NCBI RefSeq assembly: GCF_022557175.1
Contig: NZ_CP092915.1
Coordinates: forward strand, 4,340,001-4,404,000
DNA from: Mycolicibacterium sp. YH-1
GTDB taxonomy: Bacteria > Actinomycetota > Actinomycetes > Mycobacteriales > Mycobacteriaceae
Reading direction: 5' to 3'
DNA: 64,000 nt
A program made the translations under genes and the position numbers. This document shows positions 1 to 64,000 of this stretch, in pieces. The notes under the pieces were generated by a model. It ran no database searches. It had not been told where the DNA came from and saw nothing but the letters and a program-made list of their open reading frames with translations. Positions within the stretch are counted from its first letter, which is position 1. Each line of letters begins with the position of its first letter.

Positions 1-1011
1 CAGGCCCCAAGCGACGGCGGTGGGGGCGAAGCTTCCGTCAGCGAACCGCTTGTAGGAGTTGATGTTCGGTGCATAGAACAACGTGAGTTCGCGCAATGTG
101 TCGAGTTGGCCCGCGATGAAGCTGCGAAACATCTTGGACATGCCATGCGGATCGGACTCGTCGGCGAACACCGCGTCGCCATCGGCGCCTCGAAACGAGA
201 TGTGAATGTGACAGCTGTTACCTTCGCGCTCATCGTATTTCGCCATGAATGTCAGACTCTTGCCGTGCTGATCGGCGATCTCCTTGGCACCGTTCTTGTA
301 GATGGTGTGGTTGTCACACGTGACCAGCGCGTCGTCGTACCGGAACCCAATCTCCTGCTGCCCCAGGTTGCACTCGCCCTTGACACCCTCGCAGTACATG
401 CCCGCACCCTCCATGCCCAGGCGGATATCCCGCAGCAGCGGTTCCATCCGGGTCGAGGCCAGCATCGCGTAGTCGACGTTGTAGTCGGTGGCGGGCGTCA
501 GGTTGCGGTAATCGGACTTCCAGGCGTCGCGATAGGTGTCGTCGAACACCATGAACTCGAGTTCGGTGGCGGCAATCGCACCCATGCCCCGCTCGGCGAG
601 CCGGTCGAGCTGGGTGCGCAGGACCCGGCGCGGCGCCTGCTTCACCGTGGTGCCGTCAGTCCAGGACAGGTCGGCCATGACGAGCGCGCTGCCGGGCAGC
701 CACGGCAGCAGCCGCAATGTCGAGAAGTCCGGTGTCATCACCATGTCGCCGTACCCGGTCTCCCAGCTGGAGATCGCGTACCCGTCGACGGTGTTGTTGT
801 CGACATCGACGGCGAGCAGGTAGTTGCAGCACTCCGCGCCGTGCTCGGCGACCTCGTCGATGAACAGCCGCGCCGAGATGCGTTTACCGGTGAGCCGGCC
901 CTGCATATCGGCGAATGCCACGACCACCGTGTCCACGTCACCGGCCGCGATGAGGCCCTCCAGCTCGGCATGCGACAACATCCCAGTCCCGGTCCTGGTC
1001 TTCAACGTCAC
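1..1011 (-). CDS. Glutamine synthetase family protein (GlnA3/GlnA4-like), 3' end cut by window edge
   Basis: About 337 residues are visible, running off the left edge; the family is usually about 450, so roughly the last quarter is missing. The reading contains a glutamine-synthetase beta-grasp region (FADMQGRLTGKR) and the catalytic-barrel stretch FYAPNINSYKRF near the edge. GTG at 1011 is preferred because GGGGAG lies 6 nt upstream; an in-frame ATG at 1032 has no clear RBS. Synteny with mapB downstream suggests the GlnA4 (Rv2860c) position. Such paralogues often ligate glutamate to amines (ethanolamine, polyamines) rather than ammonia. A divergent APC permease supports amine or amino-acid use. 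The actual substrate is unknown. Confidence 0.85.
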   Translation of the reverse strand, partial: MTLKTRTGTGMLSHAELEGLIAAGDVDTVVVAFADMQGRLTGKRISARLFIDEVAEHGAECCNYLLAVDVDNNTVDGYAISSWETGYGDMVMTPDFSTLRLLPWLPGSALVMADLSWTDGTTVKQAPRRVLRTQLDRLAERGMGAIAATELEFMVFDDTYRDAWKSDYRNLTPATDYNVDYAMLASTRMEPLLRDIRLGMEGAGMYCEGVKGECNLGQQEIGFRYDDALVTCDNHTIYKNGAKEIADQHGKSLTFMAKYDEREGNSCHIHISFRGADGDAVFADESDPHGMSKMFRSFIAGQLDTLRELTLFYAPNINSYKRFADGSFAPTAVAWGL

Positions 1012-1136
1012 GTGCGCTCCCCTGTCAGACATGTCGGAAATTCAACCATTGGATCTCATCCCACCACGTAAGGGTGCCGTGGATTTACACAACTGTCATC
1101 GTCAAAGGTAGGACACCAGACCAATGGAGTTCTATT

Positions 1137-1157
1137 GTCCCCCTAGACCATGGGGAC
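1137..1157. promoter_or_regulatory. Palindrome GTCCCC-N9-GGGGAC, candidate operator upstream of permease
   Basis: A perfect 6-bp inverted repeat with a 9-nt spacer sits just 5' of the permease RBS (AGGAGGAG, 1162-1169) and within the divergent glnA/permease intergenic region. Its position suits a repressor site or an mRNA hairpin controlling the permease. No regulator gene is adjacent, so the cognate protein is unknown. Confidence 0.35.
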
Positions 1158-1175
1158 GCCTAGGAGGAGAGCACC

Positions 1176-2756
1176 ATGCCGGAGGGTCATGAAGTACTGA
1201 ACGACGACGAGTTACACCTCGCTTCGCTGGGGTACACGCAGGAACTGAACCGGTCCTGGTCCGGCTTCTCCAACTTCGCCATCTCGTTCTCGATCATCTC
1301 GATCCTGGCGGGCTGTTTCACGTCGTTCGGCCTCGGCTGGAACAACGGCGGACCCGCTGCCATCGCGTGGGGCTGGCCGATCGTCTCGGTGTTCATCCTG
1401 ATCATCGGGCTGTGCATGTCGGAGCTGGTGTCGGCGTACCCGACGTCGGGCGGAATCTATTGGTGGGCGGCCAAGCTCGGTGGCCCTAAGGCAGGCTTCT
1501 ACACCGGTTGGCTCAACCTGATCGGCCTGATCGCCATCCTGGCGTCGGTGTCGTACGGCTGCGCCACGTTCCTGGACCTCACGCTCGGCACGTTCAGCGA
1601 GACCTGGCTGGCTGGATACAGCCTGACTAGGACCTTCATCCTGTTCGTCATCATCCTGGCAGTCTCGGCGACGATCAACATCTTCTCGTCGCACCTGCTG
1701 GCGGTGATCAACAACGTCTCGGTGTGGTGGCACGTCGCCGGTGCGGCCGCGGTCATCCTGATCCTCTTCCTGCTGCCCGAACAGCACGCCAGTTTCGGTG
1801 ATGTGTTCACCCAGACCATCAACAACAGCGGCATGTTCGGCGGTGAGATGTCCGGCATCGGCGTGCTGCTCTTCGTGTTGCCGATCTCGGCGATCCTGAC
1901 GCAGTACACGATCACCGGCTACGACGCGTCGGCGCACCTGTCCGAGGAGACCAAGAGCGCTGCCGACGGTGCGGCTAAGGGCATCTGGCGGTCCATCTTC
2001 TACTCCGCGATCGGCGGCTGGATCCTGCTGCTGTCGTTCCTGTTCGCGGTGAACGACGCCGACGCGGTGTCGGCGGGCGGCGGTGCCGTCGTCGGGATCT
2101 TCAATCAGGCGCTCGACTCCCAGTGGGTCGTGATCGTGCTGCTCATCTCGACGGCCGGGCAGTTCTTCTGCACCACGGCGTGCCAGACGAGCGCGTCGCG
2201 CATGCTATTCGCGTTCAGCCGGGACCGGGCGGTGCCCGGGCACCAGCTCTGGTCGAAGGTGAGCGCCAAGAAGGTGCCCGCCAACGGCGTCGTCGTGACC
2301 GCGGTGCTCGCGGCGGTCATCACCCTGCCCGCCCTCGTCGAGGTCGACATCAACGGCGCCCCGGTGCCCGTGGCGTTCTTCGCGGTGGTCTCGATCGGCG
2401 TCGTCGGTCTCTACCTGTGCTTCGCGGTACCGATCTACCTGCGCTGGCGAATGGGCGACGACTTCAAGGTGGGCAAGTGGAACCTGCGCGGCCACCACAA
2501 GTGGATGGCGCCGGTCGCGGTCGCCGAGATCATCGTCACCTCGGCCATCGCGATGTTCCCGACGTCCTCGGGTGGTGTGTTCTGGGGCGACACCTTCGAG
2601 TGGAAGTACGTCAACTACACCCCGCTACTGGTGGGCGGCGTCCTGATCCTGCTCTACATCTACTGGCACGCGTCGGTGAAGAAGTGGTTCACCGGGCCGA
2701 TCAAGCAGGTCGAGATCACCGAGACCGGCGAAGAGGTTGTCCTCGACACACCGTGA
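1176..2756 (+). CDS. APC superfamily amino acid/amine permease
   Basis: A 526-residue integral membrane protein with about 12 hydrophobic segments. The N-terminal stretch with LASLGYTQEL, SGFSNFAISFS and ACFTSFGLGW-like features is typical of the amino acid/choline (ACT) branch of the APC superfamily. It should import an amino acid, GABA-like compound or amine across the plasma membrane. The start has a strong AGGAGGAG RBS. It is transcribed divergently from the glutamine synthetase-like gene, which suggests uptake of the substrate that gene glutamylates, or of a product. Specificity cannot be read from the sequence. Confidence 0.88.
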   Translation: MPEGHEVLNDDELHLASLGYTQELNRSWSGFSNFAISFSIISILAGCFTSFGLGWNNGGPAAIAWGWPIVSVFILIIGLCMSELVSAYPTSGGIYWWAAKLGGPKAGFYTGWLNLIGLIAILASVSYGCATFLDLTLGTFSETWLAGYSLTRTFILFVIILAVSATINIFSSHLLAVINNVSVWWHVAGAAAVILILFLLPEQHASFGDVFTQTINNSGMFGGEMSGIGVLLFVLPISAILTQYTITGYDASAHLSEETKSAADGAAKGIWRSIFYSAIGGWILLLSFLFAVNDADAVSAGGGAVVGIFNQALDSQWVVIVLLISTAGQFFCTTACQTSASRMLFAFSRDRAVPGHQLWSKVSAKKVPANGVVVTAVLAAVITLPALVEVDINGAPVPVAFFAVVSIGVVGLYLCFAVPIYLRWRMGDDFKVGKWNLRGHHKWMAPVAVAEIIVTSAIAMFPTSSGGVFWGDTFEWKYVNYTPLLVGGVLILLYIYWHASVKKWFTGPIKQVEITETGEEVVLDTP

Positions 2757-2791
2757 GGAGGGGTATGACGGCGATGGGCGTGTCGGGGCAC

Positions 2792-2819
2792 TGAACCATT
2801 TCGGCCCTACAACCGTGTC
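2792..2819 (+). promoter_or_regulatory. SigL-type ECF promoter TGAACC-N16-CGTGTC
   Basis: The -35 TGAACC (2792-2797) and -10 CGTGTC (2814-2819) are separated by 16 nt. This matches the published M. tuberculosis SigL consensus (TGAACC, 16-18 nt, CGTgtc). The -10 ends 6 nt before the ATG of the cupredoxin gene, so the transcript would be essentially leaderless. A SigL-like sigma factor is encoded at 39945-40490 in this window. Confidence 0.7.
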
Positions 2820-2825
2820 TCTCAC

Positions 2826-3248
2826 ATGTGGTCGCGAATGAATTTCCCGCTCGTCCGGCGCCGTGCGCTCTGGGCGGTCATGTGCCTTGTCACGGTCCTC
2901 GCCGCAGCGTGCGGGTCATCGGGCCCCACTGGAACCTACGGATCAGCGTCGACCGTCACCTCAGTGACGGCGGCCCCCGCGTCACAGGCGACCGACGCGT
3001 CGGCAGCGAAGATCACCATTGCCAGCCACAGTTTCGGGGAACCGATCACTGTGCCGCCCGGTGCGCAGGTCAGCGTGACCAACAACGACTCCGTCGAACA
3101 CTCCGTCACGTCCGACACCGCGGGCGCGTTCGATGTCGACATCGCAGGCAACGCCGACGGGTCGTTCACCGCACCCAGCAAGCCCGGATCGTATCCGTTT
3201 CACTGCACGTATCACCCGTCGATGCACGGCACGCTGATCGTTCAGTAG
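2826..3248 (+). CDS. Cupredoxin-domain lipoprotein
   Basis: 140 residues. An N-terminal hydrophobic segment ends in a lipobox (LAAAC), so the mature protein should be lipid-anchored outside the membrane. After a Ser/Thr/Ala-rich linker comes a plastocyanin/azurin-like domain. The expected type-1 copper ligands are visible as a His in VEHSVTS and Cys-His-His-Met in FHCTYHPSMHG. It probably carries electrons or binds copper at the cell surface. ATG at 2826 is used because the SigL-type -10 ends at 2819; an in-frame ATG also lies at 2838. The gene is close behind the permease but has its own promoter. Confidence 0.88.
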   Translation: MWSRMNFPLVRRRALWAVMCLVTVLAAACGSSGPTGTYGSASTVTSVTAAPASQATDASAAKITIASHSFGEPITVPPGAQVSVTNNDSVEHSVTSDTAGAFDVDIAGNADGSFTAPSKPGSYPFHCTYHPSMHGTLIVQ

Positions 3249-3265
3249 CGTCGGCCCGCGAACCT

Positions 3266-3829
3266 TCACCAGGTGCTGGTGCGCATCACGATCTCGGCCG
3301 CCAACTGGGCCGTGGATTCCTGTGCGCTGCGACGCCCAAGCAGCTCGACCACGCGGTAGTCGCCGTACACAAAACGCTGACTCGCCTTCGCGACCGAACG
3401 TGCCGCCGGGGAGCTGACCAGGGCGGTCGTGTTGACCTCGACCGGTGGACAGGCATTGTCGCGGATCAGGCCAGTCTGGTCGGCCACGCGTGGGTGACCC
3501 CGGTCGACGACCACCAGCCCGATGAAGCGGTCCAGGCGGGTCGCGGCGAGTTCCCAGGCCAGCTCACCACCGAGGCGGTCACCCACCAGCAGCGCCCACC
3601 GGACGCCGAGCGTGTCGAGGATGCCGACCACGGCCTTTGCCGACAGACGTGGATCCGGCCCAATCACGACAGTCTTCAGCGACGCGGTGTGCAGCCGCTG
3701 GCACACGCCGTCATACGCCGCAGGCCCCTGGTGGGCCGCCCCGAGCAGCACCACGACGGCCCCGTTGTCCGGGCCGGACACATCGACGGCAGCGGGTATC
3801 CCGTCGACGGTCATCACGGTCGAGGGCAT
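3266..3829 (-). CDS. Alpha/beta hydrolase-fold protein with Asp at the nucleophile elbow
   Basis: 187 residues, shorter than a usual alpha/beta hydrolase (about 250-300). The N-terminal strands (AVVVLLGAAHQG) and the elbow LLVGDRLGGELA fit the fold. However, the GxSxG serine is replaced by Asp (GDRLGG) and no obvious cap domain is present. It could use an Asp nucleophile, as haloalkane dehalogenases do, or be a non-catalytic relative. It is convergent with the cupredoxin gene (17-nt gap). The function is unknown. Confidence 0.7.
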   Translation of the reverse strand: MPSTVMTVDGIPAAVDVSGPDNGAVVVLLGAAHQGPAAYDGVCQRLHTASLKTVVIGPDPRLSAKAVVGILDTLGVRWALLVGDRLGGELAWELAATRLDRFIGLVVVDRGHPRVADQTGLIRDNACPPVEVNTTALVSSPAARSVAKASQRFVYGDYRVVELLGRRSAQESTAQLAAEIVMRTSTW

Positions 3830-3893
3830 TCGGCCACGCTACAGGGAAACTGATCATGTTGGGGGCTGGTTTCGGCGCGCGTTCGCCCAGGGC

Positions 3894-4556
3894 TCAACGG
3901 TCCGCGAGACGGTCGGTCTGCTTTGCCGCGACATCCAGAAAAGTCTGCGGCAAAGCGGCTTTGACGGCGATCGTCGGGTTGGGAGTCGGGAACGCAACGG
4001 CGAAAACCGCCGACTCCTCAGCGTTGGCGAACCAGAAGTAGACGCTGCTCTCACCGGAGCCCAGTGTCATCGTCTGCCGATAGGCCAGTGTCTGCTCACG
4101 CGAGGTGTCCAACCGGGTGGTCGTCATCGGAATGCCAGGGGACGCTGTGTCGAAGAACGTCTCGAACCGTGCGCACCGCTCCGCCTCTGCGGCCAGCCCG
4201 TCGAGGTCGAGCGGCCACGACAACACCGTCATCAGAATGCGGGCGCCGTCGTAGCCGACGACGTACTCGACTGCGCTGCCCGCACCGCGCTCGGCCGACG
4301 CGGAGATCACCCGGCTCAGCCCGTCCGAGCATCCCTTCGGGCTGGACAGCATCGCGGGCAGTCCGCCCGACGCGTCGGAGGCGGCCGGGTCCTTGTTCAG
4401 GCGGTCATAGGTCACACCCGGCGGGAAGTCGTCCGCACTCAGGACGGCCTGCTCGATGCGGGCGCCGGGCCAGGTCGCCGTTCCCTCGACCGAATTCGCG
4501 CAGCTGCCGGTCGCCAACGCAATGATCGCGATGACAGCCACCCGCAGGGCGCTCAT
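3894..4556 (-). CDS. Conserved mycobacterial lipoprotein of unknown function
   Basis: 220 residues with a signal peptide ending in a lipobox (ALATGSC), then a soluble extracellular domain. The pattern (mature chain starting ANSVEGTATWPG, a single inner Cys pair around SPKGCSDG and AERCARF) resembles the small sensor-like lipoproteins found in many copies in mycobacteria, but I do not recognise a named family. It lies 9 nt downstream of cobQ on the same strand, so it may be cotranscribed. No catalytic motif was seen. Confidence 0.75.
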   Translation of the reverse strand: MSALRVAVIAIIALATGSCANSVEGTATWPGARIEQAVLSADDFPPGVTYDRLNKDPAASDASGGLPAMLSSPKGCSDGLSRVISASAERGAGSAVEYVVGYDGARILMTVLSWPLDLDGLAAEAERCARFETFFDTASPGIPMTTTRLDTSREQTLAYRQTMTLGSGESSVYFWFANAEESAVFAVAFPTPNPTIAVKAALPQTFLDVAAKQTDRLADR

Positions 4557-4565
4557 GACGCCAGG

Positions 4566-6053
4566 CTAACCCAGCGCCGAGGTGATCACCGGCCGTGGCG
4601 GTGGGCCCCCGTTCAGCAGGCCCATGAGGGCGTCGACATCGACGTGCTCGCAGAGCAGGTCGGCCATCAGGTCCAGTTGACCGTCGCGACGCGCGGTGAC
4701 GTCGATGTCGGCGGCGACCTCGAAGTCGTCGCGGCCCGCCGCCTGCGCCGCGTCGGTCAGCCACCGACGGCGCAGCTCGTCGTTGTCGAGCAGCCCGTGC
4801 CAGTGCGTGCCGTAGACGTGGTCGTGCCGAATCCCCACTGACAGCCAGTCGTCCTCGGCGTGGCGGGTGAGCTGACCGTGGTGGATCTCGTACCCGGACA
4901 ACGGCTCATCCCAGTGCTGCAGGGTCTTGACCGGGTCGAACACGATATCGGCGTCCAACAGGCCCAGGCCGGCGACATCGTCGCGGCCCGACTCGACCGG
5001 GTCGTCGATCCGGCGGCACAGCATCTGAAAGCCGCCGCACACCCCGAGAACCGCCCGGCCCGCGGCGGCGTGCGCGATGACACCGTCGGCCAGACCCCGC
5101 TCCCGCAGCCAGGCCAGATCGGACACGGTCGCCTTGCTACCCGGAAGGACCACCGCGTCGGCATCGGCGAGGTCGGCGGGGTCGGTGACCCACCGCACCA
5201 GCACCCCCGGTTCACACGCCAGCGCCTCCACGTCGGTGGTGTTCGAGATGCGCGGCAGCCTGATGGCGGCGACCCGCAGCCAGCCCGCGCCGCGCGGCGC
5301 CTGGGGCACTCCCACGGCACGGTGAGCGTGCACCGACAGTGAGTCCTCCGCATCCAGCCACAGGCCCTCGCTGTAGGGCACCACGCCGTACGTGGGCCTG
5401 CCGGTCAGGTCACGCAGTTGGTCAAGACCGGGCGCCAGCAGTGCGGCGTCACCGCGAAACTTGTTGACGATGAAGCCGGCGATGAGCCGTTGGTCCTCGT
5501 GCTCGAGCACAGCGACGGTGCCGAACAGGTGCGCCAGCAGGCCGCCGCGGTCGATATCGCCGACCACCACCACCGGCAGCTCCGCGGCACGGGCCAGGCC
5601 CATGTTGGCCAGGTCGGTGGCGCGCAGGTTGATCTCTGCCGGTGAACCCGCACCCTCACAGATCACGGCGTCGAATTCGCCTCGTAGCGACGTGAGTTCA
5701 TCGATCACCACCTCGGCGAGCCGGGTGCGGTGAGTGAAGTAGTCGCCGGCACTGACCGACCCCGTCACCTTGCCGCGCACGACGAGCTGCGATGTCCGGT
5801 CGGATCCCGGCTTGAGCAGGACGGGGTTGAACCGGGTGCTGGGCGCCAGCCCCGCCGCGCGTGCCTGCATCGCCTGCGCACGCCCGATCTCACCACCGTC
5901 GGCGGTGACCGCGGAGTTGTTCGACATGTTCTGCGCCTTGAACGGCGCGACGCGGATACCTCGACGCGCCAGCAGCCGGCAGAGGCCTGCCACGACCATC
6001 GACTTGCCCGCGTCCGACGTCGTCCCCGCGATCAGCAGCGCTGAACCGCTCAC
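4566..6053 (-). CDS. cobQ: Cobyric acid synthase (adenosylcobyrate amidating)
   Basis: 495 residues, normal length. It amidates carboxyl groups b, d, e and g of adenosylcobyrinic acid a,c-diamide using glutamine and ATP in cobalamin synthesis. The N-terminal ATPase domain has the P-loop-like GTTSDAGKS followed by [10 protein letters not shown]. The C-terminal class I glutamine amidotransferase domain has its nucleophile in GVCGGFQML (Cys about 339) and the EIHHGQ region. Its stop is 19 nt from the mapB start region on the same strand, suggesting cotranscription. No B12 riboswitch was found in front of it. Confidence 0.95.
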
Positions 6054-6072
6054 TGCGCTACGGCTCGCGGGT

Positions 6073-6933
6073 TCATTCGGCGAGCGTGAGGATGTCCGCG
6101 CCGTCGTCGGTGACCACCAGCGTGTGCTCGAACTGCGCGGTCCACTTCTTGTCGACTGTCGCGACGGTCCAGCCGTCGTCCCAGATCTCGTAGTCCAGCG
6201 AGCCGAGGTTGATCATCGGCTCGATGGTGAACGTCATCCCGGGTTCGAGGATGGTCTCGACCTCTGGCTGGTCGTAGTGCAGGACGACGAGGCCGTTGTG
6301 GAACGTGGTGCCGATGCCGTGGCCGGTGAAGTCGCGAACGACGTTGTAGCCGAACCGGTTCGCGTACGACTCGATGACACGCCCGACGACCGACAGGGCA
6401 CGGCCCGGCTTGACGGCTTTGATCGCCCGCATGGTGGCCTCGCGGGTGCGCTCGACGAGCAGACGGTGCTCCTCGGAGACGTCGCCGGCCAGGAAGGTGG
6501 CGTTGGTGTCGCCATGCACACCGTCGATGTAGGCGGTGACGTCGATGTTGACGATGTCGCCGTCCTCGATCACCGTCGAGTCGGGGATGCCGTGGCAGAT
6601 GATCTCGTTGAGCGATGTGCAGCACGACTTCGGAAAGCCCTTGTAGCCCAACGTGGATGGATACGCGCCGTGGTCGAGCATGTATTCGTGCGCCACACGG
6701 TCGAGGTGATCGGTGGTGACGCCGGGGGCCACGGCCCTGCCCGCCTCCGCCAGTGCGTTCGCCGCGATCCGGCCCGCGACGCGCATCTTCTCGATCACCT
6801 CGGGCGTCTGCACCCAGGGTTCGCTGCCCTCGACCACGGTCGGCTTCCAGGCGTACTCCGGCCTGGGGATCGAGGCGGGTACGGGAAGGGTCGCGGACAG
6901 CTCACCGGAGCGAAGGGCAGTGCGGACGGACAT
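6073..6933 (-). CDS. mapB: Methionine aminopeptidase, type Ic (MapB-like)
   Basis: 286 residues. Removes the N-terminal Met from nascent proteins. The pita-bread fold is evident: a His in ICHGIP, metal ligands in VNIDVTAY and [10 protein letters not shown], His in FTGHGIGT, Glu in FTIEPM and the final Glu in FEHTL. An N-terminal extension of about 40 residues with a Pro-rich segment ([11 protein letters not shown]) marks the type Ic enzymes that dock on the ribosome. The position next to a GlnA4-like gene matches Rv2861c. Confidence 0.95.
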
Positions 6934-6950
6934 GGGACCAGCCTAAATGG

Positions 6951-7535
6951 TCAGCCAACCGTCAGTGCGGCCAGCGCGGCGCGCACGCGATCCGGCAGCG
7001 ACCCACCGTGGCGCAGCCAGTCGTCGAGGGCGATGCGCACCGAGGCCATTGCCAGCGCGCCGATGAGTCTCGGCCGGGGGTCGTCGGGGCGCAGGTCGCA
7101 CAGCCTTGGCGCCACCAGGTCAGCGATCGCGACCTCGTAGCCCACATAGATCTGCAGCGTCCACGCGCTGAGCGCCGGCGATGAGCGGGTCAGTGTGGCG
7201 AGTTCTCGAACCTGGGTGCTGATGGCGTCGAAACCGTCGCCGAGGTCGTGAAACGCCGCGGCGACAGCGTCGCGGGCCGACATCTCCGGCGGCTGAGCGG
7301 CCAACTGCGCGGTGATGACGTCGAGCCAGTGCCGCGTCATGCCATCGGCCACGGCGTCCTCCTTGGAGGAGAAGTACCGGAAGAACGTCGCGCGGCCGAT
7401 GTCAGCCTCGGCCGCGATCTGCTCGACGGTGGTGGCACTCAGCCCGTCCGCGGCCACGAGCCGCGCGGCGGCCGCGGCGATGCGGTCGCGCGTGGCCTGA
7501 CGCTTGCGCACGTTCAGGGCTATCGGTTGGCTCAT
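6951..7535 (-). CDS. TetR family transcriptional regulator
   Basis: 194 residues from the ATG at 7535 (MSQPIALNV). The N-terminal helix-turn-helix is clear (ATTVEQIAAEADIGRATFFRYFSSKEDAV). The C-terminal ligand-binding half is variable. An upstream in-frame ATG at 7559 is rejected because the palindromic operator lies there. It is divergent from the DUF1214 gene with only 42 nt between, so it probably represses itself and that operon. The ligand is unknown. Confidence 0.9.
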   Translation of the reverse strand: MSQPIALNVRKRQATRDRIAAAAARLVAADGLSATTVEQIAAEADIGRATFFRYFSSKEDAVADGMTRHWLDVITAQLAAQPPEMSARDAVAAAFHDLGDGFDAISTQVRELATLTRSSPALSAWTLQIYVGYEVAIADLVAPRLCDLRPDDPRPRLIGALAMASVRIALDDWLRHGGSLPDRVRAALAALTVG

Positions 7536-7544
7536 TTCACATAT

Positions 7545-7574
7545 GAGACTACGTCCCAAGTGAGACTATGTCTC
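7545..7574. promoter_or_regulatory. Tandem TetR-type operators, one perfect palindrome GAGACTATGTCTC
   Basis: A 13-bp perfect palindrome (7562-7574) and an imperfect copy GAGACTACGTCCC (7545-7557) lie 17 bp apart in the 42-nt region between the TetR gene and the DUF1214 gene. The downstream copy ends 3 nt before the ATG of the plus-strand gene. The arrangement suits two TetR dimers controlling both genes. Confidence 0.7.
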
Positions 7575-7577
7575 GTC

Positions 7578-8687
7578 ATGAGCGAGGATCGCGCCCCTAG
7601 ATCACTGGAAGCCTGGCAGTTCGTCCGGAAGATGATCGACGACGTCACGGCTGTCGTGACCGCCGACGCGCGCGATGAACGGGAGCTGCTTGACGGCTTG
7701 CGGGTGGTGTCGCGCGTGACCGCCCTGTGCTCCGAGCTGTCGGTTGAGGCCGATCCGGAGCTGCCGTGGTTCTTCGACATGTGCTCGCCCACCCGGCTTG
7801 TCGGCGGACCCAACCCCGACGGCCGCTATCTGCTCGCCATGATCCGCGGTGACCGCCGCTACCGCGTCACCGGAACACGCGGCAGCACCGCGTACCTCGG
7901 CATGCAGGTGCTCGCGGGCACCGGGATGACACCACGCCGCATGGCGGCCTATCTCAGCGATACCGACCTGCGGCTCGACGGGGACTCGTTCGCCGTGGTG
8001 GTGTCCGCCGACGAACCGTCGCCCGCCGAACTCGATGGTGCGCAGTGGCTCCAGATTCCCGCGGACGCCGCGTCGATCGTGGTCCGCGAGTACGTCGGTG
8101 ACGTGGCGGCCGAGGTCCCCGCCACGCTGCACATCGCGACGCTCGATGCCGCGGACGCGAGGAGCAATGGATTTCCCGATCCTCCGCGCGTTCTGACCGA
8201 TGACGATGTGGCCGAGCAGTTCACCGCGATGGCGTGGACCATCTTCAAGCTGGCCACCCTGCACCGCACCATCAAGCCCGAGCTGCTGACGCAACCCAAC
8301 GTGCTGCTGACGGCCGAGGCCGCCGATCTCGGTGCCGCGGACACGACGCCGGACAACCTGTACATGATCGGCACGTTCGGGCTCGGCGAGGGCGAGACGC
8401 TGCTGCTCGAATTCGCGCCACCCGACACTCGGTACTGGAACGTCACGCTGGAGAACATCTGGCACGAGTGCATCGAACCGCGGCGCAGGCACAGCTCGGT
8501 GACCAACAAGGGCGTCAGCGCCGACGCTGACGGCAGGGTTCGGATCGCCATCGGCGCCAAGGACTTCGGCCACGGGCACTGGCTCGACACCGGTGGTCAT
8601 CACCGCGGCTTCGTGGTACTGCGCTGGCTGGACAATCCCGATGCTCCCGACGTGACCGTCACCGTGCACACTGGGGCAGCGAAATGA
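7578..8687 (+). CDS. DUF1214-domain protein
   Basis: 369 residues, no signal peptide or membrane segment. The C-terminal part (FAPPDTRYWNVTLENIWHE onward, ending in HHRGFVVLRW) resembles the DUF1214 domain, often found with DUF1254 in proteins of unknown enzymology. The start ATG follows directly after the TetR-type palindrome, so the mRNA leader must be very short. The stop overlaps the sulfotransferase start by 4 nt (ATGA), giving a two-gene operon with a possible third gene (thioesterase). Likely role is lipid or xenobiotic modification, by inference only. Confidence 0.75.
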   Translation: MSEDRAPRSLEAWQFVRKMIDDVTAVVTADARDERELLDGLRVVSRVTALCSELSVEADPELPWFFDMCSPTRLVGGPNPDGRYLLAMIRGDRRYRVTGTRGSTAYLGMQVLAGTGMTPRRMAAYLSDTDLRLDGDSFAVVVSADEPSPAELDGAQWLQIPADAASIVVREYVGDVAAEVPATLHIATLDAADARSNGFPDPPRVLTDDDVAEQFTAMAWTIFKLATLHRTIKPELLTQPNVLLTAEAADLGAADTTPDNLYMIGTFGLGEGETLLLEFAPPDTRYWNVTLENIWHECIEPRRRHSSVTNKGVSADADGRVRIAIGAKDFGHGHWLDTGGHHRGFVVLRWLDNPDAPDVTVTVHTGAAK

Positions 8688-9853
8688 CGGGCCGCTTCGA
8701 ACCCGATGCCCTGATCGCCCAGGCCTGCGACATCGCGGGCAGCGACGACTTCGGCGAACCCGACGGCTGGCGCGACAATCTCGCACTTCTCGCCGACGGA
8801 CTGGCCACCGAGGCTCGTCTGTCCGACCTCGGCGTCGAGATCGCCGTCATGGACATCGTCAATCCACTCACCCACCGACTGCGGATCACGCAGTGGCGCA
8901 AGGAGAATCCCTCGATCGCGGCCGCGCCCGTCGAGCGGCCCATCTTCATCCTCGGCCAGCCCCGCACCGGCACCACGATCCTCTTCGACCTGCTGGCCCA
9001 GGACCCCGATCTTCGGCCTCCGCTGACGTGGGAGGTCGACGCGCCGTGGCCGGTGCCGCAGCCCGAAACTTACGCAGACGATCCCCGTATCGCGCAGACC
9101 CAGGCCAACCTCGACATGTCCGAGCTCATCGTGCCCGGACTGTTGACCTTTCATCCGATGGGTGCGCTGGTCGGACAGGAGTGTGTGCGTATCTGGGCAG
9201 CCCAGTTCTGCAGCATGATCTTCTCAGTGCAGTATCGACTGCCCACCTACTACCGGTGGCTGCTGCACGAGGCGGACCACCGCAACGCCTATCGCTATCA
9301 TCGGATCTTCTTGCAGCACTTGCAGTCCGGTGTCTCCGGCCAGTGGCTGCTGAAGTCGCCCGCCCACCTGTGGCAGCTCGACGCGCTGGTCGCGGAGTAC
9401 CCCGATGCGCTCATCGTGCAAACTCACCGCGATCCGCTCAACGTGATCTCCTCGATCGCCGCACTGACCACGTACGTGCGTCGCCTCGCCTCAGACCACA
9501 CCGATATCGGAGAGTGCGCGCGACAGTCGCGCGAGGAGATCCTCGTCGGCCTCGAACGCTCGATGTCGATCCGCGACTCGGGTGTACTGACGCCCGGTCA
9601 GATCGTGGACGTGCAGTTCGCCGACTTCATCCGCGATCCTTTCGCGACCATCCGCGAGCTGTACACCGCACTGGGACGCGATCTGACGCCGGTGGCCGAA
9701 CGGCGCATGCGGGACTTCCTGGCCGCGCACCCGGGCGACGGCGGCGGCGCCCGCTACACGTGGGCGGACACCGGGCTCGACGCCGACGAGGTGCGAGAAC
9801 AGGTCAGCGCGTACCAGGAGCGCTTCGGGGTCCCCACCGAGACGCTGAAGTAG
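8684..9853 (+). CDS. Sulfotransferase family protein
   Basis: 389 residues. The PAPS 5'-phosphosulfate loop is seen as FILGQPRTGTT (about residues 87-97). The 3'-phosphate-binding region is likely LIVQTHRDPLNVISS. This is the Stf3-like long sulfotransferase group abundant in mycobacteria, acting on lipid or sterol hydroxyls. It starts inside the last codon of the DUF1214 gene, so the two are translationally coupled and under the same TetR-type operator. The acceptor is unknown. Confidence 0.88.
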   Translation: MTGRFEPDALIAQACDIAGSDDFGEPDGWRDNLALLADGLATEARLSDLGVEIAVMDIVNPLTHRLRITQWRKENPSIAAAPVERPIFILGQPRTGTTILFDLLAQDPDLRPPLTWEVDAPWPVPQPETYADDPRIAQTQANLDMSELIVPGLLTFHPMGALVGQECVRIWAAQFCSMIFSVQYRLPTYYRWLLHEADHRNAYRYHRIFLQHLQSGVSGQWLLKSPAHLWQLDALVAEYPDALIVQTHRDPLNVISSIAALTTYVRRLASDHTDIGECARQSREEILVGLERSMSIRDSGVLTPGQIVDVQFADFIRDPFATIRELYTALGRDLTPVAERRMRDFLAAHPGDGGGARYTWADTGLDADEVREQVSAYQERFGVPTETLK

Positions 9854-9896
9854 CGGGCGCCGCCTCGACCAGCGGTAATGGTGTTACCGTACGGCG

Positions 9897-10280
9897 GTGA
9901 CCGAACCGGAGCACCTGCTGAAGCGGCTGGAGATGCGAGACGTCGAGGACACCGCACAGCGGCTCGTCATCGAGATGGACAACCGCCCCGACCTCGTCAA
10001 CGTCCGCGGCGCCATTCAGGGCGGCCTGGTGGCGACGCTGATCGACATCGCGGCGGGACGCCTGGCGGGCAACGTCTCCGGGGCCGGCAACGACGTCACC
10101 ACCGCCGACATGAACGTGCACTTCCTTGCGCCGATCATCGAGGGTCCCGCGCGGGCGGAGGCGACTGTGGTGCGTGCGGGCAGGCGCCTGATCGTCACAT
10201 CGGTCGACGTTTTCGACGCCGGCCGGGACCGTCTGGCGGCGAAGGCGACGCTGACGTTCGCCGTTCTCGAACGGCGCTAG
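9897..10280 (+). CDS. Hotdog-fold thioesterase (PaaI-like)
   Basis: 127 residues, typical of single-domain hotdog thioesterases. The motif NVRGAIQGGLVATLIDIAAG is equivalent to the HGG region and central helix, although the usual His is replaced (AIQGG), which is common in this branch. TTADMNVHFLAPI fits the following strand. GTG at 9897 is the start. It lies 43 nt after the sulfotransferase, probably the third gene of that operon. Substrate is probably an acyl-CoA. Confidence 0.82.
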   Translation: MTEPEHLLKRLEMRDVEDTAQRLVIEMDNRPDLVNVRGAIQGGLVATLIDIAAGRLAGNVSGAGNDVTTADMNVHFLAPIIEGPARAEATVVRAGRRLIVTSVDVFDAGRDRLAAKATLTFAVLERR

Positions 10281-10286
10281 TCGGCT

Positions 10287-10904
10287 CTAGCCGCGCCGCA
10301 ACCGATTCATCACGGCCCGTCGTCGCGGACCCCGGATGTCGACAGAGCCGCACACGCTGCGTCCGGTGAGGATGACGTGCGGCCTGCCCTCGGCGGGGGC
10401 GTCCTTGCGGTGGTCCCGCGCGCTGCCGACGATCACCTCGAGATCGTCGATCGACGCGCTGGCACCATCGGGCAGCCGGATGTTCAGGGACCCGAACTTC
10501 ATGTCGAGTTCGATGACCACGATGGAACCCGCGAACCGGGCCTTGGTCAGGTCCAGGTCGATCGATCCCATCCTGCGCACCAGGGCGAGTCGGGTGGGGA
10601 CCACCCACTCCCCCTGCCGCTTCAGCGATCCCATCACGCCACGGAGCTCGACACGGTCGGTAGCGGTGGTCACGATGGCACCCGGCCCGGGCAGATCGCC
10701 GACCAGTGCGGCGAGTTCGGCCTGCAGGCGGGCCCTGCTGACCGCGATGGAGCGCTCCTCGAACTCATCGATGTCGATGAGCCCGAGCGCCACGGCGTTG
10801 TGCAGGCGGCGCAACGTGCCGTTGCGGTCTGCGTCCGATATGCGCAGCACGTCTGCACTCACCACGCCTTGCGTGCGCGCGTATTCCTCGTCCATCCCGT
10901 TCAT
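10287..10904 (-). CDS. DUF1707 domain protein with cell-wall-active-antibiotic-type C-terminus
   Basis: About 205 residues from ATG 10904 (MNGMDEEY; 10895 is also possible). The N-terminal third (LRISDADRNGTLRRLHNAVALGLIDIDEFEERSI) is the DUF1707 signature found in actinobacterial envelope-linked proteins. The C-terminal part (GSIDLDLTKARF, MKFGSLNIRLPDGASASIDD) resembles LiaF-like beta-helix repeats. There is no membrane segment. It is convergent with the thioesterase gene (6-nt gap). Probably an envelope-stress or signalling partner; function unknown. Confidence 0.8.
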   Translation of the reverse strand: MNGMDEEYARTQGVVSADVLRISDADRNGTLRRLHNAVALGLIDIDEFEERSIAVSRARLQAELAALVGDLPGPGAIVTTATDRVELRGVMGSLKRQGEWVVPTRLALVRRMGSIDLDLTKARFAGSIVVIELDMKFGSLNIRLPDGASASIDDLEVIVGSARDHRKDAPAEGRPHVILTGRSVCGSVDIRGPRRRAVMNRLRRG

Positions 10905-10964
10905 GGCGTGCTCAACGTTACCGCGCGGCACCCGGAGTGCTCACTGCCTGGATTCAGAGGGCTC

Positions 10965-12788
10965 TCAGGCGAGGTAGTCCGGGGGCAACCCCTTGAACAT
11001 GTCCTTGCACATCCGGACCGCGTACTCAGAACTACCGCCCCCGACGATCAGGGCGGCGAACGCCAGGTCACCCCGGTACCCGGCGAACCACGCGTGTGAG
11101 CCGCCCTCGAACTCCGCCTCACCGGTCTTACCCCGGATGTCACCGACACCCTCGAGGTCGGTCGCGGTGCCATTGGTGACGACGAGTCGCATCATCGGCC
11201 GCAGACCGTCCACCATCTTCGGCGAGATCGGCGCGCCCGGGTCCGTGATCTCAGTCGGTCGTCCCTCGATCAGTTGCGGCACGGGGGTCTTCCCGGCGGC
11301 GACGGTCGCGGCGACCAGTGCCATCCCGAACGGGCTGACCAGTACCTTGCCCTGACCGAAGCCGTCCTCGGTGCGCTCGGCCAGGTTCACCGTCGGCGGC
11401 ACCGAGCCCGTCACCGTCGTGATGCCGTCCACAACGTAGTCCGGCCCGATGCCGTACTGCGCGGCCGCGGTGGTCAGCCCTCGCGGCGGCATCTTGCTGG
11501 CCAGTTCGGCGAAGGTGGTGTTGCACGAACTCGCGAATGCCCGGGACAGCGGCACCGTGCCCAGGTCGAAGCCGCCGTAGTTCGGCACCGTGCGATGGCC
11601 GATGTCCAGAGTCCCTGGGCACCCGAGCAGCGTGTTGGGGGTGGCCATGTCACGGTCGATCGCCGCGCCCGCGGTGACGATCTTGAATGTCGACCCCGGC
11701 GGGTAGAGCCCCATGGTCGCTGTCGGTCCGTCCGCATCCGCGGCGGCGTTCTGCGCGACAGCCAGGATCTCACCGGTCGAGGGCTTGATCGCGACGATCA
11801 TCGCCTTTCTGCCGACCATGTTGACGGCGTCCTGCGCGGCGTTCTGCACCGAGCGGTCGAGGCTGATCGTGATCGACGGCGCCGGCGCGCCCGGCACCTC
11901 GTTGAGCACGTCCACCTCGGCGCCGTTCTGGTTCACGCTCACGATGCGCCATCCGGCCTGGCCGTTGAGTTGGTCGGTCACGGACTGCTTGACCTGGTTG
12001 ATGATCGCGGGCGCAAAACGGTCGTCGGTGGCCACCATCTCGGGCTGCGGCGTGATGACGACGCCGGGCCGGTTGCCGATCGCCGCCGACACCCGGTCAT
12101 TGTCGTCCTTGCGCAGCGTGATGAGACTCATCGGCGTGGCCGACGAGCTCGCCAGCTCGGCGAGGCGTTGGGGATCCAGCGTGTTGTCGAACGGGCGCAG
12201 CGCGTCGACGACGGCGACCGCGGTCGGCATCAGATCGCCCGCCGCGGCCCTGGCGTCCAGTGAGTAGTGGTAGACGTAACCGGGCACCAGGACGTCGGAA
12301 CCGCCGCGTTCGTTGACCGACGCGCGGCGCGGTGCCTCGGCCCGCAGCGCGAAGGTCTGGTTCTCCCCCAGGTCCGGGTGCAGTCCGGCGGCGCTCCACC
12401 GGACGCGCCAGCGGCCTTCGTCGCGGATCATGTTGAGCCGGCCGTCGTAGGTCCAGGTGCGGTCCTTCGGCAGGTGCCATGTGTAGCGGTAGAGGACGCT
12501 GCCGGTGTCCTCGGCGTACTTCGAGCCCATGATCTGCGCATCGAGACCGGTGGCCTGTAGACCCGCCCAGGCCTCGGTGAGCGCAGTCCTGGCGTCTGTG
12601 GGTTTGTCGGCGAGTTCGGCGGCCACCCCGGTGTCACCGGTGGCGAGCGCGGCGAAGAACGCCTCGGCGACGGGTTCGGGCCCGTTGGGCTTGGGCGTGC
12701 ACGCAGTGAGGGCGCCGGCCGCGCCGACGACGACGGTGACCGCGAGCAGGGCTGCGGCCCGTGATACGGATGAGGTTCGCGATGCCAT
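10965..12788 (-). CDS. Penicillin-binding lipoprotein (Rv2864c-type, class B-like transpeptidase)
   Basis: 607 residues. A signal peptide with lipobox GALTAC anchors it outside the membrane. An NTF2-like MecA-type domain follows (PVAEAFFAALATGD). The transpeptidase domain has the catalytic SxxK as GSTFK, the second motif SCN in ASSCNTTF, and KTG in RGKTGEAEF. It crosslinks peptidoglycan and is a beta-lactam target. ATG 12788 is chosen because it starts the signal peptide. Position and size match Rv2864c. Confidence 0.93.
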   Translation of the reverse strand: MASRTSSVSRAAALLAVTVVVGAAGALTACTPKPNGPEPVAEAFFAALATGDTGVAAELADKPTDARTALTEAWAGLQATGLDAQIMGSKYAEDTGSVLYRYTWHLPKDRTWTYDGRLNMIRDEGRWRVRWSAAGLHPDLGENQTFALRAEAPRRASVNERGGSDVLVPGYVYHYSLDARAAAGDLMPTAVAVVDALRPFDNTLDPQRLAELASSSATPMSLITLRKDDNDRVSAAIGNRPGVVITPQPEMVATDDRFAPAIINQVKQSVTDQLNGQAGWRIVSVNQNGAEVDVLNEVPGAPAPSITISLDRSVQNAAQDAVNMVGRKAMIVAIKPSTGEILAVAQNAAADADGPTATMGLYPPGSTFKIVTAGAAIDRDMATPNTLLGCPGTLDIGHRTVPNYGGFDLGTVPLSRAFASSCNTTFAELASKMPPRGLTTAAAQYGIGPDYVVDGITTVTGSVPPTVNLAERTEDGFGQGKVLVSPFGMALVAATVAAGKTPVPQLIEGRPTEITDPGAPISPKMVDGLRPMMRLVVTNGTATDLEGVGDIRGKTGEAEFEGGSHAWFAGYRGDLAFAALIVGGGSSEYAVRMCKDMFKGLPPDYLA

Positions 12789-12941
12789 TGGGGCTGATGT
12801 TAAGAGTGTGACGACCGGTTCGGGCGGAGGCGCACCGAGATCCAACCGTGATCACTCTGAAATGTCCGCACCGAGTGTGAGTCTGACGACGCTCCGCACG
12901 CTCAGGGCGTCGTGACGTTCACACTCACGGCCGGGCAGGCG

Positions 12942-13796
12942 TCAGTCGAGCAGCACCGTGGCGAACGTACCGACCTGGGTGAACCCGATCCGGTTATAGG
13001 TCGACCTGGCGATCGTGTTGAACGCGTTGACGTACAGGCTCGCGGTCCGACCGCCACGCACGATCGCGCCGGCCAATGCGGCGGTGCCCGCCGCACCGAG
13101 ACCGCGACCACGCCACTCGGGATGCACCCACACGCCCTGGATCTGACCCACCGCCGGCGACTGTGAGCCGACCTCGGCCTTGAACACGACCTCGCCACGC
13201 TCGAACCGGGCCCACGCCCGGCCCGTCGCGATGAGCCCCGCGACTCGACGGCGGTAGCCACGCCCGCCGTCCCCGAGGCGCGGGTCGATGCCGACCTCAC
13301 CGATGAACATGTCAATGGCCGCGACGAGGTAGGCGTCCAACTCGTCCATCCGGACCAGGCGCACCGCGGGATCCACGGCGCACTCGGGCGCCCGATCCAG
13401 CGCCATCAGGGGTTGTTCCTCACGGACGTCACGCGCTGGGCCCCAACCGCATTCGAGGCGATCCCACATCGGGAGCACCAACTCGGCGTGACCCACCAAC
13501 GACGAACACCGCCGCGGAGAACTCATCGCCTTGTCCGCGAACGCGTTCACATCGGCCACACCGCCGCGCAGCGGTATCAGGTTCGCGCCGGCGAAGCACA
13601 GCGACTCACCGGGCTCACGGCACGTCCACAGTTCGCCGCCGATCGCCGTCGGGTCCACACCGTGGTCGACGACCCGGGCCGCCACCATGCACGTGCCGAC
13701 GGGATCGTCATCGAGCACGCGCTGCACCTCGGCGGCGTCACGCACCACCGTGACGCGTCGCTCGTCGGTGAGGCGAAACAGCGGTGGAGCCGACAT
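12942..13796 (-). CDS. GNAT family N-acetyltransferase (Rv2867c-type)
   Basis: 284 residues from ATG 13796. The C-terminal half carries the acetyl-CoA loop in VWVHPEWRGRGLGAAGTAAL and the following motif SLYVNAFNTIARSTYNRIGF. The N-terminal half has a degenerate GNAT-like repeat. The length equals what I recall for Rv2867c, and the position directly downstream of ispG matches. The acceptor substrate is unknown. Confidence 0.88.
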   Translation of the reverse strand: MSAPPLFRLTDERRVTVVRDAAEVQRVLDDDPVGTCMVAARVVDHGVDPTAIGGELWTCREPGESLCFAGANLIPLRGGVADVNAFADKAMSSPRRCSSLVGHAELVLPMWDRLECGWGPARDVREEQPLMALDRAPECAVDPAVRLVRMDELDAYLVAAIDMFIGEVGIDPRLGDGGRGYRRRVAGLIATGRAWARFERGEVVFKAEVGSQSPAVGQIQGVWVHPEWRGRGLGAAGTAALAGAIVRGGRTASLYVNAFNTIARSTYNRIGFTQVGTFATVLLD

Positions 13797-13851
13797 GGAG
13801 ACTCTTTCTGCGGCAAGCGCGGTGGCGGTGACCCCGCTCACAGGGGCACTG

Positions 13852-15012
13852 TCAGCTTACGGTCACCACGGGCGAACCGCTTGCACTTGCCTCCGGACCC
13901 GACTCGGCGGCGATCCGCATGGCCTCCTCGATCAGCGTTTCCACGATCATCGACTCGGGAACCGTCTTGATCACCTCGCCGCGCACGAAGATCTGCCCCT
14001 TGCCGTTGCCGGACGCCACGCCGAGGTCGGCCTCGCGCGCCTCCCCCGGCCCGTTGACGACGCAGCCCATAACAGCCACTCGCAGCGGCACATCCATGCC
14101 CTCGAGACCCGCCGACACCTCGTTGGCGAGCGTGTAGACGTCCACCTGGGCACGCCCGCAGGAGGGACACGACACGATCTCCAGGCCGCGGGGCCGCAGG
14201 TTCAGCGACTCGAGGATCTGATTGCCGACCTTGATCTCCTCGACCGGCGGTGCAGACAGCGAGACCCTGATGGTGTCGCCGATGCCCTTGGACAGCAGAG
14301 CACCGAACGCGACGGCGGATTTGATGGTGCCCTGAAATGCCGGTCCGGCCTCGGTGACGCCGAGGTGCAGCGGGTAGTCACACTGCGCGGCGAGCAACTC
14401 GTAGGCGGCGACCATGATGACGGGGTCGTTGTGCTTGACGCTGATCTTGATATCGCCGAAGCCGTGCTCCTCGAACAGCGACGCCTCCCACAGCGCGGAC
14501 TCGACGAGCGCCTCGGGGGTGGCCTTGCCGTACTTCTTCATCAGCCGAGGATCGAGCGAACCGGCATTGACACCGATCCTGATCGGGATGCCCGCCGCAC
14601 CGGCCGCCTTGGCGACCTCCTTGACCCGTCCGTCGAACTCCTTGATGTTGCCGGGGTTGACGCGGACGGCCGCACAACCGGCATCGATCGCGGCGAAGAT
14701 GTACTTGGGCTGGAAGTGGATGTCGGCGATCACCGGGATGTTCGCCTTCTTGGCGATCGCGGGCAGCGCGTCGGCGTCCTCCTGCCTGGGACAGGCGACG
14801 CGGACGATATCGCAGCCCGATGCCGTCAGCTCGGCGATCTGCTGCAGGGTCGCATTGATGTCGTGCGTCTTGGTGGTGCACATCGACTGCACCGCAATCG
14901 GGTGATCGCTGCCGACGCCGACGTCGCCGACCATGAGCTGGCGGGTTCTGCGCCGCGGCGCGAGGGTGGGTGCGGGCGGTGCCGGCATACCCAGTCCGAT
15001 GGAGGTGGTCAC
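13852..15012 (-). CDS. ispG: 4-hydroxy-3-methylbut-2-en-1-yl diphosphate synthase
   Basis: 386 residues. It converts MEcPP to HMBPP in the MEP isoprenoid pathway. The [4Fe-4S] ligands are visible in VSCPSCGR and [13 protein letters not shown], with the conserved Glu following. The barrel has IRIGVNAGS and ISVKHNDP. It lies 8 nt downstream of rip1 and in the same run as dxr, so two MEP-pathway genes flank the intramembrane protease, as in M. tuberculosis (gcpE). Confidence 0.97.
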
Positions 15013-15020
15013 AAGGGCTC

Positions 15021-16250
15021 CTACTGGAAGATCCTGATGGGGTTGACCAAGTCGGCAGTGACGGTCAACAGCATGTAAGCGCCCACCACGGCAAGCACGA
15101 CGTACGTGGCTGGCATCAATTTGAGGTAGTCCACCGGCCCCGCGGCCACCATCCCGCGTGCCTTGCGGATCATGTTGCGCAGCTTCTCGTATGTGGCGAT
15201 CGCGATGTGACCACCGTCGAAGGGCAGCAGCGGCAGCAGGTTCACCGCCCCAAGCACGAAGTTCAACTGGGCCAGGAAGAACCAGAACATCACCCAGAGG
15301 CCTTGATCGACGGTGTCCCCGCCGATGATGCTGGCGCCGACGACGCTGATCGGTGTCTCGATATCGCGTTCGCCACCGCCGATCGCGTGGACGAGAGCGC
15401 CGACCTTGGTCGGGATCTTCGCCAGGGCCTTGGCGAGTTCGACGGACATGTCACCCGTGAACGCGAATGTCGCGGGCACCGCTGACAGCGGGTTGTACTG
15501 GGTGGGCCCGAAACGCGCGGGCGCGATGCCGACGGCGCCGACGGCGGTCGGTTCGGCGGCGTCCTTGCTGATCCAGCGCTCGGCTCGCGTCACGTCAACG
15601 GTCGTGGTGAACTCGCGAACCTGACCGTCCTCGTCACGCTGCACGACGAACGGGGTGGGGCCGTCGAGCTTGCGCACCGCGGCAACCAGTTCATCGAACG
15701 TTGCCACGTCGGTGTCGCCGACCTTGACCAGCGTGTCGCCGGGCTGAATACCCGCCGCCGCAGCAGGTCCCGGGCCGGTGCACTGACCCGGCTCACCCTT
15801 TGCGACATCGGATGCCACACAAGCGGTTTCGCCGACGATGGCGGTGGTGGGCGGGTTCAGGTTGGGCAGTCCCCACACCATCGCGATGCCGTAGATGAGG
15901 ACCAGGCCGATGATGAAGTTCATGGCGGGACCGGCGAACAGCACCGCGACGCGCTTCCACACCTTCTGCCGGTACATCGCGTATGGACGATCCTCTGGCG
16001 CGATCTCCTCGACAGCCGTCATCCCGGCGATATCGCAGAATCCACCCAGGGGCACGGCCTTGATGCCGTACTCGGTCTGGCCGAGCTTGTTGGGCCGCAT
16101 CGTCGACCACAGTGTGGGACCGAAGCCGACGAAGTAGCGCCGCACCTTCATGCCCGTCGCTCGCGCGACCCACATGTGTCCACATTCGTGCAGAGCCACC
16201 GAGATCAGAATGGCCAGGGCGAACAGCACGATGCCCACTACGAACATCAT
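15021..16250 (-). CDS. rip1: Site-2 intramembrane metalloprotease Rip1
   Basis: 409 residues. The zinc motif HECGH lies in the first membrane segment and the second metal motif LLPFDGGH near the C-terminus. A PDZ-like domain sits between ([29 protein letters not shown]). In M. tuberculosis Rip1 cleaves anti-sigma factors including those of SigK, SigL and SigM, and controls envelope composition. That is notable because a SigL/RslA-like pair occurs at 39-40 kb. ATG 16250 overlaps the dxr stop by 4 nt. Confidence 0.96.
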
Positions 16251-17428
16251 CGGGTGACTACGACCTCCTGTGCGGCGCCCACATGGGCTTTGAGGGCACC
16301 CTGTGCCCGGTCCCGGGCCCAGTCCTGCGCTTCGAGTACGTCCTCTACGGTAGCCGGTTCCGCTGACCACTGGTCTGCGGCGCGCAGCACCTCGCCGACG
16401 GTGGCCACGATGGAGGGGAAGCTGATGCGCCCGGCGAGGAAGGCCTCGGCGGCCTCCTCGTTGGCGGCGTTGTAGACCGCCGTCAGGCATCCACCCCGGC
16501 TTCCGGCGTGCCGGGCCAGGTCGACCGCGGGGAACACGGCGTCGTCCAGCGGCTCGAACTCCCACGTGGAGGCCGTGGTGAAGTCGCACGCCAGCGCCGC
16601 GCCCGGCACCCGGGCGGGCCAGCCGAGCGCCAACGCGATCGGCAGCCTCATATCGGGCGGACTGGCCTGGGCGATGGTGGAGCCGTCGGTGAAGGTGACC
16701 ATCGAGTGCACGATCGACTGCGGGTGCACGACGACGTCGATGCGGTCGTACGGGATGCCGAACAAGAGGTGCGTCTCGATGAGTTCGAGCCCCTTGTTGA
16801 CCAGTGAGGCCGAGTTCAGCGTGTTCATCGGGCCCATCGACCAGGTGGGGTGCGCACCGGCCTGTTCGGGTGTGACGCCCTCGAGGTCTGCGGCCGACCA
16901 GCCCCGGAACGGGCCACCGGACGCAGTGAGCACCAGCCGGGCCACTTCGTCGGCCGTTCCGCCGCGCAGGCACTGCGCCAGCGCGGAGTGCTCGGAGTCC
17001 ACCGGCACGATCTGCCCCGGCGCCGCGGCCTTCTGTACCAGCGGACCACCGGCGACCAGTGATTCCTTATTGGCCAGCGCCAGCCGGGCGCCCGATGCCA
17101 AGGCCGCCAGCGTGGGTCGCAGCCCCAATGCGCCGACAAGCGCGTTCAGCACGACGTCTGCCTCGGTGTCCTCGACGAGCTGCGTGACGGCGTCGGGTCC
17201 GGAGTACGACACATCGCCGATCCGGTCGGCGGCCTCGGGGTCGGCGACGGCGACCTTGGTGACACCCGTCTCGACGCGTTGGCGATGCAACAGGTCGGCG
17301 TTGCCGCCACCTGCGGCCAGGCCCACGACCTCGAACCGGTCGGGATTGGCGGCGATCACCTCGAGCGCCTGGGTACCGATCGACCCGGTACTGCCGAGCA
17401 CCAGGACGCGTAGACGATCAGGACTCAC
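16247..17428 (-). CDS. dxr: 1-deoxy-D-xylulose 5-phosphate reductoisomerase
   Basis: 393 residues from GTG 17428, with GGAG just upstream. It is NADPH-dependent and makes MEP from DXP. It has the Rossmann motif [10 protein letters not shown], the NKESLVAGG motif, the metal-binding PVDSEHSA and the flexible loop around GWPARVPGA. First gene of the dxr-rip1-ispG operon, with 4-nt overlap to rip1. Confidence 0.97.
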
Positions 17429-17519
17429 CGCTCCATTGTGCCGCGCAGGTCGGCCCGGAACCCAGTCCGCACCTCGTGACACCCAAATGTGACACCAATC
17501 TGACGCGGGGCCACCTGAC

Positions 17520-17546
17520 CCATCCGCATCCGGGTCCACCGCGAAT
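17520..17546 (+). promoter_or_regulatory. SigK-like promoter CCATCC-N15-GCGAAT before MPT83-like gene
   Basis: CCATCC (17520-17525) matches the -35 reported for SigK targets mpt70/mpt83, and GCGAAT (17541-17546) is one base from the reported -10 CCGAAT. The spacer is 15 nt. I cannot confirm that this spacing is normal. No sigK gene is in the window. The MPT83-like ATG lies 64 nt downstream of the -10. Confidence 0.45.
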
Positions 17547-17609
17547 ACCCGATGTCATCGACCTCGGGCGCCGGCAGCGTCGCCCCAGACACATGGGATG
17601 GAAACAGTC

Positions 17610-18281
17610 ATGAATTCAGCTCAACGCAAAGCAGTGGCGGCAGCGGGCCTGAGCGCTCTCGCCGTCTTCGGCGCGGCGGCATGTTCGAGTGATTCGGACA
17701 CCGAGGCGTCGAGCACGTCCAGTAGCGCCCCGAGCGCGGCAGCCACGTCGGCGGCGGCGCCGACCAGCGCGCTGGCCGATCCCGGCGCCAACCTCGTCGG
17801 CACCAGTTGCGCCGCCTACGCCGAACAGGTCCCTGCCGGTCCGGGCTCGGTCGCGGGTATGGCGATGGATCCCGTGGCCACGGCGGCCTCGAACAACCCG
17901 ATGCTGAAGACGCTGACCCAGGCGGTCTCCGGTCAGCTCAATCCGGGCGTGAACCTCGTCGACACCCTCAACGGGGGCGAGTTCACCGTGATCGCGCCGA
18001 CCGACGACGCCTTCGCCAAGCTCGACCCCGCCACGATCGAGACGCTCAAGACCGACGCACCACTGCTGACCAGCATCCTGACCTACCACGTGATCCCCGG
18101 TCAGCTGAGCCCCGACCAGGTCGCGGGCACCCACAAGACCGTCGAGGGGCAGGACGTCACCATCACCGGCGCGGGCGAGGGTCTGACGTTCGACAAGTCG
18201 GCCCTCGTGTGCGGCGGCGTGCAGACCGCCAACGCCACGGTGTACATGGTCGACACCGTCATGATGCCGCCGGCCGCCTGA
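17610..18281 (+). CDS. Fasciclin-domain lipoprotein, MPT83-like
   Basis: 223 residues from ATG 17610 (RBS GGATGG). The signal peptide ends in a lipobox (FGAAAC), followed by a Ser/Ala-rich spacer. One FAS1 domain covers about residues 85-220 ([45 protein letters not shown]). Two Cys (TSCAAY and ALVCGG) probably form the disulfide known in MPT70/MPT83. Surface adhesin-like role. Position after dxr matches mpt83 (Rv2873). It is a close paralogue of the next gene. Confidence 0.92.
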
Positions 18282-18300
18282 CAGGTAGCGACCCCCTGAC

Positions 18301-18357
18301 ACATGAGCGGCGCCTCGGCGGACATCCCCCGTGCTCGCGCCGGGGCGCCGCTCATGT
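18301..18357. terminator. Long hairpin between the two fasciclin genes
   Basis: A perfect 14-bp inverted repeat (18301-18314 with 18344-18357) continues through one G-T pair into five more pairs (18316-18320 with 18338-18342), leaving a 17-nt loop. It starts 19 nt after the MPT83-like stop and ends 45 nt before the next ATG. There is no long T tract, as is common for mycobacterial terminators. It may attenuate readthrough or stabilise the upstream mRNA. Confidence 0.65.
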
Positions 18358-18402
18358 CATCTCATCCATCCACCCGAACCACAAACAGAGAGTTGAAACA
18401 CC

Positions 18403-18993
18403 ATGAACCGCAACGCCAAGACCATCGCGGGCTCCGCCCTCGCCGCCGTCGCCACCACAGGACTGCTGTTCTCTTCGACCGCCGTCGCGGCGGCCGATCC
18501 CGCCACCGCGCTGGTCGGGCCGGGCTGTTCTGCGTATGCAGCGCAGGTACCCGACGGACCGGGATCGGTCGCGGGCATGGCCATGGATCCCGTGGCCACG
18601 GCGGCATCCAACAACCCGATGCTCACCACGCTGACCGCCGCCGTCTCGGGCGGGCTCAACCCGGAGGTGAACCTCGTCGACACGCTCAACGGTGGCGAGT
18701 TCACGGTCTTCGCACCGACCGATGCCGCCTTCGCCAAGCTCGATCCGGCCACCGTCGAGAAGCTCAAGACCGATGCACCGCTGCTGACCAGCATCCTGAC
18801 CTATCACGTGGTACCCGGTCAGGCTGATCCAGCGAGGGTCGTCGGCAACCACGAGACGGTCCAGGGCGGCACCGTCACAGTCTCCGGCGGCGGCCAGGAT
18901 CTCAAGGTCAATGACGCAGGAGTCGTGTGCGGCGGCGTGCAGACCGCCAACGCGACCGTCTATCTGATCGACACGGTCCTGATGCCTCGATAG
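18403..18993 (+). CDS. Secreted fasciclin-domain protein, MPT70-like
   Basis: 196 residues. An N-terminal signal peptide (cleavage likely after STAVAA) has no lipobox Cys, so the product should be released, like MPT70 (193 residues). The FAS1 domain matches the upstream paralogue almost residue for residue, including [21 protein letters not shown] and [12 protein letters not shown]. The pair therefore looks like an MPT83/MPT70 duplication, but here directly adjacent without dipZ between. GAGAG lies upstream as a weak RBS. Confidence 0.92.
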
Positions 18994-19011
18994 CGGTTGG
19001 CGCATCAGCGA

Positions 19012-19875
19012 TCAACGCGGCGCGACGCGCGCGCCCGGATCCGCGGTGGCCTCGATCTTCACGATCAGCCCACCGCGGATCGTCAGCACCACGACGGCGA
19101 ACAACCGGCCCTCGGCGAACGCGAGCAGCACGGGCTCACCCGGGGCGCCGACGACCACGGTGGCGCCCGGTCCCAGGTAGCGCAGCAGGTTCGTGGCCAC
19201 ATCGCGCGGCCCGTGGTTGACCTGCGGCGGCGGTGCCGGATCAGCGAGCACGGTGCCAACACCCCACACCGCGGGATCGAGCACCGAGGCCAGCGCCTGG
19301 AGGTCCCCTGTGGCGCATGCGGCGATGAAGGCCTCGGTGACGCGCTGGTGTTCGTCGGCGGTGACGGCGCGGACGCGAGGAGCAACAGGAGAATCGGCCG
19401 CGCGCGGGGCCGCCCCGGTGAACTTGGCCCTGGCTCGACGCGCGAGTTGTCGGCACGTTCCGACGGGCCGACCGACGGTCTCGGCGATCTCGTCGAACGG
19501 CAGCGCGAACACGTCGTGCAGCACGAACGCCACCCGCTCCCCCGGACTGAGTCGGCTCAAGGTCTCCATGAGCGCCCGGCTGACCTCGTCGTCGAGGGTC
19601 ACTCGATCAGCGGGGTCATGTTCGACGGCGATCTCATGGCCGGGCGGCAGACTTGTCTCCAGGCGGGCTCGTGCTGACCTGAGCTGGTCGAGGCACAGCC
19701 GTCCCGCCACGACGGTGAGCCAGCCTCGCTCGTCATCGATGCCGTCGGCACGCGACAACCGCAGGAACGCCTCCTGCGTGACGTCCTCAGCCTCTCCGAT
19801 GTCGCCCAGCATCTGATAGGCCAGGTTGACGAGGTAGGCGCGGTGCGCGCGCCAGGCGGCGCTCAGCTCGGTCAT
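19012..19875 (-). CDS. ECF sigma factor with C-terminal SnoaL-like domain (SigI-like)
   Basis: 287 residues. Sigma region 2 is near the N-terminus (AYQMLGDIGEAEDVTQEAFLRL) and region 4 around residues 110-160 (SPGERVAFVLHDVFALPFDEIAETVG, TCRQLARRARAKF). A SnoaL/NTF2-like domain follows from about 170 to the end, as in the ECF41 group, where it modulates sigma activity in place of a separate anti-sigma factor. Opening SAAWRAHRAYLVNLAYQM closely recalls M. tuberculosis SigI. It diverges from an NmrA-like gene with matched promoters. Confidence 0.88.
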   Translation of the reverse strand: MTELSAAWRAHRAYLVNLAYQMLGDIGEAEDVTQEAFLRLSRADGIDDERGWLTVVAGRLCLDQLRSARARLETSLPPGHEIAVEHDPADRVTLDDEVSRALMETLSRLSPGERVAFVLHDVFALPFDEIAETVGRPVGTCRQLARRARAKFTGAAPRAADSPVAPRVRAVTADEHQRVTEAFIAACATGDLQALASVLDPAVWGVGTVLADPAPPPQVNHGPRDVATNLLRYLGPGATVVVGAPGEPVLLAFAEGRLFAVVVLTIRGGLIVKIEATADPGARVAPR

Positions 19876-19883
19876 GGTCTTAT

Positions 19884-19910
19884 GACGGAACGGAGCCCGG
19901 AAAAGTTACA
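19884..19910 (-). promoter_or_regulatory. ECF41-type promoter TGTAACT-N16-CGTC for the SigI-like gene
   Basis: On the minus strand TGTAACT and CGTC are 16 nt apart, as in the ECF41 consensus TGTCACA-N16-CGTC. The -10 CGTC lies exactly 8 nt before the sigma-factor ATG, implying autoregulation and a near-leaderless mRNA. Confidence 0.65.
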
Positions 19911-19920
19911 GGTGGCGGTG

Positions 19921-19947
19921 CGTAACTTTCTGCGCGCCAGTCCCGTC
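19921..19947 (+). promoter_or_regulatory. ECF41-type promoter CGTAACT-N16-CGTC for the NmrA-like gene
   Basis: Mirror image of the previous site: CGTAACT (19921-19927), 16 nt, CGTC (19944-19947), then exactly 8 nt to the NmrA-like ATG. The two -35 elements form the inverted repeat AAAGTTAC-N12-GTAACTTT (19902-19929). Confidence 0.65.
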
Positions 19948-19955
19948 CTTGATGC

Positions 19956-20792
19956 ATGTTCACGATTCTCGTCACCGGCGCCACCGGCAACGTCGGCCGC
20001 CCCCTGGTCACCCAACTCGCGACGGCGGGCGTCGACGTCCGCGCGGTCACCCGCAACCCCGACAGCGCCAATCTTCCGCCGGGAGTCGACGTCTACCGCA
20101 CCGCACTCGACGGCCTGCCCGGCTCCGACGCGGTGTTCCTCAACTCCCGCGCGCTCGGCGATCGACTGCGCGCCACCGTCGAGGCGGCCCGCGCGGCCGG
20201 AGTGCAGCGGCTGGTCGCGCTGTCGGCGATCAATGCCGACGACGACTTCGCCCGTCAGCCATCGCGCGTCCGCGGCGACCGCAACAAGGAGGTCGACGAA
20301 CTCGCCGCCGGGTCGGGGCTGGAGTGGGTCAGCCTGCGGCCCAGCGTGTTCGCGTCGAACTTCGCGGGAATGTGGGCGTCGCAGATCCGCGGCGGCGACA
20401 TCGTCAGCGGGCCGTACGCGACGGCGTCGGTGGCACCGATCGCCGACGCCGACATCTCGGCCGTCGCGGCGCACGCTCTGCTGACCGACGACCTTGTGGG
20501 CCAACGCATCCCGCTGACCGGGCCGCAGGCGCTGACCAACGCCGAACTCGTCGAGACCATCGGTGCGGCGCTGGGGCGGCCCCTCGAGTACCACGAACTG
20601 CCGCCAGATCTGGTGCGCCAACGGTTCGTCGACATCGGCTTTCCCGAGGCCTTCGCCGACGCCTACATGGGCCTGCTCGCCGAGACGGTCCAGCGGCCCG
20701 CACAGGTGACAGCCGACGTCGAGAAGACCCTCGAGCGTCCGGCCACATCGTTCGCCAGTTGGGCGTCCGACCATCGCCACCTCTTCAATTAA
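19956..20792 (+). CDS. NmrA-like NAD(P)-binding oxidoreductase
   Basis: 278 residues. The Rossmann glycine motif is LVTGATGNVGRPL at the N-terminus. The remainder fits the atypical short-chain dehydrogenase NmrA/quinone-oxidoreductase-2 group (VQRLVALSAINAD, SLRPSVFASNFAGMW). It probably senses or reduces a redox-active compound. Its promoter mirrors that of the SigI-like gene, so it is the likely primary target of that sigma factor. The Ddn-like gene follows after 15 nt. Confidence 0.87.
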   Translation: MFTILVTGATGNVGRPLVTQLATAGVDVRAVTRNPDSANLPPGVDVYRTALDGLPGSDAVFLNSRALGDRLRATVEAARAAGVQRLVALSAINADDDFARQPSRVRGDRNKEVDELAAGSGLEWVSLRPSVFASNFAGMWASQIRGGDIVSGPYATASVAPIADADISAVAAHALLTDDLVGQRIPLTGPQALTNAELVETIGAALGRPLEYHELPPDLVRQRFVDIGFPEAFADAYMGLLAETVQRPAQVTADVEKTLERPATSFASWASDHRHLFN

Positions 20793-20807
20793 CAAGGGAG
20801 TCACCAC

Positions 20808-21257
20808 ATGTCGAGTACAACCAATCCGAGCCCGCCGCGCTGGCTCAAGCAGATGAACAAACTGGTGCTCGCGATGGGGCGCCTCGGCGTTCCGGCCGGT
20901 CCGTCGCAAGTGCTGACGGTGCCGGGACGCAAGTCCGGGCAACCGCGGAGCACGCCGATGACGCCGTTCGATCACGACGGCGGCCTGTACACCGTGGCGG
21001 GGTACCCCGGTGCCGACTGGGCGGCCAATGCCCGCGCCGCGGGTGTGGGCACGCTCACCCGTGGCCGGCGCTCGCGCCGGGTGCGGATCGTCGAGCTGTC
21101 CGCTGCCGAGTCGAGGCCCGTGTTGCGGGCCTTCGCACGCGAGGTTCCGGTCGGGGTCGGGTTCGCCAAACGCAGCGGACTCGTCGTCGACGGCACACCA
21201 GACGAGTTCGAGGCATTGGCCGGACGATTGGCGGTGTTCAGGTTCGACCCCGCCTGA
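20808..21257 (+). CDS. Deazaflavin (F420)-dependent nitroreductase family protein
   Basis: 149 residues, standard length for the Ddn-like split-barrel family. It has LTVPGRKSGQPRSTPMTPF, the phosphate-contacting segment of F420-binding proteins, and YTVAGYPGADWAANARAAG. These enzymes reduce quinones with F420H2 in the membrane-facing cytosol. RBS AGGGAG precedes the ATG. It is 15 nt behind the NmrA-like gene, so probably in the SigI-type regulon too. Confidence 0.9.
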   Translation: MSSTTNPSPPRWLKQMNKLVLAMGRLGVPAGPSQVLTVPGRKSGQPRSTPMTPFDHDGGLYTVAGYPGADWAANARAAGVGTLTRGRRSRRVRIVELSAAESRPVLRAFAREVPVGVGFAKRSGLVVDGTPDEFEALAGRLAVFRFDPA

Positions 21258-21347
21258 CGGCGCGCGCGTCTCGGATTTGAAGTGCCTGTGCCGGTAGCAC
21301 CATCGGCTATAGACGCTCTGACACGGCCCACGCCGCACCGCGCCTCC

Positions 21348-22115
21348 CTAAGTCGTTGGCACCGTGCCGCCGTCGACCGTCACGTCGACTCCGACCACCG
21401 AGGACGCGGCATCGGACACCAGAAACGCGATCACGTCGGCGACCTCCTCAGGCCGGGCCGGGCGGCCCAGCGGGATGCCGCCGAGCGAGTCCATCAACGA
21501 CTGCAGCGCGGCGGCCTCGTCGGTGCCGCTCGCGGCAGCGATGCGGGCGATCAAGGCGTCGGCCGCGGTGGTCTGGATGAATCCCGGGGACACGGTGTTG
21601 ACCCGAATACCCTTGGGCGCGAGTTCATTCGCCAAGCCCCTGCTGTAGGTGCGCAGCGCCGCCTTGGCTGCGGCGTAGCCCAGCGTGCCGTCGAACAGCG
21701 GCATGCGAGCCTGAATCGAGGCGACGTGCACGATGGCGCCGGACCCACCGGCGATCATCGCGGGCGCCAGTGCGCGGTCCAGTCGTACCGCACTGAGCAG
21801 GTTGAGTTGCAGTTCGGCGAGCCAGTGCTCATCGGTGAGTGCGGCGAATCCGCCTGCGGGCGACGATGATCCGCCGGCGACGTGCACCAGTATCTGCGCG
21901 CCGCCGCGGGCCGAGACGTGCTCGGCCACCGTCAGCGCACCTTCGCCGGTGGTGATGTCGGCGGCGACGAAGTCGACCGACTCGTCGAGTTCCCCGCGGC
22001 TGCGGGCGACCGCGGTGACCGATGCGCCCATGGTGCGCAACCGGTCGACGACCGCGGCGCCCGCACCCTTGGTCCCGCCGGTCACCACGGCGCGCCTGCC
22101 GCGCAGGGCCGTCAC
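21348..22115 (-). CDS. Short-chain dehydrogenase/reductase
   Basis: 255 residues from GTG 22115, which overlaps the MerR stop by 4 nt (GTGA). Cofactor motif [13 protein letters not shown], and catalytic Tyr-Lys in GYAAAKAAL with the Ser in HVASIQA. The C-terminus ([18 protein letters not shown]) is typical. It oxidises or reduces a hydroxyl/keto group with NAD(P). Coupling to the MerR gene suggests it helps clear the ligand sensed by that regulator. Confidence 0.9.
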
Positions 22116-22930
22116 GAGACGGCCTCGCGGCCGGACCGGAACACGGGCCAGCACAGGTCGGTCACCCACTGGGACGAGTCCTCGTCATCCCAGAAGAAGC
22201 GTTCGTAGTACTCCCGCAGTGGCGCCTCGACGCTGATCTCGTGGCGGGTGGCGTACTCCCCCAGCTCGGAGTAGACGAGGTCGACGTCATCGTGCGAGCC
22301 GGTGTGCCGCAGCACGACGAGTTCGGCGGCAGGCACCGTGTAGCCGACGACCCGTCCGGTCGGTGCCACCGCGCCGCGCACCGGGATGAACACCGTGGCC
22401 GCGCCGCGGTCGCTGGCGAAGACGTCGAAGCCGTACAGGCCACCGGGCGCGCCGGTTCGGGTGAGCCCCTGGGCGCTGATCTCCGCCAGCAGTTCGGTCA
22501 CCGCCCCCTCGAACCACTGCGGCAGGTCGTCGCGGTCGATTTCGGCGTGAACGGCGATCGCCGCCGTCGCCGCGACACTGAGGTGCCGGACGGACGGTCC
22601 GTCAGAGGGTCGGTCCAGGATCGTGCGCAGTGCCTGGACGGCGGCCTGCGTGCTGGCCAGCCTGGCCTCGAGCCTGCCGAGGTGCGCGCTGATCAGGGCG
22701 TTGCGCTCAGCGGGCGCGGCCATCAGCACCGACCTCACGTCGGCCACCGGCATGTCCAGCGCACGCAGACGGCGCACCACCTGCGCCGTGGGCACCTGGT
22801 CGAGCGTGTAGTAGCGGTAGCCGGTCGCGGGATCCACCTGATGGGGCGCCACCAGCCCGACGTCGTGGTAGTGCCGCAGCGTCTTGACGCTCAGTTGCGT
22901 CATTCGGGAGAAGTCGCCGATCGAGAGCAT
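22112..22930 (-). CDS. MerR family regulator with GyrI-like effector domain
   Basis: 272 residues. The N-terminal winged helix ([32 protein letters not shown], split here only in description) is classical MerR. A coiled-coil dimer helix follows ([20 protein letters not shown]). The C-terminal 150 residues resemble the GyrI/BmrR drug-binding fold, so it may sense a hydrophobic compound. It is not a B12-binding LitR type despite the nearby photolyase. It probably activates its own promoter and the coupled SDR. Confidence 0.9.
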
Positions 22931-22936
22931 GTAGCC

Positions 22937-22967
22937 AGTTTGGAGTCTCCCCGTGCGGGAGAGTCAA
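22937..22967 (-). promoter_or_regulatory. MerR-type promoter with 19-bp spacer
   Basis: On the minus strand, TTGACT (22962-22967) and CAAACT (22937-22942) are 19 bp apart, the over-long spacer typical of MerR-controlled promoters. The spacer holds the dyad TCTCCC-N5-GGGAGA. The -10 ends 6 nt before the MerR ATG, so autoregulation with a very short leader is expected. Confidence 0.7.
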
Positions 22968-22988
22968 GCCTGCGTCTGTCGCAGCGCT

Positions 22989-23858
22989 TCAGCGCACCTT
23001 CGCGATGACGTCCTCCGCGAAGCGTTCGATCGAGGCGCGGAAGGACTCGACGTCCCCGTCGACCGTCTCGGGAGCGCCCATCCACGGTGCACACATCACG
23101 GCGGTCACGCCGATGTCCTCGGCGCGCATGAACAGGTCGGCGGTGGGAATCTCCATGAGCGCCAACATGATCTCGAACGGCTCGTTGTCGCGCCCGTACT
23201 CACGGCGCAGCGCGTGGACCCGTTCGACGTGGCGCACCGCGTCGTCCCACGTGTATGCGGCGCCGACCCAGCCGTCGCACAGCCGGGCAGCACGCCGCAG
23301 CGCGGCCTCTGACTCGCCACCGCACATGATCGGCACCGTCGACGGTGGATGCGGTTCCAGCATGATCTCCGGCACTTGGTAGTGCTCGCCCTGCCATGAC
23401 ACCCAGCCGCCCTGCCACAGTGCACGCAGCGCGGGGATCATCTCGCTGAGCCGCTGGCCCCGGTCGTCGAAGGACTGCCCGAGCAGGTCGAACTCCTCGC
23501 GCATCCACCCCGCCCCGACCGCCAGCGCCACCCGCCCCTGCGAGATGACCGCCGCGGTCGCGACCTGCTTGGCCACCTGCAGAAGCGGCCGCGACGGCGC
23601 GACGTAGACGGCGTTGGTGAAGCGCAGCTGGCTGGTGAGGGCGGCCATCGCCCCGATCATCACCCATGAGTCGGGCCAGGCCGTCTCCGGCTGCCACGGC
23701 GGTTTGTCAGCCCCGGTCGGATACGGCGATTTCAGGTCCCGCGGATAGATCAGGTGATCAGCGCAGATCATGCCGTCGTAGCCGGTTTCGTCGAGCATGC
23801 GGGTCACGGCCAAGGCGTCTGCGGTGTTCAGGAAAGCCGTCCCCGACCAGAATTGCAT
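22989..23858 (-). CDS. LLM-class F420-dependent oxidoreductase
   Basis: 289 residues from ATG 23858 with RBS GAGGAA. It has luciferase-like TIM-barrel signatures VALAVGAGWMREEFDLLGQSFDDRG, which mark F420-dependent family members in mycobacteria, and PIMCGGESEAALRRAARLCDGWVG near the phosphate site. Substrate unknown. It is divergent from the photolyase gene with 59 nt between. Confidence 0.9.
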   Translation of the reverse strand: MQFWSGTAFLNTADALAVTRMLDETGYDGMICADHLIYPRDLKSPYPTGADKPPWQPETAWPDSWVMIGAMAALTSQLRFTNAVYVAPSRPLLQVAKQVATAAVISQGRVALAVGAGWMREEFDLLGQSFDDRGQRLSEMIPALRALWQGGWVSWQGEHYQVPEIMLEPHPPSTVPIMCGGESEAALRRAARLCDGWVGAAYTWDDAVRHVERVHALRREYGRDNEPFEIMLALMEIPTADLFMRAEDIGVTAVMCAPWMGAPETVDGDVESFRASIERFAEDVIAKVR

Positions 23859-23917
23859 TTCCTCACCCTGCCTCACCCCCGGGTTTTCGGACGGCGAATT
23901 CGGGGCAAGATCAATCC

Positions 23918-25210
23918 ATGCCCACGCTGATGTGGTTTCGGCGGGACCTTCGCCTTCACGATCTGCCGCCGCTGCTGGACGCGGCTGCAGCCGATGAGCC
24001 CGTGCTCGCCTGCTACGTGCTCGACCCGCGGTTGCGGGCCTCGTCGGGCGGACGGCGGCTGGCCTACCTCTACGACGCGCTGCGCGAACTGCGCGACGGC
24101 CTGAACGGTCGGCTGCTGGTGACCGGTGGCCGCCCCGAGACCCGAATACCAGCTCTGGCCAAGCAGATCGGCGCGAGCTCCGTGCACGTGACGGGTGACT
24201 ACTCGCCGTTCGGCATGCGTCGCGACGCGGTGGTGCGTGCCGCCCTCGGTGACGTGCCGCTGGAGGAGACGGGCTCGCCGTACCTGGTGACACCGGGGCG
24301 CGTCACCAAGGGTGACGGCACGCCCTACAAGGTGTTCACGCCGTTCTACGCCGCCTGGCGCGACCATGGTTGGCGCGCCCCGGCGGCGACCGGCCCCTCG
24401 TCGGCCGAGTGGATCGACCCGGCCGATGTGGACGGCGGAGTCGACATCCCCACGGGTGACGTCGAACTCGACCTACCGGCCGGCGAGCGCGCGGCACGCG
24501 CCCAGTGGCGCGACTTCATCTCGGACGGGCTCGCGAGATACGCCGACGACCGCAACCGGCCCGACGCCGACGGCATCAGCCGAATGTCGGCACACCTCAA
24601 GTTCGGCACGATTCACCCGCGCACGATGGCCGTGGACCTGGGTAACGGCGCGGGCGCCCAGGCGTACCTACGCGAGCTCGCGTTCCGCGACTTCTATGCG
24701 GGCGTGCTCCACGAATGGCCGGAAAGCGCCTGGCAGAACTGGAACAGATCCTTCGACGGTATCGAGACCGATGACGACGATGACGCCCAAACCCGGTTCG
24801 AGACGTGGAAGGCGGGCCGAACCGGCTTCCCGATCGTCGACGCGGGTATGCGCCAACTCGCCGAAACCGGGTTCATGCACAATCGCGTGCGGATGATCGT
24901 CGCGTCATTCCTGGTCAAGGACCTGCACCTGCCGTGGCAGTGGGGCGCGCGCTGGTTCCTCGAGCAGCTCACCGACGGTGACATGGCCAGTAACCAGCAC
25001 GGCTGGCAGTGGGCTGCGGGGTGTGGCACCGACGCGGCGCCCTACTTCCGGGTGTTCAACCCGAGCACCCAGGGCGACAAGTTCGATCCCGACGAGGTCT
25101 ATGTGCGGCGATGGGTCCCGGAGTACGGCAGCGAGCACTACCCCGAGCCGATGGTCGACCACAAGGCCGAGCGTTCCGAGGCGCTGCGTCGCTACGGGGA
25201 GATCCGCTGA
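23918..25210 (+). CDS. phr: Deoxyribodipyrimidine photolyase
   Basis: 430 residues. Repairs UV cyclobutane dimers using light and FAD. N-terminal antenna domain starts PTLMWFRRDLRLHD. The FAD domain has SRMSAHLKFGTIHPR, LAFRDFYAGVLHEWP, and the signature region MRQLAETGFMHNRVRMIVASFLVKDL with HGWQWAAGCGTDAAPYFRVFNP. It is a class I CPD-photolyase by these motifs. ATG 23918 begins the conserved N-terminus. Confidence 0.95.
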   Translation: MPTLMWFRRDLRLHDLPPLLDAAAADEPVLACYVLDPRLRASSGGRRLAYLYDALRELRDGLNGRLLVTGGRPETRIPALAKQIGASSVHVTGDYSPFGMRRDAVVRAALGDVPLEETGSPYLVTPGRVTKGDGTPYKVFTPFYAAWRDHGWRAPAATGPSSAEWIDPADVDGGVDIPTGDVELDLPAGERAARAQWRDFISDGLARYADDRNRPDADGISRMSAHLKFGTIHPRTMAVDLGNGAGAQAYLRELAFRDFYAGVLHEWPESAWQNWNRSFDGIETDDDDDAQTRFETWKAGRTGFPIVDAGMRQLAETGFMHNRVRMIVASFLVKDLHLPWQWGARWFLEQLTDGDMASNQHGWQWAAGCGTDAAPYFRVFNPSTQGDKFDPDEVYVRRWVPEYGSEHYPEPMVDHKAERSEALRRYGEIR

Positions 25211-25295
25211 CACGCGCGCCGGCGGTGACACCGACCGAATACGACGCCGCGTCGTATGCCAGAATGGCGCAGGACCCAGACCGTAAGGAGCAACC

Positions 25296-25550
25296 GTGGC
25301 GAACACCGAGGTGGAACGACACACCGGCGTCGACGTCGAGGAAGTGCCCTCGGCGAACTGGGGTTGGTCCAAGGAGAACCCCCGGCTGATCCGTATCGGC
25401 GGCATCCTGTCCGCGATCTTCATGCTCGCGATGATGCACGGCAACCACGTCGGCCACGTGGAGGACGTCTTCCTCGTCTTCTTCGCAGTGGTGATCCTCG
25501 GCATCGTCGCCCGCGACTGGTGGATGCGTCGCCACGGCTGGACCCGCTAG
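25296..25550 (+). CDS. DUF2631-type small membrane protein
   Basis: 84 residues from GTG 25296 with AAGGAG upstream. A soluble N-terminal 28 residues ([20 protein letters not shown]) precede two hydrophobic segments (about 33-48 and 56-72) and a basic tail ([11 protein letters not shown]). This pattern is the actinobacterial DUF2631 family. M. tuberculosis has a comparable small membrane protein in this region. Function unknown. Its stop is 12 nt from the convergent LLM gene stop. Confidence 0.8.
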
Positions 25551-25562
25551 CCTCGATCGAAT

Positions 25563-26510
25563 TCAGGCCGCGTCGATGACGAGGCGGCCGAACCTCTCGA
25601 TCGACTCCAGCGTGTGCGCGAGGCTATCGCCCGGCACCGCCACCTGTACCCACGTGACGCCCAGCGCGGCGAGCTTCGCGACGCCCTCGAGGTAGACCTC
25701 CGGGTTGAAGTCGTCATCACCGGGATTACCGCCCACGCTGTTGGAGTACATGATGTCCAGCACCGACGGGTCACGGCCCAGCGCCTCGCACTTGGAGTGA
25801 AAGTCATCGATGCCGGCCTTGAGATCATCGAGTGAGTCCATCGCCGTGGTGCGGGCCGTCTGAGCCAGACTCGCCGGCGCCGGGAACGGGCACCAGCCGT
25901 CGCCGAACTCTGCGGCACGGCGGCGAGCCGCACCGGTGTTGCCGCCGATCCAGATCGGCGGGTGCGGGTGGGTGACCGGACGGGGGTGCGCGGTGATCCC
26001 GTTGGCGTTGAAATGTCGACCGTCATAGGACATGTCGTCGGTGGTCCAGACGGCGCGGATCACTTCCAGCGCCTCCTCGACGAGTTGGCCGCGCTCGTCG
26101 AAGTCGACACCGAGAGCGGCGAACTCACGCTTGAGGTAACCGACGCCGACGGCGAGGGTGAATCGGCCGCCGGAAAGCACGTCGAGCGTGGCACCGGCCT
26201 TCGCCACGACGAACGGGTTGCGATAGGGCAGCACCACCACGTGCGGGATCAACCGCAGCGTCGTGGTGTGTGCGGCCGCGAATCCCATCGCCACGAACGG
26301 ATCCAGTGTGTCGTGGCCCCCGTGCTCAAGCCACTTCTGGGTGGGCGCGGGGTGATCGGTGAACCCGAAGCCGCTGAACCCGGCCGTCTCGGCCGCGACC
26401 GCGACCGCCGCCACTCCCCTGCCGTCCACGAGTTCCGGGTTGTACGGATGGCTGTGCATTGGGTGTGTGAAGGTGAACCGCATCTTCGCAGGCTTTGTTG
26501 TCGTAGGCAC
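25563..26510 (-). CDS. LLM-class F420-dependent oxidoreductase
   Basis: 315 residues from GTG 26510, which has AGAGGA about 9 nt upstream. TIM-barrel motifs include FSGFGFTDHPAP, LAVGVGYLKREFAALGVDFDERG and IWIGGNTGAARRRAAEFGDGW. Related to, but clearly distinct from, the LLM protein at 22989-23858. It lies 13 nt behind the acyl-CoA dehydrogenase gene on the same strand and should share its promoter and the motif at 27764-27790. Possible monooxygenase or dehydrogenase of the catabolic cluster. Confidence 0.88.
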   Translation of the reverse strand: MPTTTKPAKMRFTFTHPMHSHPYNPELVDGRGVAAVAVAAETAGFSGFGFTDHPAPTQKWLEHGGHDTLDPFVAMGFAAAHTTTLRLIPHVVVLPYRNPFVVAKAGATLDVLSGGRFTLAVGVGYLKREFAALGVDFDERGQLVEEALEVIRAVWTTDDMSYDGRHFNANGITAHPRPVTHPHPPIWIGGNTGAARRRAAEFGDGWCPFPAPASLAQTARTTAMDSLDDLKAGIDDFHSKCEALGRDPSVLDIMYSNSVGGNPGDDDFNPEVYLEGVAKLAALGVTWVQVAVPGDSLAHTLESIERFGRLVIDAA

Positions 26511-26523
26511 TGACTCAGTCCTC

Positions 26524-27720
26524 TCAGGACGCCCGGATGGGCGAGTAGTTGGGTCGCCCAAGGCCGAGTTCGTGTTGGGCGATCATGTTGCGGAACACCT
26601 CGAGGGTGCCGCCGTAGATGCCCATCGGGGACGCCAGCCGGAACAGGTACTCAATACCGCCGTCGTCGGCCGCGTCGGCGGCGCCGTCGGTACCGACGGG
26701 CAGCACCGCCGCCGTGCCGAGGATGTCCATGAGGTCAGGTGTCAACTCCCGCAGCGCCTGTGCGATCGCCACGCGGCCGAACTTCTCCGGTGTGCTGCGC
26801 GCGGCCTCGGTGCGCGCGGCGGCCCGGCCCAGCCGGTAGGCGACCGACTCGTCATCGACGGGCCGTCTGCCGGTCGAGTCGGGTCGGCCGACGATACCGG
26901 CGACGCGGTCGAGACCGTCGGCGAGCAGGAGCAGGTGCTCGGTCATGGTCGCGATCTTCTGTAGGCCCTCGGCGTCGCGTTCGACGGTGCCATGCTCGGC
27001 GTTGAGCGCCTCGCGCAGGACCGACCAGCCCCCGTTGACGTCGCCAACCCGGTAATGGTCGGGAATGCGCACGTCGCTGTAATAGGTGATGTTGGTCCGG
27101 TCGCCGTCGACGGTGCGGATCGCCTGGATCTCCACGCCGGGGCTGGTCAGCGGCACCAGAAACATGGTCAGGCTCTTGTGCTTGGGTGCTGCCGGATCGG
27201 TGTTGGTGATGAGGAAGACGTACTGCGCGTTGTGGGCGTTCGAGGTGAACATCTTGGACCCGTTGATGATCCAGCCGTCACCGTCGCGCACGGCCCGGGT
27301 CTTGCAGGTCGCCACGTCCGATCCGCCGTCGGGTTCGGTGTAGCCCAGGCAGAGCCGTAGACGGCCGGCCAGCACACCCGGCATGACCTCCGCGACGAGT
27401 TCACGCGAACCGAACTGCTCCACGGACTTCGCGACCATTGCCGTGGTACCCCAGTGGAACCACGGCGTGTGCGCACGCCCGATCTCCAGCTCCCAGATCC
27501 GTCTGCGCACCGCGGTGAAACCGCCGTCCTCCGCGGGACGGTAGTCGCGCTCCAGATAGCCACGTTCGGCCAGCGCGAGATGCACTCCCTCGTCGAAGTT
27601 CTCACCCGTCGCGCGATCACGCGCGATCACCTCGTCGGTGACGATCGACGCCAAGAACTCCCGAAGCTCGGTCTGGAACGCGCTGTCCTCGTCGGACAGC
27701 TCGACATGTGCGAAGTCCAT
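26524..27720 (-). CDS. Acyl-CoA dehydrogenase (FadE-type)
   Basis: 398 residues. FAD-dependent alpha,beta-desaturation of an acyl-CoA. Motifs: LCLGYTEPDGGSDVATCKTRAV (substrate/FAD loop), WIINGSKMFTSNAHNAQY, and the C-terminal helix ending MGIYGGTLEVFRNMIAQHELGLGRP. First gene of a two-gene operon with the LLM enzyme. The conserved regulon motif lies 44 nt upstream of its ATG, suggesting co-regulation with the P450 and aldehyde dehydrogenase genes. The acyl chain is not predictable. Confidence 0.92.
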   Translation of the reverse strand: MDFAHVELSDEDSAFQTELREFLASIVTDEVIARDRATGENFDEGVHLALAERGYLERDYRPAEDGGFTAVRRRIWELEIGRAHTPWFHWGTTAMVAKSVEQFGSRELVAEVMPGVLAGRLRLCLGYTEPDGGSDVATCKTRAVRDGDGWIINGSKMFTSNAHNAQYVFLITNTDPAAPKHKSLTMFLVPLTSPGVEIQAIRTVDGDRTNITYYSDVRIPDHYRVGDVNGGWSVLREALNAEHGTVERDAEGLQKIATMTEHLLLLADGLDRVAGIVGRPDSTGRRPVDDESVAYRLGRAAARTEAARSTPEKFGRVAIAQALRELTPDLMDILGTAAVLPVGTDGAADAADDGGIEYLFRLASPMGIYGGTLEVFRNMIAQHELGLGRPNYSPIRAS

Positions 27721-27763
27721 CGTCGACCCCTGTCTGGAAAGTGCGGGCGCGTGCGCCTATACC

Positions 27764-27790
27764 TAACACTTACCATGAAGTTTGTAACGC
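27764..27790. promoter_or_regulatory. Conserved regulon element (copy E): TAACA-N14-TGTAA
   Basis: Upstream of the acyl-CoA dehydrogenase gene. TAACACTTACC and TTTGTAACGC have the same 14-nt spacing between core half-sites as four other copies in the window. It is the most divergent of the five at the half-sites (TAACA for TGACA, ACGC for AAGC). Confidence 0.6.
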
Positions 27791-27846
27791 AATCCGGCGG
27801 GCCACCCCGGGCGTTGTGGCGATTTCGGCGCGCTAAGGAGCGGTGA

Positions 27847-27862
27847 GCGCGCCTTTGCGCGC
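27847..27862 (-). terminator. GC hairpin after the APH-like gene
   Basis: GCGCGC-CTTT-GCGCGC forms a 6-bp stem with a 4-nt loop, 14 nt beyond the stop of the phosphotransferase gene. There is no T tract. It separates that gene from the acyl-CoA dehydrogenase transcript. Confidence 0.45.
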
Positions 27863-27876
27863 CCGAATCGCAGGGG

Positions 27877-29004
27877 TTAGGCGGCCTGCCGCAGCGCCGC
27901 GACGGTTTCCAGGTCCTGGACGGCGGCCACCGCCCGGGCCAGCCCCTCCAACGCGATGCCCTCGGTCTGCATACCTCCGAGACCCGCGGTGGTCAGCGGC
28001 GACACGTAGGCGTACGTCACCGCCTGCCGGTAGCGGGTCCACAACTCGTCGCGGTCCAACTCGGGGCCACCGGCCGCCGCCAGCGCGCCTCGGTAGACGT
28101 CGAGCAGATCCCGCTCGGCGGCGCGACGTTGGTCCACCGGGAGGCCGAGCACCAGCGTGTAGGTGAGATCGCGCGACGGGTGTCCACGGCGCACCACCTG
28201 CCAGTCCAGCAGACCCGCACGCCCGTCGCGGAAGTAGGTGTTGCCGGGATGGGAGTCGCCGTGCAGCACAGTGTGTGTGCCCGCGTCGACGATCTCGGTG
28301 GCGCGCTGGTAGTTCTCCCACAGATACCGGCCCGCCTCGATCGGCACGTCTGTCCGGTCCGCGAGCTTGCGGGCCGACATCCTCATCAGCGCCGGGGTGA
28401 GCAGGTTGGCGGGATCCTGCGACGGTGCCGCAAGCCAGCCGAATGCGCCACCGCCACCGGGCTTCTCGGGTAACCGGCCCCAGAAACTGCCGTGCAGACC
28501 GGCCAGGACCTCCATCAGGCTGGCCATCTGGTCGGTGTCGAGCGGATTGAGCGTGTCGGGGAACTGACACGGCGCCGTGGTCATGTCCTCGAGGACCACC
28601 ACGTAGCGTCCGGTGAGCGGGTCGAACGCCGCACCGTGAGAGCGTGGGATGCCCGCCCCGAGTTCCGGTGCCAGCGCCGCGTAGAACCGGGCCTCGGTCT
28701 CACCGAGACGGGCGAGTTCGCCCAGCATCCGAGTGGCCGCGGTGGCAGCCGAGAGCTTGACGAACACCGACTCGGGAACGTCGCGACCCGACAGCGCCAG
28801 CCGAGCCCGCGACGATGTCCCCGCCTCCCCCTCCAGGACGGTCACCGAATCGACGGTGCGTCGCATCACCTTCGACAACACCTCGGGCCCGAGATCGGCG
28901 ACGCGGCGCGGGAAGGACCGCGCCCGCCCGAGCGCGGCGTCCACGGCCAGTCGCCCGACCCCGTGCCCCATGTGTGCGCCCAGCCGTACCGCTCGGATCA
29001 CCAT
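27877..29004 (-). CDS. Aminoglycoside-phosphotransferase-like kinase family protein
   Basis: 375 residues. The Brenner catalytic motif is HTVLHGDSHPGNTYF and the metal motif LLDWQVVRRGHPSRDL, as in APH/choline-kinase-fold proteins. An ATP-site lysine is likely in VFVKLSAA. In mycobacterial degradative clusters such proteins often accompany acyl-CoA dehydrogenases, with unknown substrates. Divergent from the SRPBCC gene with the conserved motif (29039-29065) in between. It is not evidence of drug resistance. Confidence 0.88.
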   Translation of the reverse strand: MVIRAVRLGAHMGHGVGRLAVDAALGRARSFPRRVADLGPEVLSKVMRRTVDSVTVLEGEAGTSSRARLALSGRDVPESVFVKLSAATAATRMLGELARLGETEARFYAALAPELGAGIPRSHGAAFDPLTGRYVVVLEDMTTAPCQFPDTLNPLDTDQMASLMEVLAGLHGSFWGRLPEKPGGGGAFGWLAAPSQDPANLLTPALMRMSARKLADRTDVPIEAGRYLWENYQRATEIVDAGTHTVLHGDSHPGNTYFRDGRAGLLDWQVVRRGHPSRDLTYTLVLGLPVDQRRAAERDLLDVYRGALAAAGGPELDRDELWTRYRQAVTYAYVSPLTTAGLGGMQTEGIALEGLARAVAAVQDLETVAALRQAA

Positions 29005-29038
29005 TGTTCGCCGCCTCCTGCTCGTTTCGAACCAAGCG

Positions 29039-29065
29039 TGACAATTCGGCCACGATTTGTAAAGC
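29039..29065. promoter_or_regulatory. Conserved regulon element (copy A): TGACA-N14-TGTAA
   Basis: Lies in the 101-nt region between the APH-like gene and the SRPBCC gene. TGACA at 29039-29043 and TGTAA at 29058-29062, followed by AGC. Core and spacing are identical to copies B, C and D. Confidence 0.7.
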
Positions 29066-29105
29066 TAATCCGTGACAGTCATCGACCATCGAGAGGCCAG
29101 CGCAC

Positions 29106-29588
29106 GTGGGAATCGTCACGACCACTTCGGAGACCGCATTCACCCAGTCACCGGAGACGATCTACGACTTCGTCACCAACCCGGTGAACTGGACCAAGAC
29201 CTACCCGGGCAGTTCCCACGTCGGCAGCGTCACCAACGACCTGCCACTGAAGGTCGGCGACACCTGGACCGAGGCGGGACCGGACGGCGACCGCATCTTC
29301 ACCTGGCACCTCGCGATCGCCATGCGCCCGAAGATGTGGGTGTTCAACTCGGTGGGGCGACTCGGCCACGACCCCGAGGGCAACGGCGGTATGCCGGGCC
29401 GGATCACCGTCAAGTATCAGTTCACCCAGCCGGGGCAGGGCATAACGCTGTTCGCGCGGACCATGACCATCGAGGGCTACCGGGACGCTCCCCTGCCTGA
29501 CGGCTTCTTCAAGATCGTCAACCCGGCCAACATCGACAAGTATCACGCCGCCATCGCACGCGAACTCGACTCGGCCGCAACCGCTTAG
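29106..29588 (+). CDS. SRPBCC (START-like) family protein
   Basis: 160 residues from GTG 29106, with GAGAGG upstream. It has the ligand-binding helix-grip pattern: TTTSETAFTQSPETIYDFVTNPVNW at the start and a long C-terminal helix. Such proteins bind or cyclise hydrophobic molecules. The stop codon overlaps that of the convergent esterase gene (shared TTAG at 29585-29588). It sits next to the regulon motif, so probably part of the catabolic response. Confidence 0.82.
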   Translation: MGIVTTTSETAFTQSPETIYDFVTNPVNWTKTYPGSSHVGSVTNDLPLKVGDTWTEAGPDGDRIFTWHLAIAMRPKMWVFNSVGRLGHDPEGNGGMPGRITVKYQFTQPGQGITLFARTMTIEGYRDAPLPDGFFKIVNPANIDKYHAAIARELDSAATA

Positions 29589-30541
29589 GGCCCGGGGTGC
29601 AGGGCCCGACGCAGTGCCTCCCCCTGCATCGCGAAAAGCGCCTGGCTGACGTCCCACTCGGGCAGCAGCGAGTCGAACCCGTGGCACGTGCCGGCAAAGA
29701 CGTGTAGCTCGGTGCCGACTCCGGCCCACATCAGCCGCAGCGCGTAGTCGACGGCCTCATCGCGCAGCGGGTCGAGTTCCGAGCACGTGATGAGTGCGTC
29801 CGCGACCCCGGTGAGCTCGTCACGGCGCGCGGGCACGGCCGACGGGGGCACGGCCTCACCGCCTGAAACGTGGCCCCACATCTGCGATGTGGCTGGCCCG
29901 TCGAAACCCGGCGTGGTGACGAACTCGAACTTCGACGGCGTCGGCCGGTCGTCGAGGACCGGCTGGTGGAGAAGTTGAAACAGCACGGGCGGTGCGTCAC
30001 CGTCCGCCGCCAGCTGAGCAAGCAGCGCGGCGAGTGCGCCGCCGGCACTGCTGCCGGCGACGGCGATTCGGCGCGGATCGATGTCGAGATGATCTGATTC
30101 GGCCACAATCCATTTCAGGACCGCCAGCACATCATCCAGCCCGGCCGGATGCGGATGCTCGGGAGCCAGCCGGTAGTCCACCGACACCACCGTGGCGCCC
30201 GCCCGCCGGGCGAGTTCGACGCATTGACGGTGGTCGATGTCGAGGTTGCCGAGCACGAACGCACCGGAGTGGCAGAACAGCACCGCGGGGGCTCGCGTCA
30301 TCGCACCCCGATAGATGCGGACCCCGATTCCGCGCCCGCGCTCGTCGTGAGCGGTGGCGTCGGTGACATCCACGCCAGCTGTGTCCAGGGCCGCTGTGCT
30401 GGCCTGCCGCCGTTCGTTGATCGAATCCCGCACGGCGGGCAGCAGGTCTGCGGCCAGGTTCACCCGCGCGTCGACCAGGTGGCGCAGCGCGGGCGCCAGC
30501 CGGTGCGTCGTGTCGGCGTCCGACCCGGCATCCGCCGTCAC
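29585..30541 (-). CDS. Alpha/beta hydrolase, HSL/esterase family
   Basis: 318 residues. The hormone-sensitive-lipase signature is present: oxyanion motif FCHSGAFVLGN (HSG in place of HGG), VSVDYRLAPEHPHPA, nucleophile VAGSSAGGALAA, Asp in SELDPLRDEAVDYA and His in GTCHGFD. It hydrolyses short esters. As the last gene of a seven-gene operon whose preceding gene is a Baeyer-Villiger-type monooxygenase (4-nt overlap), it is the natural hydrolase for the ester or lactone produced. Confidence 0.92.
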   Translation of the reverse strand: MTADAGSDADTTHRLAPALRHLVDARVNLAADLLPAVRDSINERRQASTAALDTAGVDVTDATAHDERGRGIGVRIYRGAMTRAPAVLFCHSGAFVLGNLDIDHRQCVELARRAGATVVSVDYRLAPEHPHPAGLDDVLAVLKWIVAESDHLDIDPRRIAVAGSSAGGALAALLAQLAADGDAPPVLFQLLHQPVLDDRPTPSKFEFVTTPGFDGPATSQMWGHVSGGEAVPPSAVPARRDELTGVADALITCSELDPLRDEAVDYALRLMWAGVGTELHVFAGTCHGFDSLLPEWDVSQALFAMQGEALRRALHPGP

Positions 30542-32064
30542 GGCACGTCACCGCCCGCCACGGCATGGGCGTCGACGTGGATATCGGGCCGCTCGGTCGG
30601 TGGTTCGAAGATGTAGTCGCCGGCCCGGAATCGACGCGTCATCGCCCAGAAGTCACGCGCACTGCGCGGCCACTGGGTGACGACACGGCCGTTGGCGGCC
30701 CGAAAGTAACTGCTGCACCGCGTCGTCCACACAGTGCCGTCCATCCACTCGTCGATCCGAGCGATGAAGTCGGCCATGGTCTGCGCCCGCACCGCGACGT
30801 AGGACCGTCTACGCCGCCGCATGTGCCGCAGGGCCTTGACGACGTACCGCGCCTGCGCCTCGAGCATGAAGATGACGCTGTTGGAACCGACGTTGGTGTT
30901 CGGCCCGTACAGCATGAACAGGTTGGGGAAACCAGGGACCGCCATGCCCAGATAGGCGTACGCGCCGTCGCGCCAGGCCTCGTGCAGCGTCTGGCCGTGC
31001 TCCCCCGTCACCTCGATCTGGCCCAGGTAGTCCGCTGCGGCATACCCGGTCGCACACACCACGACGTCGACGTCGAGTTCGCGGCCGTCCTCAGTCACCA
31101 GCGAGCGGGCGCGCAGTGCCCGCGCCGGGCTGGACACCACCTCGACGTGCGACTGCGTGAGCGCGGGCACGAAATCCGACGAGAACACCAATCGCTTGCA
31201 GCCGATGGGCGTCTCGGGCGTGAGGCGCTTGCGCAGGTCGGTGTCGACGACGGTTCGCTCGAGCATCGCCGCAGCCGCCGACCGGAACTCGTGGGTCTTG
31301 TCGCTGCCATGCTCGATCACCGAGATGTTGGACTCGCTGCGCAGCCACAACCGGGTGCGGTAGAGACGCTTGGCGAACGGCACCTTGGCGAAAAGCCACT
31401 TCTCCCGGTCGGTGTACTCGCGGTCGGGTTTGGGCAGGACCCACGTCGGCGAACGCTGGATGGAGTACACACTCCTGGCCACCTTGACGACCTCGGGCAC
31501 CAGTTGTGCTGCGGTGGAGCCCGTTCCGAGCACGGCGACGTCCCTGCCAGTCAGGTCGACGTCGTGGTCCCAGCGCGCGGTGTGCATCACGGTGCCGGTG
31601 AACGGTTCCTCCTCGTGCAGTGTCGGCATCGTCGGCTGGGTGAACAGTCCGACCGCGGACACCACGACGTCGAACACGTGCTCCTCGCCGGTCGCGGTCA
31701 TCAACCGCCAGGTCCTTGACGACTCCTGCCAGCGTGCCGAGGTCACCTCGGTGTTCAGCGTCAGGTGGGGCCCCAACCGGTGCCGCCGCGCGCAGCGTTC
31801 GAAGTACTCCAGGATCTCGGCCTGTCCCGACCACAGCCGCGACCAGCCCGAGTTCAGGTCGAAGGAGAACGAGTACAGGTGCGACTTCACATCGCAGGCC
31901 AGACCCGGATAGGTGTTGATGCGCCAGGTCCCGCCGACGCCATCCTCGCGGTCGAAGATGGTGAAGTTCTCGAGGCCCACCCTCTTGAGGAAAATGCCCA
32001 ACGCCAACCCGCCGGGTCCTGCACCGATGATGCCCACCGAGGGCCCCTTGGACATACCCGTCAT
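30538..32064 (-). CDS. Flavin-containing monooxygenase, Baeyer-Villiger type
   Basis: 508 residues from ATG 32064, overlapping the SDR stop by 4 nt. The FAD Rossmann motif GIIGAGPGGLALG is at the N-terminus and an NADPH motif VLGTGSTAAQL near residue 190. Between them FTGTVMHTARWDH fits the BVMO fingerprint FxGxxxHxxxW. It should insert oxygen next to a ketone, giving an ester or lactone. Neighbouring alcohol dehydrogenases would supply the ketone and the esterase would open the product. Confidence 0.92.
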   Translation of the reverse strand: MTGMSKGPSVGIIGAGPGGLALGIFLKRVGLENFTIFDREDGVGGTWRINTYPGLACDVKSHLYSFSFDLNSGWSRLWSGQAEILEYFERCARRHRLGPHLTLNTEVTSARWQESSRTWRLMTATGEEHVFDVVVSAVGLFTQPTMPTLHEEEPFTGTVMHTARWDHDVDLTGRDVAVLGTGSTAAQLVPEVVKVARSVYSIQRSPTWVLPKPDREYTDREKWLFAKVPFAKRLYRTRLWLRSESNISVIEHGSDKTHEFRSAAAAMLERTVVDTDLRKRLTPETPIGCKRLVFSSDFVPALTQSHVEVVSSPARALRARSLVTEDGRELDVDVVVCATGYAAADYLGQIEVTGEHGQTLHEAWRDGAYAYLGMAVPGFPNLFMLYGPNTNVGSNSVIFMLEAQARYVVKALRHMRRRRRSYVAVRAQTMADFIARIDEWMDGTVWTTRCSSYFRAANGRVVTQWPRSARDFWAMTRRFRAGDYIFEPPTERPDIHVDAHAVAGGDVP

Positions 32065-32804
32065 CCGATCCGCAGCGATTGGCCACCGTCGACCACGAGT
32101 TCGGAGCCGGTGATGAACGATGCGGCGTCCGACACCAGGAATGCCACGGCGTCGGCGACCTCGAAGGGCTTTCCGAGCCGCCCACCGGTCGACATCTCGG
32201 TGAGCCGCCGCTGGGTGTTCTCGTCGAGCATCGGGGTCTCGATCGGGCCGGGAAGCACGGCGTTGACTCGGATTCCGGACGGTGCCAGCTCGGCCGCCGT
32301 GATCTGGGTGAGCCCGCGCAGCGCCCATTTCGACGAACCGTAGGCGGCGTGGTTGGGGAACGGCCGGACGGCCCCGGTGCTGCAGGTGTTGACGATCGCG
32401 GCACCGTGGGCCTGCCTCAGGTGCGCCAGCGTGGCGCGGATACCGAGGAAGGGGCCGAGGCAGTTGACCCGCCAGCTGCCCTCGAAACCGGCCGGGGTCT
32501 CCTCGGACAGCGATGCGCGGTGCAGGACGCCAGCGTTGTTCACCAGTGCGCTCAGGCCGCCGAAGCGAGCCACCACGGTGCGCACGGCCACATCCCACTG
32601 CTCCTCGGAGGTGACGTCGAGCGGCACGGCAATGACGTCGTCACCGGATCCGGTGGTCTCGCGCAGCTCGTCGGCGTTTCGGTCGCACGCGGCCACCAGG
32701 AATCCATCGGCACGCAGCCTGGCCACGATCGCCGCGCCCTGTCCGCGGGCCGCGCCCGTGACAAGGGCCACCCTGGCGTCGGTTGTGGTCTCGCTCGTGG
32801 TCAG
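32061..32804 (-). CDS. Short-chain dehydrogenase/reductase, probable CTG start
   Basis: About 247 residues. Cofactor motif ALVTGAARGQGAAIV, NNAG motif ALVNNAGVL, catalytic YGSSKWAL, and C-terminus FITGSELVVDGGQSL. No ATG, GTG or TTG lies in frame between the upstream stop and the first conserved residues. The likeliest start is CTG at 32804, overlapping the aldolase stop (CTGA), with GGGGGA 6 nt upstream. It probably oxidises an alcohol to a ketone before the BVMO step. Confidence 0.85.
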   Translation of the reverse strand: MTTSETTTDARVALVTGAARGQGAAIVARLRADGFLVAACDRNADELRETTGSGDDVIAVPLDVTSEEQWDVAVRTVVARFGGLSALVNNAGVLHRASLSEETPAGFEGSWRVNCLGPFLGIRATLAHLRQAHGAAIVNTCSTGAVRPFPNHAAYGSSKWALRGLTQITAAELAPSGIRVNAVLPGPIETPMLDENTQRRLTEMSTGGRLGKPFEVADAVAFLVSDAASFITGSELVVDGGQSLRIG

Positions 32805-33589
32805 TGGTATCCCCCATCGTTGGACGTCGATTCGTCGGCGTGCTCGGTTGCGGTGGCCAAATGTCGTGCGGCGCCCAGGCGCAGGGACTGCGACTCCGAG
32901 GCCAGGGTGATGACGCGGAAGCCCATCGCCGCAGCGGTGCGGCTGATGGCGCCATCGCCCGCGTGCACGCCGGCGATCAAGCCTGCGGCGGTGGCGCGGG
33001 AGACGATGTGCGCCATCGCGTCCAGCACCGCAGGGTGCCGCCATGCGTCAGCCAGGGTGTGGCCCATCGAGATGGCCAGGTCGGCCGGTCCGACATAGAC
33101 ACCGCTAAGCCCTGGGACCGCGCAGATCTCGTCGACGGCGGCCACACCGCGGGCGGTCTCGATCATCACGTGCACGCTCACCCGATCCTGCAGATGGGCG
33201 ATGTCGTGGCCGAGGCTGGCCCGCAGCGGTCCGAAGCTGCGCACGCCGGCCGGAGCGAAACGCGTCGCGGCCACCGCCTCTGCGGCCTGCTCCGGCGTCT
33301 CGATCATGGCGATGATGATCGCGTCGGCGCCCGCATCGAGCACCCGGCCTATCGGCGCGGGGGCGGTGGACGGGAGCCGGACGGCGGTGGCGATCGGCAG
33401 GTGCTCGGTGCCCTTGAGTAGCAGCGCGACGTCGGCGTCATCGAGATATCCATGTTGGCAGTCGAATCCGACGTAGTCATAGCCCGTCTGCGCGAAGGCC
33501 TCGGGTCCCGTCATGGTGGGACCCACCACCCAACCGCCCCACACCTGGGCGCGCTGAGCGAGTGAGTCGATGAGCCTTCCGCCGGTCAT
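32801..33589 (-). CDS. HpcH/HpaI aldolase/citrate lyase family protein
   Basis: 262 residues from ATG 33589 (overlaps the ADH stop by 4 nt). Class II 2-oxo-acid aldolase features: GFDCQHGYLD, the metal ligand Glu in HVMIETARGVAAVDEI and the metal Asp in YVGPADLAISMG. It would cleave a 4-hydroxy-2-oxo acid to pyruvate or a related keto acid plus an aldehyde. That fits a late step, upstream of the aldehyde dehydrogenase at 46 kb. Middle of the seven-gene operon. Confidence 0.9.
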   Translation of the reverse strand: MTGGRLIDSLAQRAQVWGGWVVGPTMTGPEAFAQTGYDYVGFDCQHGYLDDADVALLLKGTEHLPIATAVRLPSTAPAPIGRVLDAGADAIIIAMIETPEQAAEAVAATRFAPAGVRSFGPLRASLGHDIAHLQDRVSVHVMIETARGVAAVDEICAVPGLSGVYVGPADLAISMGHTLADAWRHPAVLDAMAHIVSRATAAGLIAGVHAGDGAISRTAAAMGFRVITLASESQSLRLGAARHLATATEHADESTSNDGGYH

Positions 33590-34554
33590 GGCACGATCGC
33601 GATCTTCACGCGGCCGGGTGTGGGCCGGCATGCGGTCTCGAACGCCGCCTGCACGTCGGCGGTCCGGAACGTGTGGGTGAGGTATTCCGTCAACAGGTCG
33701 GGGTGTGCGGCGGCGAACGCCGACGCCGCGGTGAGCATGCGCCGACGCTCCAGTGTCACACCAGATTTCAGGGTCAGGTTGTTACGCAGCATGGTGCGCA
33801 TGCTGATCGGATAGGTGTCATCGTCGGTCACGCCGAAGTAGAAGACGGTGCCGCCGAACGCGGCTGCCTCAATGGCGTGGCCGAGCGTTGCGACCTGGTG
33901 GCCCACGGCCTCGATGACCACGTCAGGGCGTTCGGCCGGATCGAGGTGGCGGATCCAGCGGTCACTTGTCGCGCGCACGACGCGGTCGACGCCGAATCGC
34001 GGCCCGAGGGTCTCGCGGTCGACGGGGTCCACACCGGTGACCAGAGCAGCACCCGCAGCTTTCGCCACGTACGAGAACAGCAGGCCGATCGAGCCCTGTC
34101 CGATGACGGCGACGTGTCTGCCCGCGAGATCGCCCAGCTGCTCGACCGCGTAGAGCACGCAGGCCAGCGGCTGCAGACCGATCGCGAGTTCCGGTGTGAG
34201 CGAGGGCTCGTAGCGGACCAATCCCTCGCCGTCGGCGACGACCTGGTCCATCAGGCCGTCGAAACCCGATGCCCAGCCCACGACGCGGTCGCCGCGGGTG
34301 TGCTCGGGGTGGCGGCTGGCCACGACCTCGCCCGCGATCTCGTGGACGGGGAATCCGTGCATCCCGGCGGCACACGCGCCGATGTCACCGGGCAGTCGGC
34401 CCTGTGTGCCGCGAAATCCCGGCAGGTCACTACCGCACACACCAGCGGCCAGGAACTGCAGCAGCACCTGCCCGTCGGCCAGCGACGCCGGCGAGGGCTC
34501 GGGCTGCTCGGTGCGTTCGAATGTGTACGGCGCGATGAGTCGGTACGACCACAC
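33586..34554 (-). CDS. Medium-chain zinc-type alcohol dehydrogenase
   Basis: 322 residues from GTG 34554, 3 nt after the P450 stop. Zinc ligands are likely Cys in AAGVCGSDL and His-Glu in HGFPVHEIAGEV. The cofactor Rossmann motif is HVAVIGQGSIGLLF. The structural-zinc four-Cys loop is missing. It is similar to threonine/sorbitol dehydrogenase-like members. It should oxidise the alcohol made by the adjacent P450. Confidence 0.88.
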   Translation of the reverse strand: MWSYRLIAPYTFERTEQPEPSPASLADGQVLLQFLAAGVCGSDLPGFRGTQGRLPGDIGACAAGMHGFPVHEIAGEVVASRHPEHTRGDRVVGWASGFDGLMDQVVADGEGLVRYEPSLTPELAIGLQPLACVLYAVEQLGDLAGRHVAVIGQGSIGLLFSYVAKAAGAALVTGVDPVDRETLGPRFGVDRVVRATSDRWIRHLDPAERPDVVIEAVGHQVATLGHAIEAAAFGGTVFYFGVTDDDTYPISMRTMLRNNLTLKSGVTLERRRMLTAASAFAAAHPDLLTEYLTHTFRTADVQAAFETACRPTPGRVKIAIVP

Positions 34555-34557
34555 GGC

Positions 34558-35787
34558 TCAGTGACCTCCGGTCTGGACCGTCACGGGGATGTTGTTCCAG
34601 CCCCACTGGAAACTCGACGGCGGACGCCACGCGGCCTCGGTGTCGACGCGGAACTCGGGCACCCGCTTGAGCCACTCGGCGACCAGGATGCCGATCTCGA
34701 GGCGCGCCAGATGCACGCCAAGGCAGAAGTGCTGACCTCGACCGAACGCCAGGAGTCGCTCGATGGGCCGGTTCCAGATGAACTCGTCGGGATCGGCGTA
34801 CTCGCGTTCGTCGCGCGAGGCCGACGCGAGCAGCGTGATGATGCGTTGACCCGGTTCGATCGTGGTGCCGTGCAATGTAAATGGGGTACGCACGGTGCGG
34901 GCGAACCACTGTGCGGGTGCGCAGAAGCGGATCATCTCCTCGCGCGCGACAGCCACGTTGGACTCCAGATCGGCACGCACGGCGGCGAGTTGGTCTGGAC
35001 GCTGCGACAGTTCCCACAGACCGTGCGCGACGATCTTGGGCACGGTCTCGGTGCCACCGATGAACACTCCGAGCATCTGCGTGGCGGCCTCGGTGTCGGA
35101 GAGCGCCGACCCGTCCGGCAGCCGGTAGTTGATCAGGCCGTCGACGATCGGCTGGCTGCCGTCGGCGCCCTCGGCGCGTCGGCGTACGACGATCGGTGTC
35201 AGGTACTCGAGATAACCGGGCCGGGCATTGGCGGTGTTGACACCGTCACCCGGTTTGGCGAGGCTGCCCGCGTTCACCGTGGCCAGCACATCGGGCGCCA
35301 GCTCGTCAGGCAGACCGACCAGGTGACACACCATTGACGCCGCGACGACGCCGCCGTAGTCCTGGGTCAGGTCGAAGTTGCCCTGCGGCAGCAGGACATC
35401 CAGCCGCTCGTTGGCCAGTTCACGGATGCGGTCAGCCAGTCCCGCGACGTTGCGCGGCCGCAGCGGCTTCGAGTGCGCGCCCCGGACACCACCGTAGATC
35501 GGGTTGTCGAAGTTGGCGTGAAACGGCATCGGATGCACCGGCGGATCGGGCACCGGCCCGTCGTTGTGGTGTGCCAGAACCGTCGCGGCAGGCAGGGTGC
35601 CCTCCGACGCCACGAAGGTTCCGTCGTTGATCTCCAACACATCCCACACGTCGGCGAAACGCGACACCGCGTAGGTGTCCCATTTCTCGACGTAGTACAG
35701 CGGGTGGCGGTCGCGCAGCACCCGGTAGTGCGGAAACGGGTCGGCCATCACCGCCGGATCGAATGGATCATACGAGAAGTCCTGCAT
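34558..35787 (-). CDS. Cytochrome P450
   Basis: 409 residues from ATG 35787 (AGAGG upstream; ATG 35802 and GTG 35814 are also in frame). The haem-Cys motif is FGRGQHFCLGVHLARLE, the I-helix oxygen motif is FIGGTETV, and the K-helix ExxR is in EEMIRF. It hydroxylates an unknown substrate. It sits second in the operon, behind the NIPSNAP-like gene and just before alcohol dehydrogenase. The nearest ferredoxin is at 42250-42441. Confidence 0.93.
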   Translation of the reverse strand: MQDFSYDPFDPAVMADPFPHYRVLRDRHPLYYVEKWDTYAVSRFADVWDVLEINDGTFVASEGTLPAATVLAHHNDGPVPDPPVHPMPFHANFDNPIYGGVRGAHSKPLRPRNVAGLADRIRELANERLDVLLPQGNFDLTQDYGGVVAASMVCHLVGLPDELAPDVLATVNAGSLAKPGDGVNTANARPGYLEYLTPIVVRRRAEGADGSQPIVDGLINYRLPDGSALSDTEAATQMLGVFIGGTETVPKIVAHGLWELSQRPDQLAAVRADLESNVAVAREEMIRFCAPAQWFARTVRTPFTLHGTTIEPGQRIITLLASASRDEREYADPDEFIWNRPIERLLAFGRGQHFCLGVHLARLEIGILVAEWLKRVPEFRVDTEAAWRPPSSFQWGWNNIPVTVQTGGH

Positions 35788-35810
35788 CGCCTCTGATCTC
35801 ATCTGGGCAT

Positions 35811-36515
35811 TCACTGCAGCGGCGAGGGTGGGAGGGCCTGGAGAATGGAGTCCTCCCAGCCGTCGCGTAGAGCGGGCGCGAGCCTCATCCACGTGACGAT
35901 CTCGGCGGGCGGCTGGTCCTTCCACGACGGGTAGTGGTTCTCGAAGCACTCCCAGTCCCCGTCGAGCGCCCAGTAGTGGATCACCTCGTTGAACCGGAAC
36001 GTCGTGGTGAAGGACCCCAGCCAGCGCTTGCCCGTGCTCTCCGACCACGGCACGTACAACCGTTCCAGTTCCTTGATGTAGTCGTCCTGGCGCCCTGGCT
36101 TGGTCTGCATGATCTCCTGGATCACCAGTCCCGCCTTGAAATCGGCCGCCTTGAGTTCGGCGAGGTTCTTGTTCTGCGGGGCGGCGTACATGATCCGCCC
36201 CTCGCCCGTGGCGCCGGTGTCGGCGAGATAGGTCGCCCACGTGGTGGCGGCATCGGCGTGTGTTCCGCCGCGCGCCTGGGCCTTACCGATGCGCGCGTAG
36301 TCGGCGAAGGCGTCGATCTCCCAGATGATGGTGACCTGCGGCCAGTGCCCGTTGTAGGGCGTGGACTCCCAGATTGTGAAGAGTCGCGCGCCGAGATCGG
36401 ACATCATCGGGTGATAGACCTCGTCGAACGCCTTGGTGAACTGATCGCTGCGTCCGGAACCGAGGGCGATGGTCTCGTGCAGGTACAGAAGCGTGTGGCT
36501 GTGATACTTCCGCAT
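35811..36515 (-). CDS. NIPSNAP-like dimeric alpha-beta barrel protein
   Basis: 234 residues. Two ferredoxin-like repeats are suggested, one around LLYLHETIALGSGRSDQFTKAF and one around VIQEIMQTKPGRQDDYIKEL. Each begins with a strand then an amphipathic helix, as in NIPSNAP/ABM-type barrels that bind or rearrange small aromatic or cyclic molecules. There are no clear catalytic residues. It is the promoter-proximal gene of the seven-gene operon (35811-36515 down to 29585). The regulon motif lies 72 nt upstream. Confidence 0.78.
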   Translation of the reverse strand: MRKYHSHTLLYLHETIALGSGRSDQFTKAFDEVYHPMMSDLGARLFTIWESTPYNGHWPQVTIIWEIDAFADYARIGKAQARGGTHADAATTWATYLADTGATGEGRIMYAAPQNKNLAELKAADFKAGLVIQEIMQTKPGRQDDYIKELERLYVPWSESTGKRWLGSFTTTFRFNEVIHYWALDGDWECFENHYPSWKDQPPAEIVTWMRLAPALRDGWEDSILQALPPSPLQ

Positions 36516-36586
36516 GGCCGGTTCAACAACCTCCGTTTAGCGTCATGCGCACACCGCCGATAGTTGACAGTGGCACCCAGCGAGCG

Positions 36587-36613
36587 TGACACTTGTGGCG
36601 TGTTTTGTAAAGC
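36587..36613. promoter_or_regulatory. Conserved regulon element (copy B): TGACA-N14-TGTAA
   Basis: Located in the 128-nt divergent region between the NIPSNAP-P450 operon and the SMP-30 gene. TGACA 36587-36591, TGTAA 36606-36610, followed by AGC. It could serve both transcripts. Confidence 0.7.
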
Positions 36614-36643
36614 ATCGCGGTCGATCAGCCGGTTCGACGTCGG

Positions 36644-37468
36644 ATGAGCCCGACGCCATTGGCCAATGGATTCTGTTTTGGTGAGGGACCGCGGTGGTTC
36701 GAGGGCCTGCTCTGGTTCTCGGACATGCTCGGCGAGGCCGTGCACACCGTGGACCTCAACGGCGCGACCAGCACCCTGCAACTACCCGGCAGAGCGCCGT
36801 CCGGGCTGGGTTTCCGGCCCGACGGAACGCTGCTGATCGTCTCCACCGAGGATCGTCAGGTGCTCCGCTACGACGGTGACCACGTGACCGTGCTGGCCGA
36901 CCTGGGCGACCTGGTGCCCGCCAATCTCGGCGATATGGTGATCGACGCCCGTGGTGCCGCCTTCGTGGGATCGCAGGCCCGAGAGGGGGGTGTCATCGTC
37001 CGCATCGACCCTGATGACACCGCCTCCGTCGTGGCAGGCGACCTCGACTTCCCCAACGGCATGGTCATCACCCCGGACGGCGACACGCTTGTCGTCGCCG
37101 AGTCGACGGGACGCCGACTCACCGCGTTCACGGTCACGACCGACGGTGCGCTGGTCGATCGACGGGTGTTCGCCGACGGCCTCGACGGACCCCCCGATGG
37201 CCTGGCGATCGACAACGAGGGCGGGGTGTGGACAGCCATGACACTGGCCCACCAGTTCGAGCGAATCACCGACGGCGGCAACGTGACCGATCGCATCGAC
37301 ATGGCGGGGCGTACCGCCATCGCCTGCGCCCTGGGCGGTCCCGACGGACGCACGCTGTTCCTGCTGTCCAGCACCGACGCGTATCCCGAACGTCTGATCG
37401 GCACCAAGGCGTCACGCGTCGACGCGCTGATGGTCGACGTGCCCGCCCCGGGTCGATTCGGGCACTGA
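36644..37468 (+). CDS. SMP-30/gluconolactonase family protein
   Basis: 274 residues. Six-bladed propeller hydrolase with metal ligands visible as Glu in GEGPRWFEG, Asn in FPNGMVITPDGD and Asp in PPDGLAIDNEG. It opens lactones using a divalent metal. Placed opposite the BVMO operon and sharing its regulatory region, it is a plausible lactonase for a BVMO product. The thioesterase-like gene follows after 29 nt. Confidence 0.9.
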   Translation: MSPTPLANGFCFGEGPRWFEGLLWFSDMLGEAVHTVDLNGATSTLQLPGRAPSGLGFRPDGTLLIVSTEDRQVLRYDGDHVTVLADLGDLVPANLGDMVIDARGAAFVGSQAREGGVIVRIDPDDTASVVAGDLDFPNGMVITPDGDTLVVAESTGRRLTAFTVTTDGALVDRRVFADGLDGPPDGLAIDNEGGVWTAMTLAHQFERITDGGNVTDRIDMAGRTAIACALGGPDGRTLFLLSSTDAYPERLIGTKASRVDALMVDVPAPGRFGH

Positions 37469-37497
37469 GGAAATTGGGCACTGACGGAAAGTTGAAG

Positions 37498-38310
37498 ATG
37501 TCTGACTCCTACTACGAACTCGTCGACACCGATGACGCAGGCGAGCGTTTCCGCGCGACCGACCTGGTGCGCGGCACGTGGAATGCCTCGATCCAGCACG
37601 GTGCCCCCGTATCGGCGCTGCTGGTCCGTGCGCTGGAACGCTGCGCGCCGCGCGATGACACCAGGCTCAGCCGCGTGATGATCGACCTGGTCGGCGGCGT
37701 GCCCGCAGAGGGTGACCTGTGGTTGCGCGCTCAAGTCGACCGTCCGGGCAGGCAGATCGAACTGGTCAGTGCGGAACTACTCGCCCCTGACCGCGACGGT
37801 GCACCGCGGACCGTCGCGAAGGCAAGCGGTTGGCGGCTGTCCACCCTCGACACCACAGCGGTCGTACACGCGCCCGCGCCCGCACTCGCGCCGCTGGCGC
37901 AGGCGAAGAGCCGCGATATGGCCAAGAATTGGGACCGCAACTACGTGCACAGCATCGACTGGCGCTGGCTCACCACGCCATTGGCCGACGGGCCCGGCGA
38001 ATCCTGGCTGCGGCCGACCGTGGACCTCGTGAAGGGCGAGACGATGACGCCGCTGCAGCGGCTGTTCACGGTCGCCGACGATGCGAACGGCATCGGCACC
38101 AAGCTCGACATCCGGCGCTGGACGTTCATGAACACCGACCTGGTCGTGCATGTGCACCGCGTGCCCGAGGGTGAGTGGATCGGCATCCGGGCCGAGACGA
38201 GCTACGGGCCCGATGGCATCGGGACCACGTTCGGCACGCTGTTCGACGCCCACGGTGCGATCGGCGGCATTCAGCAGTCGGTGCTGGTGCGGCCGATGCC
38301 GTCGCGTTAG
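37498..38310 (+). CDS. Acyl-CoA thioesterase family protein (TesB-like double hotdog)
   Basis: 270 residues from ATG 37498. The N-terminal hotdog has NASIQHGAPVSALLVRALERC. The C-terminal half ends with MNTDLVVHVHRVPEGEWIGIRAETSYGPDGIGTTFGTLFDAHGAIGG (quoted only to locate it; the key features are DLVVHVHR and GTLFDAHG), the TesB/thioesterase-like double-hotdog pattern with DxHG. It may release or recycle CoA from cluster intermediates. Co-transcribed with the SMP-30 gene. Confidence 0.85.
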   Translation: MSDSYYELVDTDDAGERFRATDLVRGTWNASIQHGAPVSALLVRALERCAPRDDTRLSRVMIDLVGGVPAEGDLWLRAQVDRPGRQIELVSAELLAPDRDGAPRTVAKASGWRLSTLDTTAVVHAPAPALAPLAQAKSRDMAKNWDRNYVHSIDWRWLTTPLADGPGESWLRPTVDLVKGETMTPLQRLFTVADDANGIGTKLDIRRWTFMNTDLVVHVHRVPEGEWIGIRAETSYGPDGIGTTFGTLFDAHGAIGGIQQSVLVRPMPSR

Positions 38311-38615
38311 CTCGCGGCCGACACGCCCATCCGCCAGCAAACCAGGACCGGCGCTCAAGAGCCCGCTGTCGACACGACCGGCAGACCGCACGGGACCTGT
38401 GCAAACGCCGGGTGATGGCTGTCAGCGCAACGCCGATGAAATCGGCGCGGAGCAACGAACGACATTTCGCAGTGCGACGAAAGTCTCAGTGCTGCTGGGC
38501 AATTCACGCGCCACCCGGATACGCACCAGATTGTTCGTATAGCTAGGCAACGTACTACAGTGGTCTTAGGCCGGGGGGTTTGGTGCAACAGGCAACGAAC
38601 CGGAGGTTGAGTGTG
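38311..38615. other. Intergenic stretch, no gene seen
   Basis: About 305 nt between the thioesterase and a small secreted protein. Neither strand shows an ORF with a credible start and composition. A GGAGG RBS (38602-38606) at the right end belongs to the next gene, and a promoter for it presumably lies near 38530-38580. I see no repeat, strong palindrome or RNA structure. Confidence 0.5.
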
Positions 38616-38846
38616 ATGCGTTCCAAACTAGCCACGAAGGCTATCGTGGGGGTCGCCGCAGCGGCGGTGCCGCTGGGATTGGGCTTCGTCGGTGCAGCTC
38701 CGGCCGCAGCAGGTCCCGAGGTGTGTCTGACGGGCCCATACGGCTATGCCAGCGCATGCGTCGAAGCGCCCGGCTGGGTGGACTGGCGCGACGGCCACCA
38801 TGGCCGCGGGCACTGGAATAAGCACTGGGACGACGACGACGACTGA
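38616..38846 (+). CDS. Small secreted protein with His/Asp-rich tail
   Basis: 76 residues from ATG 38616 (GTG 38613 also possible; RBS GGAGG). Signal peptide MRSKLATKAIVGVAAAAVPL with cleavage after APAAAG or nearby. The mature chain is about 45 residues, with two Cys (EVCLTGP, SACVEAP) that can form a disulfide. The tail GHHGRGHWNKHWDDDDD is rich in His, Trp and Asp and could bind metal. The family is unknown. Confidence 0.78.
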   Translation: MRSKLATKAIVGVAAAAVPLGLGFVGAAPAAAGPEVCLTGPYGYASACVEAPGWVDWRDGHHGRGHWNKHWDDDDD

Positions 38847-38883
38847 TCGGCCACGCGAGCCGAGCCAGCTCAGCAAAGCTGTA

Positions 38884-39192
38884 TTAGCAGGTCACATCGA
38901 CAATAGCGGTCATGTCGGTGACCGTGGTGACGATGTCGTTGCCGGCTCCTGGAGCGCCGGAGTCCGTGCGGGAGTAGGTGTGACCGGGGCGGACGGCGCT
39001 GACTGAGCAATGATCGAGTGGCGCGGTGCCGACCCTGCTCAGAATGACGTGATACCCCTGGGCGCGAAGTTGTTCGACAACCTGATCGACGGTTTGGGGT
39101 CCGGTCGGCGCCGCGTTCGCCAGATCAACTGGACTGAACATGACCGCTGCGAGTGCGCCTGCGACAGCTGCGCGGGCTAAGAGCTTCCTCAT
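38884..39192 (-). CDS. Small secreted protein under SigL-type promoter
   Basis: 102 residues from ATG 39192, chosen because AAGGAA lies 6 nt upstream (ATG 39198 has none at proper distance). Signal peptide cleaved after DLANA. The mature part has TVDQVVEQLRAQGYHVILSRVG, resembling small mycobacterial exported proteins of unknown function, and two Cys (DHCSVSA and the C-terminal DVTC), probably a disulfide. It lies just downstream of the sigma/anti-sigma operon but has its own TGAACC promoter. Confidence 0.82.
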   Translation of the reverse strand: MRKLLARAAVAGALAAVMFSPVDLANAAPTGPQTVDQVVEQLRAQGYHVILSRVGTAPLDHCSVSAVRPGHTYSRTDSGAPGAGNDIVTTVTDMTAIVDVTC

Positions 39193-39222
39193 CGGCATTT
39201 CCTTCGTTTGCGCTTAGTGAGA

Positions 39223-39250
39223 TATACGCTGAAACAAGGAATTTGGTTCA
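39223..39250 (-). promoter_or_regulatory. SigL-type ECF promoter TGAACC-N16-CGTATA
   Basis: On the minus strand, -35 TGAACC (39245-39250) and -10 CGTATA (39223-39228) are 16 nt apart, 31 nt upstream of the small secreted protein ATG. Same consensus as the promoters at 2792 and 42166. Confidence 0.65.
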
Positions 39251-39348
39251 ATTCTCATTGCAGGTCTCGGCCAGAACGCGGCCGGTACGTCGGATCCGCT
39301 CGGCACGTCATGAAGAACGCGGGGCTCAACACCGCCGCTCTGCGGCGC

Positions 39349-39948
39349 TCAGCGTTCCATCGTGGCCAACAAGGTGTTGTTGGCGTCGACGACGTTGAGC
39401 TTGCGTAGTTGCGACATTGGGATCGATGTGGATCCCTGCACCACTCCACCGCCGCTGGGCATTGCCGCCCAGTTCGCGGCCTGTTCCATTCGACCGTGTT
39501 CGTCCATGGTGCGCAGCGTGAAAACGCCTTCAGGGGGCAGCTTCTTGACGTCGAGGGAGACGGCCGTCCCCCAGGGCTTGGGTGTCAACGTCACTATCCC
39601 GCTCACCTCGCCGGCGATCTCCTCGACCGCGATGTTGCCAGTGGTTGACGGCGGTGGGCCACCCGGGATCGTCACCACGGCGATACCGACGGCGACCGCA
39701 GCGGCCCCCGCCAGCGCGGCCCCCGCCACCCACCACCTGCGGGCTTTTCCGCTGACGCCGTCGGTAGCGTCGTCGAACAGGTCGGCGGGATCAACCTTCG
39801 CCAACAATGCAGGCAACGGAGCACAGTCAGCGACGTCTCGTTGGCAGCGTGAGCACCCGCGCAGATGGTCCTCGAACTGCCGCCGCTCGTCGGCGTCAAG
39901 CCCTCCAAGGACGTAGGCCCCGAGCAAGTCGTGCGGTTCGTCGTTCAT
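39349..39948 (-). CDS. Zinc-containing anti-sigma factor, RslA-like
   Basis: 199 residues. The N-terminal ZAS motif is FEDHLRGCSRCQRDV (HxxxCxxC), which binds zinc and the sigma factor and may respond to oxidation. A single membrane segment lies near residues 72-92 (WWVAGAALAGAAAVAVGIAVV). The extracytoplasmic domain ends MSQLRKLNVVDANNTLLATME and contains PWGTAVSLDVKKLP, similar to RslA/RskA periplasmic domains. It overlaps the sigma gene by 4 nt. Rip1, encoded at 15-16 kb, could process it. Confidence 0.9.
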   Translation of the reverse strand: MNDEPHDLLGAYVLGGLDADERRQFEDHLRGCSRCQRDVADCAPLPALLAKVDPADLFDDATDGVSGKARRWWVAGAALAGAAAVAVGIAVVTIPGGPPPSTTGNIAVEEIAGEVSGIVTLTPKPWGTAVSLDVKKLPPEGVFTLRTMDEHGRMEQAANWAAMPSGGGVVQGSTSIPMSQLRKLNVVDANNTLLATMER

Positions 39949-40490
39949 AGCAGCCCCATCTCGTCGAACACCACCCGGAGCGCCCGGACAGCGTGGTAGC
40001 TACGCGATTTGATCGTTCCCACGGCGACGCCCAGTCGATCAGCGGCCGCGGCGATCGTCATATCGTCGAAGTACAGCGCCTTGATCACCTCGCGGTGTTC
40101 GGCGCTGAGGCGGCGCATCGACTCCGCCAGCAGTATCCGTTCCAATGACGCGTCGACACCGTCCCCGGTCGCGGCGGTGGCGTGGTCGTCGGTCAGCACC
40201 TCGGGGCGCCGTGACCGGGCCCGCCACTGATCGATCAGGGCGTTGTGGGCGATCGAGAACAGGAATGATCGCGCGTTGCCGCGTTCGACATCGATCCGGT
40301 CGATGTTCTTCCAGGCCCTGACGAAGGTCTCCTGCACGATGTCCTCGCGGTGTTGTGAGTCGGTGACATAACCGGCGACAAAGCGGCGCACCGCATCAGC
40401 ATGTGCCGTGTACAGCAGGGTCAGCAGCTGGCCGTCAGAGCCGCGATCCGGGTCCACGGCGCGGCGACGACGCAAGCGACTGATCGGCAC
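39945..40490 (-). CDS. ECF RNA polymerase sigma factor, SigL-like
   Basis: 181 residues from GTG 40490, 2 nt after the cytochrome b561 stop; a longer frame upstream is only an overlap with that gene. Region 2: LYTAHADAVRRFVAGYVTD and REDIVQETFVRAWKN. Region 4: LSAEHREVIKALYFDDMTIAAAADRLGVAVGTIKSRSYHAVRAL (located at about residues 125-168). It resembles M. tuberculosis SigL. Operon order is catalase, b561, sigma, anti-sigma, with a matching TGAACC promoter in front. Confidence 0.92.
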   Translation of the reverse strand: MPISRLRRRRAVDPDRGSDGQLLTLLYTAHADAVRRFVAGYVTDSQHREDIVQETFVRAWKNIDRIDVERGNARSFLFSIAHNALIDQWRARSRRPEVLTDDHATAATGDGVDASLERILLAESMRRLSAEHREVIKALYFDDMTIAAAADRLGVAVGTIKSRSYHAVRALRVVFDEMGLL

Positions 40491-40492
40491 TC

Positions 40493-41029
40493 TCAATTGC
40501 GGAACGCCATCCGCCCCAGCATCCCGTCCCGCAGTGTCAGGGTGTGCAGCAGGACCGCCGAGACATGCGCCGCAACGAGGACGACCAGCGTGTAGGCGAG
40601 CAGCGAATGACCGTTCCGCAGAAGCGCATACAGGCCCGCATCGACGGGAGCGATGGCGGGTAACCGGACAGAACCGATAACGACGGGCACACCGGCGGCC
40701 GCCAGCATGGCCCAACCCACCAATGGTTGAGCCAGCAGCGCGGCATACATCGCCACTTCTGATCCAACGACTGCCCGGCGTTCCCACCGCCCCACCGTTG
40801 CGGGAAGCGCGGGCGCGCGGTGGCGCAACCGGTTGACCACTCGGGCGATGATCACGATGAACACCAGCGCCCCGATGATCTTGTGCAGCATCAGCAGCGC
40901 CGCATAGTCCGCCAGCGCATTCGCCAGCGCGAAGCCGACGATGAGCGCGGCGAAAACCAGGACTGCGGTCAGCCAGTGCATCACACGGATGGACAAACTG
41001 TAGCGGCCGCTATTCGGTGGACGGGTCAT
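40493..41029 (-). CDS. Cytochrome b561 (YodB-type) membrane protein
   Basis: 178 residues with four membrane helices. Haem-ligand His candidates are in SIRVMHWLTA, LLMLHKIIGA, RNGHSLLAY and AAHVSAVLLH. It passes electrons between quinol pool and an extracytoplasmic partner. Start overlaps the catalase-family stop by 4 nt (ATGA). The pairing suggests it feeds electrons to, or accepts them from, the membrane-anchored haem peroxidase upstream. Confidence 0.92.
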   Translation of the reverse strand: MTRPPNSGRYSLSIRVMHWLTAVLVFAALIVGFALANALADYAALLMLHKIIGALVFIVIIARVVNRLRHRAPALPATVGRWERRAVVGSEVAMYAALLAQPLVGWAMLAAAGVPVVIGSVRLPAIAPVDAGLYALLRNGHSLLAYTLVVLVAAHVSAVLLHTLTLRDGMLGRMAFRN

Positions 41030-42129
41030 TGCGACACCTCATTGACCTGGACCGCCGATGGTCCGCCCGTTTCGCCCGCTCTGCGCCGGAACGACGCCGC
41101 ATAGACCGACGACCGCGCAGGCAGCAGCGGATCCTCGGACGGCTCGATACCGTCTGGCAGCACCATCGGGTCGAAGTTGATGTCCCTGGCGTTCCCACGG
41201 CGCTCGGTGTCGATCGAATCGATCACGACGGTGCCGGCGTCAACGGTGCGACGCTCGGGCGGCCACGCGACAGTCGCGTCCCTCACGTCGTCGTCGGGCT
41301 CCCCCACAGTCAGCAGCAGGCGCCAGCGCAGCGGACCGGCTTTGATGTCGCCGATCAGGTTGTCGAACAACCAATTCGGTCCAGACCCGGGCTTGGCAGG
41401 CGTTCCGGTCGAGGCCATCGGCACAAGAGTCCAACGCACAGGCGTGATCTCATTGGCGGCGCTGATGAACAGGAACGCATTCAGCCCGTGATACGCGCTG
41501 TCGCCAAATCCCGATGTCGGCTGCTGCCGATTGATGGTCGCCATCGCCCGAGCTGTTTCGGGGTGTGCCGCCAGGAACTTCGACATCACCTCAGGGTCGG
41601 GTTTACCGGTATCGGACGCAGGCTTCGACGCCAGCAGTCGGTCATAGAACCCCTGTGGTGAACTATCCGGGAAGACAGGGCTGTTCAGCATTGCGGTCCG
41701 CCACTGCTCGGCGCCCGGATACCCGAAGGCCAGGCCCAGCCCCCGACTGGCGTTCGCACTGTCGGACACCGCAGGATTCCCGCCAGGCAGCGAGAAGCGC
41801 CCGACTACCGGCGTGCGGCCACTGCGAAAGACCGCCGCCCGACTCAACTCCGTCCCGTTGCCGTTGGCATCGAAGTACCCGGACACCGCAACCCCTTTGG
41901 CATGATTGCGCCGAAAGCCCGGATGCGACCCGTAAACGTGCCGAAATGCGTCGATGAAAGCTTGGGGCGACAATCGGCCGCCTGACCCGACCGGTCCGCG
42001 CGCGTACAGAGTCGCACCGACGTCGACGGCCAGGAAACCGCCGATCGCGGCGATGCCTAGCAGGACACCTCGGCGATCGATCGAGGCGGTGGCCCAAGAC
42101 TTCGGGATCAATCCCGGTCGCTTCTTCAA
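41026..42129 (-). CDS. Catalase-related haem peroxidase (SrpA-like), membrane-anchored
   Basis: 367 residues from TTG 42129 with AGGAG 6 nt upstream. One N-terminal hydrophobic segment (GVLLGIAAIGGFLAVDVGA) should export or anchor it. The catalase-core region FRRNHAKGVAVSGYFDANG carries the distal His. Length is typical of the small SrpA-type catalase-related peroxidases, which lack the C-terminal domain of true catalases. It should detoxify peroxides outside the cytoplasm. First gene of a four-gene sigma operon. Confidence 0.88.
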   Translation of the reverse strand: MKKRPGLIPKSWATASIDRRGVLLGIAAIGGFLAVDVGATLYARGPVGSGGRLSPQAFIDAFRHVYGSHPGFRRNHAKGVAVSGYFDANGNGTELSRAAVFRSGRTPVVGRFSLPGGNPAVSDSANASRGLGLAFGYPGAEQWRTAMLNSPVFPDSSPQGFYDRLLASKPASDTGKPDPEVMSKFLAAHPETARAMATINRQQPTSGFGDSAYHGLNAFLFISAANEITPVRWTLVPMASTGTPAKPGSGPNWLFDNLIGDIKAGPLRWRLLLTVGEPDDDVRDATVAWPPERRTVDAGTVVIDSIDTERRGNARDINFDPMVLPDGIEPSEDPLLPARSSVYAASFRRRAGETGGPSAVQVNEVSQ

Positions 42130-42165
42130 TGTGCGCTCCTACCATCGCGAGGTCTCCTGCGAGGG

Positions 42166-42194
42166 TGTACGCCCATGGCACCAGGCCCGGTTCA
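42166..42194 (-). promoter_or_regulatory. SigL-type ECF promoter TGAACC-N17-CGTACA (autoregulatory)
   Basis: On the minus strand, TGAACC (42189-42194) and CGTACA (42166-42171) are 17 nt apart, about 36 nt upstream of the catalase-family start. It would let the SigL-like factor drive its own operon. The matching sites are at 2792 and 39223. Confidence 0.7.
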
Positions 42195-42249
42195 TCGCCG
42201 ACGGGATGTGTGACCCACATCACAATCTATGCGCGTGGACGGAGGCCGC

Positions 42250-42441
42250 TCAAGTCGACAGGCGAAGCGCGGCGGCAGGGCACTGAGTGACGGCCTGCTT
42301 CATACGGTCGAGGTCGCCGTCTGGGCGGTCACCGTCGTGAATCACGACGCTGCCGTCATCGGTCACCTCGAACACGTCCTCTGCGATTGACTCGCAGATG
42401 CCGTGTCCGGTGCACTTTCCGAGATCGACGTCTACCCGCAT
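42250..42441 (-). CDS. [3Fe-4S]-type ferredoxin
   Basis: 63 residues. Cluster ligands are in KCTGHGICE (Cys-x5-Cys, the second ligand position of a 4Fe ferredoxin replaced by His) and TQCPAAAL. This is the P450-partner type. It starts 13 nt after the stop of the adjacent P450 gene on the same strand and should reduce that enzyme, and perhaps the P450 at 34558. No ferredoxin reductase gene is in the window. Confidence 0.94.
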   Translation of the reverse strand: MRVDVDLGKCTGHGICESIAEDVFEVTDDGSVVIHDGDRPDGDLDRMKQAVTQCPAAALRLST

Positions 42442-42454
42442 ATCGCCTCCGGCC

Positions 42455-43720
42455 CTACTTGACCACGGCCGGCAGCCGCTTGATGCCGTGCACGAAGTTG
42501 CTGTGCAGCAGTTCGGGCTCGCCGAACTCGACATGCTTGAGCCGGGTGAGCAACTCGCGGAACAGGTTTCGCAGCTCGGTCCGTGCCAGCTGGTTGCCAA
42601 GGCAGAAGTGCGGACCACCGCCGCCGTACCCGACGTGCGGATTGGGCGAGCGGCTCAGATCGAATGCCCCCGGCGCATCGAACACCGCCTCGTCGCGATT
42701 GGCCGAACAGTAGAACAGCCCGACCTTCTCCCCCGCGGCGATGGGCTGCCCGGCAATCTCGGCGTCCTGGGTCGCGAACCGGGCGAACTGCAGCACCGGC
42801 GAGGACCATCGGACGAACTCCTCCACGGCAGTGCCGATGCGCCCGTCGAAGTCCGCCATGAGCCAATCCCGCTGGTCGGGGTTGGCGGATAGCGCCAGCA
42901 TGGCGTGGGAGGTCGCCTGCTTGGTGGTGTCGTTGCCCGCAGAGGCGAGCAGGATCAGGAACGCACCCATCTCCTCGTCGGTGAGCCTCTGGCCATCGAC
43001 CTCCGCGTTGACCATCGCGGTCATCAGATCGTCGCCGGGGTTGGCGCGCCGAAACTTGGCCAACTCGGCACCGGTGCTGGCCAGCAGCATGATCTCGCTG
43101 ATGGTGTCGGCGGCGCGCTCCTCCAGCGAGCTGTACTCGTCATCGCTCATGCTGAACAGCTTCTCGGCGGCCGCGGCCACGGCCGGCTGGTCAGACCCGG
43201 GAACTCCGAGCATCTTCATGATGGTCAGCATCGGCAGGCGAGCCGAACATGCTGAGACAAAGTCGATCTCGCCCGCGCCGACGAGATCGTCGACGACGGC
43301 GACCGCCGTGTCGTGGATCTGTTCATCGATTCGGCGGACGTTCTTCGGCGTGAACGCCGAGCTGACCAACTTCCGGTAGACGGTGTGCTGCGGGGGGTCC
43401 ATGGCCAGGAAGAACGACGCCATCCGCTGCACTTCGGCGGGCATCGGATCCAGCGCCACGCCCTGGGCCGAGGTGAACAACTCGGGATGCTGACTGACGT
43501 AGGTGACGTCGGCACGGCGGGTCAACGCCCAGAACCCGGGCTCGACGAGGTCGAACAGCGAGGGCAGCGGCTTGTGCCAGGACAGCCCGTCGGCACTCCG
43601 CAACTGCGCGAAGGTCCGATCCCGCTCGTCGAACGGCTGCGCCCAGAAGTGGTGGGAGGTGATGTCGAATGGGCTGTACTCACGCTGCTTCGGCGAGCTG
43701 GCGACGGTCAATTGACGCAT
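42455..43720 (-). CDS. Cytochrome P450 (CYP124/125/142-like)
   Basis: 421 residues from ATG 43720 (MRQLTVASS). Haem motif YGGGGPHFCLGNQLARTELR, I-helix LASAGNDTTKQ, K-helix EEFVRWSSPV. The GGGGPHxCLG form is typical of mycobacterial P450s that oxidise sterol, branched-lipid or terpenoid chains. It has its own ferredoxin gene downstream. It is divergent from a TetR gene with the regulon motif between them. Confidence 0.93.
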   Translation of the reverse strand: MRQLTVASSPKQREYSPFDITSHHFWAQPFDERDRTFAQLRSADGLSWHKPLPSLFDLVEPGFWALTRRADVTYVSQHPELFTSAQGVALDPMPAEVQRMASFFLAMDPPQHTVYRKLVSSAFTPKNVRRIDEQIHDTAVAVVDDLVGAGEIDFVSACSARLPMLTIMKMLGVPGSDQPAVAAAAEKLFSMSDDEYSSLEERAADTISEIMLLASTGAELAKFRRANPGDDLMTAMVNAEVDGQRLTDEEMGAFLILLASAGNDTTKQATSHAMLALSANPDQRDWLMADFDGRIGTAVEEFVRWSSPVLQFARFATQDAEIAGQPIAAGEKVGLFYCSANRDEAVFDAPGAFDLSRSPNPHVGYGGGGPHFCLGNQLARTELRNLFRELLTRLKHVEFGEPELLHSNFVHGIKRLPAVVK

Positions 43721-43773
43721 CCTCTGCAATGGCCGGCAGGCTGCGCCAGCGAATCGGAACGACTCAACTAGCG

Positions 43774-43800
43774 TGACACTTGGCATAATATTTGTAAAGC
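43774..43800. promoter_or_regulatory. Conserved regulon element (copy C): TGACA-N14-TGTAA
   Basis: In the 88-nt gap between the P450-ferredoxin operon and the TetR gene. TGACA 43774-43778, TGTAA 43793-43797, then AGC. The TetR GTG start lies 8 nt after the element. Confidence 0.72.
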
Positions 43801-43808
43801 TATTGCTC

Positions 43809-44366
43809 GTGTCGCACACGCCGCGTCCCGAAACGCAACCGCTCGAGGACCAGGACGATAACTCGACGAGAGAGCGAATCCTGGCTGCCACCGCCGAGGT
43901 GCTCGGCCGCAGCGGCGCCACCAAGCTGAGCCTGTCCGAGGTGGCGATCGAGGCGGGCCTGTCCCGCCCCACGCTGTACCGCTGGTTCGATTCCAAGCGC
44001 GGTCTGCTGGACGCATTCGTGGTGTGGGAGCGCGAGTCCTACGAACACGCCATCGCCAAGGCCACCGCGGGGCTGCCGACCGAGGATCGTCTCGACGCCG
44101 CGCTGCGCACCATCGTGGCCTACCAGCGATCCTATCCGGGACTCCGGGTGGTCGAAATCGAACCGGAGTACGTCATCAGGCGTCTGGCTGCCGCGATCCC
44201 GCTGCTGCGATCCCGGTTGGAACGCCTCATACCGGGACCCAGTGGAGCCGACGCGGCGGCGACGGTGGTGCGCGTCGCCATGTCGCACTACCTAGTGCGC
44301 AGCGATGACGATGAGGACTTCCTTGCCCAACTTCGGCACGCCGCAGGAATCAAGCCGACGAGCTGA
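43809..44366 (+). CDS. TetR family regulator (paralogue 1)
   Basis: 185 residues from GTG 43809. HTH: KLSLSEVAIEAGLSRPTLYRWFDSKRGLLDAF. The C-terminus (VRVAMSHYLVRSDDDEDFLAQLRHAAGIK) is shared almost exactly with the second TetR at 45686, so the two are duplicates. The conserved element ends 8 nt upstream, as expected for autoregulation. An upstream in-frame ATG (43773) overlaps that element and is not used. Best candidate for the regulator of the catabolic regulon. Confidence 0.9.
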   Translation: MSHTPRPETQPLEDQDDNSTRERILAATAEVLGRSGATKLSLSEVAIEAGLSRPTLYRWFDSKRGLLDAFVVWERESYEHAIAKATAGLPTEDRLDAALRTIVAYQRSYPGLRVVEIEPEYVIRRLAAAIPLLRSRLERLIPGPSGADAAATVVRVAMSHYLVRSDDDEDFLAQLRHAAGIKPTS

Positions 44367-44396
44367 CGGGTCGTGCCTGCAACGGCAATCCGACCG

Positions 44397-45569
44397 TCAG
44401 CGCCGCGACCGGCGATCGGCGATCTCATCGAGGATCTCGTCGGTGTGCTCACCCAGTTTCGGCGCCGCCGATCGGGGTTCCCATGGTGTGCCACCGAAGT
44501 CGGCGGGTGTGGCGACCATCGGCTGGGAGCCGTCACCATCGGGCACCTGCACCAACCCGCCTGCCGCGTGGAACTGATCGTCGGCCAGGACGTCGATGAT
44601 GGAGTTGATCGGCGACCAGAAGAAGTCAGGCTCGGCGTCGAAGACCTCCGCCCACTCGTCCAGCGATCGCGTGACAAACACGGCGTCCAGTTCGGCGATG
44701 AGATCGATTGCGTTGCAGGCTCGTCCATAGGCGGTCGCGTATCGGTCATCCGTGAGCCAGTCGGTGCGCCCCACTGCACGACACAGCGCGGGCCAGTGCC
44801 GATCCCCTTGCAGTCCAACGATCCAGAACCGCCTCCCGTCGGCCGTCGCGTAGTTGTTCACGCACGGGTTGCCCATGGTCTCGCGCTGCCCGACCGCGAT
44901 TTGCTGGCCCGTCAGCAGAAGCGTGTTCAGGTCGAAGCTGATGGTGTAAGCACCCTGGCGGTACAGCGACGTGGTCACCAACTGCCCCTGCCCGCTACTG
45001 TGCCGCGCGACGAGGGCGGCACAGATCGCCGCGGCCAGCGTCATACCCGCGGAGTGGTCGCCCATCCCGCCCCGCTGGAACGGCGGCACGTCACCGGGGC
45101 GAGTCAGCAGATCGGCCAGGCCCGAGCGGGCCCAGAACGCAGCAATGTCATACGCGGCCCGGTCGGCATCCGCGCCGTCGGTGCCGTATCCGGTGATCAG
45201 GCCGTACACCAGCCGCGGGTTGCTGGCGGCGAGCGTGGCGAAATCCAAACCGAGGCGCGCCAGAGCACCAGGACGGATGTTCGTCACGAATACGTCGGCG
45301 TCGGCGAGTAATTCGAGCGCCACCGCCATGCCGTCGTCGGTCGTGAGGTCGAGGACGATACTGCGTTTGGACCGGTTGTCCATCTCGAACGGCGGGTTCT
45401 CGCCGGTGTCGATCTGCAGCATCCTGCCGAACATGCGCGCCGGGTCGCCCTGGGGCGGTTCGACCTTGATCACGTCGGCACCCCAGTCGGCGAGAATGCC
45501 ACCCGCCGCGGGTCCGGCGACCCACACGCCGAGTTCGACGACCTTGATGCCTGCCAGCGGTCCGGCCAT
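44397..45569 (-). CDS. CaiB/BaiF family CoA-transferase
   Basis: 390 residues. Class III CoA-transferase: N-terminal GIKVVELGVWVAGPAAGGILADWGADVIKVEPPQGDPAR region, MDNRSKRSIVLDL, and the catalytic Asp in GGMGDHSAGM. It moves CoA between an acyl-CoA donor and a carboxylic acid, providing activation without ATP. In this context it would activate the acid formed by the aldehyde dehydrogenase for the acyl-CoA dehydrogenase. Convergent with TetR 1 and divergent from TetR 2. Confidence 0.93.
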   Translation of the reverse strand: MAGPLAGIKVVELGVWVAGPAAGGILADWGADVIKVEPPQGDPARMFGRMLQIDTGENPPFEMDNRSKRSIVLDLTTDDGMAVALELLADADVFVTNIRPGALARLGLDFATLAASNPRLVYGLITGYGTDGADADRAAYDIAAFWARSGLADLLTRPGDVPPFQRGGMGDHSAGMTLAAAICAALVARHSSGQGQLVTTSLYRQGAYTISFDLNTLLLTGQQIAVGQRETMGNPCVNNYATADGRRFWIVGLQGDRHWPALCRAVGRTDWLTDDRYATAYGRACNAIDLIAELDAVFVTRSLDEWAEVFDAEPDFFWSPINSIIDVLADDQFHAAGGLVQVPDGDGSQPMVATPADFGGTPWEPRSAAPKLGEHTDEILDEIADRRSRR

Positions 45570-45632
45570 AGCCGACCTCCTCGGGTGCGTCGGCGATCGC
45601 GCCGTTGGCCGCCCTCGCGTCCTCCGGGTACC

Positions 45633-45656
45633 TTACGATCGACCTCACGTTCGTAT
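45633..45656. promoter_or_regulatory. Palindrome TACGA-N12-TCGTA, possible relaxed regulon site (F)
   Basis: Perfect 5-bp inverted repeat (45634-45638 and 45651-45655) in the 116-nt gap between the CoA-transferase and TetR 2. Read as TTACG-N14-CGTAT it has the same geometry as the TGACA-N14-TGTAA elements. A candidate operator for TetR 2. Confidence 0.4.
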
Positions 45657-45685
45657 TGCTCGAGGCGCGCCGAGGAGGTGCTCAG

Positions 45686-46249
45686 ATGAATGAACCGGCA
45701 TCAGCCGACCGGGACGCTCCGGACTTCGGCGACGACACCTCGACCCGGCAACGAATTCTGGCCGCCACCGCCGAAGCGCTTGCACGCAGCGGTCAGACCA
45801 AGCTGAGCCTGTCGGAGGTCGCGATTCAGGCTGGCGTGTCCCGCCCCACGCTCTACCGCTGGTTCGCGTCGAAGTCCGATCTCCTCGATGCCTTCGGGAC
45901 CTACGAGCGTGACATGTTCGACTCGGGGATCACCAAGGCAACCGCCGGACTACGCGGCAACGAGAAACTCGATGGCGCGTTGAAGTTCATTGTCGACTAC
46001 CAGTACTCCTACTCGGGTGTGCGCCTTATCGACATCGAACCCGAGGTGGTTATCGCACAGCTGACAACGGTGATCCCGCGGGTGCGGAACCACCTGGAAC
46101 GCATGCTGCAGGGACCCAACAAGTCGGTGAAGGCCGCGACCGCCGTCCGGGTCGCGGTGTCGCACTACATCGTTCGCAGTGATGACAAGGACCAGTTCCT
46201 CGCCCAGCTGCGACACGCCGTGGGTATCAAGTCGCCAACGAACGACTAG
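45686..46249 (+). CDS. TetR family regulator (paralogue 2)
   Basis: 187 residues from ATG 45686, RBS GAGGAGGT. HTH: KLSLSEVAIQAGVSRPTLYRWFASKSDLLDAF. It is collinear with paralogue 1 along the whole length (compare ATAEALARSGQTKLSL with ATAEVLGRSGATKLSL). It lies 52 nt upstream of the aldehyde dehydrogenase, with regulon copy D in the gap. Confidence 0.9.
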   Translation: MNEPASADRDAPDFGDDTSTRQRILAATAEALARSGQTKLSLSEVAIQAGVSRPTLYRWFASKSDLLDAFGTYERDMFDSGITKATAGLRGNEKLDGALKFIVDYQYSYSGVRLIDIEPEVVIAQLTTVIPRVRNHLERMLQGPNKSVKAATAVRVAVSHYIVRSDDKDQFLAQLRHAVGIKSPTND

Positions 46250-46267
46250 GCCAAACGTCCAAACGCA

Positions 46268-46294
46268 TGACACTTGGCGGATAGTTTGTAAAGC
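46268..46294. promoter_or_regulatory. Conserved regulon element (copy D): TGACA-N14-TGTAA
   Basis: Between TetR 2 and the aldehyde dehydrogenase. TGACA 46268-46272, TGTAA 46287-46291, then AGC; the ALDH ATG follows 7 nt later. ATGACA could double as a -35 element, so the site may overlap the core promoter. Confidence 0.72.
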
Positions 46295-46301
46295 TATCCA
46301 T

Positions 46302-47798
46302 ATGACGACACTCGAGGGCGATTCCGGGGTACTGGCCGGCGACGAGCGGATGCTGATCGACGGTGAACTCCAGCACACCGGCAGCGGAGCGAAGTTCGAC
46401 GTCATACATCCGGCCAGCGAACAAGTGGCCGGGCAGGCCACTGACGGAACCGTCGCGGACATGAACCGCGCTGTGGGGGCCGCGCGGCGGGCCTTCGACG
46501 AGACCGACTGGTCGCGCGACCTCGACTTCCGCTACCACTGCCTGACCCAGCTGCACGACGCCTTCGAGCGCAACAAGGAGCGACTGCGGCGGATCCTGAT
46601 CACCGAGGTGGGCTGCCCCGTGACGGTGTCGGGCTCCCAGATCGAGAGCCCGATCGAGGAGGTCAAGCACTGGGCCGAGCACGGCAGGAACTTCAACTAC
46701 CTCGAGGACACCGGAGTGCACCCGACGCAGTTGGGGCCCGCGCGGCGCAAGATCCACTACGAGCCGATCGGTGTGGTCGGCGCGATCACACCGTGGAACG
46801 TGCCGTTCTACCTCAACGTCGCCGAGACGGTGCCGGCGCTGATGGCCGGAAACACCGTGGTACTCAAGCCCGCCCAGCTCACCCCGTGGTCGGGCAGCGA
46901 GTACGGCCGGATCGTTGCCGAGGAGACCGACATCCCCGCCGGCGTGTTCAACGTGGTGGTGTCCAACTCCAATGACGTCGGTGCGGCGTTGTCGGCCGAC
47001 CCGCGTGTCGACATGATCACCTTCACGGGCTCCACCGCCACCGGGCGGGCGATCCTGGCCGCAGGCGCGGCGACGGTGAAGAAGACACTGCTGGAACTGG
47101 GCGGCAAGTCCGCACACATCGTGCTCGACGACGCCGACTTCAACTCCGCCCTGCCGATGGCGGCGATGATGGCCTGCGTGATGTCAGGTCAGTCCTGCAT
47201 CCTGCCCAGCCGGATCCTGTTGCCGCGCAGCCGCTATGACGAGGGCATCGAGATACTCAAGACCATGATGGAGGGCTTCCCGGTCGGCGACCCGTGGACC
47301 CCCGGCAACATGCAGGGCCCGCAGATCAGCCAGACCCAGCGCGAGAAGGTGCTCGGTCTGATCAAGAGCGGTACCGACTCGGGCGCCCGCCTCATCACCG
47401 GCGGCGGCGTGCCCGAGAACCTGCCCGTCGGCTACTACACGCAGCCCACGCTGCTGGCCGATGTCGATCCCAACTCCCAGATCGCGCAGGAGGAGATCTT
47501 CGGCCCCGTGCTCACCGTCACCCCGTACGACACCGACGACGAGGCCGTGGCGATCGCCAACAACTCGATCTACGGCCTGTCCGGCGAGGTGTCGGGCACA
47601 GACGTCGACCGCGCCTTCGCGATCGCCACCCGCATGCGCACCGGCAACGTCACCATCAACGGCAAGTCCCACTTCGGCATCACCAGCCCGTTCGGCGGCA
47701 CCAAGCAGAGCGGCCTTGGCCGGCGCAATGGCGACGAGGGCTACCGCGAGTACCTCGAAGCCAAGACCATCGGAATGCCGGACACGGCGGCGCCGTGA
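46302..47798 (+). CDS. Aldehyde dehydrogenase (NAD(P)+-dependent)
   Basis: 498 residues from ATG 46302. Motifs: TPWNVPFYLNVAETVPALMAGNTVVLKPA (cofactor cleft), FTGSTATGRAI, catalytic Glu in LELGGKSAH, catalytic Cys in MSGQSCILPSR, and EEIFGPVLTV. Converts an aldehyde to a carboxylate. The short leader after the regulon element suggests a leaderless or nearly leaderless transcript. The NTF2-like gene overlaps its stop by 4 nt. Confidence 0.96.
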   Translation: MTTLEGDSGVLAGDERMLIDGELQHTGSGAKFDVIHPASEQVAGQATDGTVADMNRAVGAARRAFDETDWSRDLDFRYHCLTQLHDAFERNKERLRRILITEVGCPVTVSGSQIESPIEEVKHWAEHGRNFNYLEDTGVHPTQLGPARRKIHYEPIGVVGAITPWNVPFYLNVAETVPALMAGNTVVLKPAQLTPWSGSEYGRIVAEETDIPAGVFNVVVSNSNDVGAALSADPRVDMITFTGSTATGRAILAAGAATVKKTLLELGGKSAHIVLDDADFNSALPMAAMMACVMSGQSCILPSRILLPRSRYDEGIEILKTMMEGFPVGDPWTPGNMQGPQISQTQREKVLGLIKSGTDSGARLITGGGVPENLPVGYYTQPTLLADVDPNSQIAQEEIFGPVLTVTPYDTDDEAVAIANNSIYGLSGEVSGTDVDRAFAIATRMRTGNVTINGKSHFGITSPFGGTKQSGLGRRNGDEGYREYLEAKTIGMPDTAAP

Positions 47799-48241
47799 AT
47801 CATGCCCCGGTGACCGACCCGGCGCGCGTCGCCGACCAACTCGAGATCGCGGCACTGCTCTCGCGGTACGCGCGCGCAGTCGACACCAAGGACTGGGACC
47901 TGTACCGCTCGGTGTTCACCGAGGACGCCGTCATCGACTACTCGTCGAACGGAATCCCCGCGGGCGCACGCGATGACATCGCCGAGTTCCTCGGGCAGGC
48001 GTTCACCTCCATTCCGATGTCGATGCACTACATCACCAACATCGAGGTGGATTTCGACGGAATGGGCGACACCGCGACCGTGCGGGCGATGTTCCACAAC
48101 CCCATGCAACTGCCCGGAAAGACGGACCTGAGTTCCTGCGGCGGCTACTACCACCACGAGGTGGTGCGCACGGCCGACGGTTGGCGCAGCCGGCATCTGC
48201 GTGAGGACAACGTGTGGTTCGTCAACGGCCCGCGAACGTGA
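47795..48241 (+). CDS. NTF2/SnoaL-like protein
   Basis: 148 residues from GTG 47795, overlapping the ALDH stop (GTGA). Cone-fold pattern: LEIAALLSRYARAVDTKDWDLYRSVFTEDAVIDYSSNG (start region) and a C-terminal VVRTADGWRSRHLREDNVW strand pair. The Tyr-Asp-Arg/His arrangement recalls scytalone dehydratase/limonene-epoxide-hydrolase-like enzymes that act on cyclic hydroxylated or epoxide intermediates. The exact reaction is unknown. Co-transcribed with ALDH. Confidence 0.85.
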   Translation: MNHAPVTDPARVADQLEIAALLSRYARAVDTKDWDLYRSVFTEDAVIDYSSNGIPAGARDDIAEFLGQAFTSIPMSMHYITNIEVDFDGMGDTATVRAMFHNPMQLPGKTDLSSCGGYYHHEVVRTADGWRSRHLREDNVWFVNGPRT

Positions 48242-48244
48242 ACT

Positions 48245-48277
48245 AGATGGCGATGTTTCGCACATCTCTCGCCATCT
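48245..48277. terminator. Bidirectional hairpin between NTF2-like gene and rlmN
   Basis: AGATGGCGA (48245-48253) pairs perfectly with TCGCCATCT (48269-48277); the loop has a further ATGT/ACAT pairing. TCTTC follows on the plus strand. It is in the 61-nt convergent gap, so it can end both transcripts. Confidence 0.65.
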
Positions 48278-48302
48278 TCTTCACGTTCGGCAACCAATCG
48301 GG

Positions 48303-49394
48303 CTAGCCCTCGGCCGCCAATTGTCCACAGGCTGCGGCAATTTCGCGGCCACGGGTGTCACGGACCGTGCACGAGACGCCGCGGTCGCTGACTCGCTTGA
48401 CGAACTCGCGCTCGGCGGGCTTGGGGCTGGCGTCCCATTCGCTGCCGGGCGTGGGGTTGAGCGGAATCACGTTCACGTGCGCCAGCGGCCCGAGTGCAGC
48501 GCGGAGCTTCTTACCGAGCATGTCGCCGCGCCACGGCTGGTCGTTGACGTCGCGGATCAGTGCGTACTCGATGGAGACCCGGCGGCCGGTGACCTCGGCG
48601 TAGTACCGCGCGGCATCCAGGGCTTCGCCGACGTTCCAGCGATTGTTGACCGGCACCAGGGTGTCACGCAGCTCGTCGTCGGGGGCGTGCAGCGACAGCG
48701 CCAGCGTGACCCCGAGTCGTTCGTCGGCCAACTTGCGGATGGCGGGCGCCAGTCCGACTGTCGACACCGTGACCGAGCGCGCCGAGATGCCGAACCCGTT
48801 CGGTGGCGGTGCGATGATCCGGCGCACCGCGGCGAGCACCCTGTTGTAGTTGGCCAGTGGTTCGCCCATCCCCATGAAGACGATGTTGGAGAGTCGACCG
48901 TCGTGCTCCGCACGCATGGTTGACGATGCGGCACGGACTTGCTCGAGGATCTCAGCGGTGGACAAGTTGCGGGTGAGGCCGCCCTGGCCGGTCGCGCAGA
49001 ACGGGCAGGCCATGCCACAACCGGCCTGCGACGAGATGCATACGGTGTTGCGCTGCGGGTAGCGCATCAGCACCGACTCGAATGTGGTGCCATCGTGTCC
49101 GCGCCACAACGTCTTCCGCGTCTCCCCCGCGTCACACTGGACGGTCCGCACGACCTTGAGCAGGTCCGGGAACAGCGCTTCGGCGACCTTGTCACGCACC
49201 GAGGCCGGCAGATCAGTCATCTCGCGAGGATCGGCGATGAGACGTCCGTAGTACTGGTTGGCGAGCTGCTTGGCACGGAACGCGGGCAGCCCGAGGCCCG
49301 TGACAGCTTCTGCTCGCGCCGCCTCGTCGAGGTCGGCGAAATGTGGGGGCGGCATCGCGCGACGGGGCGCGTCGAAGACCAGTTCTTGTTTCAT
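48303..49394 (-). CDS. rlmN: Dual-specificity rRNA/tRNA adenine-C2 methyltransferase
   Basis: 363 residues. Radical SAM enzyme; cluster Cys in [12 protein letters not shown] (CxxxCxxC), GEPLAN motif [10 protein letters not shown], and the C-terminal methyl-carrying Cys in [10 protein letters not shown]. It methylates A2503 of 23S rRNA and A37 of some tRNAs. Position upstream of cdsA-frr-pyrH matches the M. tuberculosis order. Confidence 0.96.
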
Positions 49395-49442
49395 GTCACG
49401 TCCAGTATCAACGCTGTCGGCTCACGTAGCGAACCGCCTGGG

Positions 49443-50303
49443 TCAGACGAGCAGCGTGAGGACGATCCAGGTCGCGACGGCCGAGGGCAGAACGGAGTCG
49501 AGACGGTCCATCAGGCCACCGTGGCCCGGCAGCAGCGTTCCCATGTCCTTGATGCCCAGATCGCGCTTGACCTGGGACTCGATCAGATCGCCCAGGGTCC
49601 CCGTGATGACCAGCATGATGCCGAGCGGGATGCCGACCCAGGCCGGCTTGTCGAGCAGGAACGCCACGGCGAGCACCGAGGCCGCGGTGCCGAATATCAG
49701 CGAGCCCGCGAACCCCTCCCACGACTTCTTCGGGCTGATCGCGGGCACCATCGGGTGCTTGCCGAACAACACCCCTGCCGTGTACCCGCCGATATCGGAG
49801 AAGACGACGCCCAGCATCAGGCACAGCACCCGCCAACGGCCGTCGTCCGGGTACACCAGGAGTGCGCCGAACGCACCGAACAGCGGTATCCAGGCGGCCA
49901 GGAAGACCGTTGTGGCGACGTCGCGGAGGTAGTTCTGCGGCGCGTTCTTGAGGCCGCCGGAGAGCAGTCGCCAGATCATGCACACGACAACGGTGCCGCC
50001 GAAGGCGCCCAATGCCCCCGTCACGCCGTACGGCCAGGTCAACCAGACGATCGCCTGCCCGCCCACCAGCAGCGGAACGATGGGTATCGAGTATCCCGCG
50101 GTGCGCAGGCGACGGACCACCTCAAGCGTCGCGACGGCCATCGCGACTGCCACTACCGGAATCCAGCCGAGAGGGGCGAAGACCAGGATGGCGATGACGC
50201 CGAATCCCAGGAATGCGCCGACCGCTATCGCGGCGGGCAGGTTACGTCCGGCCCGCGACGTCTTCTTGGGCTCCCCGGTTGGAGCGATCTCGGTATCTGC
50301 CAC
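49443..50303 (-). CDS. cdsA: Phosphatidate cytidylyltransferase
   Basis: 286 residues, about eight membrane helices. Makes CDP-diacylglycerol for phosphatidylinositol and cardiolipin synthesis. The C-terminal signature is split over GFAGSLIFG, LGDLIESQVKRDLGIKDMGTLLPGHGGLMDRLDS (quoted as location; key motif is KRDxxxKD...GHGGxxDRxDS). N-terminus is a short Lys/Arg-rich cytosolic segment. It follows frr by 33 nt. Confidence 0.96.
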   Translation of the reverse strand: MADTEIAPTGEPKKTSRAGRNLPAAIAVGAFLGFGVIAILVFAPLGWIPVVAVAMAVATLEVVRRLRTAGYSIPIVPLLVGGQAIVWLTWPYGVTGALGAFGGTVVVCMIWRLLSGGLKNAPQNYLRDVATTVFLAAWIPLFGAFGALLVYPDDGRWRVLCLMLGVVFSDIGGYTAGVLFGKHPMVPAISPKKSWEGFAGSLIFGTAASVLAVAFLLDKPAWVGIPLGIMLVITGTLGDLIESQVKRDLGIKDMGTLLPGHGGLMDRLDSVLPSAVATWIVLTLLV

Positions 50304-50336
50304 GGAATACGTCGCTAAAGGTCGGTCGGCGATGAC

Positions 50337-50894
50337 CTAGACCTCCAGCAGCTCGCCTTCTTTGTGCTTGACCAACTCGTCGATCTGGCCGGTGTAGGTC
50401 TGGGTGGCCTTGTCGAGTTCCTTCTCGGCGCGGCTCACATCGTCCTCGCCTGCGTCGCCGTCCTTCTTGATGCGGGCCAGCTCCTCCATCGCCTTGCGGC
50501 GGATGTTGCGTACCGACACCTTGGCGTCCTCACCCTTGCCCTTTGCCTGCTTGACCAGGTCACGGCGCCGCTCCTCGGTGAGCTGCGGGATGGAGATGCG
50601 GATGATGTTGCCGTCGTTGCTCGGGTTCACACCGAGGTCGGAGTTGCGGATGGCATCTTCGATAACGCGCAGCTGGGTGGCCTCATACGGCTTGATGATC
50701 ACCATGCGTGCCTCGGGCACATTGATCGACGACAACTGCGTGATGGGCGTCATCGCGCCGTAGTACTCGATGTTGATCCGCGAGAACATGCCCGGATTGG
50801 CGCGGCCGGTCCGGATGGTCGAGAGGTCGTCCCGCGCCACCGACACCGCCTTCTCCATCTTCTCCTCGGCGTCGAAGAGGGTTTCGTCGATCAC
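50337..50894 (-). CDS. frr: Ribosome recycling factor
   Basis: 185 residues, standard length. Splits post-termination ribosomes with EF-G. Conserved N-terminus [21 protein letters not shown] and C-terminus [19 protein letters not shown] with [11 protein letters not shown]. Between pyrH and cdsA, the common bacterial arrangement. Confidence 0.98.
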
Positions 50895-50936
50895 GGTGCT
50901 TCTCCTGTTTCTGCTCCTCGCGAGCGCAGCCGCCCG

Positions 50937-51665
50937 CTAGGTGGTGACCAGTGTTCCGATCTTCTCACCTGCGACCGCACGCGCGATATTGCCGTCCGTG
51001 AGCAGGTTGAACACCAGAATGGGCATGCCGTTGTCCATACAGAGGCTGAATGCCGTCGCATCGGCCACCTTCAGTCCTCGGTCGATCACCTCGCGATGGC
51101 TGATCGCGGTGATCATCTCGGCGTCCGGGTTGTCCCGCGGATCGTCGGTGTAGATGCCGTCGACGGCCTTGGCCATGAGGACGACCTCCGCCCCGATCTC
51201 CAGCGCACGCTGTGCCGCGGTGGTGTCGGTGGAGAAGTAGGGCAGCCCCATGCCTGCACCGAAGATGACCACGCGGCCCTTCTCGAGGTGCCTGCGCGCG
51301 CGAAGCGGGATGTACGGTTCGGCGACCTGCCCCATCGTGATGGCGGTCTGCACGCGGGTGTCGATGCCCTCCTTCTGCAGGAAGTCCTGCAGCGCGAGGC
51401 TGTTCATCACCGTGCCGAGCATGCCCATGTAGTCCGAACGGGTGCGCTCCATACCGCGCTGCTGCAGCTGCGCCCCACGGAAGAAGTTTCCGCCCCCGAT
51501 GACGACGGCGACCTGCGCGCCGCTGCGCACCACGTCGGCGATCTGACGCGCCACGAGTGCCACGACATCGGGGTCGAGGCCCACCTGCCCGCCGCCGAAC
51601 ATCTCACCCCCGAGCTTGAGCAATACGCGGGTGTACATCGGCCTGATGGGGGCCGCCTGTGTCAT
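50937..51665 (-). CDS. pyrH: Uridylate kinase
   Basis: 242 residues from ATG 51665, RBS GGAGGAG. Phosphorylates UMP. Amino-acid-kinase fold: [55 protein letters not shown] (segment), VDGIYTDDP. First gene of pyrH-frr-cdsA. Confidence 0.98.
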
Positions 51666-51780
51666 CGGGCTCCTCCGGATCGGGGCAAGTCTCACCCGTC
51701 CCGGCAATCACCAGGGACGGTGACTCAATCCTGCCTCATGGAGGCTGCCCGACGACGCAGGGGTGGCACTAGTCAGCCAA

Positions 51781-52467
<687 letters not shown>

Positions 52468-52480
52468 TCATCCGGTGTAT

Positions 52481-52502
52481 CAACCTAGTTGATATATGTC
52501 AA
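52481..52502. promoter_or_regulatory. MarR-type palindromes between methyltransferase and MarR genes
   Basis: TTGATATATGTCAA (52489-52502; TTGA-N6-TCAA) overlaps a second dyad CAAC-CTA-GTTG (52481-52491). They fill the short divergent gap and lie 10 nt before the MarR ATG. Confidence 0.6.
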
Positions 52503-52512
52503 GATAACTGAC

Positions 52513-52929
52513 ATGGTCGACGATGAGAACCGCCCACTCGGGTTTCTGCTGCACCGCGTCATCGCGCACCTGCGGGCCGAAGTGACCCAGAACGCCTTGG
52601 AACCCCTCGGTCTGACCTTCACGCAATACCTCTGCATGCGACTGCTGTCGCAGACACCCGGTCACTCCAACGCCGATCTCGCCCGCAACCTGTTCGTGTC
52701 GCCGCAGGCGATGAATATGACGGTGCGCGGACTGCAGGAGCGGGGACTGGTGACGCGGCCGGCGACGGTGGCATCCGGCCGGTCCCTGCCCGCCGAACTG
52801 ACCCGCGAGGGCGTCGCGATGCTGGCACGCACCGACGCCGGCGTGCGCGAGGCCGAGGAGAGGGTTCTCACGCCACTCTCCGCCCAGGATCAAAGGCATC
52901 TGCGACGCATTCTGGCCGAGCTGGGCTGA
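52513..52929 (+). CDS. MarR family transcriptional regulator
   Basis: 138 residues from ATG 52513. Winged helix: LTFTQYLCMRLLSQTPGHSNADLARNLFVSPQAMNMTVRGLQERGLV, with the wing ATVASGRSLPAELTREG. An earlier in-frame TTG lies inside the palindrome and is rejected. Probably represses itself and the divergent methyltransferase, and may affect the AhpD-like gene 75 nt downstream. M. tuberculosis Rv2887 is a MarR protein near amiC. Confidence 0.92.
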   Translation: MVDDENRPLGFLLHRVIAHLRAEVTQNALEPLGLTFTQYLCMRLLSQTPGHSNADLARNLFVSPQAMNMTVRGLQERGLVTRPATVASGRSLPAELTREGVAMLARTDAGVREAEERVLTPLSAQDQRHLRRILAELG

Positions 52930-53004
52930 TCGTTATCGTCCGCGCTGTCACGAATCGGGTATCTACTGCGTCTTAGTTGACGTACCCGACGAATTGGAGG
53001 CGAC

Positions 53005-53445
53005 ATGGCGGTTCGGACCTTGTTGAACACCGCAGTACCCACGGCTTATCAGACCCTGATCACGCTCAGTGAGCAGGCCGAGAAGGCCGCACTTGACGCC
53101 GGAGTCGATCCGCTGTCGATCGAATTGGTGCGGATCCGGGCCTCACAGCTGAACGGCTGCGGCTTCTGCCTGCGGATGCACGTTCGCGACGCACTGGCCA
53201 AGGGCGAGAGCACCGACCGGATCGCCGTACTTACGGCGTGGCGTGAGACCGCCTACTTCTCCCCCGCCGAGCGCGCCGCCCTCGCGATCGCCGAGGAGAT
53301 CACCAACATCTCCTCCACCGCGGCGAGCGCCGACGACGGTGACGCACTGACCGTCGCCGCGGCCGCGGCGCTGCGATGGGTCGCGATCGCCATCAACGGG
53401 TTCAACCGCGTCGCGATCTCGAGTCATTACGCCGTCAAACCCTGA
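53005..53445 (+). CDS. AhpD-like carboxymuconolactone decarboxylase family protein
   Basis: 146 residues. The redox site is LNGCGFCLRMHVRDA (CxxC with following His), as in alkylhydroperoxidase D-like proteins. It may reduce peroxides or act as a thiol redox protein. RBS TGGAGG precedes the ATG. It follows the MarR gene by 75 nt and converges with the amine oxidase gene, which produces hydrogen peroxide. Confidence 0.9.
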   Translation: MAVRTLLNTAVPTAYQTLITLSEQAEKAALDAGVDPLSIELVRIRASQLNGCGFCLRMHVRDALAKGESTDRIAVLTAWRETAYFSPAERAALAIAEEITNISSTAASADDGDALTVAAAAALRWVAIAINGFNRVAISSHYAVKP

Positions 53446-53454
53446 CGCCCAGCC

Positions 53455-55428
53455 TCAGTGCTTGGCGTGGCACGCCTTGGGCGGTGAGGGCGGGAGGTCC
53501 AGTGCCGGGTTGCCGTCGAAGAAGCCCACCGGCTTGAGGTGGAATCCCGTGTAGGCACAGGGCATCACGGGCCAGTCCTCCGGCCGCACCACGTGATGTG
53601 CGCCGAGGGTGTACCAGAGCACCACGTCGGTGTCCTCCAGTGGCGCGTCATCGGCGACGTACTCGGGCAGACCCTGGGCGTCGGCGGATTGGTACATGTA
53701 ATCGCCGGCGGCGAACATCTCCCCCTGGTCATACCTGGTCACCCAGAGGTTGTGCTGCACGAAGCGGGCGCGGTCGTAGATGTGCGATCCCTCCTGCACC
53801 ATCACGGGCACGATGTCCTTCGGCACCAGCTTGTAGGCCACCGGGGCGCCGAGTTCATTGCACTTCGACGGGTTGGTGATCTTCCAGTACCGGCCGGTCT
53901 GCCAATCCCAGTCCCGCGCACCGTCGGCCTCCGACGCCACCAGCGTGTCGCGGGTGATCCATGCGTTGTGATGCGGATTGAGTGCGGCGTCAGGCTCGGG
54001 AATCGAATCCACCTCGTACACACTGTTTCCCGGCCCGTCGATGCTCATGTCCAGCCGGAAGTTGAAGAAGTGCTGGTGATTGGGCCCGTAAATCCCCGGG
54101 GCCACCATCTTGCCCCAGCGCGGCACCTCGCCGTCCTCGATGGCACCCGTGGTGAGCACACCGGACAGCTTGACCTCGACCTCGATGGAGGCGTCGTTGT
54201 AGAGGTACCAGAAGAAGCCGTACTCGTAGTTTCCTACGGTGCAGATCATCGAGATCACCAGCCGCCGCGAACGCCGCACCTCAACCTCGCCGGTGCGGAA
54301 GTCGGTGTGCTTCCAGGAGATTCCGAAGTCCTCCTCGTGCATGCAGATGGCGTTGGGGATCGTCACCGCATTGCCGTCGGAGTCGTTTACCGTGCCGTCG
54401 AAGTAGTGAATCTCACCCAGACAGTCACAGCCAAGCGTCAGCGGGTTGGCCGAGAACCCCATGCCGACCTCACCCATGTCGAAGACGTTCTTGTTCCAGT
54501 GCGTCGGCGATGTGTCGCCGTACGGCACGACCATCTCCGACAGCGAACCCCGGTACATGATCGGCCGCGTCGCGCCGCGGTCGGTGTAGGAGACCTCGTG
54601 CAGTGTGATGCCCTCGCGCGGGTTGAAGCCGATCCGCAGCGACCACTTCTGCCATTGCACGTGCCAGCCGTCGACGGTGAAGCTCGGGCCGTCGGGCTGG
54701 GTTATCTCGATGGGCTTCACGTCGGAGCGGAACTCGGTGAACGCGGGCCGGTTGTTCTCGTCGAACATGAATCGCGGGTCGTAGTTGCCTGCCGTGGGCG
54801 GGAGCGGCACCACACCGTGGTCCTCGATCTCGATGACCTCCATCGTGTCGAGGTTGAAGGTGACGATCAGACCCTCGACCGGGCGCGCGTAGCCGTGTTC
54901 GGATGGCGCGGCCCGCATGAACGTCAGTGGCCGGCACACCAGCGGTGCGTTGTCGTAGTGATCCTGCGCGCCGTAGTAGCCCGCAGGCCACGGGTCGATC
55001 ATCGCCAGGCTGAAGTCAGTGACGCCTCGCTTGCGCATCGCCTCCTGCCAGCGGGGGTCCTCGCGGACCCTCTCCTCCACCCCCGTCATATGCTCCACCA
55101 GATACGACGGGAAGCGCCCCGGGATCGACTTCCACGACTCGATCACGCGCGCTCCGAGGTCGACGACCGCCTCGTAGATCATCTTCGCCGCGGCGTCGTA
55201 CATGGACGCGAACGCACACCGCGGGACCTCGAGCCCGGTGAATGTCAGGTCCACGTTCTTGGCGGGTTCGGCAAGCTGGATCATCACGAATTTCAGTGTC
55301 GGCGTGGAGTATTCGGATGCCATGATGATCGACGCCGCGGCCTCAATCTCGGCGCCGTTCAGGGGATCCAGCGGATACCGCGTCACCGCTTCGCCCATGC
55401 CGGACAGGACCGTGTCTTCCATCGTCAT
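53455..55428 (-). CDS. Copper-containing primary amine oxidase
   Basis: 657 residues. Oxidises a primary amine to aldehyde, ammonia and H2O2. The topaquinone precursor Tyr is in TVGNYEYG (consensus TxxNYD/EY). Copper ligands are HQH in GPNHQHFFNF and a C-terminal His in AYTGFHLKP. The catalytic base Asp is probably in NVFDMGEVGMG. No signal peptide, so it is cytosolic. Last gene of a five-gene run, 4 nt behind the permease that likely imports the amine. Confidence 0.94.
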   Translation of the reverse strand: MTMEDTVLSGMGEAVTRYPLDPLNGAEIEAAASIIMASEYSTPTLKFVMIQLAEPAKNVDLTFTGLEVPRCAFASMYDAAAKMIYEAVVDLGARVIESWKSIPGRFPSYLVEHMTGVEERVREDPRWQEAMRKRGVTDFSLAMIDPWPAGYYGAQDHYDNAPLVCRPLTFMRAAPSEHGYARPVEGLIVTFNLDTMEVIEIEDHGVVPLPPTAGNYDPRFMFDENNRPAFTEFRSDVKPIEITQPDGPSFTVDGWHVQWQKWSLRIGFNPREGITLHEVSYTDRGATRPIMYRGSLSEMVVPYGDTSPTHWNKNVFDMGEVGMGFSANPLTLGCDCLGEIHYFDGTVNDSDGNAVTIPNAICMHEEDFGISWKHTDFRTGEVEVRRSRRLVISMICTVGNYEYGFFWYLYNDASIEVEVKLSGVLTTGAIEDGEVPRWGKMVAPGIYGPNHQHFFNFRLDMSIDGPGNSVYEVDSIPEPDAALNPHHNAWITRDTLVASEADGARDWDWQTGRYWKITNPSKCNELGAPVAYKLVPKDIVPVMVQEGSHIYDRARFVQHNLWVTRYDQGEMFAAGDYMYQSADAQGLPEYVADDAPLEDTDVVLWYTLGAHHVVRPEDWPVMPCAYTGFHLKPVGFFDGNPALDLPPSPPKACHAKH

Positions 55429-55432
55429 GCTG

Positions 55433-56950
55433 CTACACCGCTTCCGTGTCGGACTTCGCGTCCTTCGTGAGATCGAAGACCGCCAGATGTGCCAGCGCGT
55501 CCTCCTGACTTACCTTGTGCGCCGAACGCCTGCCGAACACGAACACGATCAGTCCCAGGGCGAACATGCCCAGGCTGATGCCGCCGACCCATGTCATCCA
55601 GGTGGCGGCGGGCACGTCAATCCAGGGCGTCACGAACGAGTAGTAGACGCCGCCGATCGTGCCCAGCGTGCCAACGATGACCGTGATCCACACGCCGACC
55701 ATGCCGCCAGGAATGCGCCAGAACGTCTCCGTGGCATAGCGATCGGCGTACTTCTTGCGCGCGACGATCACCGGGATGAGGAAGAAGAAACCCGACAGCA
55801 GCCACACCGTGCTCAGGCCGCCCTGCAGATAGATGGTCACGTTGGCCATGCTGCTCTGCGAGTACAAGCCGACCAGGATCAGCGATGAGATGACGCCCTG
55901 AATCAGGATGGCGGACACCGGGTTGCGGGTGCGGGGGTTGAGGTGGGTGAATATGCGCGGCAGGTGTCGCTCGAGGCCCGAGACGAAGATCAGGCGCGAG
56001 TAGGCCACCTGGTAGGTCATGAGTGCCACGATGATGATGCCGGCCAGCACGACCGCGCCGATCTCCATCAAACCGGGAAATCCTGAGACCCCGAGGTTGG
56101 CGATGACACCCGTCACCGGGTCGATTTCGTCGCTCGGGAGGACCATGATCGTGCCCAGCGTCGTCATCAGATAGATGGCAACCAATGCAATCGAACCCCA
56201 GAGGATCATCCTCGGGCCGCTGCGGCGCACCGACAGGAACTCCGCTCCCATGTTGTACGGCGTCTCGACACCGAGCAGATACAGCAGCACGGTGCCGTAC
56301 AGGAACCCCGCAACGGCGAAGTTGGGGATCGTCGCGTCGTGCCAGCTGAACGGGGTGGCGGAACCGTTCTCGACGGCGAACAGGAGACCGCAGATGAAGA
56401 TTGTCAGCGTCAGGATGCAGTAGACGACGAAGACGACGTTCATGATCCTCTGATTGGCGGCGAGCTTCGCCAGCGCCAGCCCGATGACCGTCCACAGGAT
56501 CACCAGCTGCAGGATGATGCTGGTCGTCAAGCCCAGTTCGGTGTGGAATGCCAGCAGAAGGAACTGCAGAACGACCGCGGGTGAGGACGCGGCGTTCAGG
56601 ATCACCGGCACCCACGACAGGTAACCGCCGATGAATCCCCAGGTTTCGCCCATGGTTCTGGTGGCCCAGATGTACACACCACCTTGGCCGGGCCAGAGAT
56701 TGCCGAGTTCCACCACGGCCATGCCGGCGGGGATGAGGAAGGTGAGGATGCCGAGCACCCACATCGGGATGGCCGTCCAGCCACCCGCTGCCATGATCGA
56801 CGATCCGGTGACCCAGCAGATGATGAACACGTATGCCGCAGTGAGACCGAACGTGCTCATCACCTTCGGCAGAATCTGTTCGGGGACCAGCTCGGTGGTC
56901 ATGAGCTTGTCGCGGTCGGATGGCGGGGCTGCTTCGAGTTCTTGTGTCAT
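55433..56950 (-). CDS. APC superfamily amino acid/amine permease
   Basis: 505 residues from ATG 56950 with GGGAGAG upstream. About 12 membrane segments. N-terminal FGLTAAYVFIICWVTGSSIMAAGGW and GNLWPGQGGVYIWATRTMGE fit the APC fold. It differs clearly from the permease at 1176. Directly upstream of the amine oxidase, it should import that enzyme's substrate. Confidence 0.9.
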   Translation of the reverse strand: MTQELEAAPPSDRDKLMTTELVPEQILPKVMSTFGLTAAYVFIICWVTGSSIMAAGGWTAIPMWVLGILTFLIPAGMAVVELGNLWPGQGGVYIWATRTMGETWGFIGGYLSWVPVILNAASSPAVVLQFLLLAFHTELGLTTSIILQLVILWTVIGLALAKLAANQRIMNVVFVVYCILTLTIFICGLLFAVENGSATPFSWHDATIPNFAVAGFLYGTVLLYLLGVETPYNMGAEFLSVRRSGPRMILWGSIALVAIYLMTTLGTIMVLPSDEIDPVTGVIANLGVSGFPGLMEIGAVVLAGIIIVALMTYQVAYSRLIFVSGLERHLPRIFTHLNPRTRNPVSAILIQGVISSLILVGLYSQSSMANVTIYLQGGLSTVWLLSGFFFLIPVIVARKKYADRYATETFWRIPGGMVGVWITVIVGTLGTIGGVYYSFVTPWIDVPAATWMTWVGGISLGMFALGLIVFVFGRRSAHKVSQEDALAHLAVFDLTKDAKSDTEAV

Positions 56951-56979
56951 GAGTTCTCTCCCAATCGGATTCACGCAGA

Positions 56980-57702
56980 TCAGTTGACGATTTGTCCGTC
57001 TTTCATCCGGACGACACGGCTCGCTTCGTCGGCCACCGTAGCGTCATGAGTGCTGGCCACGACCGTGACGCCGAGCGTCAGGCACAGGTCGCGCAGCATC
57101 CGCACCACCGTCTCCCCCGTGCGGTGATCCAGGTTCGCGGTCGGCTCATCGGCAAGCACCAGGGTGGGGTTGCTGATGAGGGACCGCGCGATGGCGGTGC
57201 GCTGCTGCTCACCGCCGGACATCTTGGTGGGCTGATGGTTCACCCGGTGGCCGAGTCCGACGAGTTCGAGCAATTCGGTGGCGCGCTTGCGCAGTGCCTT
57301 GCGGTCATAGGGCTCGAACATCAACGGAAGCTCGACGTTCTCGACGGCGGAGAGGAAGGGGATCAGGTTGTAGCTCTGGAAGATGAACCCGATGGTGTCG
57401 TGGCGGAGCGCCGCGAACTGGCTCTCGGTGAGCTGCGCGGTGTCCCTGCCTGCCACCTTCACGATCCCCTTGGTGGGACGATCGAGGCCACCGATGATGT
57501 TCAGCAGCGTCGACTTCCCGCTGCCGCTGGGACCCATCAGGCAGACGAACTCGCCGGGCACGACCTGTAGTTCGGCGGCCACCAACGCCTTGACCACCTC
57601 ATCGCCGAACTTGTGCAACTTCCACACGTCGGAGATCTCGATGACGGGTGCCGTCGTCGTGGACGATGCGGCCTCGGCCACGCTCGCGTCGATGATGGTC
57701 AT
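56980..57702 (-). CDS. ABC transporter ATPase (MacB/LolD type)
   Basis: 240 residues. Walker A GPSGSGKST, Q-loop FQSYNLIPF, signature MSGGEQQRTAIARSL, Walker B LVLADEPTANLD, and H-loop STHD. The NLIPFLSAVENVELPL segment is typical of ATPases working with FtsX-fold permeases. The preceding FtsX stop directly abuts its ATG (TGAATG). The amine permease follows 29 nt later. Confidence 0.95.
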   Translation of the reverse strand: MTIIDASVAEAASSTTTAPVIEISDVWKLHKFGDEVVKALVAAELQVVPGEFVCLMGPSGSGKSTLLNIIGGLDRPTKGIVKVAGRDTAQLTESQFAALRHDTIGFIFQSYNLIPFLSAVENVELPLMFEPYDRKALRKRATELLELVGLGHRVNHQPTKMSGGEQQRTAIARSLISNPTLVLADEPTANLDHRTGETVVRMLRDLCLTLGVTVVASTHDATVADEASRVVRMKDGQIVN

Positions 57703-58290
57703 TCAGCCTCCAGATGAGAGTGAGCGGATCGGTGGCCGCGACGCTGCGTTCCATGTGGGCACGATGCTGGTGGCCAGTGCGGCCAGAATGCTGACGACGA
57801 CGGAGATCACGACGCCGAGCAGTAGCCCGCCGACCGCGACACCGGTGGGAACCAGGCCCATCGCGTTGAGAGTGAACGCGGCGATGACGGCGACTGCCGC
57901 TCCCCCGACCGCACCGAGCACCGCGGCGATCGCGGGCTCGACCAGAAGCGCCGCCACGACGGGTCCTCGCGGAATACCGTTGGCCCCCAGCACTCCAAGC
58001 TCACGGGTCCGGTGCGCGACGGTGCGCGTGGTGGCCACGGCCACCTCGACCACGCCCACCAGCAGAACGGTCACCGCGATCAGGACCACCGCACTCGCGA
58101 TCTGATCTGCATGGCCGAGCGATGCCGACTGCGCGCGGATGCCGTCGGCCATCCCGAACACGATGACGACAAGGAACGCTCCGGTCGCCGTGGTGATCGC
58201 GGGCAGGATCATCTCACCGAGCCGCCGGCGAGCCGACAGCCAGCCATAGGCCAGTCCCCTGCTCAGCATGTTTCTCCTCGCCCCGGTCAT
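57703..58290 (-). CDS. FtsX-like permease, short form without extracellular domain
   Basis: 195 residues with four hydrophobic segments: about residues 28-50, 62-85, 110-135 and 145-180. It has VAHRTRELGVLGANGIPRGPVVAALLVEPA, the coupling-loop region of FtsX/MacB proteins. The large periplasmic domain normally between TM1 and TM2 is absent, so only a hairpin remains. It starts in the last codons of the other FtsX gene (4-nt overlap) and is followed without gap by the ATPase. Together they should form a heteromeric exporter. Confidence 0.85.
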   Translation of the reverse strand: MTGARRNMLSRGLAYGWLSARRRLGEMILPAITTATGAFLVVIVFGMADGIRAQSASLGHADQIASAVVLIAVTVLLVGVVEVAVATTRTVAHRTRELGVLGANGIPRGPVVAALLVEPAIAAVLGAVGGAAVAVIAAFTLNAMGLVPTGVAVGGLLLGVVISVVVSILAALATSIVPTWNAASRPPIRSLSSGG

Positions 58291-59456
58291 CTATCCCCCA
58301 ACAGGTCAACGGGCCGCTGTTGCAACAGCCGGTGCACGGGCACCAGCGCGCCGACAATGGCCATTGCGGGCAGGAACGCCGCGACCATCGCCGCTGCCTG
58401 GGCCCAGGCGATGGGTGTCGCGATATCCGGAATGACCAGGGCGACAGCGGCTCCCGCACCGGCGACCCCGACGACGTACGCAACGATGAACACGATCGCC
58501 GACTCGACGAGGAAGAAGTACAGCACCTCGTCGGCCAGACCGATGCTCGACATGATGCCGAACTCGCGCTTGCGTTCGGCGACGGCGGCGAGGAACGACG
58601 ACAGGGCGATGACGAAGCCGAGGATCAGGCCAATCGTCGAGATCAGACCCAATGTGGAGCTGGTGACCTTTCCCGAGAACAGTGCCGAGTACATCTGCTC
58701 GAAGCTCAGTGGACCCGAGCCGCCGACGGTGTCATAGATCAGCCCGGCGCCATGCGGATCGGGTGTCACCGCCGGGTCAGCGGTGGACGGCAGGTCGACC
58801 GCGGCGCCGAACACCTGCGCGAGGTCGCGCCGCTTCTCCTGGCCCTTGGGAGCGTGCACCGTCCACCACGCGTGATCGCCGACGACGGCCTGCGCGCGGG
58901 CGGTCGAGACGTACGCGCTCTGTCCCCCACCTGGGGCGACCGCGACCGTCAGGGTGTCACCTGCCAGGACGATCTGATCGCCGGGGCCCCTGCCGAGGCG
59001 CTCGGCCAGTTGCGATCCCAATGTGACTTGGTTGCTCGGGATCTCGTCGCTGCCGCGGAGCGAAACCGTCTCACCACCGATGTGCGTGACACCGGATGGC
59101 GTCCAGGTGGCGGTCCAGCCAGGCGGTGCCGTGAACGTTGGTGCGGCACCGCCGGCGACCAATGCCTGGGCAGCCGAGTCGTAGTACACACCCTCGGCGG
59201 GAACAACCCACAGTTGGGCGTCGCCGAGAACGTCGGTCACGGCGTCAGCGCCGGTGATCGCGAAACTCGCCGAGATGGTACGGACGATCGTCACACAGGC
59301 GATGGCCAGTGCGATACCGACGACGGACAGCACAAACCGCTCGGGGCGTCGGCGGATGTTCGCCAGCGCAAACCGGATCAGACACGTCAGCGTGTTGCCC
59401 GAGGTTGCGGTGGCGATCGCCGGTGATCGAACGGTTGTGGGCGCAGGGGTCTCCAC
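58287..59456 (-). CDS. FtsX-like permease with extracytoplasmic domain (MacB type)
   Basis: 389 residues from GTG 59456. TM1 near residues 40-60, then a soluble extracytoplasmic domain of about 190 residues (MacB-PCD-like), then three TM helices from about 265. AVAERKREFGIMSSIGLADEVLYFFLVESA is the coupling region. It forms the larger half of the ABC exporter with the next two genes. The substrate is unknown; lipoprotein, peptide or drug are family precedents. Confidence 0.9.
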   Translation of the reverse strand: METPAPTTVRSPAIATATSGNTLTCLIRFALANIRRRPERFVLSVVGIALAIACVTIVRTISASFAITGADAVTDVLGDAQLWVVPAEGVYYDSAAQALVAGGAAPTFTAPPGWTATWTPSGVTHIGGETVSLRGSDEIPSNQVTLGSQLAERLGRGPGDQIVLAGDTLTVAVAPGGGQSAYVSTARAQAVVGDHAWWTVHAPKGQEKRRDLAQVFGAAVDLPSTADPAVTPDPHGAGLIYDTVGGSGPLSFEQMYSALFSGKVTSSTLGLISTIGLILGFVIALSSFLAAVAERKREFGIMSSIGLADEVLYFFLVESAIVFIVAYVVGVAGAGAAVALVIPDIATPIAWAQAAAMVAAFLPAMAIVGALVPVHRLLQQRPVDLLGDR

Positions 59457-59674
59457 ACGGAGAAGACTGCGGCCATCCTGTTTCCTCGGTGGCGACTACC
59501 GGTGTCACGCAGGTTAACTCGCCGACGGCGCCGTTACGTCGCTGTGTCACAGCGGCTACGGATCTCGTTGCGAACTCAGTCTCGAACACGCCTCACCGCC
59601 CCGAGGATCGCCCCTGCGGCCATTGCGTCAACGGCCCGACCAGCGCATCAGCACACCGCACGAAGTGGCAACGG

Positions 59675-61246
59675 ATGCAACGAATCACGGCTATTGTCTT
59701 CCTGGTGCAAAGATCCGGCGCCACACTCGCGGCCCTCACCCTGCTGCCCGCTCTGCTGATCGGCGGCTGTGCCCAACAGCCCGCTTCCGCGCCCGAGTCC
59801 GCACCCGCGCCATCGGGGGCGACCTTCGAGTCCGCCCCGTGCCCGAACCCCAATATGGCCGGCGTCCCGGCGGCCGATCTCGGTCCGGAGTTCTCCTGCG
59901 GCTTCCTGGTGGTTCCGGAGAACCGCAACCGGCCCGACGATCGCACCATCAAGATCGCAGTCGCCCGCGCCAAGGCCCAGTCGGCCGATCCGCGGCCCGA
60001 CCCGCTGGTCTACCTCACCGGCGGACCGGGTGGTCCTGGCCTACCGCTTGGCAACGGCTTGGTCGCGACAGGCCTCAATCGGGACCGCGACCTCATCGTC
60101 GTCGACCAGCGCGGCACACTGCACTCACAGCCAGCCCTCACCTGCCCCGAGATCGACGGCTTCGTCGACAGCGCGCTGGGAATGTCAATCCAGGCGCCGA
60201 GTACGGCCGAGAAGGACCTGGCCGCGGTGCGGGCATGCCGTGACCGGCTGACCGGCGAGGGCATCGACCTGGCGTCTTTCGACACCACCGAGAATGCCGC
60301 GGACATCGCCGATCTCCGCACCGCGCTGGGAATCGAGGAGTGGAACGTCTATGGCGTGTCCTATGGCAGTGATCTCGCACTGCAACTGCTGCGCGATCAC
60401 CCCGAGGGCATCCGCAGCATCGTGGTGGACTCCCTGGCGCCACCCCAGACGAATCTGATCGAGCGGTTCTGGCCCAGCGCGGCGGAGGGACAGGCGGCGC
60501 TGTTCGACGCGTGTGAGGCGCAACCCGCGTGTGCACGCGCCTACCCCGGTCTGGCCGATGAGTTCACGGCCACCGTGAACCGGCTGGCCAGGGAACCTGT
60601 CGTCGTCGACGTGCCCGGCGCCGCCGGAGCGCCTCAACGGCGGGTGGTCATCGACGGCTACACACTGGCCAACCTGGTGGTCTCCTCGACGCTGAACACC
60701 CGTCTCATCCCAGCCCTGCCCAAGGCAATTCACGCCATCGCCACCGGCGATCCTGCCCCGGCGGCGGGTCTGTTGGCGGCAGCGATCGGTCCTCCGAACA
60801 TCGTCGGCTACGGCCTGACCTATGGCGTGTTCTGCCGCGAGAGTGTGGCGTTCACCGATACACCGCCGATTCTCGCCGCGGCACAGCGAGCGCTTCCACT
60901 GCTGCCCACCGAGGTGTTGTCGCTGGTGCCGCAGGCACCGCGAATCGTCGACGAGTGCGGCGTGTGGAACGTCGGTGCCGCCGACAAGGCCGTGCACGCA
61001 CCGGTGCGCAGCGAGGTCCCCGCGCTGTTGCTGGCCGGCACGCTGGACGCCGTCACGCCACCCAGTCAGGCCGATGTGGCCGCCGAGGGTCTACCGAACG
61101 GGCACGTCGTCCGCATCGCCGGTTCAGGACACGACGTGCTGAGCACCTCGACGTGCGCACAGCAGATCACGATCGACTTCCTCGATGACCCAACCGATTA
61201 CGACGCGGGATGTGCAGCCACAACCCGCGTACCCCCGTTCGACTAG
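59675..61246 (+). CDS. Lipoprotein alpha/beta hydrolase, TAP-like peptidase family
   Basis: About 523 residues from ATG 59675 (GTG 59705 is a tighter alternative just before the hydrophobic core). Signal peptide with lipobox LLIGGC, then an Ala/Pro/Ser linker. Nucleophile elbow YGVSYGSDLAL, oxyanion region YLTGGPGGPG, Asp in LAGTLDAVTPP and His in GSGHDVLS. The C-terminal TAP-like module matches Streptomyces tripeptidyl aminopeptidases. Cell-surface esterase or peptidase, similar to the CaeA/Rv2672 types of mycobacteria. Shares a convergent stop overlap with amiC. Confidence 0.9.
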   Translation: MQRITAIVFLVQRSGATLAALTLLPALLIGGCAQQPASAPESAPAPSGATFESAPCPNPNMAGVPAADLGPEFSCGFLVVPENRNRPDDRTIKIAVARAKAQSADPRPDPLVYLTGGPGGPGLPLGNGLVATGLNRDRDLIVVDQRGTLHSQPALTCPEIDGFVDSALGMSIQAPSTAEKDLAAVRACRDRLTGEGIDLASFDTTENAADIADLRTALGIEEWNVYGVSYGSDLALQLLRDHPEGIRSIVVDSLAPPQTNLIERFWPSAAEGQAALFDACEAQPACARAYPGLADEFTATVNRLAREPVVVDVPGAAGAPQRRVVIDGYTLANLVVSSTLNTRLIPALPKAIHAIATGDPAPAAGLLAAAIGPPNIVGYGLTYGVFCRESVAFTDTPPILAAAQRALPLLPTEVLSLVPQAPRIVDECGVWNVGAADKAVHAPVRSEVPALLLAGTLDAVTPPSQADVAAEGLPNGHVVRIAGSGHDVLSTSTCAQQITIDFLDDPTDYDAGCAATTRVPPFD

Positions 61247-62661
61247 AGCGCGACCAACGGCGGTCGACGGAACGCGTTGGCGGCCTCGAGTTCGAATGCC
61301 AGCTCCAACAACGTGGCGTCCTGACCGAGGCGCGCGCTGAGCATCACGCCGATCGGCAGGCCGTTCTCCGAGACTGCCAGCGGAAGTGAGATGGCGGGAT
61401 CGCCCGTGACGTTCTGCAGTGGCGTGAACGCCACCCAGTCCACCAGTCGCGAGATGATCTGGTCGTAGTCGGCCGTCGGGTCCAGATGTCCGACTTTCGG
61501 CGGCTCCTCGGCGAGCGTCGGTGTGAGAAGCACGTCGTAGGCCGAGACATCCTTGAGCATGCGCCGCCGCAACGACGCCAGGCGAGTGATCGCCACGGGC
61601 AGCCGGTGCAGGTTGCGGCCCGCATGCCGCTCCAGGCCCAGCGTGAGGTTGTCCAGCTTGCTGCGGTCGAACGAGGGGCCGAATCGCTGCTTGCCGCCGC
61701 GCACTAGCGCGAATGACAGCAGCGCCCAGTAGAGCAGGAAGTCATCGATGAACGAGGCGGGCACCGGAGGCCTGTCGAGGTACTCGACGCGATGGCCCAT
61801 CTGTTCAAGAAGCGCCGCTGCCTGCAGCGTGCGCTCGCGTACCTCCGGGCTGGCCTCCCGGATCACCGATTTGGTGAAGACACCGACCCGCAGACGCGAG
61901 CGGCCCGGCCCGGTGATGTCACCAATCGGCGCGAGCCTGGGGTTGCGCCAAGTCTTCTCGATCTCGCGGTAGAACGCGGCGGTATCGCGCACGGACCGGG
62001 TGACCACGCCGTTGGCGACGATCCGGATCGGCATCTGGCGCATGTCCTTGTCCAGCGGCAGCCGTCCGCGCGACGGTTTGAGTCCCACCAGACCGTTACA
62101 CGACGCCGGGATCCGGATGGACCCGCCGCCGTCGTTGGCGTGCGCGATGGGCACTACTCCGGATGCCACGAATGCCCCCGACCCCGAGGATGACGCCCCG
62201 GCGGTGCGCTCGGTGTCCCATGGGTTGCGAACGGCGCCGAGACGGGGATGCTCGGCTGATGCGCTGAAACCGAACTCCGACAGCTGCGTCTTACCAAGCG
62301 GAGTCAGCCCAGTGCCCAGATAGGCACGCACGAACTCGCCGTCGGTCGCCGCGGGCCGCGGTGCCCACGCGTCGGTACCCTCCATCATCGGCATACCCGC
62401 GGCCTGGACGTTGTCCTTGACGAACGTCGGTACGCCGTCGAAGAAGCCACCGTAGGAGTGCTGTGCCGCGGCTCGCGCGCGGGCCCTGTCAAAGGCCTCG
62501 TACGCCAGACCATTGAGCTGCGGGTTGACCTTCTGGGTCCGGGCGATCGCCGCCTCGACCGCCTCGGCGCGGGAGATCGCCCCCGACTTGATCGCGTCGA
62601 CCACCCCGACGGCATCCAATTCACCCAGCGCGTCGTCGTCGAACGCGGACACAAGTGCCAT
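61243..62661 (-). CDS. amiC: Amidase signature enzyme (AmiC-like)
   Basis: 472 residues from ATG 62661, nearly the length I recall for M. tuberculosis AmiC (Rv2888c, 473), and in the same relative position after pyrH. Ser-cisSer-Lys triad: Lys in TFVKDNVQAAG, Ser pair in GASSSGSGAFVASG, and GGGSIRIPASCNGLVGLKPSRGR (signature region). It hydrolyses an amide, substrate unknown. Divergent from the NRPS gene with an iron box 63 nt upstream of its start. Confidence 0.92.
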   Translation of the reverse strand: MALVSAFDDDALGELDAVGVVDAIKSGAISRAEAVEAAIARTQKVNPQLNGLAYEAFDRARARAAAQHSYGGFFDGVPTFVKDNVQAAGMPMMEGTDAWAPRPAATDGEFVRAYLGTGLTPLGKTQLSEFGFSASAEHPRLGAVRNPWDTERTAGASSSGSGAFVASGVVPIAHANDGGGSIRIPASCNGLVGLKPSRGRLPLDKDMRQMPIRIVANGVVTRSVRDTAAFYREIEKTWRNPRLAPIGDITGPGRSRLRVGVFTKSVIREASPEVRERTLQAAALLEQMGHRVEYLDRPPVPASFIDDFLLYWALLSFALVRGGKQRFGPSFDRSKLDNLTLGLERHAGRNLHRLPVAITRLASLRRRMLKDVSAYDVLLTPTLAEEPPKVGHLDPTADYDQIISRLVDWVAFTPLQNVTGDPAISLPLAVSENGLPIGVMLSARLGQDATLLELAFELEAANAFRRPPLVAL

Positions 62662-62723
62662 CGCACCGACGTTAGCAGCTGGCCGGGTAGCCAAAGAGGA
62701 AGTCAAAGAGGTAGCCCACAATT

Positions 62724-62742
62724 TTAGGTGAGGGCACCCTAA
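62724..62742. promoter_or_regulatory. IdeR iron box TTAGGTGAGGGCACCCTAA
   Basis: This 19-bp palindrome matches the mycobacterial IdeR consensus TTAGGTTAGGCTAACCTAA at 15 of 19 positions. It lies between the divergent amiC and NRPS genes, 87 nt before the NRPS GTG, so the NRPS should be repressed when iron is ample. Confidence 0.85.
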
Positions 62743-62777
62743 GCTGCGAGCGGCCTCTGCTCGCGATCGATCCGAGC

Positions 62778-62797
62778 CATGCCATGCCATGCCATCC
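62778..62797. repeat. Short tandem repeat (CCATG)3-CCATC
   Basis: Three exact CCATG units plus one CCATC lie in the leader of the NRPS gene, downstream of the iron box. Each unit contributes an ATG; the one at 62784 is in frame with the NRPS. Confidence 0.8.
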
Positions 62798-62828
62798 AGG
62801 ATCGGATCCAAGGAGCAAAACGCACATC

Positions 62829-64000
62829 GTGAACATCGACCCCACTCGCGACGAGTCCCTGGGACGTCGGGCGCTGAGCGCCTACCAACGCGACCTCTGG
62901 ATGATCACGGAGCTCTTCCCCGGCGTGGCCTGCTACGTGTCTGGCCTGCAGACCCGAATCGTCGGTGACATCGACATCGAGGCGCTCATCGGGTGCTACG
63001 AACGCGCTTGGGAGCGCCACGACGCGATGCGCGTCCGATTCGGTGTCGAGGACGGTGTGCCGTACCAGGAGTGGGCGCGGCAGATGCCGCCGATCGACCA
63101 ACGTGACCTGTCAATGCACGCCGATCCGGCCGCCGCGGCGCAAGCCGTGATCCAAGCCGAGATGAACACCCCCATCGACCTGCGTGACGGCCAGGTTCCG
63201 CTACAGCTCATCGTCCTGCGCGAAAGCGCAAGCGCGTACTCGGTGCTGCTTCGCTCCCATCACGTCGCGAGCGACGCGACCGGGATGTACACCCTCGCCG
63301 CCTTCATCCTCGCCGACTACGCCAGCATCAAGGCCACCGGCCAACCGGCACCCCTCCCCAAGACATCGTTCCGCGACGCCGTGGACGGCGCCCACGCTTA
63401 CCGGGAATCGCAGCAGTGGATCGATGACCGGGACTTTCTGGTGGACCAGGCCCGCGATGCCGCGGCTGCCGTGTTCGAACGGCCGGGCGTGGAACTCGCG
63501 CCCGTCAATCGGTACGTCTGCCAGCTGCCGCGGGAATTCGCCAACCGCGTGCGCGCTCTGGGCCTGCCCTTCTTCCCCTACCTGTGCACCATGGTCGGCA
63601 CCTACCTGAGTCATGTGCTGCGCAGTGACGACATCACCGTCGGCATTCCGCTGAACAACCGGAACACCCCCGCGGAGATGGGCACTGTGGGAGGACATTT
63701 CGCGAACACCCTGCCCCTGCGCATCGACCTCCGATCGCAGTCGGGCCTGGCTGATGTGGTCGCTGACGTCCAACGCCGCGTCAAGAACACCAAGGCCCGG
63801 CAGCGCTTTGCCCTCGGCGACCTCATGAGTGAGCTGCGTCGCGACGGCCACACGTCGGGACCGCTGTTCGACGTCACGGTCAACTACCTCCGGCTGCCCG
63901 AGACCAGGGGGCTGTCCGACATCGTGGAAAGCGTCGAGGGCCTGCCTCAGGGGTCCGATGTGCTCACCCTTGCGGTGCACATCCACGAACTCGACACGGA
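62829..64000 (+). CDS. NRPS condensation-domain protein, probable siderophore synthetase (5' part)
   Basis: About 390 residues before the window ends, no stop. N-terminal condensation-domain features: LSAYQRDLWMITELFPG, the active-site motif SHHVASDATGM (HHxxxD, with Ala-Thr where HHxxxDG has Gly), and VGIPLNNRNTPAEMGTVGGHFANTLPLR. It probably heads an NRPS of the exochelin/mycobactin kind, because an IdeR box is directly upstream. GTG 62829 has AGGAG 13 nt upstream, which is long. The in-frame ATG 62784 is an alternative adding 15 residues. Confidence 0.85.
   Translation, partial: MNIDPTRDESLGRRALSAYQRDLWMITELFPGVACYVSGLQTRIVGDIDIEALIGCYERAWERHDAMRVRFGVEDGVPYQEWARQMPPIDQRDLSMHADPAAAAQAVIQAEMNTPIDLRDGQVPLQLIVLRESASAYSVLLRSHHVASDATGMYTLAAFILADYASIKATGQPAPLPKTSFRDAVDGAHAYRESQQWIDDRDFLVDQARDAAAAVFERPGVELAPVNRYVCQLPREFANRVRALGLPFFPYLCTMVGTYLSHVLRSDDITVGIPLNNRNTPAEMGTVGGHFANTLPLRIDLRSQSGLADVVADVQRRVKNTKARQRFALGDLMSELRRDGHTSGPLFDVTVNYLRLPETRGLSDIVESVEGLPQGSDVLTLAVHIHELDT

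Follow-up and report, generated by a model that had tools for sequence, protein, structure and literature searches.

We propose that a short DNA element occurring five times in the window (the whole 64-kb stretch of DNA analyzed here) is the operator of a TetR subfamily encoded in the same gene cluster, TetR1 and TetR2, which would repress the flanking operons. Judging from sequence, we give this reading a probability of about 0.87; put more simply, a TetR-type switch protein controlling degradation genes very probably lands on this element. Its core, TKACA-N14-TGTAA, is an imperfect dyad of 24 bp flanked by weaker symmetric bases, AGC to the left and AGCT to the right. The features of the cluster are collected in Table 1.

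Table 1. Predicted operators and genes of the cluster (positions in the window)
Feature	Position	Strand	Remarks
Luciferase-like monooxygenase (LLM)	25563..26561	-	PF00296; overlaps ACAD
Acyl-CoA dehydrogenase (ACAD)	26524..27720	-	
Operator 1 (predicted)	27764..27787	+	TAACA...TGTAA, weakest copy; 43 bp before ACAD start; matrix score 19.1
APH/EcKL-like kinase	27877..29004	-	
Operator 2 (predicted)	29039..29062	+	Between divergent APH and SRPBCC; matrix score 42.3
SRPBCC protein	29106..29588	+	Label of the preliminary description; no Pfam match (0 families); orthologues found
Alpha/beta hydrolase (esterase)	29585..30541	-	PF07859
Baeyer-Villiger-type flavin monooxygenase (BVMO)	30538..32064	-	Closest solved structures: monooxygenases of this type
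Short-chain dehydrogenase	32061..32798	-	
HpcH/HpaI aldolase	32801..33589	-	
Zinc alcohol dehydrogenase	33586..34554	-	
Cytochrome P450 a	34558..35787	-	Distantly CYP130-like
EthD/NIPSNAP-like protein	35811..36515	-	PF07978; first gene of seven-gene operon
Operator 3 (predicted)	36587..36610	+	Between divergent seven-gene operon (EthD/NIPSNAP first) and SMP-30; matrix score 43.3
SMP-30/gluconolactonase-like lactonase	36644..37468	+	PF08450
Acyl-CoA thioesterase-like (4HBT_3)	37492..38310	+	
Ferredoxin	42250..42441	-	
Cytochrome P450 b	42455..43711	-	CYP268A2 432 bits, then CYP125-type ancestor 361, CYP124 321
Operator 4 (predicted)	43774..43797	+	Between divergent P450b-ferredoxin and TetR1; matrix score 47.7
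TetR1, candidate regulator	43809..44366	+	PF00440 45.1 bits; predicted operator 11 bp upstream of start
CaiB	44397-45569		No element upstream in this genome
TetR2, paralogue, second candidate regulator	45686..46249	+	PF00440 42.8 bits; no element upstream
Operator 5 (predicted)	46268..46291	+	18 bp after TetR2 stop, 10 bp before ALDH start; matrix score 43.4
Aldehyde dehydrogenase (ALDH)	46302..47798	+	
SnoaL/NTF2-like protein	47795..48241	+	

A preliminary description of this DNA had reported five TRACA-N14-TGTAA elements, and all five are indeed there, on the plus strand and with the 14-nt spacer exact. These 5 matches compare with 0.01 expected in the window, and none of 100 shuffles gave at least five. 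When TDACA-Nk-TGTHA was searched in the window with other spacers, N5 to N30 gave no match and N4 gave one. The spacer is also strict in 80 loci of other genomes, where N14 was counted 236 times and all other spacers from N6 to N22 together 13 times; only N14 is enriched in this range. The extended 27-bp form describes four of the five copies with up to three mismatches, but the one at 27764 is a weak copy. With the start codons chosen, all five elements are intergenic, as had been claimed, and the P450b start is backed by alignment to CYP268A2.

When the window is scored with a matrix built from the 236 sites of other genomes, precisely these five come out on top, with scores of 47.7 to 19.1 and the next at 1.0; the input sites of the matrix were found with TDACA-N14-TGTHA, so conservation in its eight fixed columns follows from the search pattern. 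Besides the window, the scan took in three further stretches of the genome. Matches at 1275968 and 2073226 scored 8.1 and 7.9, no higher than maxima reached by shuffled sequence (up to 12.2; the shuffles preserve base composition only), and were dropped as chance-like. Across the whole genome, the short exact pattern matches 8 times (5 in the window), versus 5 times for a reversed-pattern control; outside the window it is at chance level. The longer pattern with up to three mismatches gave 8 matches versus 3 in the control. The preliminary description had asked whether hits are scattered at random over the genome: the matrix singles out the five sites in the window, but a genome-wide search with half-sites only shows no clear excess (17 places versus 10 in the control). 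We reject a chance origin of the five sites on the expectation of 0.01, the enrichment of N14 only, and the matrix ranking. The regulon probably reaches beyond the window, to an MFS transporter at an unlinked position 1.1 Mb away, although MFS loci have an exact site in only 9 of the best 30 (from 35 genomes with a match, our own genome included).

In other genomes, the element is flanked by the same gene pairs. The 236 sites lie in 76 of the 80 loci. Within this set, one species is represented by several strains, and the genus samples lack phylogenetic independence. Sites of the class of operator 3 (seven-gene operon/SMP-30) are present in 37 of the 80 loci, those of operator 4 (P450b/TetR1) in 45, and those of operator 5 (ALDH) in 53. 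An exact site lies just upstream of ACAD in 27 of the best 30 loci (from 119 genomes with a match, own included). SRPBCC is matched in 74 genomes; among its best 30 loci, own included, a site lies no more than 250 bp upstream in 21 and about 810 to 870 bp upstream in the remaining 9. The predicted arrangement of element and regulator recurs in most mycobacterial genomes sampled. A short sequence repeated within one accessory region could also be a dispersed repeat without function, but we consider the chance of this negligible and reject it, given that the sites are conserved between species beside the same gene pairs while their inner bases vary, and that 0 of the 236 sites fall inside a detected homologue of the 21 window genes.

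The shared strand sense of the five elements is confirmed but is by itself no evidence of function, because it accompanies conserved gene order. This common orientation, the similarity of TGACA to a −35 core, and an ECF sigma gene in the window could point to a directional promoter, that is, a sigma-factor or activator site. We regard such a promoter as very unlikely and have set it aside: the site before ACAD is opposite in sense to the site before ALDH, the CaiB|APH sites and many sites at diverged TetRs (see below) are palindromic, and the genes of the ECF-sigma insert (ECF sigma, anti-sigma, b561, and catalase-like genes) gave no tblastn match in the stretches of the 80 loci. The palindromic form, TTACA-N14-TGTAA, is found at 49 CaiB|APH sites and supports the earlier proposal of a TetR dimer.

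Which TetR would bind? Both score above the PF00440 (TetR_N helix-turn-helix) cut-off of 24 bits; in NCBIfam, no named TetR family scored above its cut-off. TetR1 is 185 residues long, with a single match to TetR_N. Its AlphaFold model (pLDDT 93.6) has nine helices in a TetR-like all-helical fold, and its best fold matches in the PDB are TetR-family regulators (best E value, 3.3e-5), KstR among them. At E ≤ 1e-15, only TetR1 and TetR2 match TetR1 in their own genome (150 of 161 candidates scored). The dyad element adjoins the regulator's own gene for TetR1 but not for TetR2 in this genome. TetR1, the regulator originally suggested, stands as a candidate, but TetR1, TetR2, or both may act (64% identity; the helix SRPTLYRWF is common to both).

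The paralogues might also split the sites, with TetR1 acting at P450b/TetR1 and perhaps SMP-30, and TetR2 at ALDH and others, in overlapping regulons with different inducers. Many of the 80 loci contain both TetRs, the two proteins have diverged outside the helix, and inner sequences differ between site classes. Such a division nevertheless seems somewhat unlikely, as the recognition helices are identical and the outer bases are alike across site classes, partly through the search pattern. In addition, loci L145, L150, and L152 show only one subfamily TetR in the stretch examined, and the P450b site is still present; L148, L155, and L158 have in addition one TetR of 46 to 48% identity.

The element as an operator of this TetR subfamily is consistent with their co-occurrence. 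Of 207 genomes of the genus in which TetR1 has a strong homologue, 174 contain the strict motif and 33 do not, versus 0 of 41 genomes without such a homologue; the relaxed pattern is present in 190 of 202 TetR-positive genomes (still absent from 12) versus 5 of 35 TetR-negative ones, the tallies being combined by hand without phylogeny correction, with 11 genomes (G522-G532) left out of the relaxed one. Of 12 diverged TetRs from this and two other genera (about 40 to 55% identical; 109 to 185 bits), 11 carry the same half-site pair by the start of their own gene, a count of distinct proteins from which L174 and L225 (neighbour-gene frame artefacts) and L176 (a duplicate of L224) were dropped. 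The pair sits 34 to 49 nt from the helix-turn-helix start, and these TetRs mostly adjoin other genes than TetR1 does. At TetRs of 80 to 88 bits, the pair was found in 0 of 5. The recognition helix of these five, VSRPTIYRYF or VSRPTLYRYF, is nearly the same as in motif-bearing TetRs, and its residues are invariant over both groups, so the helix alone does not explain specificity. Taken together, site conservation at orthologous genes, co-occurrence with the TetR, the pairs at diverged TetRs, and the palindromic form support the originally proposed TetR-dimer regulon.

The half-site centres are 19 bp apart, which is wider than expected for one canonical TetR dimer. In relatives of another genus (L208 and L209), we found a four-half-site form, TTACA-N4-TTACA-N5-TGTAA-N4-TGTAA; in L207, one outer half is TGACA. 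This form amounts to two staggered 24-bp units plus an inner 15-bp dyad of ordinary spacing. Tentatively, we may be looking at an undescribed genus-wide regulon with a non-canonical operator, which a single ordinary dimer may not span and for which two dimers or an opened dimer would be needed; the mycobacterial site could be half of the four-half-site composite.

Physical binding, repression rather than activation, the inducer, and the pathway substrate are what we infer from these sequences. Without inducer, TetR would sit on the operators, which lie 10 to 71 bp from start codons in the cluster, and block the flanking operons, tetR1 included. The inducer may be a substrate of the pathway or one of its intermediates; a branched ketone is one candidate, a terpenoid-like compound or its CoA ester another. 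The substrate class of CYP268A2 and CYP124 is branched or terpenoid lipids. Upon binding inducer, TetR would leave the DNA, and 18 genes would be turned on together, including P450-ferredoxin, BVMO, esterase, lactonase, dehydrogenases, aldolase, ACAD-LLM, thioesterase, and ALDH. The unlinked MFS carrier would probably be switched on too. Eighteen is our count in transcripts adjoining sites, where about 20 had been estimated; the statement that every major transcript has a site was too strong, for none lies upstream of CaiB, TetR2, or the genes at 39349-42129 (the ECF-sigma insert).

These findings offer a testable, predicted regulator-operator pair for a P450/BVMO degradation cluster widespread in mycobacteria. 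With the matrix, more genes can be linked to the pathway, the MFS carrier being one example, and identifying the ligand that frees TetR from DNA would give a clue to the cluster substrate. The exact N14 spacing, with the composite form in relatives, makes a clean system for studying how TetRs read widely spaced half-sites. TetR-family regulators with local regulons are known; what appears to be new is a subfamily with a wide operator. KstR and KstR2 are TetR repressors of mycobacterial catabolic (cholesterol) regulons with many operators. KstR is among the fold matches of the TetR1 model, but TetR1 scores 24.5 bits in the NCBIfam KstR model, far from the cut-off of 280 for that family, and the KstR operator core is a shorter dyad than TKACA-N14-TGTAA.

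A literature search found no description of the element or its TetR; it depended on keywords, was mostly without subscription journals, and is no proof of absence. Passages of PMC10312376, PMC6593523, PMC4482099, and PMC11667970 likewise gave no description of the element or TetR1. The mycobacterial Rv0767c/G155_05115 "motif X" regulon, of the steroid type, is described as having a TetR-family regulator, a palindromic motif, P450 and aldehyde dehydrogenase operons, and TetR genes, much as here (PMC6593523). That ours is this regulon is highly improbable, and we rejected it on the evidence of the regulator and its locus in this genome: the Rv0768 orthologue of this genome, at 929051, has a TetR neighbour with a different recognition helix, the repeats at that locus are TGGACA-N2-TGTCCA, and the TetR neighbour is not among the matches to TetR1 noted above. 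Among PDB sequences, TetR1 matches Mce3R best (40.3 bits, helix-turn-helix only), and the two resemble each other in operator size, the conserved operator regions of Mce3R being about 25 bp; unlike TetR1 with its single module, Mce3R is described as a double-TetR protein with two modules in a 406-residue chain and a non-palindromic site (PMC11667970). A further comparable system, at the level of the regulator and its genes, is bkaR, described as a mycobacterial TetR-type repressor of nearby catabolic genes, but those are branched-chain keto-acid genes (PMC3920632).

The five copies of a fixed-geometry element reported in the preliminary description are all present: in the window, TRACA-N14-TGTAA matches five times, precisely at the positions stated there, against 0.01 expected. 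TDACA-Nk-TGTHA with the other spacers from N5 to N30 gave no match in the window; spacer N4 gave one. The 27-bp form, allowing up to three mismatches, recovered four of the five sites in the window and missed the weak copy at 27764. The window represents bases 4340001-4404000 of a single-contig genome of 7.27 Mb. Across this genome the short pattern gave 8 matches vs 5 for the reversed control, and the wider TDACA-N14-TGTHA gave 17 places vs 10. Half-sites alone are therefore not separable from chance beyond the cluster. A matrix of 44 columns was built from other genomes, in which 76 of 80 loci supplied 236 sites. In the window this matrix did separate signal from chance: the five sites ranked first (47.7, 43.4, 43.3, 42.3 and 19.1), the next window place scored 1.0, and the highest score in 20 composition-shuffled windows was 12.2.

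The stricter TGACAMTT-N9-TTTGTAA occurs in 174 of 248 genus genomes, and its reversed control in none. Across the 80 loci, N14 accounts for 236 matches, and the remaining spacer lengths between 6 and 22 add up to 13; another 20 loci, the majority around diverged TetRs, gave 32 vs 4. Neighbor genes are kept at corresponding sites: 53 lie between TetR2 and ALDH, 49 between CaiB and APH (kinase-like), 45 between P450b and TetR1, and 37 between EthD and SMP-30, with 12 (in 6 loci) at a P450b/TetR2-like gene pair and 40 at rarer gene combinations. None of the 236 sites in these loci falls inside a detected homologue of the 21 window genes. Among the 30 best loci for ACAD (acyl-CoA dehydrogenase), own included, 27 have an exact site closely upstream, the position of the weakest window copy, 27764. 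The TGACA/TAACA half points toward ACAD, as in the window, in 26 of these 27; the remaining one is symmetric. A site lies within 250 bp upstream of SRPBCC in 21 of the 30 best loci and about 810-870 bp upstream in the other nine. The window is arranged differently, with APH between ACAD and SRPBCC and two sites, 27764 and 29039 (region 27764-29062). ACAD and SRPBCC diverge directly around one operator-like site in 11 of the 30 best SRPBCC loci; it looks as if APH, with its own site, was inserted between them.

The candidate operator is imperfectly dyad-symmetric over some 32 bp. The search pattern itself sets columns 1, 3-5, 20-22 and 24; elsewhere in the 236 sites, position 23 is A in 95%, position 19 is T in 91%, positions 18 (T) and 25 (A) each agree in 88%, and G is found at -3 in 83% and at position 2 in 73%. 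The flanks, AGC and AGCT, are conserved in part, and the CaiB/APH class reads TTACA-N14-TGTAA in 49/49 sites. Half-site centers are 19 bp apart, a distance exceeding that of an ordinary single TetR dimer site. In one other genus, the element near the TetRs takes a doubled form, TTACA-N4-TTACA-N5-TGTAA-N4-TGTAA (loci L208 and L209; L207 has TGACA as one outer half), and these four-half-site arrays adjoin TetR-P450 pairs. For typical TetR proteins, the Mce3R paper gives palindromes of 18-21 bp (PMC11667970). The gaps from sites to start codons, 10-71 bp, would fit a TetR roadblock at either the promoter or the start.

Which protein would bind? The genome encodes two TetRs of one subfamily, TetR1 and TetR2, 64% identical and sharing SRPTLYRWF; no third was found in it at E<=1e-15. 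In public genome records, TetR2 has its closest relatives among mycobacteria, the best in Mycolicibacterium lacusdiani (81% identity). A strong TetR1 homologue (E<1e-39) is present in 207 of the 248 genus genomes; the strict motif occurs in 174 of these 207 and in 0 of the 41 without one (Fisher 8.5e-27, kinship ignored). Among genomes at least 90% complete, leaving out 11 without a TetR search, the relaxed pattern is found in 190/202 with the TetR vs 5/35 without, and those 35 hold 6 matches vs 4 for the control. In seven genomes the TetR is only 53-57% identical; a two-mismatch variant, e.g., TGACACTCTCGCTATTTTTTGTAAAGT, lies directly beside it in five, and none beside the TetRs of L170 and L173. 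The strongest test came from 12 distinct diverged TetRs (109-185 bits; 6 from this genus, 6 from two others), mostly with other neighbors: in 11, a half-site pair is centered 34-49 nt from the HTH start. Because diverged TetRs carry the pair, placing the predicted binder in the TetR1/TetR2 subfamily is supported. The exception, the L216 TetR with helix SRMTLYRFF, has the pair between itself and the next P450. That locus (L216, 1-20000) packs three subfamily TetR paralogues and several P450-like genes into 20 kb, and three variant sites lie next to these paralogues or between them. Five TetRs of this genus at 80-88 bits have no half-site pair, and their recognition helix, VSRPTIYRYF (VSRPTLYRYF in one), is nearly that of the motif-bearing kind; so close a likeness implies, on sequence comparison, that residues outside the helix must matter. 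The predicted TetR1 structure (pLDDT 93.6) gave query TM-scores of 0.44-0.70 for the 50 Foldseek matches listed, FasR, KstR and EthR2 included, none close.

Eighteen genes lie in transcripts adjoining the five sites. P450b best matches CYP268A2 (432 bits), followed by a reconstructed CYP125-type ancestor (361) and CYP124 (321). Substrates of CYP268 and CYP124 are branched or terpenoid lipids, and on that basis our guess for the pathway is a branched, terpenoid-like ketone route. A tblastn search for the anti-sigma, ECF sigma, b561 and catalase-like genes gave no match in the examined stretches of the 80 loci.

Candidate regulon features, and genes without operator, in the window and at the transporter locus (LLM, luciferase-like monooxygenase; BVMO, Baeyer-Villiger-type monooxygenase; L047, own-genome stretch with the transporter)
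Feature	Coordinates	Description	Basis
LLM-ACAD		transcript adjoining site	gene order/overlap
APH		transcript adjoining site	
SRPBCC		transcript adjoining site	
EthD-P450a-ADH-aldolase-SDR-BVMO-esterase		seven-gene operon adjoining site	gene order/overlap
SMP-30-thioesterase		transcript adjoining site	gene order/overlap
P450b-ferredoxin		transcript adjoining site	gene order/overlap
TetR1	43809..44366 (+)	transcript adjoining site	
ALDH-SnoaL		transcript adjoining site	gene order/overlap
Anti-sigma (zinc-finger), ECF sigma factor, cytochrome b561, catalase-like genes	39349-42129 (-)	without operator, inside catabolic region	
Operator-like site, genome 3242634	L047 8634-8657	matrix score 22.0	
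Operator-like site, genome 3245112	L047 11112-11135	matrix score 32.5	

The two operator-like sites outside the window are 2.5 kb apart, and the first is directly upstream of an MFS transporter. This locus, 1.1 Mb from the window, also encodes an AMP-binding (acyl-CoA ligase-like) protein, and further proteins there have no Pfam match. Among the 30 best MFS loci, an exact upstream site occurs in 9 (own included), a single-mismatch site in 2 more and none in 19; about 0.03 exact sites would be expected at the own-genome rate. The MFS carrier is likely a member of the regulon, though not a universal one.

The elements had also been read as marking a TetR-controlled catabolic regulon. The core of that reading is supported, with binding, repression and ligand as predictions; the regulon appears to be genus-wide and newly recognized, of a kind already known. 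The published Rv0767c regulon with its palindromic motif X (PMC6593523) was considered as its identity; Rv0767c is also named in excerpts of PMC10312376 and PMC4482099, which carry no motif letters. The own-genome Rv0768 orthologue is at 929051. Around genome position 929000 (L177), this Rv0767c-type TetR locus has two TGGACA-N2-TGTCCA repeats, a candidate motif X. The TetR beside the orthologue has the recognition helix APATAYTYF, unlike SRPTLYRWF of TetR1 and TetR2, and the repeats are unlike the N14 element. As far as testable from this own-genome locus, the different helix and repeats argue for a regulon distinct from that of Rv0767c.
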